From: Hirudinaria manillensis
Taxonomy: Eukaryota > Annelida > Clitellata > Hirudinida > Hirudinidae
Assembly: GCA_034509925.1 (NCBI GenBank)
Contig: CM067535.1
Span: 7,746,701-7,810,700 of the forward strand
Reading direction: 5' to 3'
DNA: 64,000 bases
The translations under genes and the position numbers were made by a program. The notes under the pieces were generated by a model. That model saw only the letters and a list, made by a program, of their open reading frames with translations. It was not told the origin of the DNA and did not search any database. The stretch's first letter is position 1. Each line of letters starts with the position of its first letter. Of the stretch, positions 1-64,000 are shown one piece after another.

Positions 1-712
1 ATAAGGCAGTCGTTGAATATATACCTAAACCCACAATCGACTTCAAAGACGATTTCGTTTTCACATTCCCTGCAAAATTGGCTCCATCTTACAGCCTCAA
101 CGTTGCATTTAGAAATCAAGTCCATGTTCTCACTCTCCTTTTTGATGTTTTTAATGCCGACCAAGTTCAAGTAATCGTGACAACAAGTAGATGGCCAACT
201 GGCAAGACGTACAAATATAAAGTTCCGGAATCTACTCACGTTAGAAAGATTACTTGATTACTTTTAATTTCGAGCTTTAATTAAATATAATAAAATAATT
301 AATTAATTTCTCATATTCTGCCAATAACCCTTTATAGCAAGTGAGAGTTCCAAATGTGGTGAACGTTTCCTCGATGTCCATATTCGTCAAGCCGGTTGAT
401 GTTACAAAGAATTTAGTTATAACTCTTCTTAATATCACGACATGCAAAACTTGTGAGTTTCGAGAAACTTTAATTTCTCTTCTATAAATAACGTACATTA
501 TAACACAAATATATTTAATTTACTTTTTAAAGACACTGTGGTAACTCCTCCGTATGTTCCAAAAGGTATTTATACTGTATATGAATTTAAAAAGAATTAA
601 ATTATTTTTGAAAATTGTTGTCATATTTTGAACTTACAAATCAATCCATAAAATGAATTCCTAGCAACTACGATGCCATTGAAAGCAACCGGAGCTGCGA
701 CACTTCCACCGG
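1..712 (+). other. diverged ancestral copy of the repeat module (first, partial)
   Basis: Exon 1-239 (codons begin at base 3) aligns with exon A of the array: it carries the FTFPAKL stretch matching FDFPADL, then alternating hydrophobic strands, and ends in phase 0 at a GTTAGA donor. Exon 338-452 matches exon B and ends with the conserved Cys (TTCKT against TVCKK) in phase 1. Exons 533-565 and 665-712 are short Pro/Thr linkers, also phase 1. The sequence is AT-rich and only distantly similar to the array units, so it marks the old state of the gene before the expansion. An N-linked site (NIT) lies just before the Cys; array units have none. Confidence 0.75.
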
Positions 713-3700
713 GTAACTTAATATTTGATTTTGGCATTCATCACTCATAAACCATTTGATATTATTTTGATTTCGATTAGCTGGAACGACTCGAAAAGTT
801 TGCTCTCTGGAAGACATATTAAAGTTGCCAACTACTTCGGTAGTTACATCCCCGGATCTAGGAACCTCTAATGTTCCATTCAAATTCTCTCCACCATTTG
901 ACACGAATCCCACACTCACCGTGACATTCGACGAGACTCGTCGGGTGATGGGCTTTGATTTACTAACTGAAAATGTCAAACAAATTATCGTCAAAGTTAA
1001 TTACCTTGGAGAGCTTCTTGAAACAATGACGTTCAAAGCTGAATCATTCAAGGTTTGCTACATTTTAATATTAGATACCATAATATATTCGATAATAGAG
1101 AAGCTTATATTTAATTCATTGAATGGAAAATATTGGGTTATTTTCTTCACCTAGAAACTATACGAACTTGCACCAGCTAATGCGGACGAAGTAGAATTCG
1201 AAATTGTTCCCGACGATAATTCAAAAGAAGTAGTGGTCAAAGAATTTCTACTTCACGTTTGTGGAAAAGGTTTAATAGCGGGTTTTATAAAAATTTAAAA
1301 TAATGCAGAATAAAGCCTTAATATATATCAAAAACCTTATAAATCATTAAACTATATTCAGGTACAACTGAGGCCATTTATATAATCGGAACAACCACTC
1401 CAAAAATAGGTAGGATTTTATCAAAAAATAAATTGATTAATGAAACAAATAAATCATTTGGTTAAATATAAGAACTGTATAAGGATAAATTAAATATCAT
1501 CTATCAAATCAAAAGATCGACCTCCAGGTTAGTCGACGCGTTGATTACGAAAATGATTCCATTTTCATGCACTCATGCTATTATCGTGTCCAGCGTACAA
1601 GTGCCCAGAAGACGAGGTCAGCGATTTGCCCTCTTCCACATTCACCACCACACCGAACGTCGGTCAAGATACGCCGTTCGACTTCCCTGCGGATCTGCCA
1701 GAAAATCCAAAGGTCACGGTCGCAGTGGGCGATGAACCGAAATTGGTAATGGGCGTCACTGTGACGGCAGACAACGTCAAAGAGGTCGTCGTGACAGTGA
1801 AGACCGAAGGCTTGCCCGATAAGACGTTCACCGAGCCGTACGAACCTGGAAAAGTACGTAAAATTTTTTTGACGCGTTGCATGGAATTATAGCCTTAACG
1901 AGTAAGCATCTATTCCTTTAGGAGTTCTTGCCCGAAGACACACCCGGCCAAAACGTGGTAGTGGAATTCGTTCCCGAAGACGCAACGAAGCCGACAGTCG
2001 TCACGGAATTTGTCGTCACCGTCTGCAAGAAAGGTTAGTGGAGATGCTTTAGACGGAGGCTTTAGAACGAAATCCTATAAAGCCTATGAATGCTTTCAGC
2101 CGTCACCGTTCCGCCCGCACCGACACCTGGAGTTCCATTAACCGTTCCTCCAGGTACGCGTGCCTGTTATTATGCCTATTATTCCGACTATATATCTCTA
2201 CGAGCAAACGTTTTTCGCCGCAGGCGTGACTCCCGGCCTTCTCTTGACCACAACCCCTGGCAAACCCCCGGTTACTAAAGGTGGCTAATCTATCCAAATG
2301 CGAGATGAAACTGTCTTTGATATTCATAAATAATAACACCAATTTTTTTTTATCAAAGTAACGCCTCCAAAAGAAGTAGTTCCCACAGTTCCAGGTTAGT
2401 CGACGCGTTGATTACGAAAATGATTCCATTTTCATGCACTCATGCTATTTTCGTGTACAGCGTACAAGTGCCCAGAAGACGAGGTCAGCGATTTGCCCTC
2501 TTCCACATTCACCACCACACCGAACGTCGGTCAAGATACGCCGTTCGACTTCCCTGCGGATCTGCCAGAAAATCCAAAGGTCACGGTCGCAGTGGGCGAT
2601 GAACCGAAATTGGTAATGGGCGTCACTGTGACGGCAGACAACGTCAAAGAGGTCGTCGTGACAGTGAAGACCGAAGGCTTGCCCGATAAGACGTTCACCG
2701 AGCCGTACGAACCTGGAAAAGTACGTAAAATTTTTTTGACGCGTTGCATGGAATTATAGCCTTAACGAGTAAGCATCTATTCCTTTAGGAGTTCTTGCCC
2801 AGAAGACACACCCGGCCAAAACGTGGTAGTGGAATTCGTTCCCGAAGACGCAACGAAGCCGACAGTCGTCACGGAATTTGTCGTCACCGTCTGCAAGAAA
2901 GGTTAGTGGAGATGCTTTAGACGGAGGCTTTAGAACGAAATCCTATAAAGCCTATGAATGCTTTCAGCCGTCACCGTTCCGCCCGCACCGACACCTGGAG
3001 TTCCATTAACCGTTCCTCCAGGTACGCGTGCCTGTTATTATGCCTATTATTCCGACTATATATCTCTACGAGCAAACGTTTTTCGCCGCAGGCGTGACTC
3101 CCGGCCTTCTCTTGACCACAACCCCTGGCAAACCCCCGGTTACTAAAGGTGGCTAATCTATCCAAATGCGAGATGAAACTGTCTTTGATATTCATAAATA
3201 ATAACACCAATTTTTTTTATCAAAGTAACGCCTCCAAAAGAAGTCGTTCCCACAGTTCCAGGTTAGTCGACGCGTTGATTACGAAAATGATTCCATTTTC
3301 ATGCACTCATGCTATTATCGTGTCCAGCGTACAAGTGCCCAGAAGACGAGGTCAGCGATTTGCCCTCTTCCACATTCACCACCACACCGAACGTCGGTCA
3401 AGATACGCCGTTCGACTTCCCTGCGGATCTGCCAGAAAATCCAAAGGTCACGGTCGCAGTGGGCGATGAACCGAAATTGGTAATGGGCGTCACTGTGACG
3501 GCAGACAACGTCAAAGAGGTCGTCGTGACAGTGAAGACCGAAGGCTTGCCCGATAAGACGTTCACCGAGCCGTACGAACCTGGAAAAGTACGTAAAATTT
3601 TTTTGACGCGTTGCATGGAATTATAGCCTTAACGAGTAAGCATCTATTCCTTTAGGAGTTCTTGCCCGAAGACACACCCGGCCAAAACGTGGTAGTGGAA

Positions 3701-6700
3701 TTCGTTCCCGAAGACGCAACGAAGCCGACAGTCGTCACGGAATTTGTCGTCACCGTCTGCAAGAAAGGTTAGTGGAGATGCTTTAGACGGAGGCTTTAGA
3801 ACGAAATCCTATAAAGCCTATGAATGCTTTCAGCCGTCACCGTTCCGCCCGCACCGACACCTGGAGTTCCATTAACCGTTCCTCCAGGTACGCGTGCCTG
3901 TTATTATGCCTATTATTCCGACTATATATCTCTACGAGCAAACGTTTTTCGCCGCAGGCGTGACTCCCGGCCTTCTCTTGACCACAACCCCTGGCAAAAC
4001 CCCCGGTTACTAAAGGTGGCTAATCTATCCAAATGCGAGATGAAACTGTCTTTGATATTCATAAATAATAAAACCAATTTTTTTTATCAAAGTAACGCCT
4101 CCAAAAGAAGTAGTTCCCACAGTTCCAGGTTAGTCGACGCGTTGATTACGAAAATGATTCCATTTTCATGCACTCATGCTATTTTCGTGTACAGCGTACA
4201 AGTGCCCAGAAGACGAGGTCAGCGATTTGCCCTCTTCCACATTCACCACCACACCGAACGTCGGTCAAGATACGCCGTTCGACTTCCCTGCGGATCTGCC
4301 AGAAAATCCAAAGGTCACGGTCGCAGTGGGCGATGAACCGAAATTGGTAATGGGCGTCACTGTGACGGCAGACAACGTCAAAGAGGTCGTCGTGACAGTG
4401 AAGACCGAAGGCTTGCCCGATAAGACGTTCACCGAGCCGTACGAACCTGGAAAAGTACGTAAAATTTTTTTGACGCGTTGCATGGAATTATAGCCTTAAC
4501 GAGTAAGCATCTATTCCTTTAGGAGTTCTTGCCCGAAGACACACCCGGCCAAAACGTGGTAGTGGAATTCGTTCCCGAAGACGCAACGAAGCCGACAGTC
4601 GTCACGGAATTTGTCGTCACCGTCTGCAAGAAAGGTTAGTGGAGATGCTTTAGACGGAGGCTTTAGAACGAAATCCTATAAAGCCTATGAATGCTTTCAG
4701 CCGTCACCGTTCCGCCCGCACCGACACCTGGAGTTCCATTAACCGTTCCTCCAGGTACGCGTGCCTGTTATTATGCCTATTATTCCGACTATATATCTCT
4801 ACGAGCAAACGTTTTTCGCCGCAGGCGTGACTCCCGGCCTTCTCTTGACCACAACCCCTGGCAAACCCCCGGTTACTAAAGGTGGCTAATCTATCCAAAT
4901 GCGAGATGAAACTGTCTTTGATATTCATAAATAATAAAACCAATTTTTTTTTATCAAAGTAACGCCTCCAAAAGAAGTAGTTCCCACAGTTCCAGGTTAG
5001 TCGACGCGTTGATTACGAAAATGATTCCATTTTCATGCACTCATGCTATTTTCGTGTACAGCGTACAAGTGCCCAGAAGACGAGGTCAGCGATTTGCCCT
5101 CTTCCACATTCACCACCACACCGAACGTCGGTCAAGATACGCCGTTCGACTTCCCTGCGGATCTGCCAGAAAATCCAAAGGTCACGGTCGCAGTGGGCGA
5201 TGAACCGAAATTGGTAATGGGCGTCACTGTGACGGCAGACAACGTCAAAGAGGTCGTCGTGACAGTGAAGACCGAAGGCTTGCCCGATAAGACGTTCACC
5301 GAGCCGTACGAACCTGGAAAAGTACGTAAAATTTTTTTGACGCGTTGCATGGAATTATAGCCTTAACGAGTAAGCATCTATTCCTTTAGGAGTTCTTGCC
5401 CGAAGACACACCCGGCCAAAACGTGGTAGTGGAATTCGTTCCCGAAGACGCAACGAAGCCGACAGTCGTCACGGAATTTGTCGTCACCGTCTGCAAGAAA
5501 GGTTAGTGGAGATGCTTTAGACGGAGGCTTTAGAACGAAATCCTATAAAGCCTATGAATGCTTTCAGCCGTCACCGTTCCGCCCGCACCGACACCTGGAG
5601 TTCCATTAACCGTTCCTCCAGGTACGCGTGCCTGTTATTATGCCTATTATTCCGACTATATTTCTCTACGAGCAAACGTTTTTCGCCGCAGGCGTGACTC
5701 CCGGCCTTCTCTTGACCACAACCCCTGGCAAACCCCCGGTTACTAAAGGTGGCTAATCTATCCAAATGCGAGATGAAACTGTCTTTGATATTCATAAATA
5801 ATAACACCAATTTTTTTTATCAAAGTAACGCCTCCAAAAGAAGTAGTTCCCACAGTTCCAGGTTAGTCGACGCGTTGATTACGAAAATGATTCCATTTTC
5901 ATGCACTCATGCTATTTTCGTGTACAGCGTACAAGTGCCCAGAAGACGAGGTCAGCGATTTGCCCTCTTCCACATTCACCACCACACCGAACGTCGGTCA
6001 AGATACGCCGTTCGACTTCCCTGCGGATCTGCCAGAAAATCCAAAGGTCACGGTCGCAGTGGGCGATGAACCGAAATTGGTAATGGGCGTCACTGTGACG
6101 GCAGACAACGTCAAAGAGGTCGTCGTGACAGTGAAGACCGAAGGCTTGCCCGATAAGACGTTCACCGAGCCGTACGAACCTGGAAAAGTACGTAAAATTT
6201 TTTTGACGCGTTGCATGGAATTATAGCCTTAACGAGTAAGCATCTATTCCTTTAGGAGTTCTTGCCCGAAGACACACCCGGCCAAAACGTGGTAGTGGAA
6301 TTCGTTCCCGAAGACGCAACGAAGCCGACAGTCGTCACGGAATTTGTCGTCACCGTCTGCAAGAAAGGTTAGTGGAGATGCTTTAGACGGAGGCTTTAGA
6401 ACGAAATCCTATAAAGCCTATGAATGCTTTCAGCCGTCACCGTTCCGCCCGCACCGACACCTGGAGTTCCATTAACCGTTCCTCCAGGTACGCGTGCCTG
6501 TTATTATGCCTATTATTCCGACTATATTTCTCTACGAGCAAACGTTTTTCGCCGCAGGCGTGACTCCCGGCCTTCTCTTGACCACAAACCCCTGGCAAAC
6601 CCCCGGTTACTAAAGGTGGCTAATCTATCCAAATGCGAGATGAAACTGTCTTTGATATTCATAAATAATAAAACCAATTTTTTTTATCAAAGTAACGCCT

Positions 6701-9700
6701 CCAAAAGAAGTAGTTCCCACAGTTCCAGGTTAGTCGACGCGTTGATTACGAAAATGATTCCATTTTCATGCACTCATGCTATTTTCGTGTACAGCGTACA
6801 AGTGCCCAGAAGACGAGGTCAGCGATTTGCCCTCTTCCACATTCACCACCACACCGAACGTCGGTCAAGATACGCCGTTCGACTTCCCTGCGGATCTGCC
6901 AGAAAATCCAAAGGTCACGGTCGCAGTGGGCGATGAACCGAAATTGGTAATGGGCGTCACTGTGACGGCAGACAACGTCAAAGAGGTCGTCGTGACAGTG
7001 AAGACCGAAGGCTTGCCCGATAAGACGTTCACCGAGCCGTACGAACCTGGAAAAGTACGTCAAATTTTTTTGACGCGTTGCATGGAATTATAGCCTTAAC
7101 GAGTAAGCATCTATTCCTTTAGGAGTTCTTGCCCGAAGACACACCCGGCCAAAACGTGGTAGTGGAATTCGTTCCCGAAGACGCAACGAAGCCGACAGTC
7201 GTCACGGAATTTGTCGTCACCGTCTGCAAGAAAGGTTAGTGGAGATGCTTTAGACGGAGGCTTTAGAACGAAATCCTATAAAGCCTATGAATGCTTTCAG
7301 CCGTCACCGTTCCGCCCGCACCGACACCTGGAGTTCCATTAACCGTTCCTCCAGGTACGCGTGCCTGTTATTATGCCTATTATTCCGACTATATTTCTCT
7401 ACGAGCAAACGTTTTTCGCCGCAGGCGTGACTCCCGGCCTTCTCTTGACCACAACCCCTGGCAAACCCCCGGTTACTAAAGGTGGCTAATCTATCCAAAT
7501 GCGAGATGAAACTGTCTTTGATATTCATAAATAATAAAACCAATTTTTTTTTATCAAAGTAACGCCTCCAAAAGAAGTAGTTCCCACAGTTCCAGGTTAG
7601 TCGACGCGTTGATTACGAAAATGATTCCATTTTCATGCACTCATGCTATTTTCGTGTACAGCGTACAAGTGCCCAGAAGACGAGGTCAGCGATTTGCCCT
7701 CTTCCACATTCACCACCACACCGAACGTCGGTCAAGATACGCCGTTCGACTTCCCTGCGGATCTGCCAGAAAATCCAAAGGTCACGGTCGCAGTGGGCGA
7801 TGAACCGAAATTGGTAATGGGCGTCACTGTGACGGCAGACAACGTCAAAGAGGTCGTCGTGACAGTGAAGACCGAAGGCTTGCCCGATAAGACGTTCACC
7901 GAGCCGTACGAACCTGGAAAAGTACGTAAAGTTTTTTGACGCGTTGCATGGAATTATAGCCTTAACGAGTAAGCATCTATTCCTTTAGGAGTTCTTGCCC
8001 GAAGACACACCCGGCCAAAACGTGGTAGTGGAATTCGTTCCCGAAGACGCAACGAAGCCGACAGTCGTCACGGAATTTGTCGTCACCGTCTGCAAGAAAG
8101 GTTAGTGGAGATGCTTTAGACGGAGGCTTTAGAACGAAATCCTATAAAGCCTATGAATGCTTTCAGCCGTCACCGTTCCGCCCGCACCGACACCTGGAGT
8201 TCCATTAACCGTTCCTCCAGGTACGCGTGCCTGTTATTATGCCTATTATTCCGACTATATTTCTCTACGAGCAAACGTTTTTCGCCGCAGGCGTGACTCC
8301 CGGCCTTCTCTTGACCACAACCCCTGGCAAACCCCCGGTTACTAAAGGTGGCTAATCTATCCAAATGCGAGATGAAACTGTCTTTGATATTCATAAATAA
8401 TAACACCAATTTTTTTTTATCAAAGTAACGCCTCCAAAAGAAGTAGTTCCCACAGTTCCAGGTTAGTCGACGCGTTGATTACGAAAATGATTCCATTTTC
8501 ATGCACTCATGCTATTTTCGTGTACAGCGTACAAGTGCCCAGAAGACGAGGTCAGCGATTTGCCCTCTTCCACATTCACCACCACACCGAACGTCGGTCA
8601 AGATACGCCGTTCGACTTCCCTGCGGATCTGCCAGAAAATCCAAAGGTCACGGTCGCAGTGGGCGATGAACCGAAATTGGTAATGGGCGTCACTGTGACG
8701 GCAGACAACGTCAAAGAGGTCGTCGTGACAGTGAAGACCGAAGGCTTGCCCGATAAGACGTTCACCGAGCCGTACGAACCTGGAAAAGTACGTAAAATTT
8801 TTTGACGCGTTGCATGGAATTATAGCCTTAACGAGTAAGCATCTATTCCTTTAGGAGTTCTTGCCCGAAGACACACCCGGCCAAAACGTGGTAGTGGAAT
8901 TCGTTCCCGAAGACGCAACGAAGCCGACAGTCGTCACGGAATTTGTCGTCACCGTCTGCAAGAAAGGTTAGTGGAGATGCTTTAGACGGAGGCTTTAGAA
9001 CGAAATCCTATAAAGCCTATGAATGCTTTCAGCCGTCACCGTTCCGCCCGCACCGACACCTGGAGTTCCATTAACCGTTCCTCCAGGTACGCGTGCCTGT
9101 TATTATGCCTATTATTCCGACTATATATCTCTACGAGCAAACGTTTTTCGCCGCAGGCGTGACTCCCGGCCTTCTCTTGACCACAACCCCTGGCAAACCC
9201 CCGGTTACTAAAGGTGGCTAATCTATCCAAATGCGAGATGAAACTGTCTTTGATATTCATAAATAATAAAACCAATTTTTTTTATCAAAGTAACGCCTCC
9301 AAAAGAAGTAGTTCCCACAGTTCCAGGTTAGTCGACGCGTTGATTACGAAAATGATTCCATTTTCATGCACTCATGCTATTTTCGTGTACAGCGTACAAG
9401 TGCCCAGAAGACGAGGTCAGCGATTTGCCTTCTTCCACATTCACCACCACACCGAACGTCGGTCAAGATACGCCGTTCGACTTCCCTGCGGATCTGCCAG
9501 AAAATCCAAAGGTCACGGTCGCAGTGGGCGATGAACCGAAATTGGTAATGGGCGTCACTGTGACGGCAGACAACGTCAAAGAGGTCGTCGTGACAGTGAA
9601 GACCGAAGGCTTGCCCGATAAGACGTTCACCGAGCCGTACGAACCTGGAAAAGTACGTAAAATTTTTTTGACGCGTTGCATGGAATTATAGCCTTAACGA

Positions 9701-12700
9701 GTAAGCATCTATTCCTTTAGGAGTTCTTGCCCGAAGACACACCCGGCCAAAACGTGGTAGTGGAATTCGTTCCCGAAGACGCAACGAAGCCGACAGTCGT
9801 CACGGAATTTGTCGTCACCGTCTGCAAGAAAGGTTAGTGGAGATGCTTTAGACGGAGGCTTTAGAACGAAATCCTATAAAGCCTATGAATGCTTTCAGCC
9901 GTCACCGTTCCGCCCGCACCGACACCTGGAGTTCCATTAACCGTTCCTCCAGGTACGCGTGCCTGTTATTATGCCTATTATTCCGACTATATATCTCTAC
10001 GAGCAAACGTTTTTCGCCGCAGGCGTGACTCCCGGCCTTCTCTTGACCACAACCCCTGGCAAACCCCCGGTTACTAAAGGTGGCTAATCTATCCAAATGC
10101 GAGATGAAACTGTCTTTGATATTCATAAATAATAAAACCAATTTTTTTTTATCAAAGTAACGCCTCCAAAAGAAGTAGTTCCCACAGTTCCAGGTTAGTC
10201 GACGCGTTGATTACGAAAATGATTCCATTTTCATGCACTCATGCTATTTTCGTGTACAGCGTACAAGTGCCCAGAAGACGAGGTCAGCGATTTGCCCTCT
10301 TCCACATTCACCACCACACCGAACGTCGGTCAAGATACGCCGTTCGACTTCCCTGCGGATCTGCCAGAAAATCCAAAGGTCACGGTCGCAGTGGGCGATG
10401 AACCGAAATTGGTAATGGGCGTCACTGTGACGGCAGACAACGTCAAAGAGGTCGTCGTGACAGTGAAGACCGAAGGCTTGCCCGATAAGACGTTCACCGA
10501 GCCGTACGAACCTGGAAAAGTACGTAAAGTTTTTTGGAGCGTTGCATGGAATTATAGCCTTAACGAGTAAGCATCTATTCCTTTAGGAGTTCTTGCCCGA
10601 AGACACACCCGGCCAAAACGTGGTAGTGGAATTCGTTCCCGAAGACGCAACGAAGCCGACAGTCGTCACGGAATTTGTCGTCACCGTCTGCAAGAAAGGT
10701 TAGTGGAGATGCTTTAGACGGAGGCTTTAGAACGAAATCCTATAAAGCCTATGAATGCTTTCAGCCGTCACCGTTCCGCCCGCACCGACACCTGGAGTTC
10801 CATTAACCGTTCCTCCAGGTACGCGTGCCTGTTATTATGCCTATTATTCCGACTATATATCTCTACGAGCAAACGTTTTTCGCCGCAGGCGTGACTCCCG
10901 GCCTTCTCTTGACCACAACCCCTGGCAAACCCCCGGTTACTAAAGGTGGCTAATCTATCCAAATGCGAGATGAAACTGTCTTTGATATTCATAAATAATA
11001 ACACCAATTTTTTTTTATCAAAGTAACGCCTCCAAAAGAAGTAGTTCCCACAGTTCCAGGTTAGTCGACGCGTTGATTACGAAAATGATTCCATTTTCAT
11101 GCACTCATGCTATTTTCGTGTACAGCGTACAAGTGCCCAGAAGACGAGGTCAGCGATTTGCCCTCTTCCACATTCACCACCACACCGAACGTCGGTCAAG
11201 ATACGCCGTTCGACTTCCCTGCGGATCTGCCAGAAAATCCAAAGGTCACGGTCGCAGTGGGCGATGAACCGAAATTGGTAATGGGCGTCACTGTGACGGC
11301 AGACAACGTCAAAGAGGTCGTCGTGACAGTGAAGACCGAAGGCTTGCCCGATAAGACGTTCACCGAGCCGTACGAACCTGGAAAAGTACGTAAAATTTTT
11401 TTGACGCGTTGCATGGAATTATAGCCTTAACGAGTAAGCATCTATTCCTTTAGGAGTTCTTGCCCGAAGACACACCCGGCCAAAACGTGGTAGTGGAATT
11501 CGTTCCCGAAGACGCAACGAAGCCGACAGTCGTCACGGAATTTGTCGTCACCGTCTGCAAGAAAGGTTAGTGGAGATGCTTTAGACGGAGGCTTTAGAAC
11601 GAAATCCTATAAAGCCTATGAATGCTTTCAGCCGTCACCGTTCCGCCCGCACCGACACCTGGAGTTCCATTAACCGTTCCTCCAGGTACGCGTGCCTGTT
11701 ATTATGCCTATTATTCCGACTATATATCTCTACGAGCAAACGTTTTTCGCCGCAGGCGTGACTCCCGGCCTTCTCTTGACCACAACCCCTGGCAAACCCC
11801 CGGTTACTAAAGGTGGCTAATCTATCCAAATGCGAGATGAAACTGTCTTTGATATTCATAAATAATAACACCAATTTTTTTTATCAAAGTAACGCCTCCA
11901 AAAGAAGTAGTTCCCACAGTTCCAGGTTAGTCGACGCGTTGATTACGAAAATGATTCCATTTTCATGCACTCATGCTATTTTCGTGTACAGCGTACAAGT
12001 GCCCAGAAGACGAGGTCAGCGATTTGCCCTCTTCCACATTCACCACCACACCGAACGTCGGTCAAGATACGCCGTTCGACTTCCCTGCGGATCTGCCAGA
12101 AAATCCAAAGGTCACGGTCGCAGTGGGCGATGAACCGAAATTGGTAATGGGCGTCACTGTGACGGCAGACAACGTCAAAGAGGTCGTCGTGACAGTGAAG
12201 ACCGAAGGCTTGCCCGATAAGACGTTCACCGAGCCGTACGAACCTGGAAAAGTACGTAAAATTTTTTTGACGCGTTGCATGGAATTATAGCCTTAACGAG
12301 TAAGCATCTATTCCTTTAGGAGTTCTTGCCCGAAGACACACCCGGCCAAAACGTGGTAGTGGAATTCGTTCCCGAAGACGCAACGAAGCCGACAGTCGTC
12401 ACGGAATTTGTCGTCACCGTCTGCAAGAAAGGTTAGTGGAGATGCTTTAGACGGAGGCTTTAGAACGAAATCCTATAAAGCCTATGAATGCTTTCAGCCG
12501 TCACCGTTCCGCCCGCACCGACACCTGGAGTTCCATTAACCGTTCCTCCAGGTACGCGTGCCTGTTATTATGCCTATTATTCCGACTATATATCTCTACG
12601 AGCAAACGTTTTTCGCCGCAGGCGTGACTCCCGGCCTTCTCTTGACCACAACCCCTGGCAAACCCCCGGTTACTAAAGGTGGCTAATCTATCCAAATGCG

Positions 12701-15700
12701 AGATGAAACTGTCTTTGATATTCATAAATAATAACACCAATTTTTTTTATCAAAGTAACGCCTCCAAAAGAAGTAGTTCCCACAGTTCCAGGTTAGTCGA
12801 CGCGTTGATTACGAAAATGATTCCATTTTCATGCACTCATGCTATTTTCGTGTACAGCGTACAAGTGCCCAGAAGACGAGGTCAGCGATTTGCCCTCTTC
12901 CACATTCACCACCACACCGAACGTCGGTCAAGATACGCCGTTCGACTTCCCTGCGGATCTGCCAGAAAATCCAAAGGTCACGGTCGCAGTGGGCGATGAA
13001 CCGAAATTGGTAATGGGCGTCACTGTGACGGCAGACAACGTCAAAGAGGTCGTCGTGACAGTGAAGACCGAAGGCTTGCCCGATAAGACGTTCACCGAGC
13101 CGTACGAACCTGGAAAAGTACGTAAAGTTTTTTGGAGCGTTGCATGGAATTATAGCCTTAACGAGTAAGCATCTATTCCTTTAGGAGTTCTTGCCCGAAG
13201 ACACACCCGGCCAAAACGTGGTAGTGGAATTCGTTCCCGAAGACGCAACGAAGCCGACAGTCGTCACGGAATTTGTCGTCACCGTCTGCAAGAAAGGTTA
13301 GTGGAGATGCTTTAGACGGAGGCTTTAGAACGAAATCCTATAAAGCCTATGAATGCTTTCAGCCGTCACCGTTCCGCCCGCACCGACACCTGGAGTTCCA
13401 TTAACCGTTCCTCCAGGTACGCGTGCCTGTTATTATGCCTATTATTCCGACTATATATCTCTACGAGCAAACGTTTTTCGCCGCAGGCGTGACTCCCGGC
13501 CTTCTCTTGACCACAACCCCTGGCAAACCCCCGGTTATACTAAAGGTGGCTAATCTATCCAAATGCGAGATGAAACTGTCTTTGATATTCATAAATAATA
13601 ACACCAATTTTTTTTATCAAAGTAACGCCTCCAAAAGAAGTAGTTCCCACAGTTCCAGGTTAGTCGACGCGTTGATTACGAAAATGATTCCATTTTCATG
13701 CACTCATGCTATTTTCGTGTACAGCGTACAAGTGCCCAGAAGACGAGGTCAGCGATTTGCCCTCTTCCACATTCACCACCACACCGAACGTCGGTCAAGA
13801 TACGCCGTTCGACTTCCCTGCGGATCTGCCAGAAAATCCAAAGGTCACGGTCGCAGTGGGCGATGAACCGAAATTGGTAATGGGCGTCACTGTGACGGCA
13901 GACAACGTCAAAGAGGTCGTCGTGACAGTGAAGACCGAAGGCTTGCCCGATAAGACGTTCACCGAGCCGTACGAACCTGGAAAAGTACGTAAAATTTTTT
14001 TGACGCGTTGCATGGAATTATAGCCTTAACGAGTAAGCATCTATTCCTTTAGGAGTTCTTGCCCGAAGACACACCCGGCCAAAACGTGGTAGTGGAATTC
14101 GTTCCCGAAGACGCAACGAAGCCGACAGTCGTCACGGAATTTGTCGTCACCGTCTGCAAGAAAGGTTAGTGGAGATGCTTTAGACGGAGGCTTTAGAACG
14201 AAATCCTATAAAGCCTATGAATGCTTTCAGCCGTCACCGTTCCGCCCGCACCGACACCTGGAGTTCCATTAACCGTTCCTCCAGGTACGCGTGCCTGTTA
14301 TTATGCCTATTATTCCGACTATATATCTCTACGAGCAAACGTTTTTCGCCGCAGGCGTGACTCCCGGCCTTCTCTTGACCACAACCCCTGGCAAACCCCC
14401 GGTTACTAAAGGTGGCTAATCTATCCAAATGCGAGATGAAACTGTCTTTGATATTCATAAATAATAACACCAATTTTTTTTTATCAAAGTAACGCCTCCA
14501 AAAGAAGTAGTTCCCACAGTTCCAGGTTAGTCGACGCGTTGATTACGAAAATGATTCCATTTTCATGCACTCATGCTATTTTCGTGTACAGCGTACAAGT
14601 GCCCAGAAGACGAGGTCAGCGATTTGCCCTCTTCCACATTCACCACCACACCGAACGTCGGTCAAGATACGCCGTTCGACTTCCCTGCGGATCTGCCAGA
14701 AAATCCAAAGGTCACGGTCGCAGTGGGCGATGAACCGAAATTGGTAATGGGCGTCACTGTGACGGCAGACAACGTCAAAGAGGTCGTCGTGACAGTGAAG
14801 ACCGAAGGCTTGCCCGATAAGACGTTCACCGAGCCGTACGAACCTGGAAAAGTACGTAAAGTTTTTTGACGCGTTGCATGGAATTATAGCCTTAACGAGT
14901 AAGCATCTATTCCTTTAGGAGTTCTTGCCCGAAGACACACCCGGCCAAAACGTGGTAGTGGAATTCGTTCCCGAAGACGCAACGAAGCCGACAGTCGTCA
15001 CGGAATTTGTCGTCACCGTCTGCAAGAAAGGTTAGTGGAGATGCTTTAGACGGAGGCTTTAGAACGAAATCCTATAAAGCCTATGAATGCTTTCAGCCGT
15101 CACCGTTCCGCCCGCACCGACACCTGGAGTTCCATTAACCGTTCCTCCAGGTACGCGTGCCTGTTATTATGCCTATTATTCCGACTATATATCTCTACGA
15201 GCAAACGTTTTTCGCCGCAGGCGTGACTCCCGGCCTTCTCTTGACCACAACCCCTGGCAAAACCCCCGGTTACTAAAGGTGGCTAATCTATCCAAATGCG
15301 AGATGAAACTGTCTTTAATATTCATAAATAATAAAACCAATTTTTTTTATCAAAGTAACGCCTCCAAAAGAAGTAGTTCCCACAGTTCCAGGTTAGTCGA
15401 CGCGTTGATTACGAAAATGATTCCATTTTCATGCACTCATGCTATTTTCGTGTACAGCGTACAAGTGCCCAGAAGACGAGGTCAGCGATTTGCCCTCTTC
15501 CACATTCACCACCACACCGAACGTCGGTCAAGATACGCCGTTCGACTTCCCTGCGGATCTGCCAGAAAATCCAAAGGTCACGGTCGCAGTGGGCGATGAA
15601 CCGAAATTGGTAATGGGCGTCACTGTGACGGCAGACAACGTCAAAGAGGTCGTCGTGACAGTGAAGACCGAAGGCTTGCCCGATAAGACGTTCACCGAGC

Positions 15701-18700
15701 CGTACGAACCTGGAAAAGTACGTAAAGTTTTTTTGACGCGTTGCATGGAATTATAGCCTTAACGAGTAAGCATCTATTCCTTTAGGAGTTCTTGCCCGAA
15801 GACACACCCGGCCAAAACGTGGTAGTGGAATTCGTTCCCGAAGACGCAACGAAGCCGACAGTCGTCACGGAATTTGTCGTCACCGTCTGCAAGAAAGGTT
15901 AGTGGAGATGCTTTAGACGGAGGCTTTAGAACGAAATCCTATAAAGCCTATGAATGCTTTCAGCCGTCACCGTTCCGCCCGCACCGACACCTGGAGTTCC
16001 ATTAACCGTTCCTCCAGGTACGCGTGCCTGTTATTATGCCTATTATTCCGACTATATATCTCTACGAGCAAACGTTTTTCGCCGCAGGCGTGACTCCCGG
16101 CCTTCTCTTGACCACAACCCCTGGCAAACCCCCGGTTACTAAAGGTGGCTAATCTATCCAAATGCGAGATGAAACTGTCTTTGATATTCATAAATAATAA
16201 CACCAATTTTTTTATCAAAGTAACGCCTCCAAAAGAAGTAGTTCCCACAGTTCCAGGTTAGTCGACGCGTTGATTACGAAAATGATTCCATTTTCATGCA
16301 CTCATGCTATTTTCGTGTACAGCGTACAAGTGCCCAGAAGACGAGGTCAGCGATTTGCCCTCTTCCACATTCACCACCACACCGAACGTCGGTCAAGATA
16401 CGCCGTTCGACTTCCCTGCGGATCTGCCAGAAAATCCAAAGGTCACGGTCGCAGTGGGCGATGAACCGAAATTGGTAATGGGCGTCACTGTGACGGCAGA
16501 CAACGTCAAAGAGGTCGTCGTGACAGTGAAGACCGAAGGCTTGCCCGATAAGACGTTCACCGAGCCGTACGAACCTGGAAAAGTACGTAAAATTTTTTTG
16601 ACGCGTTGCATGGAATTATAGCCTTAACGAGTAAGCATCTATTCCTTTAGGAGTTCTTGCCCGAAGACACACCCGGCCAAAACGTGGTAGTGGAATTCGT
16701 TCCCGAAGACGCAACGAAGCCGACAGTCGTCACGGAATTTGTCGTCACCGTCTGCAAGAAAGGTTAGTGGAGATGCTTTAGACGGAGGCTTTAGAACGAA
16801 ATCCTATAAAGCCTATGAATGCTTTCAGCCGTCACCGTTCCGCCCGCACCGACACCTGGAGTTCCATTAACCGTTCCTCCAGGTACGCGTGCCTGTTATT
16901 ATGCCTATTATTCCGACTATATATCTCTACGAGCAAACGTTTTTCGCCGCAGGCGTGACTCCCGGCCTTCTCTTGACCACAACCCCTGGCAAACCCCCGG
17001 TTACTAAAGGTGGCTAATCTATCCAAATGCGAGATGAAACTGTCTTTGATATTCATAAATAATAACACCAATTTTTTTTATCAAAGTAACGCCTCCAAAA
17101 GAAGTAGTTCCCACAGTTCCAGGTTAGTCGACGCGTTGATTACGAAAATGATTCCATTTTCATGCACTCATGCTATTTTCGTGTACAGCGTACAAGTGCC
17201 CAGAAGACGAGGTCAGCGATTTGCCCTCTTCCACATTCACCACCACACCGAACGTCGGTCAAGATACGCCGTTCGACTTCCCTGCGGATCTGCCAGAAAA
17301 TCCAAAGGTCACGGTCGCAGTGGGCGATGAACCGAAATTGGTAATGGGCGTCACTGTGACGGCAGACAACGTCAAAGAGGTCGTCGTGACAGTGAAGACC
17401 GAAGGCTTGCCCGATAAGACGTTCACCGAGCCGTACGAACCTGGAAAAGTACGTAAAATTTTTTTGACGCGTTGCATGGAATTATAGCCTTAACGAGTAA
17501 GCATCTATTCCTTTAGGAGTTCTTGCCCGAAGACACACCCGGCCAAAACGTGGTAGTGGAATTCGTTCCCGAAGACGCAACGAAGCCGACAGTCGTCACG
17601 GAATTTGTCGTCACCGTCTGCAAGAAAGGTTAGTGGAGATGCTTTAGACGGAGGCTTTAGAACGAAATCCTATAAAGCCTATGAATGCTTTCAGCCGTCA
17701 CCGTTCCGCCCGCACCGACACCTGGAGTTCCATTAACCGTTCCTCCAGGTACGCGTGCCTGTTATTATGCCTATTATTCCGACTATATATCTCTACGAGC
17801 AAACGTTTTTCGCCGCAGGCGTGACTCCCGGCCTTCTCTTGACCACAACCCCTGGCAAACCCCCGGTTACTAAAGGTGGCTAATCTATCCAAATGCGAGA
17901 TGAAACTGTCTTTGATATTCATAAATAAAACCAATTTTTTTTATCAAAGTAACGCCTCCAAAAGAAGTAGTTCCCACAGTTCCAGGTTAGTCGACGCGTT
18001 GATTACGAAAATGATTCCATTTTCATGCACTCATGCTATTTTCGTGTACAGCGTACAAGTGCCCAGAAGACGAGGTCAGCGATTTGCCCTCTTCCACATT
18101 CACCACCACACCGAACGTCGGTCAAGATACGCCGTTCGACTTCCCTGCGGATCTGCCAGAAAATCCAAAGGTCACGGTCGCAGTGGGCGATGAACCGAAA
18201 TTGGTAATGGGCGTCACTGTGACGGCAGACAACGTCAAAGAGGTCGTCGTGACAGTGAAGACCGAAGGCTTGCCCGATAAGACGTTCACCGAGCCGTACG
18301 AACCTGGAAAAGTACGTAAAATTTTTTTGACGCGTTGCATGGAATTATAGCCTTAACGAGTAAGCATCTATTCCTTTAGGAGTTCTTGCCCGAAGACACA
18401 CCCGGCCAAAACGTGGTAGTGGAATTCGTTCCCGAAGACGCAACGAAGCCGACAGTCGTCACGGAATTTGTCGTCACCGTCTGCAAGAAAGGTTAGTGGA
18501 GATGCTTTAGACGGAGGCTTTAGAACGAAATCCTATAAAGCCTATGAATGCTTTCAGCCGTCACCGTTCCGCCCGCACCGACACCTGGAGTTCCATTAAC
18601 CGTTCCTCCAGGTACGCGTGCCTGTTATTATGCCTATTATTCCGACTATATATCTCTACGAGCAAACGTTTTTCGCCGCAGGCGTGACTCCCGGCCTTCT

Positions 18701-21700
18701 CTTGACCACAACCCCTGGCAAACCCCCGGTTACTAAAGGTGGCTAATCTATCCAAATGCGAGATGAAACTGTCTTTGATATTCATAAATAATAACACCAA
18801 TTTTTTTATCAAAGTAACGCCTCCAAAAGAAGTAGTTCCCACAGTTCCAGGTTAGTCGACGCGTTGATTACGAAAATGATTCCATTTTCATGCACTCATG
18901 CTATTTTCGTGTACAGCGTACAAGTGCCCAGAAGACGAGGTCAGCGATTTGCCCTCTTCCACATTCACCACCACACCGAACGTCGGTCAAGATACGCCGT
19001 TCGACTTCCCTGCGGATCTGCCAGAAAATCCAAAGGTCACGGTCGCAGTGGGCGATGAACCGAAATTGGTAATGGGCGTCACTGTGACGGCAGACAACGT
19101 CAAAGAGGTCGTCGTGACAGTGAAGACCGAAGGCTTGCCCGATAAGACGTTCACCGAGCCGTACGAACCTGGAAAAGTACGTAAAATTTTTTTGACGCGT
19201 TGCATGGAATTATAGCCTTAACGAGTAAGCATCTATTCCTTTAGGAGTTCTTGCCCGAAGACACACCCGGCCAAAACGTGGTAGTGGAATTCGTTCCCGA
19301 AGACGCAACGAAGCCGACAGTCGTCACGGAATTTGTCGTCACCGTCTGCAAGAAAGGTTAGTGGAGATGCTTTAGACGGAGGCTTTAGAACGAAATCCTA
19401 TAAAGCCTATGAATGCTTTCAGCCGTCACCGTTCCGCCCGCACCGACACCTGGAGTTCCATTAACCGTTCCTCCAGGTACGCGTGCCTGTTATTATGCCT
19501 ATTATTCCGACTATATCTCTACGAGCAAACGTTTTTCGCCGCAGGCGTGACTCCCGGCCTTCTCTTGACCACAACCCCTGGCAAACCCCCGGTTACTAAA
19601 GGTGGCTAATCTATCCAAATGCGAGATGAAACTGTCTTTGATATTCATAAATAATAACACCAATTTTTTTTATCAAAGTAACGCCTCCAAAAGAAGTAGT
19701 TCCCACAGTTCCAGGTTAGTCGACGCGTTGATTACGAAAATGATTCCATTTTCATGCACTCATGCTATTTTCGTGTACAGCGTACAAGTGCCCAGAAGAC
19801 GAGGTCAGCGATTTGCCCTCTTCCACATTCACCACCACACCGAACGTCGGTCAAGATACGCCGTTCGACTTCCCTGCGGATCTGCCAGAAAATCCAAAGG
19901 TCACGGTCGCAGTGGGCGATGAACCGAAATTGGTAATGGGCGTCACTGTGACGGCAGACAACGTCAAAGAGGTCGTCGTGACAGTGAAGACCGAAGGCTT
20001 GCCCGATAAGACGTTCACCGAGCCGTACGAACCTGGAAAAGTACGTAAATTTTTTGACGCGTTGCATGGAATTATAGCCTTAACGAGTAAGCATCTATTC
20101 CTTTAGGAGTTCTTGCCCGAAGACACACCCGGCCAAAACGTGGTAGTGGAATTCGTTCCCGAAGACGCAACGAAGCCGACAGTCGTCACGGAATTTGTCG
20201 TCACCGTCTGCAAGAAAGGTTAGTGGAGATGCTTTAGACGGAGGCTTTAGAACGAAATCCTATAAAGCCTATGAATGCTTTCAGCCGTCACCGTTCCGCC
20301 CGCACCGACACCTGGAGTTCCATTAACCGTTCCTCCAGGTACGCGTGCCTGTTATTATGCCTATTATTCCGACTATATATCTCTACGAGCAAACGTTTTT
20401 CGCCGCAGGCGTGACTCCCGGCCTTCTCTTGACCACAACCCCTGGCAAACCCCCGGTTACTAAAGGTGGCTAATCTATCCAAATGCGAGATGAAACTGTC
20501 TTTGATATTCATAAATAATAAACCAATTTTTTTTATCAAAGTAACGCCTCCAAAAGAAGTAGTTCCCACAGTTCCAGGTTAGTCGACGCGTTGATTACGA
20601 AAATGATTCCATTTTCATGCACTCATGCTATTTTCGTGTACAGCGTACAAGTGCCCAGAAGACGAGGTCAGCGATTTGCCCTCTTCCACATTCACCACCA
20701 CACCGAACGTCGGTCAAGATACGCCGTTCGACTTCCCTGCGGATCTGCCAGAAAATCCAAAGGTCACGGTCGCAGTGGGCGATGAACCGAAATTGGTAAT
20801 GGGCGTCACTGTGACGGCAGACAACGTCAAAGAGGTCGTCGTGACAGTGAAGACCGAAGGCTTGCCCGATAAGACGTTCACCGAGCCGTACGAACCTGGA
20901 AAAGTACGTAAAATTTTTTTGACGCGTTGCATGGAATTATAGCCTTAACGAGTAAGCATCTATTCCTTTAGGAGTTCTTGCCCGAAGACACACCCGGCCA
21001 AAACGTGGTAGTGGAATTCGTTCCCGAAGACGCAACGAAGCCGACAGTCGTCACGGAATTTGTCGTCACCGTCTGCAAGAAAGGTTAGTGGAGATGCTTT
21101 AGACGGAGGCTTTAGAACGAAATCCTATAAAGCCTATGAATGCTTTCAGCCGTCACCGTTCCGCCCGCACCGACACCTGGAGTTCCATTAACCGTTCCTC
21201 CAGGTACGCGTGCCTGTTATTATGCCTATTATTCCGACTATATTTCTCTACGAGCAAACGTTTTTCGCCGCAGGCGTGACTCCCGGCCTTCTCTTGACCA
21301 CAACCCCTGGCAAACCCCCGGTTACTAAAGGTGGCTAATCTATCCAAATGCGAGATGAAACTGTCTTTGATATTCATAAATAATAACACCAATTTTTTTT
21401 ATCAAAGTAACGCCTCCAAAAGAAGTAGTTCCCACAGTTCCAGGTTAGTCGACGCGTTGATTACGAAAATGATTCCATTTTCATGCACTCATGCTATTTT
21501 CGTGTACAGCGTACAAGTGCCCAGAAGACGAGGTCAGCGATTTGCCCTCTTCCACATTCACCACCACACCGAACGTCGGTCAAGATACGCCGTTCGACTT
21601 CCCTGCGGATCTGCCAGAAAATCCAAAGGTCACGGTCGCAGTGGGCGATGAACCGAAATTGGTAATGGGCGTCACTGTGACGGCAGACAACGTCAAAGAG

Positions 21701-24700
21701 GTCGTCGTGACAGTGAAGACCGAAGGCTTGCCCGATAAGACGTTCACCGAGCCGTACGAACCTGGAAAAGTACGTAAAATTTTTTTGACGCGTTGCATGG
21801 AATTATAGCCTTAACGAGTAAGCATCTATTCCTTTAGGAGTTCTTGCCCGAAGACACACCCGGCCAAAACGTGGTAGTGGAATTCGTTCCCGAAGACGCA
21901 ACGAAGCCGACAGTCGTCACGGAATTTGTCGTCACCGTCTGCAAGAAAGGTTAGTGGAGATGCTTTAGACGGAGGCTTTAGAACGAAATCCTATAAAGCC
22001 TATGAATGCTTTCAGCCGTCACCGTTCCGCCCGCACCGACACCTGGAGTTCCATTAACCGTTCCTCCAGGTACGCGTGCCTGTTATTATGCCTATTATTC
22101 CGACTATATATCTCTACGAGCAAACGTTTTTCGCCGCAGGCGTGACTCCCGGCCTTCTCTTGACCACAACCCCTGGCAAACCCCCGGTTACTAAAGGTGG
22201 CTAATCTATCCAAATGCGAGATGAAACTGTCTTTGATATTCATAAATAATAACACCAATTTTTTTATCAAAGTAACGCCTCCAAAAGAAGTAGTTCCCAC
22301 AGTTCCAGGTTAGTCGACGCGTTGATTACGAAAATGATTCCATTTTCATGCACTCATGCTATTTTCGTGTACAGCGTACAAGTGCCCAGAAGACGAGGTC
22401 AGCGATTTGCCCTCTTCCACATTCACCACCACACCGAACGTCGGTCAAGATACGCCGTTCGACTTCCCTGCGGATCTGCCAGAAAATCCAAAGGTCACGG
22501 TCGCAGTGGGCGATGAACCGAAATTGGTAATGGGCGTCACTGTGACGGCAGACAACGTCAAAGAGGTCGTCGTGACAGTGAAGACCGAAGGCTTGCCCGA
22601 TAAGACGTTCACCGAGCCGTACGAACCTGGAAAAGTACGTAAAATTTTTTTGACGCGTTGCATGGAATTATAGCCTTAACGAGTAAGCATCTATTCCTTT
22701 AGGAGTTCTTGCCCGAAGACACCCGGCCAAAACGTGGTAGTGGAATTCGTTCCCGAAGACGCAACGAAGCCGACAGTCGTCACGGAATTTGTCGTCACCG
22801 TCTGCAAGAAAGGTTAGTGGAGATGCTTTAGACGGAGGCTTTAGAACGAAATCCTATAAAGCCTATGAATGCTTTCAGCCGTCACCGTTCCGCCCGCACC
22901 GACACCTGGAGTTCCATTAACCGTTCCTCCAGGTACGCGTGCCTGTTATTATGCCTATTATTCCGACTATATATCTCTACGAGCAAACGTTTTTCGCCGC
23001 AGGCGTGACTCCCGGCCTTCTCTTGACCACAACCCCTGGCAAACCCCCGGTTACTAAAGGTGGCTAATCTATCCAAATGCGAGATGAAACTGTCTTTGAT
23101 ATTCATAAATAATAACACCAATTTTTTTATCAAAGTAACGCCTCCAAAAGAAGTAGTTCCCACAGTTCCAGGTTAGTCGACGCGTTGATTACGAAAATGA
23201 TTCCATTTTCATGCACTCATGCTATTTTCGTGTACAGCGTACAAGTGCCCAGAAGACGAGGTCAGCGATTTGCCCTCTTCCACATTCACCACCACACCGA
23301 ACGTCGGTCAAGATACGCCGTTCGACTTCCCTGCGGATCTGCCAGAAAATCCAAAGGTCACGGTCGCAGTGGGCGATGAACCGAAATTGGTAATGGGCGT
23401 CACTGTGACGGCAGACAACGTCAAAGAGGTCGTCGTGACAGTGAAGACCGAAGGCTTGCCCGATAAGACGTTCACCGAGCCGTACGAACCTGGAAAAGTA
23501 CGTAAAATTTTTTGACGCGTTGCATGGAATTATAGCCTTAACGAGGAAGCATCTATTCCTTTAGGAGTTCTTGCCCGAAGACACACCCGGCCAAAACGTG
23601 GTAGTGGAATTCGTTCCCGAAGACGCAACGAAGCCGACAGTCGTCACGGAATTTGTCGTCACCGTCTGCAAGAAAGGTTAGTGGAGATGCTTTAGACGGA
23701 GGCTTTAGAACGAAATCCTATAAAGCCTATGAATGCTTTCAGCCGTCACCGTTCCGCCCGCACCGACACCTGGAGTTCCATTAACCGTTCCTCCAGGTAC
23801 GCGTGCCTGTTATTATGCCTATTATTCCGACTATATATCTCTACGAGCAAACGTTTTTCGCCGCAGGCGTGACTCCCGGCCTTCTCTTGACCACAACCCC
23901 TGGCAAACCCCCGGTTACTAAAGGTGGCTAATCTATCCAAATGCGAGATGAAACTGTCTTTGATATTCATAAATAATAACACCAATTTTTTTATCAAAGT
24001 AACGCCTCCAAAAGAAGTAGTTCCCACAGTTCCAGGTTAGTCGACGCGTTGATTACGAAAATGATTCCATTTTCATGCACTCATGCTATTTTCGTGTACA
24101 GCGTACAAGTGCCCAGAAGACGAGGTCAGCGATTTGCCCTCTTCCACATTCACCACCACACCGAACGTCGGTCAAGATACGCCGTTCGACTTCCCTGCGG
24201 ATCTGCCAGAAAATCCAAAGGTCACGGTCGCAGTGGGCGATGAACCGAAATTGGTAATGGGCGTCACTGTGACGGCAGACAACGTCAAAGAGGTCGTCGT
24301 GACAGTGAAGACCGAAGGCTTGCCCGATAAGACGTTCACCGAGCCGTACGAACCTGGAAAAGTACGTAAAATTTTTTTGACGCGTTGCATGGAATTATAG
24401 CCTTAACGAGTAAGCATCTATTCCTTTAGGAGTTCTTGCCCGAAGACACACCCGGCCAAAACGTGGTAGTGGAATTCGTTCCCGAAGACGCAACGAAGCC
24501 GACAGTCGTCACGGAATTTGTCGTCACCGTCTGCAAGAAAGGTTAGTGGAGATGCTTTAGACGGAGGCTTTAGAACGAAATCCTATAAAGCCTATGAATG
24601 CTTTCAGCCGTCACCGTTCCGCCCGCACCGACACCTGGAGTTCCATTAACCGTTCCTCCAGGTACGCGTGCCTGTTATTATGCCTATTATTCCGACTATA

Positions 24701-27700
24701 TATCTCTACGAGCAAACGTTTTTCGCCGCAGGCGTGACTCCCGGCCTTCTCTTGACCACAACCCCTGGCAAACCCCCGGTTACTAAAGGTGGCTAATCTA
24801 TCCAAATGCGAGATGAAACTGTCTTTGATATTCATAAATAATAAAACCAATTTTTTTTATCAAAGTAACGCCTCCAAAAGAAGTAGTTCCCACAGTTCCA
24901 GGTTAGTCGACGCGTTGATTACGAAAATGATTCCATTTTCATGCACTCATGCTATTTTCGTGTACAGCGTACAAGTGCCCAGAAGACGAGGTCAGCGATT
25001 TGCCCTCTTCCACATTCACCACCACACCGAACGTCGGTCAAGATACGCCGTTCGACTTCCCTGCGGATCTGCCAGAAAATCCAAAGGTCACGGTCGCAGT
25101 GGGCGATGAACCGAAATTGGTAATGGGCGTCACTGTGACGGCAGACAACGTCAAAGAGGTCGTCGTGACAGTGAAGACCGAAGGCTTGCCCGATAAGACG
25201 TTCACCGAGCCGTACGAACCTGGAAAAGTACGTAAAATTTTTTTGACGCGTTGCATGGAATTATAGCCTTAACGAGTAAGCATCTATTCCTTTAGGAGTT
25301 CTTGCCCGAAGACACACCCGGCCAAAACGTGGTAGTGGAATTCGTTCCCGAAGACGCAACGAAGCCGACAGTCGTCACGGAATTTGTCGTCACCGTCTGC
25401 AAGAAAGGTTAGTGGAGATGCTTTAGACGGAGGCTTTAGAACGAAATCCTATAAAGCCTATGAATGCTTTCAGCCGTCACCGTTCCGCCCGCACCGACAC
25501 CTGGAGTTCCATTAACCGTTCCTCCAGGTACGCGTGCCTGTTATTATGCCTATTATTCCGACTATATATCTCTACGAGCAAACGTTTTTCGCCGCAGGCG
25601 TGACTCCCGGCCTTCTCTTGACCACAACCCCTGGCAAACCCCGGTTACTAAAGGTGGCTAATCTATCCAAATGCGAGATGAAACTGTCTTTGATATTCAT
25701 AAATAATAACACCAATTTTTTTTATCAAAGTAACGCCTCCAAAAGAAGTAGTTCCCACAGTTCCAGGTTAGTCGACGCGTTGATTACGAAAATGATTCCA
25801 TTTTCATGCACTCATGCTATTTTCGTGTACAGCGTACAAGTGCCCAGAAGACGAGGTCAGCGATTTGCCCTCTTCCACATTCACCACCACACCGAACGTC
25901 GGTCAAGATACGCCGTTCGACTTCCCTGCGGATCTGCCAGAAAATCCAAAGGTCACGGTCGCAGTGGGCGATGAACCGAAATTGGTAATGGGCGTCACTG
26001 TGACGGCAGACAACGTCAAAGAGGTCGTCGTGACAGTGAAGACCGAAGGCTTGCCCGATAAGACGTTCACCGAGCCGTACGAACCTGGAAAAGTACGTAA
26101 AATTTTTTTGACGCGTTGCATGGAATTATAGCCTTAACGAGTAAGCATCTATTCCTTTAGGAGTTCTTGCCCGAAGACACACCCGGCCAAAACGTGGTAG
26201 TGGAATTCGTTCCCGAAGACGCAACGAAGCCGACAGTCGTCACGGAATTTGTCGTCACCGTCTGCAAGAAAGGTTAGTGGAGATGCTTTAGACGGAGGCT
26301 TTAGAACGAAATCCTATAAAGCCTATGAATGCTTTCAGCCGTCACCGTTCCGCCCGCACCGACACCTGGAGTTCCATTAACCGTTCCTCCAGGTACGCGT
26401 GCCTGTTATTATGCCTATTATTCCGACTATATATCTCTACGAGCAAACGTTTTTCGCCGCAGGCGTGACTCCCGGCCTTCTCTTGACCACAACCCCTGGC
26501 AAACCCCCGGTTACTAAAGGTGGCTAATCTATCCAAATGCGAGATGAAACTGTCTTTGATATTCATAAATAATAAAACCAATTTTTTTTATCAAAGTAAC
26601 GCCTCCAAAAGAAGTAGTTCCCACAGTTCCAGGTTAGTCGACGCGTTGATTACGAAAATGATTCCATTTTCATGCACTCATGCTATTTTCGTGTACAGCG
26701 TACAAGTGCCCAGAAGACGAGGTCAGCGATTTGCCCTCTTCCACATTCACCACCACACCGAACGTCGGTCAAGATACGCCGTTCGACTTCCCTGCGGATC
26801 TGCCAGAAAATCCAAAGGTCACGGTCGCAGTGGGCGATGAACCGAAATTGGTAATGGGCGTCACTGTGACGGCAGACAACGTCAAAGAGGTCGTCGTGAC
26901 AGTGAAGACCGAAGGCTTGCCCGATAAGACGTTCACCGAGCCGTACGAACCTGGAAAAGTACGTAAAATTTTTTTGACGCGTTGCATGGAATTATAGCCT
27001 TAACGAGTAAGCATCTATTCCTTTAGGAGTTCTTGCCCGAAGACACACCCGGCCAAAACGTGGTAGTGGAATTCGTTCCCGAAGACGCAACGAAGCCGAC
27101 AGTCGTCACGGAATTTGTCGTCACCGTCTGCAAGAAAGGTTAGTGGAGATGCTTTAGACGGAGGCTTTAGAACGAAATCCTATAAAGCCTATGAATGCTT
27201 TCAGCCGTCACCGTTCCGCCCGCACCGACACCTGGAGTTCCATTAACCGTTCCTCCAGGTACGCGTGCCTGTTATTATGCCTATTATTCCGACTATATAT
27301 CTCTACGAGCAAACGTTTTTCGCCGCAGGCGTGACTCCCGGCCTTCTCTTGACCACAACCCCTGGCAAACCCCCGGTTACTAAAGGTGGCTAATCTATCC
27401 AAATGCGAGATGAAACTGTCTTTGATATTCATAAATAATAACACCAATTTTTTTTATCAAAGTAACGCCTCCAAAAGAAGTAGTTCCCACAGTTCCAGGT
27501 TAGTCGACGCGTTGATTACGAAAATGATTCCATTTTCATGCACTCATGCTATTTTCGTGTACAGCGTACAAGTGCCCAGAAGACGAGGTCAGCGATTTGC
27601 CCTCTTCCACATTCACCACCACACCGAACGTCGGTCAAGATACGCCGTTCGACTTCCCTGCGGATCTGCCAGAAAATCCAAAGGTCACGGTCGCAGTGGG

Positions 27701-30700
27701 CGATGAACCGAAATTGGTAATGGGCGTCACTGTGACGGCAGACAACGTCAAAGAGGTCGTCGTGACAGTGAAGACCGAAGGCTTGCCCGATAAGACGTTC
27801 ACCGAGCCGTACGAACCTGGAAAAGTACGTAAAATTTTTTTGACGCGTTGCATGGAATTATAGCCTTAACGAGTAAGCATCTATTCCTTTAGGAGTTCTT
27901 GCCCGAAGACACACCCGGCCAAAACGTGGTAGTGGAATTCGTTCCCGAAGACGCAACGAAGCCGACAGTCGTCACGGAATTTGTCGTCACCGTCTGCAAG
28001 AAAGGTTAGTGGAGATGCTTTAGACGGAGGCTTTAGAACGAAATCCTATAAAGCCTATGAATGCTTTCAGCCGTCACCGTTCCGCCCGCACCGACACCTG
28101 GAGTTCCATTAACCGTTCCTCCAGGTACGCGTGCCTGTTATTATGCCTATTATTCCGACTATATATCTCTACGAGCAAACGTTTTTCGCCGCAGGCGTGA
28201 CTCCCGGCCTTCTCTTGACCACAACCCCTGGCAAACCCCCGGTTACTAAAGGTGGCTAATCTATCCAAATGCGAGATGAAACTGTCTTTGATATTCATAA
28301 ATAATAACACCAATTTTTTTTATCAAAGTAACGCCTCCAAAAGAAGTAGTTCCCACAGTTCCAGGTTAGTCGACGCGTTGATTACGAAAATGATTCCATT
28401 TTCATGCACTCATGCTATTTTCGTGTACAGCGTACAAGTGCCCAGAAGACGAGGTCAGCGATTTGCCCTCTTCCACATTCACCACCACACCGAACGTCGG
28501 TCAAGATACGCCGTTCGACTTCCCTGCGGATCTGCCAGAAAATCCAAAGGTCACGGTCGCAGTGGGCGATGAACCGAAATTGGTAATGGGCGTCACTGTG
28601 ACGGCAGACAACGTCAAAGAGGTCGTCGTGACAGTGAAGACCGAAGGCTTGCCCGATAAGACGTTCACCGAGCCGTACGAACCTGGAAAAGTACGTAAAA
28701 TTTTTTTGACGCGTTGCATGGAATTATAGCCTTAACGAGTAAGCATCTATTCCTTTAGGAGTTCTTGCCCGAAGACACACCCGGCCAAAACGTGGTAGTG
28801 GAATTCGTTCCCGAAGACGCAACGAAGCCGACAGTCGTCACGGAATTTGTCGTCACCGTCTGCAAGAAAGGTTAGTGGAGATGCTTTAGACGGAGGCTTT
28901 AGAACGAAATCCTATAAAGCCTATGAATGCTTTCAGCCGTCACCGTTCCGCCCGCACCGACACCTGGAGTTCCATTAACCGTTCCTCCAGGTACGCGTGC
29001 CTGTTATTATGCCTATTATTCCGACTATATATCTCTACGAGCAAACGTTTTTCGCCGCAGGCGTGACTCCCGGCCTTCTCTTGACCACAACCCCTGGCAA
29101 ACCCCCGGTTACTAAAGGTGGCTAATCTATCCAAATGCGAGATGAAACTGTCTTTGATATTCATAAATAATAACACCAATTTTTTTTATCAAAGTAACGC
29201 CTCCAAAAGAAGTAGTTCCCACAGTTCCAGGTTAGTCGACGCGTTGATTACGAAAATGATTCCATTTTCATGCACTCATGCTATTTTCGTGTACAGCGTA
29301 CAAGTGCCCAGAAGACGAGGTCAGCGATTTGCCCTCTTCCACATTCACCACCACACCGAACGTCGGTCAAGATACGCCGTTCGACTTCCCTGCGGATCTG
29401 CCAGAAAATCCAAAGGTCACGGTCGCAGTGGGCGATGAACCGAAATTGGTAATGGGCGTCACTGTGACGGCAGACAACGTCAAAGAGGTCGTCGTGACAG
29501 TGAAGACCGAAGGCTTGCCCGATAAGACGTTCACCGAGCCGTACGAACCTGGAAAAGTACGTAAAATTTTTTTGACGCGTTGCATGGAATTATAGCCTTA
29601 ACGAGTAAGCATCTATTCCTTTAGGAGTTCTTGCCCGAAGACACACCCGGCCAAAACGTGGTAGTGGAATTCGTTCCCGAAGACGCAACGAAGCCGACAG
29701 TCGTCACGGAATTTGTCGTCACCGTCTGCAAGAAAGGTTAGTGGAGATGCTTTAGACGGAGGCTTTAGAACGAAATCCTATAAAGCCTATGAATGCTTTC
29801 AGCCGTCACCGTTCCGCCCGCACCGACACCTGGAGTTCCATTAACCGTTCCTCCAGGTACGCGTGCCTGTTATTATGCCTATTATTCCGACTATATATCT
29901 CTACGAGCAAACGTTTTTCGCCGCAGGCGTGACTCCCGGCCTTCTCTTGACCACAACCCCTGGCAAACCCCCGGTTACTAAAGGTGGCTAATCTATCCAA
30001 ATGCGAGATGAAACTGTCTTTGATATTCATAAATAATAACACCAATTTTTTTTTATCAAAGTAACGCCTCCAAAAGAAGTAGTTCCCACAGTTCCAGGTT
30101 AGTCGACGCGTTGATTACGAAAATGATTCCATTTTCATGCACTCATGCTATTTTCGTGTACAGCGTACAAGTGCCCAGAAGACGAGGTCAGCGATTTGCC
30201 CTCTTCCACATTCACCACCACACCGAACGTCGGTCAAGATACGCCGTTCGACTTCCCTGCGGATCTGCCAGAAAATCCAAAGGTCACGGTCGCAGTGGGC
30301 GATGAACCGAAATTGGTAATGGGCGTCACTGTGACGGCAGACAACGTCAAAGAGGTCGTCGTGACAGTGAAGACCGAAGGCTTGCCCGATAAGACGTTCA
30401 CCGAGCCGTACGAACCTGGAAAAGTACGTAAAATTTTTTTGACGCGTTGCATGGAATTATAGCCTTAACGAGTAAGCATCTATTCCTTTAGGAGTTCTTG
30501 CCCGAAGACACACCCGGCCAAAACGTGGTAGTGGAATTCGTTCCCGAAGACGCAACGAAGCCGACAGTCGTCACGGAATTTGTCGTCACCGTCTGCAAGA
30601 AAGGTTAGTGGAGATGCTTTAGACGGAGGCTTTAGAACGAAATCCTATAAAGCCTATGAATGCTTTCAGCCGTCACCGTTCCGCCCGCACCGACACCTGG

Positions 30701-33700
30701 AGTTCCATTAACCGTTCCTCCAGGTACGCGTGCCTGTTATTATGCCTATTATTCCGACTATATCTCTACGAGCAAACGTTTTTCGCCGCAGGCGTGACTC
30801 CCGGCCTTCTCTTGACCACAACCCCTGGCAAACCCCCGGTTACTAAAGGTGGCTAATCTATCCAAATGCGAGATGAAACTGTCTTTGATATTCATAAATA
30901 ATAACACCAATTTTTTTTATCAAAGTAACGCCTCCAAAAGAAGTAGTTCCCACAGTTCCAGGTTAGTCGACGCGTTGATTACGAAAATGATTCCATTTTC
31001 ATGCACTCATGCTATTTTCGTGTACAGCGTACAAGTGCCCAGAAGACGAGGTCAGCGATTTGCCCTCTTCCACATTCACCACCACACCGAACGTCGGTCA
31101 AGATACGCCGTTCGACTTCCCTGCGGATCTGCCAGAAAATCCAAAGGTCACGGTCGCAGTGGGCGATGAACCGAAATTGGTAATGGGCGTCACTGTGACG
31201 GCAGACAACGTCAAAGAGGTCGTCGTGACAGTGAAGACCGAAGGCTTGCCCGATAAGACGTTCACCGAGCCGTACGAACCTGGAAAAGTACGTAAAATTT
31301 TTTTGACGCGTTGCATGGAATTATAGCCTTAACGAGTAAGCATCTATTCCTTTAGGAGTTCTTGCCCGAAGACACACCCGGCCAAAACGTGGTAGTGGAA
31401 TTCGTTCCCGAAGACGCAACGAAGCCGACAGTCGTCACGGAATTTGTCGTCACCGTCTGCAAGAAAGGTTAGTGGAGATGCTTTAGACGGAGGCTTTAGA
31501 ACGAAATCCTATAAAGCCTATGAATGCTTTCAGCCGTCACCGTTCCGCCCGCACCGACACCTGGAGTTCCATTAACCGTTCCTCCAGGTACGCGTGCCTG
31601 TTATTATGCCTATTATTCCGACTATATATCTCTACGAGCAAACGTTTTTCGCCGCAGGCGTGACTCCCGGCCTTCTCTTGACCACAACCCCTGGCAAACC
31701 CCCGGTTACTAAAGGTGGCTAATCTATCCAAATGCGAGATGAAACTGTCTTTGATATTCATAAATAATAACACCAATTTTTTTTATCAAAGTAACGCCTC
31801 CAAAAGAAGTAGTTCCCACAGTTCCAGGTTAGTCGACGCGTTGATTACGAAAATGATTCCATTTTCATGCACTCATGCTATTTTCGTGTACAGCGTACAA
31901 GTGCCCAGAAGACGAGGTCAGCGATTTGCCCTCTTCCACATTCACCACCACACCGAACGTCGGTCAAGATACGCCGTTCGACTTCCCTGCGGATCTGCCA
32001 GAAAATCCAAAGGTCACGGTCGCAGTGGGCGATGAACCGAAATTGGTAATGGGCGTCACTGTGACGGCAGACAACGTCAAAGAGGTCGTCGTGACAGTGA
32101 AGACCGAAGGCTTGCCCGATAAGACGTTCACCGAGCCGTACGAACCTGGAAAAGTACGTAAAATTTTTTTGACGCGTTGCATGGAATTATAGCCTTAACG
32201 AGTAAGCATCTATTCCTTTAGGAGTTCTTGCCCGAAGACACACCCGGCCAAAACGTGGTAGTGGAATTCGTTCCCGAAGACGCAACGAAGCCGACAGTCG
32301 TCACGGAATTTGTCGTCACCGTCTGCAAGAAAGGTTGGTAGAAATTATTCTTTAGATTAAAATTGCTTTTGGCCGATTAGGGTTTGGGGGTTAGGGTTAG
32401 GGTTAGGGTTATTCTTTAGATTAAAATTGCTTTTGGCCGATTACATTGGTTGTTTTGTCATTTTTTCATATGATCTTGTTTTTTTTACTTGTTTAATCTT
32501 TTTAAGCTCCACCGACAACCGCAGTACCACGTGAGTGTTTTCAACTTACTGATATATATATATATATATATAACAATATTTAACAAAAGTATTTTGTTTG
32601 TTATTTCGATGATAATTCTTTATTTAGCAGCTTCGTCTGCTGTCCCCACCAGTGAGTAACCGTGTTTGAGAATTTTCTTTTTTGTTTTGCTTGTGGAATT
32701 TCTTCTTTCTAGAATCAATTTAATTTACGGAAAGCTTAGTAAAATCTATATTATAATGTATATATATGGGATATATTTTATTAAATTATAATTTATTATT
32801 TATTCACTAACATTAGAATTCCAAATAACTCCCACTCCGTTTGTTACGAAAGAAAGGACAACAGGTAGTGACAATTGAAATAATGTATTATTGTCATTTG
32901 GACTGCCAGAAATAGTTTATTTTTGAACGATTAATTCTCTTAAAACAATTTATTGTTATGTGAACTAACATTGCCACTTGAAGGTACAACACTATATAGT
33001 AAAACCAAAAGATGCTTATACTAAAACAATTTTTAAGAGATATTATCAACAATTCTCAAAAATAATTTTTTTTACAGGCTTTACTGGAACACCTGGTAAC
33101 ATTCGTTAAACTATGAAACGTTTTGATTGCAGGAATGTACTAAAAGTTAAACTTATATTAAATCGAATCTTATCCAGGTGCTTGCATAGTCACTGTGACT
33201 CCATCATTGGAACGTCTCGTCAAGAATCCGAGCGATTACGTAGGATGGGTTGAAAAGGACGGTCAAGGAGGCCTAACGAGTCCAGATGAAAAGGTGAAAC
33301 CTGGAGATGTCATTGACGGTGGCATTCAAGTCTACATTAATAGTTGCTACTATTGGTGAGAAAATCTTGGGTGTACTTGATTGTGAAATCTTACGCATCA
33401 TTTGCTGTTATATCTCCAATGTATTGATATAAAATGCAAATCCTCTGCAATTCATATTATCCAATATTACATTATTATTTTGTGGTTACTGATAACAGCC
33501 AAAATATTTGCATAAACTCGCGTGTATGACTTGTACAATGTATGACTTCGATAACGCTCAAGGAGAAATTTTATTGATATGAAAATTCAACTTTCAAATA
33601 CTCTTCAATTCATCCAGTACTTGCGGAGCTGATAATACGCTTCAATGTCAAGTTAGTACAGCTTAAATTCTATCCTATTTTTTTTTATTTACAATTACAT

Positions 33701-34786
33701 CGTTTGCAAATAATTACTATATAATTTACTAATTAAACAGGTGGCAGAAAAGAATTACCCTGACCAGTCAGATACCTGTCAGCTGAAGTACTGTAGCGAA
33801 TTCGGTGAAGAGAAAGTGTTCGAGAAGGTCGACACCTGCAAGTGTGCTGCTGTAAGTTCTTCTTTTTCGTTCCACAATTTATTAGTCCATCGTGTCTTAC
33901 AATTTACTGGTGAATTGTGCTTGTTTTTTTTTCGGCTGGGGTCAAAGTTTCAGATCTTTTGGTACGCCTTAGACAATCTTCTGACAGATTCTTAATATTT
34001 CACAGAACAGAATCAAAATTTTATCGAATTGGCTTAATAATTCTTTATTTTCGTCAATCTATGAGGCGATTCCTCATGTTTTGCAATCGTAGAACCAAAG
34101 GTCTGTGTCTATGGATGCTCCCGAGTGTTGCAAATGCGAAGATCTTCCACGTAAGAAAAACTCTTTGCTTATTGATTTCATTACACTAAAATGTCTTTTA
34201 TCATACATGAGTACTTCATAGCTTTTAGTCGTGAAAAGTGTAGGTAACAGAACACTGGTAATATCCGTTTTTATTATACGCAGCTCAAAACTGTAGCGTC
34301 ACTGAGACTCAGGTTGTTAGGTTTGATGGAGGATTCTGCAAAACCACCAACAATGAAAACCTAGAAGTATGCCTTGGAGGATGTGGACTGAGCTACGATA
34401 CTTGGACTATTGAAGCTGGACTTCCTAATGAACTTCTTAATCCGAGTCTCTGCAAATGTTGCAAACACACACTAACCAAGACTCTCAAGCGAACGGTGAG
34501 ATACATCTGATAATAATAAAAAATAAATAAAAAATCTTCGACTACGAATTATGATGACAATGCCGATATAATTTTTCAGTTCGACTGCTTCTTCGAAAAA
34601 TATGACAAAGCTGTTGTAACTGTTGGCGATTATAAGGCATTTTCAGCGGAAGTAGACATCGTTGTCCCAGTTGAATGTGCCTGCAGCGAATGTTTAGGTA
34701 AGATCATTGTTGACACCACGAAAATGAATGCAATCAACGAACTTATAAAACGCAACATATGAACTTAGTTTTTTTTTCCAGCTTGA
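1..34786 (+). CDS. giant secreted tandem-repeat protein with C-terminal cystine knot (5' end outside window)
   Basis: The 3' part of one gene; the signal peptide and N terminus lie left of the window. Exons join in phase throughout: 1-239, 338-452, 533-565, 665-712, 781-1052, 1155-1269, 1362-1409, 1516-1527, then 35 five-exon units plus a two-exon 36th unit (1594-32333), then 32507-32530, 32628-32651, 32817-32864, 33078-33095, 33178-33355, 33618-33651, 33741-33851, 34093-34150, 34284-34495, 34580-34697 and 34782-34786 (TGA). This is 196 exons and roughly 6.7 thousand residues. Repeated two-Cys beta-rich domains alternate with Pro/Thr-rich linkers and end in a CTCK domain, as in gel-forming mucins and von Willebrand-type proteins, where CTCK makes disulfide dimers. 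No VWD domain is visible. I infer an extracellular structural, mucus or adhesive protein and do not recognise a named orthologue. Seven units contain coding indels. Confidence 0.8.
781..1527 (+). other. diverged ancestral copy of the repeat module (second, complete)
   Basis: Exon 781-1052 corresponds to array exon A: it has the opening Cys in the same place (VCSLED against KCPEDE), the PFKFSP stretch, and the end in phase 0. Exon 1155-1269 corresponds to exon B and closes with HVCGK. Linker exons 1362-1409 and 1516-1527 follow, both phase 1. Module architecture, both cysteines and all intron phases match the array, but the codons are A/T-ending whereas array exons are C/G-rich. The array begins within the next intron, at about 1523. 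Confidence 0.78.
1523..32333 (+). repeat. 36-copy ~866-bp coding tandem array (35 complete units plus a two-exon unit)
   Basis: Exon A of successive units starts at 1594, 2461, 3328, 4195, 5062, 5928, 6795, 7662, 8528, 9393, 10260, 11126, 11992, 12858, 13725, 14592, 15458, 16323, 17189, 18052, 18917, 19781, 20644, 21510, 22375, 23238, 24102, 24968, 25833, 26699, 27565, 28431, 29297, 30164, 31028 and 31894. Spacing is 863-867 bp. The 87-residue exon A product is identical in all 36 copies; the only exon A base change I noticed (near 9430) is silent. Introns are nearly as uniform, differing mostly in poly-T length and a few substitutions. This argues for very recent amplification or continuing unequal exchange and gene conversion. 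The last unit keeps only exons A and B. Confidence 0.97.
4195..5061 (+). repeat. representative intact unit (unit 4) with five exons
   Basis: Exons: A 4195-4454 (87 aa), B 4523-4634 (37 aa), C 4701-4754 (18 aa), D 4825-4881 (19 aa), E 4960-4995 (12 aa). Introns are 66-78 nt. The A/B junction is phase 0 and all others phase 1, so A+B, C, D, E and the whole unit can each be added or skipped without changing frame. A+B forms one domain with a Cys near the start (YKCPED) and one at the end (TVCKK), probably paired, with repeated V-T-V strand patterns suggestive of a beta sandwich. C, D and E form a Pro/Thr/Val linker without Cys, a candidate for O-glycosylation. The D donor (AAAG then GTGGCT) is the weakest splice site. 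Confidence 0.85.
32345..32443 (+). repeat. interstitial telomere-like TTAGGG tract flanked by a 35-bp direct repeat
   Basis: Bases 32380-32408 are TTAGGG-type repeats with one variant TTTGGGGG block. The flanks 32345-32379 and 32409-32443 are identical over 35 bp. The element sits in the intron immediately after the last array exon (ends 32333). Telomeric DNA inside a duplicated target is a known scar of double-strand break repair. Confidence 0.9.
33178..34150 (+). other. Cys-rich region before the cystine knot
   Basis: Exons 33178-33355, 33618-33651, 33741-33851 and 34093-34150 encode a stretch beginning ACIVTVTPSLE and then a segment with a CYYCTCG core, a DTCQLKYC motif, CKCAA and CCKCEDLP. 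Spacing of Cys pairs resembles VWC-type modules that precede CTCK in mucins and related proteins, but the match is by pattern only. The preceding exons (32507-32530, 32628-32651, 32817-32864, 33078-33095) are tiny phase-1 Pro/Thr linker exons. At 32628 an alternative acceptor three bases downstream is equally usable. Confidence 0.65.
34284..34786 (+). other. C-terminal cystine-knot (CTCK) domain and stop
   Basis: Exons 34284-34495, 34580-34697 and 34782-34786 encode about 110 residues from NCSVTETQ to the terminal CACSECLA. Visible hallmarks are the C-L-G-G-C-G-L-S motif (CxGxC type), a C-K-C-C cluster, a TFDC segment and the final CxCxxC. In mucins, VWF, norrin and slit-type proteins this fold forms intermolecular disulfides. 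The last exon supplies only the last two bases of the Ala codon and TGA. Confidence 0.82.
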
Positions 34787-36090
34787 ATGCCAACTCGAAA
34801 AGCAAAGATCCTAGCAGAAACATCGGAACGAATTTCGAATGACTAACATTCTAATTAACATTTTAATCGATTATACTTGAATAAATTTGTCGCATCCAAA
34901 CCCATCTGGTTACTTATCTGAAACTTTAAAATGTCTTCATACGCATCCAAGTTTCATGGAGTTTCCATATGTCCGTGTTGCAAGTGCTTTGGTAGGTATT
35001 AGATGAAGTGGTTAAAACTCACTCATTAACTTATCGGGTTTTCTTTTAAGCATTAGAAATTAACAACGTAACACAAGACCCTTATAAAAAAAAGAAGCCC
35101 CAAGTCCCCTCCTAATTCTCAAACTTTCCTTCGTTATTCAACTTTCCTTCGTTATTCAAGCAACCCTAACCATATTTTATTTAAATTTTTTCCATCATCA
35201 CTGAAACACTGAAGCATTATCCTAAAATGCAGATATGAGATTGGCTCCAGACTACTCTAGCCATGAACATTATTAATAGTAGGTTAGAGTCTTGCTCAAT
35301 TAATTTTCTAACGAATGTTTTTTGTCGTTACAAATTGCTCGAAATCAAAATCAAACCTCTTGTCGACTTGGTATGTTGCTGGCAATTAATGAAAACATAT
35401 GATCAGAAATGCGCTTTCATATTTTAGAACGAAAATGTTATATACAAGCAAAAAACAAAAAGCACCACATTTAGAGTTCCAAACGAAATGAATCAAACCA
35501 TTTCCGATTTTCAATTTCATTTTCCAATGTAAGACTTGGAAGCCAGATTTTCTTACTTTATATTTCATTAAATATTTGCGATTAAAACAATTATTTAAAA
35601 TATCGTAAACATTAATAACTTATTCTCCATGAAAGATGATCCACTTTTTATCTTCGATTTTCAGATCATTTAATTCAGTAAGTATTTCATTAGTTTAAAC
35701 TGAGTTTATGTTTATTTATAACATTTCGTCAGTAAAATATTTAAAACAATTTAAGACAAAACAGAAACATCATTACCAAGGCATTGGCAATACGCGCTGC
35801 TTATTTGAGTGACATTATGTGGCCATATTGCGCGCAGGATAGCAGAAGTATGGATGCACGTCGCCTTTGAAATCTTGTCGAGAATTTCGCCACAGACTCG
35901 AATTAAATCTGATGAAGTGTCTCATTATCTTCGATCTCGTGATCTTCCGACCCTCACTGTGGACGAACTGATGCCTTTTAAGCAATTCGTTTTTGAAATT
36001 TCAATTTGGAATTGATGCTAGGTCTGCGTTATTGAAATTGCAAAATATTTTGGAAAGTCAGATTGCGTTGAATTCGTTTTTTCCGTTCTA
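34787..36090. other. intergenic, AT-rich; possible relic CTCK terminal exon
   Basis: Holds the 3' UTR of the giant gene and the presumed promoter and 5' UTR of the GABA transaminase gene. At 34931-34991 a short ATG-initiated frame ends in CPCCKCF just before a GTAGGT donor, echoing the CACSECL end of the last full CTCK exon. An open frame at 35809-36015 has no recognisable similarity and no splice context. I see no RNA gene or transposon. Confidence 0.4.
34880..34885 (+). promoter_or_regulatory. polyadenylation signal AATAAA of the giant gene
   Basis: AATAAA lies 94 bases after the TGA at 34784-34786, a normal distance for the 3' end of the repeat-protein transcript. Confidence 0.6.
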
Positions 36091-39000
36091 ATGATGTGGA
36101 TTCGTCGCTGCGAGATCATGCTGAGAATAAAATTCCTCTCCGTTTCAATTAACTTTAACGGAGCTGTCAAACAATTTTCGTCATCACTTCCTGTGAGACT
36201 GCTTTGCCATTTAGATGAACCAGATGGTCCAAATGTAAAAACCGATGTTCCAGGACCAAAATCTCAAGCCCTGATTAAACAACTTTCTGAGTTGCAGGTG
36301 AGTCTGCTTGTGGCTTTTTTCACAGAAATTCGGGTTTGCTGAAAATGCTGGACTTTGTAAATGAAACTTTATCGGCGTAAAACAACTGAAATTCGACTAT
36401 GGTGTAACTTTCAAAATTGATTATTTTTGGTTATAGTAAATACTTACTATAAATAGTGTCAACTAACTATTTTATCTGGGAAGTATTTCATAATCTTTTC
36501 ATGAGCCTGTTAAATTCTTAAAATAATCTATCGATGATATCCTAACTTGATAACTTGAGAGACAAATAATCAAATGAGGACTTTGCCTTAAAAAAAAAAA
36601 TTAATTCGTTTATAACTGTACATTCTCCACTTATAACTTCTGCAATAATTTACATTGTAATCAATGGATATTATTGATCATTTAATCTCTGAGATCCAAT
36701 GACATTGACATCACACAGAATTCTAAAGCAGTGACTTTCTTTGTCAATTACGAGAAAAGTAAGGGAAACTACTTGGTGGATGTTGATGACAATGTCCTGC
36801 TTGATGTCTACTCTCAGATATCCTCCTTGCCTCTTGGTGAGCGAGCTTATCAATCAGCATGGTTCATGCTTATCATTTTCATTCTTACGTTAGTTGTGGT
36901 GATGCAGTTAACGACTGAAATAACCCCCGTTTATGCATGCATTTATTTCAAAGATTGTTCTTTGAACAGGATACAACAATCCGAGATTCTTGGAAGTAAT
37001 AAAGCATCCGAAAAACGTGGTAAATGTGATTTTAATGTTCAAATTAAACATTCAAATCATGCAGGTCTGAGTCCAAGGATAGGAAGCGATAGGCCGCTTA
37101 CAATTAGTTCGGGATTGAAATAAAATATAAACATTTCAAAGTGACATCTCTTGAAATAAGTGGGACGAGTTTTTTTGCATGAACTTTGGATGTAACTTGA
37201 CAGTCATTATGGCGATGGTGATGACAATGAAGATTATGATTGCTGCAATCATTACCAGAGCCGCTTAAGGGTGGGGACAAGGGTCCAGAGAGATTTTTTG
37301 GGGCCAGCCTGAAGTTACTATAATAATAAATAATATATAATAGCAAAATGTTGAAATTTATAATTGATTAATTGAGTTTCTGCCATCTAAAATATGTCCT
37401 GATAAAGCTCAAAAAGCATGGCTTTATGTTTGTCACCATGGTTTCGTTTGATGGTGACGAAATGTTTTTGTGTAAATGTTTTTTTACATTAACGTTAAAT
37501 AATTAAATAATAATCAAACGTAATAAACTCGTTCAGCATCATCTCATTAACCGACCAGCGCTGGGAATATTTCCACCCGAAGATTGGCCGGAGAGATTGA
37601 GTAAAGCTCTCGTTTCTGTAGGTCTCAAAATAAATCCTTTAGCATTAGACTAGCATTAAATATTTGCATACGAATTAAAAATAATTAAAGTTTTTGTTAA
37701 CTGCTGCATTCTAGTTGGTTAATTAATTTATCAAATTAATTAATTTTTCAAATAAAATTCAAATAAATTCAAATCAAGTGGCCATAATTGGTTACTTACC
37801 ATGTTTCTATAGACTTTCATTTACTTAATGCAATTATTAGATTGCCCCTCCTGGTTTGAAAAATGTTCATACATTCTCTTGCGGTGCCTGCTCCAACGAG
37901 AATGCCATAAAGCTCGTATTTATGGCCTATATGGTATTTTGGTTTTCTTGAAGCTTATTATTTTCATTAACTTATTATTATTATTATTATTATTATATCA
38001 TATACTTGCATTCATGTCACTGCATGGCAACACATTACATAAGTGAATTCAAACAATCGATTTTTAACCCCTTCCATGGGCCGATACAAATTCTATCGTA
38101 AAAAGAATAATTGAATAAACATCAACATTCGGATGACTCATTCGTTATCATCATAATAACGTGTGCGCATTTTTATTTTGAGCTAAATGATAAAAAATGA
38201 TTAACAAGAACTAAATAGAAACTGATAAATGACAGAAGAGGAAGAGGGCAGGAAGACCTCCAAGTGACGTGGAATTGAAAAGTTCCGTAATCAACAAGTA
38301 TCCAGGCGTGCCCCGACTTTCCATGTTGTCTTTTGACAACGCATTTCACGGCAGAACTATGGGTAAGCACTGAGACAATCCAATTATTATAATCCTTATA
38401 AACCTTAATCATATATAAATATATTATGTAATAATTATTTTATTATATTATATACAATCCTTATTGTAATCTTGAATAGATCTTGATACTATGCAATCCT
38501 TCCGCATGTTAGGCCAATTGAAATTATAAATTTGTATTATTATTGTTGTTGTTGTAGAGATTTTAAATAAAATTTAATTTTGATTCTAAAAACAATGCTA
38601 TGTGGTGAAGGTAGTCTAACAATTTTCCTGTGCTTATCCTGCATAAGCAGTGTGATATCTGAATGTTGAGTACAATTTCCAGGTTGTCTTGGTGTGACTC
38701 ATACAAAATGGTTAATGAAACTCGACTGTCCACAACCCGAGTGGCCAATCGCAGAATTTCCAAAGTTAAAATACCCCTTGGACAAGTTCAGACAAGACAA
38801 TGAATTAGAAGAAAGCAGATGTCTACAAATTGTAACAAAATAATATTTATAATAATTGATTTTCTTTTATGTATAACTTGTAAATAAAAAAAAATATATA
38901 ATAGTTTCTTCATTCATTCATTCATCTATCCATCCATCCATCCATCCATCCATCCATCCATCCATCCATCCATCCATCCATCCATCCATCCATCCATCCA

Positions 39001-41069
39001 TCCATCCATCCATCCATCCATCCATCCATCCATGAAGACTAATTTATCTTTAACTTTTTAGCTTCTAAAAATGTTTTCCTTAATCGAAGGAAAAAACCTC
39101 GTTGTTCATAGTTGATCTGAGAATGAGGGCTTTTTAATGGTGATGATGACGATGATGACGACGATGACGACGACGATGATGGTGGTGGTGGTTTCCTGAA
39201 CAAATCACCTATTGATTGGTTCGTTTCATGTTACCTTCAGTTGGATGGAAAGTTGGAAAAGTCCAGGGAAGGTGGCGTTCCAGTTGCCGGAGTAATCGTA
39301 GAGCCGATGCAGGCAGAGGGAGGAGACAATCACGCATCGCCACAGTTCTTCAGAGCACTTCAGCAAATTTGCCTCAAGGTTCTTTTTTAAACCTTGTTTG
39401 CCTTCTGACGATCGTCCATGCGTAGGTTCATTCGTATCATCGCTTTTCATGGATTTAAAATAAATTTCATGAAATTGGTGAATAAATATTCACTTTATAA
39501 ATTAATGTTGTTAATTAATGTTTTAGTTTCGAAGGAAAAACTTATAACCACAGTCATTTGAACTTTACCTCGTGACATGACTTGCAACTTTGATGCCCAA
39601 CTAGTGACTAGATTCTAGTTTCTCACGATTATTTCATTTAAAAAAATGTTCCATTGAGAAATGGTTTAATTAATTAATTGATTTAAATTTGTAATTTATT
39701 CAGCACGGTGCGTATTTTGTGGTCGACGAGGTGCAGACGGGCGGTGGTTCGAGCGGGAAAATGTGGTGTCACGAATACTGGGACCTTCCTAAGCCACCTG
39801 ATGCAGTCACTTTCAGCAAGAAGATGATGACAGGTGGAGTCTATTTCTCTGAAGAACTGATGCCTCAAGAAGTAATTGATGAATAATAATTGTTTAATTA
39901 ATTACCTCTAATTATAATATTTCCTGTTGAACAGTTTGTTTGCTTGAAACTCCTGAACTTTGAACTAGAATATTTAAGTGTGCTTCTTAATTATTGAATT
40001 CAGGGTTTCAGAATACTCAACACCTGGATGGGTGATCCATCAAAAGTAGTTTTACTTGAAGAAATGGTCAACGTGATTAAAGAATGTGATTTATTGAGCA
40101 ATGTCACAAGCACTGGAAAGATTCTTCTGGATGGACTTGAAGATCTCCAGGTAGTTTGTTGCAATTCAGGTATTGATATCACAAGTGACGTTCATTGCGA
40201 TGAAGGTAATCAGAAATTGGAGAGTGCATCTGCAGTATTCAGTCTATGCTTTGACAGAATTTCATGGGTAATGAAGCAACAGTTAGTGAGGGGGCTAGAA
40301 ATAAAGCTTTTATTAGTAATTTATTACACGGATCACAAATCTTCTGAGGTCTTAAGACTTTGAATTTAATTGTACTTCATCACTTGGACACCAGTGCTCT
40401 GGTAATTTAAGGAATTCGTTGCTGGAGAGTGCTGACTAAGAATTAGGATGAACATCCCCAGCTGGTCATAAACTTTACAAGCCATATTATCCTTATCCAT
40501 CGTCCCTATTTGCAGGACTAAATTAATATTTTGATGGTTTACACAAATAAACATTTGGGGTCAGGCAAACAAATCCTCAAATGATACTTTTTTTAAAGAC
40601 TATGGATTTCAGGTCTTCAAAAAATTTTACTTATTTTAAGAACAACCCGACTTTATGGAATTCTTACAGAACAGATATAGTGGACAAGTTTCGAACAGCA
40701 GGGGTGTCGGTTTTCTGGGAGCCATTGATGTGAAAGACGTGAACCACAAAAACCTGCTGATGTCTCAACTCCAGAAGCTTGGTAATTATGCTGAGCTAGT
40801 GTTTACGAGCTGGCCTTAAGTTCCTTTTATAATGTTTTCCTCTTGTATGGTACCTTTTTGAATGACTTTTATCTTTGTCAAATTGTGCTGTTTGAATGAT
40901 AAATGTCATTTGTCGATCCAATCATTAACTGTTCTCTTCGTGTCCAGGCATATTGATAGGAAGTTGCGGAGAAAGGACCCTAAGATTTCGTCCAACTCTC
41001 GTCTTTCAAAAACACCACGCAGAAATCCTTTTGGACAGACTTGAAGTGGCACTCAAGATGAACGAATAA
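36091..41069 (+). CDS. ABAT: 4-aminobutyrate aminotransferase, mitochondrial (12 exons)
   Basis: Catalyses PLP-dependent transfer of the GABA amino group to 2-oxoglutarate, giving succinate semialdehyde, in the mitochondrial matrix. Exons: 36091-36297, 36719-36836, 36970-37019, 37537-37617, 37841-37933, 38236-38362, 38683-38831, 39241-39378, 39704-39871, 40004-40150, 40670-40781, 40948-41069 (TAA). All join in phase to 503 aa; human ABAT is about 500. The N terminus is basic and Ser-rich, as in a mitochondrial presequence; the ATG at 36118 is an equally good start. Recognisable family segments include [25 protein letters not shown], the CGACSNENA stretch (Cys 166 and 169, counterparts of the iron-sulfur ligands), [16 protein letters not shown] (Asp 329) and the cofactor-lysine motif SKKMMTGG (Lys 360/361). 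No frame damage was seen. Confidence 0.95.
38911..39033 (+). repeat. CATT/CATC tetranucleotide microsatellite in ABAT intron 7
   Basis: About 120 bp of CATT then CATC repeats between ABAT exons ending at 38831 and starting at 39241. No coding effect. Confidence 0.95.
39139..39192 (+). repeat. GAT/GAC/GGT trinucleotide tract in ABAT intron 7
   Basis: Imperfect GATGAC repeats run into a short GGT run, 48 bases before the exon at 39241. Low-complexity purine-rich DNA with no evident gene. Confidence 0.85.
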
Positions 41070-41665
41070 TATACATTACATGGAAGTATCTTGAAAGTAT
41101 TAATTTAAATTAGTAAATTGATATTGTTAAATTCTACTAGGTATCACCTGGCATTGTGTCTGCATCAAAACAAAGATTAATCAAAATAAACAATGAACAA
41201 TCCAACGAATCATGTTTTGACATTATCTTCGGCGATTTGACATTATCTTCCCAACTAAAATCTGACAAGACTTTGGTAGTTATTTGCTCTTTTTGACATC
41301 TTCATCACAATTATAGTGATAAATATCTCAGTTTTATGAAAAGGTCATTGGAAAAAAAAAACATTAAGGAAAGAATAAGTCTCCTTTATTTATTTCCCAT
41401 ACAGATTTTAAGCAATTTAAATATACAAGCTGGTCCTCAGCATACCTGCAGATACGTTTGGAAAAGCTATGTGTAAAGAAATTTTGTAGCTAGCAAGAGG
41501 TGCGTGTTCACTATGAGCCGACCTGATGTAAAGAAATCTAGACTCGTATCAAACTCGTGCAGTTTTTAATTCATAATCCAGAAAAATTTATTAACTTGCA
41601 AATATTTAGTTACATGGCAGTTTCTTCTAAATTAGTAAATGAGGTAGCAATGACCCTTTTGTGCC
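41070..41665. other. convergent 3' UTR region of ABAT and PITRM1
   Basis: The two genes end tail to tail 596 bp apart. AATAAA at 41185-41190 on the + strand suits ABAT, and TTTATT at 41587-41592 (AATAAA on the - strand) suits PITRM1. Nothing else recognised. Confidence 0.55.
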
Positions 41666-44600
41666 TCAGTTATCACTCAATACTGACCATTCAGGAGATG
41701 TCGATGACACTTCATTCTTTGGACCAATAACGGCTATCGATCCTCGGTTGTTGTCTGTAAGGTATTTGTTTACAGTGTCCATGATATCCCCTCTTGAGAC
41801 TGATAACAATCGTTGCCTGTATTCTGCAAACTCTTCCTCTTTAATATCTTGAAGGAATAGTCTCATACCCTGGTTGCCTGGTGAGATTGGTTGATCTACC
41901 TGTGAAAAGACCGAAAGCTTTGCTTCTTTGATGTCTTGGTCTGTGAATTTTCCATCACAGGCCCAAGCGATGGAGTCGGTAAAGGAATCGAGAGTGTTGG
42001 AAAAGTTTGGATCTCGATAAGAATAAAAATAGAAGGCATTGGAGCCTGCTTCACTCCCTCCTCCGTAGGCTCCACCCTTTTCACGAATTTCTCTGTGGAG
42101 ATACCTTGACTTCAGTATTTTACCCAAGGTTTGCAAAGGTGCATATTCTGGGCTATTGAATGGAGCAGTGAGGAAAGCCTTCCCTATATAATTTACCTGG
42201 AAAGGAAATTCCAGGTGAGACTTGGCAAAAATGGGGTTGTAATCTCCTTCATCGACATAGTTTATGCCATTAACAGACATTGATTTGCTCTTAAGTTCTG
42301 AACTAGCAAGATTCTTGATGTCTTTGTGGAAATCGCTCAACTGGTGAAGAGTGTGATCCATTGCAGTGCTACTTCCATTGAGTGATGCCCTCATGCTAGT
42401 ATTTGACATCAGGACATGGGCTGCAATTTCTTTCATTTTATCCAATAGTTGACTAACTTTTTCTGGCTCAAATGGAAGATCAGAATCTGCCTGAGAGGAT
42501 GATACAAAATTGACAAGATTTTTAATAAAATTGAGCTGGGTGACACCTTCATACTCTTCTTTCAAAGCAAAAAATGGACTCAACGTTGAAGCGGATCGGG
42601 TCATGGCAAATCTGTGGCCTGACGACGAAAGGGACGAGGCGCTTTCTGCGGCAAAACCGGACAAAAGAGTAAAGAACCTGTGGTTATCGGTGAGAGACAG
42701 GGATAGGAATATGTCTGACCAGAGATTGATCATGTCAGTGAAATTACGTTCCAGACAATATGATGAAAAGCACACAGAATTTTGGTACTTTCCATGTTCT
42801 GAGGGATGACTGTAAAGCAAATTGCTGGCCAGGAGACCTCCGGTCTTCAGGTCGGCTTTCTCCGATTGCTGACGATAATCGAGGTTTCCGGCTCCCATTT
42901 TCGTGACAACATGGCAGAACAAAGGAAGGTAGGGCCTCAGAGCAGGCGGAAGGTTCGAGACGTCCGAAACTAATCTGAGATAAACGACGCCATTTGTCGG
43001 TTGAACGCAGGTCTGCACGTCGACCGAAGATTCGACGAGACCCGAGGAATTCAAACCCTCGAGTGTCGTTTGTCCTGTTGAAATTACTTTGTGACTTTTA
43101 GGCACGTCATCGACTTCCAAAGTTGGCAAGCAGGATGTGTCGTCGGGAGTTGACTGAATTTTCGAGAGCTCCAATCCTTCGTCAAATAGCTGAAAATGCA
43201 AGGCACTGATTCTGAGTCATTTCTTCAAAATTCAAGAATGCTCCCTTAAATCCAAATATTTCAAACAATATTTATTCGTGTGGACATGCACTTTTAAACA
43301 TAATACTTACTATATTAATAATTAAACTTATTATATTAATATGTAAACTGTCCAACCTCCTTTTTCCTTGCTTCTGACAAATTATTAACAATCTGTTCTA
43401 GCCTCTCTGACTCGAGTTTCCTATTTTTTTCCAAATATTCTGGATCAGGATTGGAAACAAGGATTAGTTTGTGGTTGTTGTCTTTGAAATATTTCTTCGT
43501 CAATTGCTGGAAATACTCTGGATTTTGTGCAAGTCTGTTTTTCAGTTCGTCGACGTACTTTGTGACCTATAAAATAAATTGATAAATTTATTATTTCCAT
43601 GAAAATTGATAGAATTACAAATGAATTCCATAACATGAAAAAAATGCCACATGCCCTGAAGTGATTAACCATACGTTATAATAACATAAATTCATTTGTT
43701 TTGGTATGTGACATTTATTTATTTATTATGTAACAATTTATTTATTTATTTATTTTGGCTGTTTCCATGTTATAATATCAATATAATATGATATTTAATT
43801 TTTTCTTAAAGCAACAATCCATTGGCAGACCTGCATCAGATTGATAGGATCAGCCCCGTGATTCCAACCAGAGATCATGGCAAGTATCAACCTCAGACCA
43901 AATCTTGAAATAATTATAAAACACAATTAAAAGACAGCTCATCACTTTTAAGTGTTTCAACTTTTTATAAGTATAACAATACAATCAAGGTCTATATTGA
44001 CTTCCAAGAATTACAGGTATTACAGGTAATAAACAAGCTTGTACTAAATCATTTCTAAATTTATTATTTGATTTTTATGAATAATAATTGCTCCATAATC
44101 AATCATAATCATAATCAAATGCTCCATACACAAACATTAGCATACACATTAATTGTAAAAAACAATACAAACTTTTCAGATTGATGCTTCAGTGATAATT
44201 CAATTTTGTGCATGACTGCCTCTATTCTCTGCTCATCAAAGCCTTCCTTGATTACTTTGTCAAATGTTTCATCCACCAATTTGATTATCTTGTCTACATT
44301 TGATCTGAGTTCCAGTAAACATATTATTATAAGAGTTGTTTCCCCTTGCTAAGAATATCACCTCTTATACCATGCATGCATATGTACATAAACACATTTA
44401 TTACATTAAACTATGTTTTTAAACATACTTGTGTACCCTCTGGAGTCCCACAGAAAAACTTTGGTCTCTGGTTTGATTGTTAAACCCTGTAATTGGAGAA
44501 TAGTCCGATCCAAGTCCTGCCAAGATAAAATGAAAATAATTTTAAAATTGTTAGAGAATATAAACTATTCTTGCATAAAGAGCAAGGAGAAAGACATTAA

Positions 44601-45973
44601 AATCACAAATATCCACTTAATTTAGTAAATACTGCAAACCCTCAGACGTATGTCAATATAAAACTTTATCCAATATTTAACAATAAAAAATCTAACCAGA
44701 TTCAATCAATGACTCATAAAATGGAGCCTTTTCACCATCAACCATAAGGCTGCACAGAATTGACAGATCAAAGCTCTCTTGAAGGTCTGTTACATCACAC
44801 AAGAGGTGACTGACCTAGAAATAAAAGTATACAAATTATCAACAAGGTTTTTAATTAAACAAACAACTGAGGAAAGAATTAATGCAAGAAAGAGCAACAA
44901 TCACAATAAACTTCAATGGCTATAATAAGGGCTGTCATACTTGTAGGTTTTGAAAATATTCTGATCGCAAAAAGGTTCAAATAACGAAATACAAAAACAT
45001 TTACCGAAACAATGGAATCGCTGTCTGGTTCTGGATTGAGATGATCAATGGGACAAGAAACATGAGCCACTTTGGATGATGGCCACTTTGGTTCAGCATC
45101 CACAGAGGTGTTCACAGGTGCTTTATCAAAATGAGACAGAGCCAACTTATCAATGAGCTGTAGGTGTTTCTCCAATGGTATATCCCCATAAGTAAAAAAA
45201 CGAGAATTTGAAGGATGGTAGTGATGTTCATGGAAAGCTTTGAGTTGTTTCCAGGTCAGGTCAGGAATAAATTTTGGATCTCCACCTGACACAACTCCAT
45301 ATGTTCCAGATGGCAGGAGAAGATTTTGTGCTTCCTGAGCATAGATTTGGTGAGGGTCACTGAATACACCTTTCATTTCATTGTATACCACACCCTTCAG
45401 AATTATTGGGGAGTTTGGATCATCAACTTTTTCATGCTCAAGTCTCCAACCCTCTTGGTTGAAATCTGTGTTCCTCAAGCGAGGATTGAACACAGCATCT
45501 AAATATACATTCATGAGATTTTCAAAATCTTTAACATTTTGGCTTGAGAAAGGATACATTGTCCAATCATTGGCTGTAAATGCATTCATGAAAGTTGACA
45601 ATGATCTTGTAATCATTTTGAAAAACGGATCCCTAACAGGAAACTTTTCTGAACCACAGAGCGTGACATGTTCGAGAATATGAGGCACTCCAGTACTGTC
45701 ACGAGGAGTTGTTCTTAAGGCTACCGCGAAGACATTGTCGCTATCATTTTTGCTGACGTGCAAATGTTCTGCTCCTGTCCTGTGAAGCAAATGTATAGCC
45801 GTTGAATCAAATTCTTTGACCGGCACGACTTTGGTAACTGTGTAGTTGTGCAATCGATCTCCAGGCTTCAAGGAGACTTCGAGAACATCATTTGCCAATG
45901 AAGATGCATGAGATTTCCGTTTAAGTATTTCTAAATTCCTAAATGACCTTGTTAACTTCAGCAATCTAGACAT
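41666..45973 (-). CDS. PITRM1: presequence protease, mitochondrial (M16C metallopeptidase, 7 exons)
   Basis: Degrades cleaved targeting presequences and other short peptides in the mitochondrial matrix. Exons in transcript order: 45973-45005, 44814-44697, 44516-44429, 44304-44173, 43903-43831, 43566-43357, 43189-41666 (TGA). All phases match and the product is 1037 aa, the same length as the human protein. The start is the ATG at 45973; the frame extends further left only through a non-ATG codon. The first ~25 residues are Arg/Lys/Ser-rich, fitting a matrix presequence. The inverted zinc motif HILEH is at residues 98-102, with the downstream ligand Glu in the VVYNEMKG motif near residue 199. 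SGGDP, HYHPSNSRFFTYG and a C-terminal REKGGAYGGG segment are typical of the family. Confidence 0.96.
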
Positions 45974-46306
45974 ATTTTCCAGTATACACAAACACCGCGT
46001 TGCATCACAAACTGGACTAGGCCTTTTATCGTTAGCACAGATACGTTACTAACTAAGGTTTTAATATTATTCAATTAATAAAATAAATAAATTATTTTGA
46101 ACTGCTTACGTAATTATTGAATAACTTTTTATTAACAATAAATTTATAATTGTTGATTTTTTGCTAAATTTAAATGAAAGGTCTTTAAATATTTAAATAT
46201 AAATTGTAAACATTAATTTTTAAAAGAGATTTCGTATTGTTTACAAAAGCCCTAGGGTGAACGATAATAGGTTAAAATATAAGTATTTTTGTAAAATTCT
46301 GTGAAG
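45974..46306. promoter_or_regulatory. probable bidirectional promoter, PITRM1 / GTF3C3
   Basis: The two start codons face away from each other across 333 bp of AT-rich DNA. Both genes are broadly expressed housekeeping genes in animals, so a shared promoter is likely. No TATA box or initiator element can be assigned with confidence. Confidence 0.55.
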
Positions 46307-48583
46307 ATGGATATTCTGCAAGATTATGGAAAGTATTTTGATTCATTTGATGATGAAGTCAAGAAAGAAATTTTTTCCGATGAAACCTCAGTCGACACCA
46401 GCTCCACGACACATCAGTCAAAACCGAAGAAATTAAAAAGAGAAATGGGTTTGCTCATGGGTGAGGCCAATACAAAATATTTGCTTGGGAATTATGAGGA
46501 AGCCATCAGTTTGAGCATGGAAGTAATAAGAAGTGCCCCTCATGCTCCAGATCCATTCAAGCTCTTAGCAGAAATTTATGATGAAATTGGCCAGCCAGAT
46601 AAAAGCATTCAACATTGCTTAATTGCAGCACATCTTTCAAAAAATAGCACTGATGAGTGGTTGAGTGTTGCAGAACAATGCCTAGAATTGAAAAATCTGA
46701 ACCTGGCAGTGTTTTGCTATGAAAAAGCATGCAGGATTGAAACCAACAATGAAAAGCTTTGGGAAGAAAAATGTAAATTAATGGAAAAGGCTGGTATTGA
46801 TCAAAAAAAGATTTTGGATTCGTATCGTCATATACTGAGCATAAAGAACCACAATGATGCTGATTCATACATGAACCTTGCTAGATTTGTATTTGATAGA
46901 TACATGTCTTTGAATGAAAATGATAAAGCAAAAGAAACCATGTTGACTGCAGTGAATTTGCATCCTCAAGCAGCATCTCCAAATGATGCCAATCGCCTCA
47001 TAGACCTTCTGTTTCTGGATAGTAATTACTCCACAGCATTAGACTTGCTAGTGAAACATTTTGGTGTTGTGTTAGCAAACACAAACACAGATGATCCTCA
47101 AGATGTCACACTCACGAAGGATTTGCACATTGATCTGAAAGCTAAGCTCCTTGTCAGTCTTATTCATCTGAAGATTTGGAATGGCATTGATGACATTTTG
47201 CAATCACTGATGGATGAGAACTGTGATGATGTTGGGGATTTATATCTCGATGTTGCTGAGGCTTTCATGTCTGAAAACATTTATAACAGAGCTGAGCCAC
47301 TTCTATCCAGACTCACAGGTTCCCAGAATTATAACATGGCTGCTGTCTGGCTACGTTATGGAGAATGTTTAGAGTTTTTGCACAAGTATCAAGAAGCCCT
47401 AACAGCTTTCGAAAGGGTTGTGGAAATGGCACCAAATCATGCAGATGCAAGAATTCGATTATCAAACCTGCATCAGTTTCTGGGACATGCAGAGGAAGCC
47501 ATTCAGGTTTTGACAGCTCCATTAAGTGCAATAGCTGAGCCATCAGAATGCAACCTGCAATTGCTTGTTAGTAAATGCCTGGTTCTTTTTAGGCAAGGTG
47601 ATATGCAGGAATTTATAGATGCCTCCATAAACATGCTAACCATGTGTTGTGAGCAAGTTCTCATCCCCACATTCACTACAGAATTGCTTAATGGCAGGTA
47701 TCTTAGAGTCAGACAACTTGTTTTTCATAAGGCTTCAAATACCGTGCTAAAAGGCAATATACAGTTAAGAGAAATTCCATCCCTATGTTCTTTTGCCAAT
47801 GATATCTGGGAACTATTTCTCAAATTGTATAACATTTTGCTTCAACTGAAGAAGTATGAAGAATTGGATAATATTAGTATTCTGATGATACTTTGTCCAG
47901 CATTCTTCCATGACATTCAAAGGTCTTCAGAGCTTGAGTTTCTTTGTTTAACTTCAGGTTTAGCCAACAAAAATTCCTTTTTTGCTTATCCAATACTCAG
48001 AAATTATCTGTTGAAAGAACTCGGTAACAATCGTGCTTGGAATCTCTTCGGGCAATTGGTGGCCATGTCACAAGATCTACGACACAATAGATTTTGCATT
48101 AGATTGGCCATGAAACATCCAGAAAATATGGCCCTTTGTGTACTGAACGGTCACAATGCTTTGGTCGCAGGTTCCTACAAGCATGCCCTTGGAGAATACT
48201 TTGCATGTTTAAAGAAGGATCCCACCAATCCCTTCTACCATTTAATTATTGGAGTGACATTAACTCACATTGTTTCCCAGAAATTTTGTTCTCATAGGCA
48301 CCAACTGACTAGTCAGGCTTGTGCTTTCTTTAACCAGTATTTGCTTCTCAGAGGAGAGTGCCAAGAAAGCTATTACAATGTTGGTAGGGCCATGCATCAG
48401 TTGGGGTTGACATACCTGGCCGTTGTATATTACCAGAAAGCTCTTGATTGTACACCTGTAATTCCCGATGAACCGATATTTGATCTGACAAAAGAAATCG
48501 CCTTCAATTTATATGTCATCTACTACTCTAACAAGTCTTATGATTTAGCACAATATGTACTGCAAAAGTATTTGACAATTTGA
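46307..48583 (+). CDS. GTF3C3: general transcription factor IIIC subunit 3 (TFIIIC102, Tfc4-like), single exon
   Basis: A TPR-rich subunit of TFIIIC that helps recruit TFIIIB to tRNA and other Pol III genes in the nucleus. The frame opens two codons earlier at a GTG, so the ATG at 46307 is the start; the product is 758 aa, shorter than human GTF3C3 (about 886). The acidic N terminus is followed by KLKREMGLLMGEAN and TPR helices from about residue 47. A second TPR block (WLRYGECLEFLHKYQEALTA, near residue 345) and a C-terminal one (near 615-660, then the AMHQLGLTYLAVVYYQKAL segment) are clear. The end, an IAFNLYVIYY-type helix and a short tail, matches the animal C terminus. The gene has no intron, unlike every neighbour. 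Confidence 0.93.
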   Translation: MDILQDYGKYFDSFDDEVKKEIFSDETSVDTSSTTHQSKPKKLKREMGLLMGEANTKYLLGNYEEAISLSMEVIRSAPHAPDPFKLLAEIYDEIGQPDKSIQHCLIAAHLSKNSTDEWLSVAEQCLELKNLNLAVFCYEKACRIETNNEKLWEEKCKLMEKAGIDQKKILDSYRHILSIKNHNDADSYMNLARFVFDRYMSLNENDKAKETMLTAVNLHPQAASPNDANRLIDLLFLDSNYSTALDLLVKHFGVVLANTNTDDPQDVTLTKDLHIDLKAKLLVSLIHLKIWNGIDDILQSLMDENCDDVGDLYLDVAEAFMSENIYNRAEPLLSRLTGSQNYNMAAVWLRYGECLEFLHKYQEALTAFERVVEMAPNHADARIRLSNLHQFLGHAEEAIQVLTAPLSAIAEPSECNLQLLVSKCLVLFRQGDMQEFIDASINMLTMCCEQVLIPTFTTELLNGRYLRVRQLVFHKASNTVLKGNIQLREIPSLCSFANDIWELFLKLYNILLQLKKYEELDNISILMILCPAFFHDIQRSSELEFLCLTSGLANKNSFFAYPILRNYLLKELGNNRAWNLFGQLVAMSQDLRHNRFCIRLAMKHPENMALCVLNGHNALVAGSYKHALGEYFACLKKDPTNPFYHLIIGVTLTHIVSQKFCSHRHQLTSQACAFFNQYLLLRGECQESYYNVGRAMHQLGLTYLAVVYYQKALDCTPVIPDEPIFDLTKEIAFNLYVIYYSNKSYDLAQYVLQKYLTI

Positions 48584-49086
48584 TATTTCTCGTGTTATAA
48601 GTTCAGAAATTTCACTGTTTACCTTGACTCGAATTTTTTATAGTTTGTTCACCAAAATTGTTATTTCGTGTTGTGATCGTAATTTTAAAGATACTAGTGT
48701 AAAATATTATATTCATTTGTGTGTCACCATAAATTTTATCGGGGATGCCTCATTTTGGCCGCATGGATCACAAAGTCTTGGGTTGGGTTTCAGAGTTACC
48801 GCAGTCGACTTTATTGTCAACCAAGTCTTACAACGAAGTAATTCATCCTCATAAAATTGGCGGTGAAACAGTGCATGCCGCAAGGGAATGAAGGTCTCAA
48901 GTTTTGGGTTTCACGTGAAAATACAAAATGGAACTTGTTAAAAATATCAAATTTGTAAAAACAAAATTGTTAAGAATAAATTGGAGCTAAATTTGTATTA
49001 GTCTCGCATTACCTTCAGCATGAGTTATTTCATAACTTTTTCTTTAACTTTTAGTGTCCTTGTTTTTGTTCAGTGCTGTTCCGGAT
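48584..49086 (+). other. GTF3C3 3' UTR and NAA80 upstream region
   Basis: AATAAA at 48975-48980 could end GTF3C3. The NAA80 frame is open upstream of its ATG to 49048, with AG acceptor-like sites at 49054 and 49073, so a non-coding first exon further left is possible. No other gene was seen. Confidence 0.45.
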
Positions 49087-50171
49087 ATGGGTTTGAGGGA
49101 GGGTGGCTTCGTTGAGAGCTTAATATTGCATAAACATCCAGAATGCTCGTCCGGCTGTATAGATATTTTATGTGAGGAATGGGGGCGAAGTCGAACAGCG
49201 AGGTATGATCCAAAGTGATGTCGGTGAGGATAAATATAGGGTGTACGTTTAAGACATCAAAATTGTATCTGAGATTTTTGTTATAAAATTGATTAACGCA
49301 TCACATAAATTCAAAAGTCATTTTTTGAATCAAATGAACTTTTAATTAATCTAAATTTTGAACTCTCGAAAATATATTTCAGGTCTGTGATGCTTGAAAA
49401 ATCTTGTGATGAGTTTCCTTTCAATATAGCTCTGGTTGAGTGGTCAGCTGGTTGCATGGAAGTCATAGGCCATAGTAGGTTATGCATTGTCATAGGTTCA
49501 CCACAGTCAGCTTTTGTCGAATCAGGTAAGTGGATTACTGCCTTGTCTTAGGCCATTTTATGTGAGTTAGGCAAATCTCATTTATTTCTGTTTGTACTAG
49601 TTGTTATTAAGAAATCAAAAAGAGGAATGGGCTTAGGAAGAAAATTGATGGATGAGACAGAAAAACATGCTTTAAAGTTGGTTAACTTAGATTATTTAAT
49701 TGTTGCAAATATTTATTTTATGTTATTGATTTTCATGTGTTTGATTACTAATCTAAATTATCCCTAGTATGGGTATAGAAACATTATATCTGACTACAAC
49801 TGACAAGCAAGACTTCTACAAGCATCTGGGATTCACTTTCTGTCATCCAATCATTTCTCTTGGTTCTGCATCTAAACTTCTTGGTAATACTAAGGTAATA
49901 GATGTCATTAAAATCATTTTGATAAATACGTGCTAAAAATCAGACATGTAATTTAATATTCAAGTTCCAAAACCTCTTTGGTCATCAATTGGATTCTTCT
50001 GCCAGTGAAGAGCCCTTGTCGGGCAAAGGAGAGTCTCTGAGTTCTCCACCATTTGTTCCTCCACCGGCTCCGCCTCTGCCGAGACCTGCTGCCAACAAAG
50101 TCGTGCTGGGTGATTCGCCACTAATCGTCAAAGTGGACGTTAGTTGGATGAAGAAGTCCTTGTCCAATTAG
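49087..50171 (+). CDS. NAA80: N-alpha-acetyltransferase 80, actin N-terminal acetyltransferase (5 exons)
   Basis: Transfers acetyl from acetyl-CoA to the processed acidic N terminus of actin in the cytosol. Exons: 49087-49202, 49383-49525, 49601-49676, 49768-49894, 49965-50171 (TAG), 222 aa. Family features in order: the WGRSRTAR segment (compare WPRSRTSR in the human protein), VIGHSRL, the acetyl-CoA loop RGMGLG at about 94-99, the LYLTTTDKQDFYKHLGF strand-helix and a Pro-rich loop at about 182-195 (PPFVPPPAPPLPRP). In mammals this loop binds profilin, so the actin-profilin complex is probably the substrate here as well. Exon 3 uses a GTTGGT donor in phase 2, chosen because it restores the GNAT core in frame. 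The 3' end is probably the AATAAA at 50489-50494. Confidence 0.92.
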
Positions 50172-51070
50172 TCCGATTTCACAACTTACTTGTTTTATAA
50201 GTCAAGTAGCTGGTATTTGTCTTTTATAGGATGAATTTGCAAGTCTTAATCAAAGATATTTCATTAAATTTTTATGCCTTCATCTTGTGATAGATCTCAT
50301 TGCCTTAACTTATTAACAACATTATTACCAGCTACAAATTGCTTCCTAGGTAGGAGCACGATAATAGTTTTAGAATTATATTTGATGTTAAATTATAATT
50401 ATTGTTTGCTGTTGGTTATGTTGGCTAAAATATCTGCAATTAATGTTAGCATGTTTCAGTGGAAAATTTTTATTTTGTATGGTTTTTCAATAAATTAAGT
50501 CATAATTCATGTTGAAAATAGTATCGTAGTGTAATGTTCGGAATTAGTATTCGGGGAGTTCTGCACGTGAACATGCTTATTGATGAGTTGTGGGTTTTGG
50601 GTTGCATCAACCAGTTGTTGAAAGTTCATGAGTTCAAAGGTACTTGAAATTTGAGTTGGTCTGTCGCTTCTCCTGCATACATTATTTGTAATCAAATGAG
50701 AGTAACTTTGAACTCTTATCAGATCCACGACCACAGATTTGGACCAAAGAAGAGGGTGGAAATCCACAATGTGGAGTCCACATTAACATGTGAGGTTGTA
50801 AGATGAACAAATGAAGAGGGAGTGTTTGTCAAATTCTTTGTACAAAAAATATAAAGAGTCTGCTGACCAATTGTTTTCACACCATTTATATTACACCTAA
50901 ATAAGTAAATAAAATTAAAAACTAATAGATTGATGAATAATTAAAAACAAATACTGATCTAATTTAGAAAAAAAATTGCATGCTGCAATCGTAAAAAGTA
51001 TATATTATAAACTCCGAATTCAGTGAAGTTTTTCGAAAAGGGTTCGGACGTTAATTTCGAAAAAAGTGCT
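50172..51070. other. intergenic, 3' ends of NAA80 and the LRR gene
   Basis: Contains AATAAA at 50489-50494 for NAA80. A minus-strand frame of 86 codons at 50507-50767 has no recognisable motif and begins in AT-rich sequence; I do not call it. Nothing else supported. Confidence 0.4.
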
Positions 51071-53115
51071 TCAGTTCGGGAAAACTGATTTACAATTGGT
51101 CGGAGATATCATGGGTTGAGACCTCCTCTGCACTTGTTGGCTTTCATTTGTTTCTGAGAATTTTTCTTCGAGGTAACTTCTCAGTCCCTCGACTCCACCG
51201 GTTTTATATTCAAGTTTCAACGAAGCATCGAGTTCAGGGCATTGGTCGATTTCAACGGACGAGAGGGCTTCCATGAGCCTCATGCTGGTCGGCAGATTTG
51301 TGATTCTCGTTCCTTTCAAGTCCATGTGTTTGAGGACAGTCAGTTGACATATTTCAGACGGTATTATCATGATTTCGTTGAAAGACAATAGGAGCGATGT
51401 CAAGTTCTTTAGTTGCACGATGCCTTTAGGAATGTTTTTTAATCCATTCTTTTGTAGGGAAAGCAACTCTAGCTCGGAACAAAGCAAAATTTCAGGAGAT
51501 ATTTCTTTGAGGCGATTCCCATTCAAATTGAGGTGCTTCAATGAACTCACAACTATGTCAAAGTTGCAGACGTTGTTGTCTCGAAGATTTAAGTATAAGA
51601 GGCTTCTCAACTCTCGCAGTATTTTAGGGACATTTTCAAGCTTGTTCTTTCTCATATTCAGCGACTTCAGGTTCTTGAGACAAGAAAAAGTTTCTGGGAG
51701 ATTTTCCAAGTGATTCGAGGCAACTCTTAAATCCGATAAATCTGGAAGGTTGCCGATAGAACTAGGTAAGCGGCTTAACTGATTAGCAGTAGCATCCAAC
51801 GTGACCAGCTTGATCATGTTGCATATGTTGGCAGGAAGGACTTGCAATTTGTTGCAGGAAACATCAAGTATTTTGAGCGACGCCAAAGAGCACACAGATT
51901 CAGGAAGGTGCTTCAGTAAATTGTTATTGATGTACAATTCTGTAAGACTGCTTAAGCTTCCGAGATCACAGGGCAAAGAAGTTATTAAGTTGTTGCCGGC
52001 ATTCAACAACTCCAAGTTGGAAGCTTTAGAAATGCCGTTCAGAGATACGAAGCGATTCCTCTGAATTATCAAATGTTTCAGTCTTGAGTGGTAAAACTCC
52101 AGGGGAAGGCTTCGGAGTTTCGTCCAAGTCATAGAAAACGTTTCCAGTTTCTTGAGGTTGCCAATCAAAGTTTTAGGAAAAGTAGCCAAAATTTCTTCTG
52201 GATCCTCCACTTCCAAATGTTGAATATTTTTTAGATTTGTAATCTTACAGTTCTTTCCTGAAAGAAAACCAGTAATTATTAATTTACTAATTTATTATTA
52301 ATTACTTTGTTACATTTCATTGCATAGAAACAACAGCTATTTACTTTAAAGTCTTCCAAGGTATAAATTTAAGCAACGCAGAATGGAAGCATAAAAAAAA
52401 GCACTGATCAAAGACCGAATAGCCACAAAACAACGATCTCTCAAAGCGGTCCTATTACAAACTATTACAACACAATCATGAAGTTGCATATTTACTTAGG
52501 AGAATCGCGGGATTAAAAACTTTTGCACAAGTTAAAGTGACATCATAAACAGTCCAAGTCCAGACTTTGACATCTGAATTCGATTGGATTTCACAAAGTA
52601 CGTTCTTTCTCAGGCGTGAATTATCTAAAACATAATAAAGATATAATATAATATAATATAACATATAATTAAAATTACATATTTATTAAGGTAATTTTGA
52701 ATCTATTGCCAAGATTATTCGTTATTTTAGAAAGTCATTTACCAGAGATTATTTGGAACTAAGTTTCCCGCTAAGGAATTGTCCAGAAATTGACGAACGA
52801 CTCATTAGACCAATTAAAATATTAAAAGCTATTATAAACTCCACAAGCAGACAAAATAGTTTAATTTTTTAATTTATTAGTTAAGAGGATAACAACTTCC
52901 ACTGGGAAGGATCGGTCGATAACAAGACATGATGTCAAGAACTCACTTCCTGTTAACCTGGACATTAATTTCAATGTCCTCGATGCAATAGTTTTTCCCT
53001 TGCGCTGTTTCAATTCAATTTGCTTGATTTCATCGTTCGTCTCTTCATCAGCATCTTTCTCACAGATTGTTGGCATTTCGCTGCTCTCAGATTTCAAAAC
53101 TCCGAGACCATTCAT
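51071..53115 (-). CDS. intracellular leucine-rich-repeat protein (3 exons)
   Basis: Exons in transcript order: 53115-52947, 52624-52496, 52257-51071 (TGA), 494 aa, all phases consistent. The first donor is GTGAGT at phase 1. Residues 1-100 are charged and lack a signal peptide or any known domain. From about residue 100, thirteen 21-24-residue repeats follow the LxxLxxLxLxxNxLxxLP pattern (for example LKILDVSCNKLQVLPANIC), the short cytoplasmic type seen in SHOC2, LRRC40 and PIRL proteins. The repeats end near ITNLPTSMRLMEALSSVEI, followed by a short charged tail. Such proteins are usually scaffolds. I do not recognise the specific orthologue. It is divergent from NAA80 on the left only in orientation and shares no operon-like arrangement. 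Confidence 0.85.
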
Positions 53116-53889
53116 TGTTTTGTTAAGAATATATACCAGTACTATATACGTCGTTTATAACTTGAAAGTAGACTCAATAAATTGGAAGTGAATACATTAA
53201 TAAATTAGATCTGAACTCTTATAAGCAACGCTAAAACATGCGCATGAAATGAGTAAAAGACAAATTGATTTCAAGTTACAGAATGTTATAAAAATAAAGA
53301 TTTGGGTTCTAAGGCTCAGGTATTGTTGCATTCAGTCCTCATTCTGATCTCAGCTTTAGGCCCTGCACTGAACAACAAGAGAGGAATTCACGCTTTCACG
53401 TTTGGCAACCAGAACCAAAAGCCAGTGCTGTTTAAACTCGTTCGCATCCTTTATTGAGTTTGTTTTTGAATATGTAATGACCTAAAAAAAAAAACCTAAT
53501 AAATAAATTAAATAATAATAATAATTATTATTGTTATTAACTAGATTTTAATCTTTCGTTTAATTTAATTATTTCATCGATTTGAAACTATCTACTTCCA
53601 GCTGAATATACTTTGAATCCATCTTTTGTAAAGTCCTCTTCAAAAGTGTATCACAAGCGGTCACAATAACGGCTACCATATCCGAAACACCGCGTTCATG
53701 TAGTCATGAAAATCATCATAATAAAAATAATAATAATATTACCACGATTTTATGCTTATTTGCATATTAATTGTGATTAAAATAACCTTCAAAAAAGATA
53801 TTGAATCTTCCTCAAGCAGTAATTGTTGAGGTTTTACCTCGCAAAAGGGGAAGTAAAGGCTTCAGAAATTCAAAGCTTTGAACGTCTCC

Positions 53890-53967
53890 AAAATAATAAT
53901 AATAATAATAATAAATAATAATAATAATAATGATAATAATAAATATAATAATAATAATAATATAATA
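53890..53967 (+). repeat. TAA trinucleotide microsatellite
   Basis: About 78 bp of AAT/TAA repeats with small interruptions. The minus-strand Ile/Tyr run it encodes is an artefact. Confidence 0.9.
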
Positions 53968-54877
53968 ACTAAATAGCAAGTTAAATCGAGAAATTTTATG
54001 AATTTTTCTTTTCACAAATGTTTACACAAATGTTAGTCACATCCGACCACGGTGACGAGTATCTGATAAATAATTATATGGTTTAATATCGTTTAATCTT
54101 GAAAATCATATTTTTGAGCCATGTAAGCAATTTGGTGTAATTGGAATATTGATAAGCAAATAATTTATTATATTTAAATTATAATTTAATTATATAAATA
54201 ATAAAGCGCAGTATGTTGAAATCACTAAGCAATATGTGGCCTGTTGTTCAATTGAGTCACAGGGGAACCTAAATAATTGTGCAGTGATTGCGTGATAACG
54301 TATGGGAATTTTAATTTTGGTCGTAGGATTGATCAAGAGTCTGGGTTTGAATAACAGGGCACAGATTTGATTGACAGCGGTCTCAAGAAGTTTTTTTTTT
54401 GCTTTCCCAGGGCAAAATTGGCCTCAATCTAAAATTTAAACTTAATTCGTGATGCCTAACAACTTTGATTGGTCCGTGGATTTGAAACTGTCCACATAGC
54501 ATCTGCTGTGGTCCTTAAAGGGTCCTGAAAGCAGTCGAAATACTTGTATACATTCGTATCGACATCGCTAGAAATGATGAACTTCTTCCAAAATCCGTAC
54601 GGGGTTGATCCCGATAATCCGCCCGATTTGATAAACAATTTTGTTCACTTGTTACTCCTCCCAGGAGACCATCTATGTCAATTACATTCCTGACTCCAAA
54701 CTCCCCTGTGAATTGTCCATTCAATTGGCGTTACTGTCGGTGCCGCGAACGAACTCCAAAGCGTTTCCACGACAAGTAACTGCCAATAATAAGTTTATTG
54801 GCTTAACACCTGATTCTCCAATGAACAGATAATTTTAAAAGTAATTAAATTGTGTTTTATTATTGACAAATTATAAA

Positions 54878-55096
54878 TTAAAAACCAGAAACAAATGCGT
54901 GCTTCGTATTACAAGGTCCCGTGAAGTCAAACTGCTTATTGTAGGCTCGTTCTTTCCAAATTGTATGACTGGACACGAAATGAACCCCTTTTAAATTGCT
55001 GTTATAAATTGCACCAAGTTCACGAATTGTACGTTCACAGGGATGAAAACAATCGTTGGTCGGTGGATCTGTGCTGAAGCAACCCGATCTTAATTT
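54878..55096 (-). other. orphan 72-codon frame with four Cys, possible terminal exon
   Basis: Stop-to-stop frame on the minus strand ending in TAA at 54878-54880, with no internal ATG. It reads like protein (GCFSTDPPTNDCFHPCERT, then HTIWKERAYNKQFDFTGPCN), with Cys at spaced positions and mixed polar and aromatic content, unlike translations of the surrounding AT-rich DNA. There is an AG acceptor-like site just upstream, but I found no partner exons between here and the protocadherin. It could be a terminal exon of an unrecognised secreted protein, a relic, or chance. Confidence 0.3.
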
Positions 55097-55239
55097 CTAC
55101 GATTAAATGCTAAATCTCCAAAATTAATATTCAGGATAAATATTAACTGCTAATAAGAAATACTTTCGTTCGAAGGAAAAAAATCGAGTTTTGTCAAATT
55201 GGTGAATTTTTGAATGATTTTTTTTTGAAAAACCTCGGA

Positions 55240-58200
55240 ATGGATGTAAATTATAAAAGAATATCTTTGATTTTATGCATTCATTTGAATATTCTTGTCG
55301 AGACCATCGTCTTAGAGTATAAACTCGTCGAAGAATCGCCAGTTGGAACCGTTGTGACAACGTTGAAAGAGGAAGAAGAAGTTGCCATTCTCTTCTCAGA
55401 ATCTAATTTTGAGGAAATCACTTTTTCTTTCCTCGATCGATCCGAGAAGGTGAGAGGAAAAACCTTAATTTTTTGACTATTCATGGTAACCATCTTCTAG
55501 TGTTTATTGTAAAAATAAATAGTGTGGTAAAACAAATATAGTGATATATATAAAAGAGATTTGAGTTGATTTACATTGACGTTGCTAAGCAACAAAGTAA
55601 TGCTTTAAAGTCGTTGGCTCTAACTTGTAGATCGTAGATTGTTTTTCACTCGAGAAAAACTTCGGCATTTTGAAAACCTCAAAGAGAATTGACCGGGAGC
55701 ATTTCTGTCCGTCGAAAGAAAGCTGTCGGCTCAACATCACCATCGCCTCTCAGCCAATCGTGCACCTGAACGTCATCAAAGTCATCGTCGAAGTTGTCGA
55801 CATCAATGACGACAGGCCCGCTTTTGTCATACCCCACCTGAGGACAGGCCTCAGTGAGACTTCCCCAGTGGGAACTCGCGTCACTCTGACGACTGCGATC
55901 GACAGAGATTCGCCAAAATACGGCATCGTCGGTTACACCGTAATGGAGATTGAAGTCAGCGAAGTGTTTAAGTTGAAATATCAACTCGGTCGTGGTGGCA
56001 CACGTCCCGGAGGAAAAAGAAAGCCTGGACTCGAAGACAACCACGTGAAGGACCGTGAAGAGTTTTTAGAGTTGGAACTGACCGGGACTTTGGACAGGGA
56101 AACTGTCAGTTCATATTTCTTCACCGTTGTTGCTTGGGACGACGACGTGCTGTTTCAAGAGAATTTAAAAATTCAACACGAATATGTCGAGAAGGCCTTA
56201 CTCGCAATTCCTGAAGTGTAAACTAAAATTCTAATGTATTTTTTTACCATTAAATTCAATTTTCATTTTATTATTCCATATTCTGCCAGCATTATATTAT
56301 AAATTGGTTTCTATGCAAGAATAGCACAAATTGTTACAAATGAATGGTAAAAGTTTCACTAAACGATAATTCAAGTAATACATTATCAACCAATACATTA
56401 ATTTTTAACTAGACTTAGTTTGGGTCAGTTAATACAGAATTTAATGAAACATTATTCAAGAATATTATCATTTATAGTAAAAAAAAGAGTAATTACCAAT
56501 TTAATAAAATTAAATATTTAAAACACTCAGCTCGAAGCTGTCAGTTGAAATTCAGGTCAAGGACGTTAATGACAACAAACCAATATTCGACAAAAACACC
56601 TACGAGGTCGATGTCCCTGAAGATCTTGCTCCGGGCTCTAAAATCGTCCAGGTGTCTGCAAATGACCCGGACGAGGACGACAACGGTCGAATTAATTATT
56701 CGTTTTCGAACAAAACCAAGCAGAACTACGGATTCCTATTCTCCATCGATCCAGTGAGCGGTTGGATCAAATTGAAGTCTCGCGGTGGAAGCAGAGAGAT
56801 CTTGGATCACGAAAAGCAGAAAGAATTCGTTCTGGAAGTGGTTGCCGAAGATTTCGGAGAAGGAGAATATTTCGACGTGGCCTTCGTGATCATCGAGGTG
56901 GCCATCCTTGTAGCTGCTTTCGTGCTGGAAGTCGTGATCTTTTTTAGAATCTTATTTATTATTATTATTATTATTTATTTTTTTTTTAAATTAGAATCAA
57001 ATCGGTTCTATTTCCGAAGTTAATAATAGCATTTAATTGCGATTTGATATCGTGATTGTTTCAAAATCAGATGACGATGAATTTCTTTCCATTTCTTCTG
57101 TTGTCGTCGTCGTCGTTGTTGTTGTTTGCGTTGATGTTGTTGCTGTTGTTGCAGGTCATCGATGTCAACGACAACAGACCTTTGATACGATTCGATCCTG
57201 AAGTAGACCCGCAGGGATGTTGCTGGGCGGTCTTGGAGGATCAGCCGAGGACCACGAGGGTTGCCATGGTTTCGGTGCACGATGATGACGACAACGAGGA
57301 TGACTCCATCAAATGCATCCTGAGTTACAACGAACTGAAAGTTTGATTTTTATCGCATTCATATAATTTTTTTGAAATATTTATTTTATTTATTTCATTA
57401 GAATAATATTAATTTAGTGTTAATAAATTAAACAAAAAATATATATTTATAAAATATTAATATTAATAATACAATTATTTATTAATAGCCATTTTTTTAT
57501 TTATTTATCTAGAATTAAAGTTGTTTTCCTTCTCGAACTGAGAACAATCCGACAATGTGCTACTAGCGTTAAGGGCAGAAATAATCAAATACACAAATAT
57601 CAGTTATAAATAAATGAATAAGTAAACATCGTAAATACAAACAACATAGCAAAATAAAAATATGAATTTTGAGAACTTAATGCCATGTCTTGGAACAGCA
57701 CGAAGGAATGAAGGGGAAAGCATTCGATCTCTCCAAGTTGACGGATTCCGAATACGTGGTCGTCGTCTCCATCGATGAACTCGATAGAGAAGAAATGCAC
57801 AAACATCACGTGATCATCACATGTCAAGATGGCGGATCTCCAGCTCTTTCCTCGTCTCGTGACGTCATCATCTCCATAGGTGACGTCAACGACAACGAGC
57901 CGAGATTCACGAGCGACTTGTTCGTTTTCAACGTTTCTGAATCCAGGCAACCTTTCGAAGTGAATCGATTAAATTGAATAAATCCATTAAATAGGATAAA
58001 AAATCCCGTAATCATTATCAACATTTAACTCTTAATTTCTCGTAAATGAGTTAATTAAATAAAATTATTATTTATCATTTTATTATTTAAAATACCTTAA
58101 ATTGCTGGATCTTCTTCTGGATGAATTTCTAGACTTTGGTTGTCATGGAAGCGACGGACGCCGACGCTGGAGTCAATGGAGAAGTTCGTTATCAGATCAA

Positions 58201-61200
58201 AACGAAGCAGAAATCATTTGAAATTGATTCTCTGAGGTTTAGAGCTTATTTTTTTAATTTTACATTTTCTAATATTTAAAATACTATGACAGTTTTTGTT
58301 GATTTTATTTGATTTAATTTTATATTTTGCATGTTTTTATTCATATTTTATTTTTCCGGGTACTAGCTAGTTGTGGCAAATTCTATTAGCATCTTAGAAA
58401 GTGCATCTCATTCGTAGCGGTGTGGTTTGGAGCGTCGTGAAATTGGACAGAGAGAAAAAGTCCCAGTACAACTTCAGAGTCATGGCAGAGGACATGGGCA
58501 TCCCGAGAAGGAAATCCAGTTGTCAGATTCAAATCAACATCATCGACGAAAATGATGAAACGCCTCGATTTCCAGAGCCATCATATCAGATAAATGTGCA
58601 GGAAAATCTGGCTGTAGGGGCCTTAATTGGTACTTTCTATCCCTTGTTTTGTTTCTACAGTGCTCTTTTATTGCAAGATTAGAGTCATCTGTTCGAATGA
58701 AACTATCTATCTTCCATTTTTTTCTAATATAATCTCATGTAAAAAAAGAAAATAATAAATCTTATTGCTAAGTTCTGATCGTCTTTAAAAATGGTTTTCG
58801 ATAAAGCTTTTTTCCACTCTGGTTGATATTACTTTTCGATCGAAGGATATTTAAGTCTCACTCACCTCATGGTGTCGATGAAGTCGCTGTTATCGAAAAT
58901 ATTCATATTTATTCAAAACAGGTCAAGTAGAGGCGTTTGACAGTGACCTGCCTCCCTACAATACCATCTTTTACGAACTGGAAGTAATAAGTGAAGCATT
59001 TTCAAGCGTTGACGATCCGTTCAACATGCTGCCATTTCTAATGGATTACGAGGAGGGACAGACGGAGGACAACCTCCAGGCGTACCACGACATAGGAACG
59101 AACCACGATGGAACGAAAATATTCTCTGATCGAAACAATATGTATTCCATTCACTATTCAGATGAAGATCTTCAAAGTTTACGAAAGTCTGACTTGATGA
59201 AAACCAAAGCCCATCCTTTTGTTATAAACTCGAGCAACGGAGAAATATCTTTGGCTGCACACCTAGACAGGGAAACTAAAGCCGAATATCGGTTAATGAT
59301 GGCGCCTAATGTCTTTATCTGATTATTAATTAGCAAATTAATCAATTAACATTAATTATAATAAATAATTATAATAAATTAATTAATAAACATTCGAAAT
59401 CCTCAAGGATGAATGTCTTCGCCAAAGATTCTCACAACCCTGAAATGTACGACGTGGCCGTCGTAGTGGTGACTGTGGTCGATGTGAATGATAACGCACC
59501 CCTCATTGTTTATCCATCAGAATACAACTTTACTGTAGCCTTGAACGAATTTTATACGGCGAGTTTTATAATCAATTCGATGAAATTGTTAAAGTTTATT
59601 TTATTTTTTGTAATTACATTAAGTGGACTATTGTTTCAAAACTATGAGCAATTGGCTCTAAGATGTCAATAAATCGTTTCTAAATTTATTTAAAGTCACC
59701 AGCATATTTCATATTTTTTTAATTATTACATTAATCGAATCAATAAATCCATTTAATTTCAAATAGATCGAACAACTTCTGATGCAAGTACGAGCATCTG
59801 ATGCAGACGAAGGATCCAATTCACAACTAAAGTTTGAGATCGAAGGCGTTTACCAGCCATCTTCCAATTTCGATCCAGATTTTCATCAAGATTTGAGTTC
59901 CACAAAACAACTGAAGAGGAACAACATTTACTCCATCGCCAACGAATTCTGGAAAAAACATTTCAAATTTGCTAGCAGAGGTGCTCCTGTGAAGGTGCCC
60001 AGGATCGTGTCGAAGGGCATAGGCAGGCACTTTTACATGGATCAGGTTACAGGGGAACTGTTCGGACGGAACATTAGGTCGCTGGTAGATCTGATGAGAT
60101 CGAAAAACAGCGAAGTTTCAAAGAACAACTTCAATGACTTTGGAACTGATTCCATACTTCTGAAATTCCTCATCGTTCTTTCAGTCGAGGATTTTGGTGA
60201 CCCACCGCTCGAAAGCCATGCAGTTGTTGTAGTTGTAATGCTCGACGAAACGGATGTAGTTGTATACGACGACAATGTCGTCGACGACTTTCCCGCATCC
60301 ATCAACGAAACATCATTTGTTGATTCCAACAATAGGAAGGCGTCGGAAGCAGGGTGGAGGCGTTGGTTTTGGATCGCCATGGGAACAACCTTTTCGTCTC
60401 TCTTGGTCTTCTGCTTCTTGATTTTACTTTTTTATTGCTTTTGTATTAAAATGTGCTTCCGAAAGAGACGAGGTGAAGAATCAGCTTCCAATTTGTCGGA
60501 AACTGTTACGAACACTGGAGTGTTGAGCACAAAGGACATTTATGGTAATTATACATTTCACGAGCAGACGGGAGAAAGCGATTCCTTTTCTGGTAGAAAA
60601 CTTCCAAGTCTCCTATCAAAAAGAAAACAAAGCATCGCAACTTCAAGCACAGTATCCGACATCCATCAACAACCTGATGACTCGTCTTTTAACCACATCC
60701 GAGTTAGTGCAGCAATTTTTAATTACAGACTTGGTAAATATCAATGTTCAGCGTGTTAAAATACTTCAACGTTGTTGTTATGATTATATGTCACGTAGTT
60801 TCACTTTCTTTATTTCTGTTAAAATTTATTTTCACCTTTTTTCAGTCGCCTGGATATTTCTTCCCTCCTCTGGATTTGGAATCAGAGGCCATGGACTTCA
60901 TTGACGATTCAGAATCGTCAAATTCAAACAAAGAACTTCCTAAAACAGGTCGCTTATAGATTGGAAAGTTATTTTTTTTTAATGAACGTTTTAATTTATG
61001 GCTCATTATCTTGGTCCGTATGTACATAGAGTACTATCTTGATACCATCTTAACACTATCGTCACCTGAATATCGCATAAATTATTATTATTAGTATCAA
61101 TAGATAAATATGCATTTGAATAATAAAGAATTTAACTTAAATTATCATTAAGAGTTCAAAATAGAGGTTCAAAACATTATCTCCAGAAGATGAATCGACA

Positions 61201-62194
61201 AAGACATTGAGTTACAAGTGGCTGAATCAACGTGGAAGTTTAAAACTCGCGAGTTTGTCTCTCTGGGCAAATGATTCTTCGAAGTTCAATGACCAGTTGG
61301 ACGGCAACAAGGAATTTATAAAATTGAAACGCTCGAAGAACTCCGTTGACGACGTCAGTCCTTTTAATAGTGGCTTGCTTACCTCATGCTTATATTGATA
61401 TTGTATTAATATTGATATTATATTGATATTGTAGTTATTACAGGATTTATTTATTAATTCTAAGAGAGAATATTAATTCTGGAAGAAATTAAGTAATTTA
61501 AAATTTTAATCTGTACTTCAGGTTGAGAAAGACCAAAAGATTGAGGTACCCTCTTCAGCGGATAAAATTGGTTTCAGGTGGAACATTCCCTCTTGTACCC
61601 CGAGTACCACGAATAACAGAGAAGATTTACAGGAGATTTCCATCGGAAATTCATATTTGTCAGGCAATAAAAACAATCTTGGCGATCTCAAATTGAAGAC
61701 GGAAACTGGCAGAAATGCGGACTCTGGAAGGACGTACAAAAAGAAGAAGAGCATCTACCAAGTTCCATCGCTGAGTGGTAAAGAATCGAATTACGAGAGT
61801 GGCCAGTTGTCAACGAGCGGTGATAGGATTTACAGCAACAAGTTATTGACCTTCGGAGATTTTCATAAAACGTTTACTCAAGAAAGTAGATTGAGCAACA
61901 TGTTGAATGCACGTTCGCCACCGATGAGGAGATACCAGCACAGAGAATGCAGTCCAGGTAATTTTTAACTCTTGCTGTTAAATTGTTTTAACCAGAATTA
62001 ATTTATTTAAATTGTAAAATCTATTAATCGGAAAATTTTATGAATGCAGAGACAATTTATGATTGTAAAATGTTGAATGATTTTCAGCCAACAGCAAAGC
62101 AATTTCTTCTGATCCACTGAAGAAGAAAACTCTTCTCGGCTCAGGTCAAACACGAAACTCTGAGTTTTATCCACAAATTGTCAAAGAATTATGA
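55240..62194 (+). CDS. protocadherin-like cell-adhesion receptor, seven cadherin repeats (14 exons)
   Basis: Calcium-dependent adhesion protein of the plasma membrane. Exons: 55240-55449, 55631-56217, 56531-56897, 57155-57340, 57699-57959, 58133-58236, 58418-58629, 58922-59291, 59408-59558, 59767-60702, 60846-60948, 61187-61353, 61522-61957, 62088-62194 (TGA); 1398 aa. The ATG at 55240 gives a plausible signal peptide; an upstream in-frame ATG at 55210 is less good. EC1 has the protocadherin-type IDREHFCP motif. Repeats end in DINDDRP, DVNDNKP, DVNDNRP, DVNDNEP, DENDETP, DVNDNAP and a degenerate seventh DETD. One membrane segment (60364-60447, WFWIAMGTTF onward) is followed by basic residues and a tail of about 356 residues, Ser-rich and without a motif I recognise. 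The ninth intron begins with GC, not GT. Confidence 0.9.
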
Positions 62195-62346
62195 GCTGAG
62201 AAACTCCAATAAGTTGCTGCGTTTTAAAATTTATCGGCTTTTTGTTCTTTTGCGACGACTTAAATTCTAAATACATCTCAAAATAATAAATAACTTGTTC
62301 GTTGAAATCATAAAATGAATTCTTTAAACCTTTCTTCCAACTTAAT
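62195..62346. other. convergent 3' region of protocadherin and CNG channel genes
   Basis: Only 152 bp separate the two stop codons. AATAAA at 62285-62290 suits the protocadherin transcript, so the two 3' UTRs probably overlap or abut. Confidence 0.55.
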
Positions 62347-63866
62347 CTAAACTAAACCTTTGTTGTATCTTTTCGCGATAGCTTTTTCTATAAGAATAAG
62401 TTTTGCTGTCAGATCACTTTCCATCTCGTACGCTTCTTCAACAAGTTTCCCGAGTCGTTTGCTGATCGCTTGGAACTGCAGTTCGATGTTTTCCAGTTTT
62501 TCTTCTTGACTGCTGCAGTCCATGTCTTGCTTTTTGGCTGCCTGAATAATTTTAAAATTAATATTTTATTACTGTTTAAACCTTTTTTAAAATTCCAAAT
62601 CAGTGTTGCAAAGTTTCATTTCGTAATGTCACAAAAATGGACATTTCAAGAGGGAGATAAAAATTAAATAAAATTTTAAATAAAAGATAAATACGTCTTC
62701 ATCGAGTAAGTTATCTTTTCTCAGCATTTGTCTGCCCTTTTCGATGAGCATCTTCCGTGCATCTGGATATTCCTGGAGTGCCTGCCACAAATCCTCCTTG
62801 GAAAGAACGAACAAGTCCGAGTATCCGAGACTCCTGATGTTGGCCGTTCTCCTGTTACCATTCTTGTTGCCTTAAAAATGCACGATTTAAATTTAAAATC
62901 TTTTTTTTGTTTTTTGTTTTTGCGGAAATCCTAAATAATTTTACTTTAAGTTTAAAAAACTTTACTTTAAATACCCTTACCTGCAATATTGAGAACACTG
63001 ATTTCTCCGAAAACTGTTCCTTCCACCAAAGTTGCAAAAACTGTCGATTCGTCATCGCCGACCACTTGGAGTTTTCCACTTTTTATGATGTAAAGTTCTT
63101 TGCCAATGTCCCCCTGTTTGAAATAACAACAATTTGTTCTTTCAATTTCTCTATTAAACTTGATTTAATCAAATTAATTCGTTATAATTAACTTTTATGT
63201 TTCGAGAAAAATATTTACCGAGTGTGGAAACGAAATGCAAGCAAACAATATGGAAAAAGACCTTACTTTGCGACACACGTAATCACCGGGACTGAAGACA
63301 ATTTCTTTGAGCATCAGGACGAGTTCCGACAACAGACCGACCTCGCACTCTTTGAATATGGCCACCCTTTTCAAGCTCCCGAGATGAACATTTGTGGCTA
63401 TTTCTGCCTTCAATTTTGCTGGTAATATTGCCAGAGCGGCTTCTCCGTCTAAAATATGAAAAACCAGGTCATACGTATGTCCAGTTTGGTAGCTTAAGGA
63501 CCTTAAATTGGGTCGGGTTGACGGAATGAGGTCATATTTTGCATGTGTTTGATTATCTTTTTTGCTTTTCACATCTCAAATCAAGTAATGCGATCGCATT
63601 AGAAAATGAGCGCTATAAAAGTTAGTTGAAAACAATAACAAAGAGAATAATTATTTAATAATTACTATTTTGTTAGAAAGTATAAAAGTTAGTTGAAGAT
63701 AATAACCCAGGGAATAATTATTGCTCCATAGGTAATCGAACCACTTAACGACTTTCATTTCCAATTCTTTTCCAACTTTCCTGACTTCCAAGTAACGTTT
63801 GACGCAGTCGAGCTTCTCTTGAAACTCTCTTCTGCTTGCATTCATATTCGTCAACATAGTTCCAAC
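62347..63866 (-). CDS. cyclic-nucleotide-gated cation channel, alpha-type subunit (3' part)
   Basis: C-terminal half of a CNG channel subunit; the transmembrane and pore exons lie right of the window. Exons in transcript order: 63866-63707, 63448-63267, 63113-62981, 62870-62695, 62541-62347 (TAG). The C-linker is seen as [12 protein letters not shown] and VVKWFDYLW, then [33 protein letters not shown] and the phosphate-binding cassette [20 protein letters not shown] with its cyclic-nucleotide-contacting Arg-Thr. [13 protein letters not shown] and [12 protein letters not shown] follow, and the last exon is a coiled coil matching the C-terminal leucine zipper of CNGA subunits. Alpha-type is inferred from that zipper and the NRRTA region; the gene gates cation flow in response to cGMP or cAMP. 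Sequence 63867-64000 is intron. Confidence 0.93.
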
Positions 63867-64000
63867 CTTAGATACGAGACAATAGCAAACGTTTCACCAT
63901 TAAAGCAAAGCTCATAATACCTTATAACATATCTCTAAATATCTGCCTAAAAGATATTAAGTAATTTTTTTAATATAGCTATAATAATAAATAAATAAAT

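Follow-up and report, generated by a model that had tools for sequence, protein, structure and literature searches.

Results

The window analysed here, a stretch of 64,000 nucleotides from Hirudinaria manillensis, contains the 3' part of a modelled giant gene, with a homogenised tandem array of 36 repeat units (Table 1). Anchors between window positions 1594 and 31894 are spaced by 863-867 bp, and this agrees in both count and spacing with an earlier, sequence-only reading of the same DNA. A full unit consists of exons A (260 nt), B (112 nt), C (54 nt), D (57 nt) and E (36 nt), which together code for 173 residues; the five-exon structure described in that reading was confirmed in the 35 full units. 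When these are aligned, 28 of 872 columns are variable. Splice sites are conserved as claimed, with AG upstream and GT downstream kept at 177/177 array exons of the window, and the translation of exon A is the same in 36/36 units, encoded by two DNA versions with one synonymous difference. In the array, A+B pairs and linker exons all have phase 1 at both ends, so that the frame is kept whatever the number of units. The reading phase, previously taken to be continuous, is nevertheless broken in 7/36 units as assembled by an indel in exon B or D (units 2, 3, 6, 14, 16, 25 and 28). The predicted length of about 6.7 thousand residues within the window was matched by our model (6,698 residues), whereas the number of exons is 191, not some 196.

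The array had been placed inside one gene and is modelled so, but this gene extends far beyond the window, its modelled start lying about 52 kb upstream. The whole model covers 86.5 kb and comprises about 430 exons coding for about 16,200 residues (434 exons and 16,234 residues in the model output, which includes four pseudo-exons, D and E of units b1_01 and b1_23); exon boundaries come from a simple splice model made for this analysis. Beside the 36-unit array (block 3) there are two further homogenised blocks, of 23 units (block 1) and 14 units (block 2). The two-exon, two-cysteine domain encoded by A+B is present in 86 copies, 73 of them within the three blocks, and diverged A+B domains, likewise of two exons, lie upstream of and between the blocks. 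At 5 kb upstream, a diverged counterpart of the first exons is present, matching them at 63% of 789 aligned bases. Division of the stretch into several genes was rejected on the model, in which the blocks are joined without a stop or a new start. The order of domains is signal peptide (identified by eye), three vWD with C8/TIL, two LDLa, repeats, VWC-like region and probable cystine knot, which supports the proposed giant secreted repetitive protein with such an end.

The N-terminus matches MUC2, MUC5AC, MUC5B and vWF of known structure with E values of 6e-119 to 8e-108 (Mucin-2, 6.3e-119), and for the third vWD segment, alignments to MUC2, MUC5AC and FCGBP were obtained. Pfam scanning of the gene revealed three VWD stretches, two C8 (not three) and four TIL. 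Three N-terminal vWD-C8-TIL assemblies, characteristic of gel-forming mucins, are present, as is the combination of three vWD with LDLa known from SCO-spondin. The view that the protein fits no nameable family had been made open to refutation by a profile match to a described protein. Such a match was found for the N-terminus (Mucin-2, Mucin-5AC, von Willebrand factor), so the view fails for the protein as a whole; it survives for the repeat, which has no relevant match in Pfam.

About 0.6 Mb away on the same chromosome lies a paralogue (VWD 3, C8 3, TIL 4). It carries its own array, composed of 50 copies of a different unit, and also a second, two-domain repeat.

The assembly (148.4 Mb in 23 contigs) includes a mitochondrial contig of 15,581 bp with 16% GC, in which cox1 reads TGA as Trp. 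Its gene order is cox1-N-cox2-D-atp8-G-Y-cox3-Q-nad6-cob and, beyond a masked stretch, nad4-C-M-V-L-S-A-L-nad1-I-K-nad3-(one tRNA)-nad2, with some of the ARAGORN tRNA calls overlapping or doubtful. This order corresponds to the annelid ground plan and so points to an annelid.

At the C-terminal side, the VWC-like region gave a weak VWC2L_C match (E 0.0075, below the family cut-off), and its cysteines are common to the paralogue. The exons attributed earlier to a CTCK domain do follow the array in the gene model; their probable identity comes indirectly, by way of the paralogue, as the CTCK of the array gene itself has no Pfam or PDB sequence match. The C-terminal ends of both genes are 30% identical and have 22/23 cysteines in common, and the paralogue segment, also without a Pfam match for CTCK, matches Norrin weakly (E 0.0042). 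The region is thus a probable cystine knot. A search with the cysteine-rich end found only the array gene's own two exons; it missed the 30%-identical end of the paralogue, so uniqueness of this end is not implied. The last exon was set by eye, because the splice model ran past it into the next gene.

Table 1. Features of the array gene within the window (positions in the window)
Feature	Position	Strand	Exons	Basis or remark
Diverged repeat domain D7	1..452	+	A 1-239 (truncated by window start), B 338-452	gene model, alignment
Linker exon, D7 to D8	665..712	+		gene model
Diverged repeat domain D8, predicted galactose-binding-like jelly roll	781..1269	+	A 781-1052, B 1155-1269	
Homogenised array, 36 units	1594..32333	+		35 units with exons A-E; last with A+B only
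Unit 1		+	1594-1853, 1922-2033, 2100-2153, 2224-2280, 2359-2394	
Unit 36		+	31894-32153, 32222-32333	
Two short P/T/S-rich linker exons	32507..32651	+	32507-32530, 32628-32651	gene model
VWC-like cysteine-rich region	33178..34150	+	33178-33355, 33618-33651, 33741-33851, 34093-34150	gene model
Probable CTCK region	34284..34697	+	34284-34495, 34580-34697	gene model; paralogue comparison
Last exon and stop codon	34782..34786	+		placed by eye; AATAAA at 34880

The repeat domain belongs to no relevant Pfam family: 0/19 domain sequences match a galactose-binding-like family at E 0.1, and those Pfam matches that occur are weak, sub-threshold and restricted each to 1/19 members. Repeat profiles of 10 and 19 rows found no relative among PDB sequences (best E 0.17 and 0.089, both to unrelated proteins). 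The structure model of D8, a diverged copy, has a predicted galactose-binding-like jelly-roll fold of the kind seen in the F5/8C or CBM32 families. The model of an array copy is poor (pLDDT 53, pTM 0.53) and its Foldseek matches are mixed; the repeat domains are accordingly predicted to be galactose-binding-like jelly rolls on the basis of D8, not of the array copy. The array A+B domain (124 residues) is without Trp, His and Arg, which makes sugar binding in the usual way unlikely; Arg is absent from the entire unit as well. Array domains are acidic, with two conserved cysteines each, and are separated by Pro/Thr-rich linkers. In PTS domains of gel-forming mucins, Ser+Thr make up some 40% or more of a 100-residue stretch. 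The maximum here is 32% per 100 residues (N-terminus, middle, array unit taken three times, C-terminus) and 36% in the paralogue; a true mucin would need more Ser/Thr than this. The tree computed for 20 domain rows has 1/17 inner branches starred and is for the most part unresolved; it gives no indication of whether both arrays arose from corresponding domains.

Frame-breaking exon indels are present, as assembled, also in 5/23 units of block 1 and in 0/14 units of block 2. The count for exons D and E excludes the end units b1_01, b1_23 and b3_36; in b1_01 and b1_23 the columns for D and E extend into the next header. Synonymous and non-synonymous changes were counted in those units in which every exon has the standard length (16/23, 11/14 and 28/36 in the three blocks; 43/50 in the paralogue, where only A+B was used and unit 50 was excluded). 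Block 2 contains 7 synonymous and 10 non-synonymous distinct changes (11 units), the paralogue array A+B domain 1 and 6 (43 units). There is no clear sign of purifying selection in either of them.

Discussion

We consider it likely that the array forms the centre of a single giant gene of this annelid, and that the gene codes for a secreted protein which forms polymers, belongs to the superfamily of vWF, gel-forming mucins and SCO-spondin and serves as mucus or adhesive. The structural, mucus or adhesive role suggested before is still a fair inference, given the gene model. By analogy with homologues, disulphides would join the chains at both ends, head to head through the N-terminal vWD assemblies and tail to tail through the C-terminal cystine knot. 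The middle would then consist of about 86 small domains strung together, predicted jelly rolls on Pro/Thr-rich linkers, and the very long charged strand may give rise to an extracellular gel or adhesive. Unit DNA, introns included, could have been copied and homogenised via unequal crossing-over and gene conversion.

A narrower form of this explanation, with which its odds overlap, is an adhesive or tube-cement protein analogous to Mlig-ap2 (Macrostomum lignano adhesion protein 2) or the limpet P-vulgata_3; we put it forward only tentatively. P-vulgata_3 is described with two C8, three vWFD, two TIL and five LDL receptor class A domains (PMC7333891), but the C-terminus of Mlig-ap2 consists of thrombospondin repeats and has no cystine knot. 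The same polymerisation at another site, in a SCO-spondin-like extracellular fibre or matrix of the nervous system, body cavity or cuticle instead of mucus or glue, seems unlikely to us. It would share three vWD, LDLa and the probable cystine knot, and SCO-spondin is described with three vWD, LDLa, one CTCK and one FA5/8C domain (PMC8487547), a fold of similar kind being predicted for our repeat. However, the five segments of the gene that were scanned contain neither the thrombospondin type 1 repeats nor the EMI domain of SCO-spondin at E 0.01, and a huge, near-identical central repeat is closer to flatworm Mlig-ap2. That the array is non-coding and satellite-like, residing in a large intron of a gene that splices its vWD exons straight to the cystine knot, is very improbable: satellite DNA may be tandem, homogenised and intron-bearing too, but the array's splice sites are conserved throughout the window, diverged A+B domains keep the same two-exon plan outside the blocks, and the paralogue has the same arrangement.

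The frame-breaking indels, carried by 12 of the 73 units of the three blocks together, are likely, though unproven, to be consensus errors of the assembly, as suggested by many indels accompanied by few substitutions. Real indels, leaving an array partly decayed, a chain that ends early or units skipped in splicing, have a distinctly low probability in our view. Skipping would cost no frame, since exons C, D, E and the A+B pair are all phase 1-1; yet 10/14 indel events alter a one-base run by a single base, three of the 14 fall into unit b1_17, and among those 28 units of block 3 that are intact, distinct changes number 1 synonymous and 0 non-synonymous.

We further propose, at about even odds, that a new galactose-binding-like domain family is the load-bearing bead of annelid polymer proteins, and that its multi-exon units with their introns have been amplified and homogenised repeatedly and independently (73 units here; 50 and the two-domain repeat in the paralogue). 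Individuals could then differ in the length of the protein by hundreds of kilodaltons, with phase-1 boundaries preserving the frame. If expressed as modelled, the gene would code for a polymer-forming protein of ~16,200 residues with folded acidic beads, not dense PTS tracts, and represent another way of making a gel or glue from the vWF/mucin framework. As both paralogues contain an array, each of a different unit, a single genome suffices for testing how giant repetitive proteins arise and are maintained. The 173-residue unit also offers itself as a candidate recombinant material.

Comparison with known systems

Gel-forming mucins (MUC2, MUC5AC, MUC5B) and vWF are alike in the N-terminal vWD/C8/TIL, the probable cystine-knot end and the repetitive centre. 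This centre is of PTS type in the mucins, whereas here it is built of a two-cysteine domain and a linker low in Ser/Thr. Gel-forming mucins have been treated in the literature for placozoans and other early animals; among papers surveyed by title and the start of the abstract, none concerned an annelid protein of the present kind. Canonical human mucins, according to a preprint (PMC13345508), have repeats encoded in one large exon, in contrast to the intron-bearing units described here. Chicken Muc13 provides a precedent for intron-separated repeats, its near-identical PTS repeats being encoded each by a separate exon (PMC1552070); it is a transmembrane SEA mucin in which 12 or more 20-residue repeats occur, whereas our gene has 73 units of 173 residues with five exons each. 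SCO-spondin is reported to have one FA5/8C domain, in contrast to the jelly rolls predicted here, which number about 86. F5/8C (discoidin), CBM32 and other galactose-binding-like domains are alike in predicted fold, but not by Pfam match in any of the 19 sequences.

Limpet P-vulgata_3 has a similar set of C8, vWFD, TIL and LDL receptor class A domains, but only 1,604 residues and, in the part of its description consulted, no comparable repeat (PMC7333891). Mlig-ap2 differs in its thrombospondin C-terminus, in place of which our gene has a probable cystine knot. It is nevertheless similar in size (14,794 residues), in the N-terminal domains (vWF, TIL and LDL receptor) and in its repetitive centre, composed of 21 repeats of 255 and 25 repeats of 221 residues (PMC6410801).

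Organisation of the giant array gene

The giant array gene, whose 3' part lies in the window, is modelled as coding for a secreted repetitive protein. Its unit comprises five exons, A and B forming a two-cysteine domain and C, D and E linkers. A simple splice model (codon usage, GT/AG, phase) was run on four stretches, and array exons located by alignment were added to its output. The combined model codes for about 16,200 residues, contains 86 A+B domains and has about 430 exons (the raw totals, 434 exons and 16,234 residues, include four pseudo-exons at block ends). The signal peptide at the start was judged by eye, and the stop was also set by eye, as the splice model continued into the next gene. 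The domain order is: signal peptide, EGF-like stretch (by eye), three vWD assemblies, two LDLa, five diverged A+B domains, one unit, D7-D8, 22 units, D7-D8, 14 units, D9, D10, D7, D8, the 36 units of the window, a VWC-like region and a probable cystine knot; D7 to D10 are diverged A+B domains outside the homogenised blocks.

A search of the 148.4-Mb genome with exon A returned 76 matches, all in one region of C10 (CM067535.1), three of them diverged D8 copies. Two further blocks, of 1+22 units (block 1) and 14 units (block 2), lie upstream of the window, which covers C10:7746701-7810700 and holds block 3. The upstream sequence includes 5,000 Ns, apparently a masked stretch. Identity is 97.1-99.7% among the three D7-D8 headers and 97.9-99.1% among the block consensus units, so header and array were also duplicated together. 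Block 1 has two unit spacings, about 866 and 920 bp, differing by 53 bp or so. A diverged copy of the first exons (63% of 789 aligned bases), located ~5 kb upstream, is possibly an alternative start or a duplicate's remnant.

Locations of the genes and features discussed
Feature	Location	Strand	Remarks
Giant array gene, modelled start	C10:7694998
Giant array gene, stop	C10:7781486
Exon A matches	C10, 7.707-7.779 Mb
Block 1	C10:7709800-7729000
Diverged copy of first exons	C10:7689900-7690700
Exon A anchors, block 3	window 1594 to 31894
TTAGGG stretch with its two flanking 35-bp copies, in the intron right after last array unit	window 32345-32443
TTAGGG stretch in this intron	window, about 32380-32408
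Gene downstream of giant array gene	window 36200-41000		resembles 4-aminobutyrate aminotransferase (gene model, by eye)
CATC microsatellite	window 38911-39033		about 31 copies, 97% matches
Paralogue	C10, about 7,100,400 to about 7,035,000, in the stretch C10:7018001-7108000	minus	gene model
Other vWD domains	C2:4522721-4551756, 3112271-3118498, 10483769-10488355; C10:5028753-5034164; single places on C3, C5, C6
cox1 match inside contig 9	C9:3026446-3027786

The array in the window

The sequence-only reading had described 36 copies spaced 863-867 bp, each with conserved splice sites, and an exon A translated identically in every copy. This is confirmed. A 24-base anchor taken from exon A recurs without mismatch 36 times at this spacing, AG precedes and GT follows 177 of 177 array exons, and exon A translates identically in 36/36 units. 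The estimate of that reading for the window, 6.7 thousand residues and some 196 exons, agrees with the model (6,698 and 191). Upstream, AG/GT flanks are present at 111/115 array exons in block 1, where all four exceptions come from columns D and E of two end units, and at 69/70 in block 2. Alignment of 35 complete units of block 3 has 28 variable columns among 872, with a mean pairwise identity of 99.83% (lowest 99.31%). A full unit consists of A (260 nt), B (112), C (54), D (57) and E (36), in sum 519 nt or 173 residues. Among the array introns only A/B is of phase 0, the others being of phase 1; the frame therefore survives the gain or loss of any of A+B, C, D and E.

The continuous reading phase claimed for the copies does not hold in the assembly: frame-breaking indels affect 7/36 units of block 3 (exon B in units 2 and 25; exon D in units 3, 6, 14, 16 and 28), 5/23 of block 1, 0/14 of block 2 and 3/49 of the paralogue array. 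Ten of the 14 such events in the giant array gene are one-base length changes in homopolymer runs; of the remaining four, three change two bases and one inserts a single base. Unit b1_17 of block 1 alone holds three. Relative to the consensus of each block, distinct changes of codons (intact units only in the giant array gene) number, synonymous to non-synonymous, 1:0 in block 3 (28 units), 7:2 in block 1 (16 units) and 7:10 in block 2 (11 units; seven of the ten are single-unit changes within one stretch of exon E), with 401 synonymous and 1,112 non-synonymous single changes possible; in the paralogue the ratio is 1:6 (43 units, A+B only). These counts fit constraint or very recent homogenisation in block 3 and constraint in block 1, while constraint in the paralogue array is not clear. 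As indels in block 3 are many and substitutions almost none, assembly consensus error is suggested rather than decay.

Paralogue and the two protein ends

The paralogue, a second giant gene of the same chromosome, runs from a vWD end (VWD x3, C8 x3, TIL x4, LDLa x3) through diverged A+B domains, a 50-unit array and a two-domain repeat x3 to a VWC-like and probable cystine-knot end; its model has no located signal peptide or stop and runs on into the next gene. The 50 anchored units, mostly of four exons, are spaced 696-874 bp, with median identity to unit 11 of 99.9% (lowest 95.4%). Since the array domains of the two genes are 28% identical, each array was amplified, or at least homogenised, after the genes split; the domain tree has too little support to add to this.

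The N-terminus of the giant array protein matches Pfam VWD (three stretches, E 8.5e-40), C8 (two), TIL (four), LDLa (two) and PF23244 (two) and, among solved structures, Mucin-2 (6.3e-119), Mucin-5AC (5.2e-111) and vWF (7.5e-108), then Mucin-5B (1.6e-107) and FCGBP (2.8e-99). Genome-wide, vWD matches number at least 26, several clustered. Inside contig 9, a cox1 match scoring equal to the mitochondrial contig's is either mitochondrial DNA recently copied into the nucleus or an assembly error. The mitochondrial contig, which contains a long, apparently masked run of Ns, has a gene order that marks the source as an annelid by the annelid ground plan. The C-terminal 254 residues gave no Pfam match above cut-off and no PDB sequence match. 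The paralogue end aligns with them at 30% identity, 22/23 cysteines being common, and its last 103 residues match Norrin weakly (E 0.0042) and Bursicon (0.18), unrelated matches following from E 0.48 on. Norrin and Bursicon are cystine-knot proteins, and through the paralogue the end of the giant array protein is probably a cystine knot.

Proposed mechanism

The model's architecture, conservation of splice sites and phase, homology of the N-terminus and the predicted D8 fold are what the analysis shows for the giant array gene. Beyond these, we propose that the protein would polymerise by disulphides through its vWD and cystine-knot ends, its middle forming an extended acidic strand of beads and linkers, and be secreted as a gel or adhesive. 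Units may spread by unequal crossing-over and gene conversion. GC of array exons/introns is 0.558/0.375 vs 0.408/0.234 in one adjoining header, i.e. 14-15 points higher; this fits GC-biased conversion, other causes being possible. In the intron right after the last unit, a short telomere-like TTAGGG stretch, flanked by two copies of one 35-bp sequence, resembles telomere-repeat addition at a break.

Comparison with known systems

The usual mark of a mucin is a PTS tract in which Ser+Thr make up about 40%. The scanned parts of the giant array gene contain no tract at this threshold, and because their Ser+Thr maximum is 32%, the predicted protein is not a mucin by the usual rule. SCO-spondin has vWD x3, LDLa and probably the cystine knot in common with it, whereas its thrombospondin and EMI domains have no Pfam match in the segments scanned; SCO-spondin also has one FA5/8C domain (PMC8487547). 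In sea star adhesive proteins, too, vWF D occurs together with FA58C or galactose-binding domains in a single secretion (PMC9382459). Nearest in plan are flatworm Mlig-ap2 (PMC6410801) and limpet P-vulgata_3 (PMC7333891), and chicken Muc13 offers a precedent for repeats divided over exons (PMC1552070).
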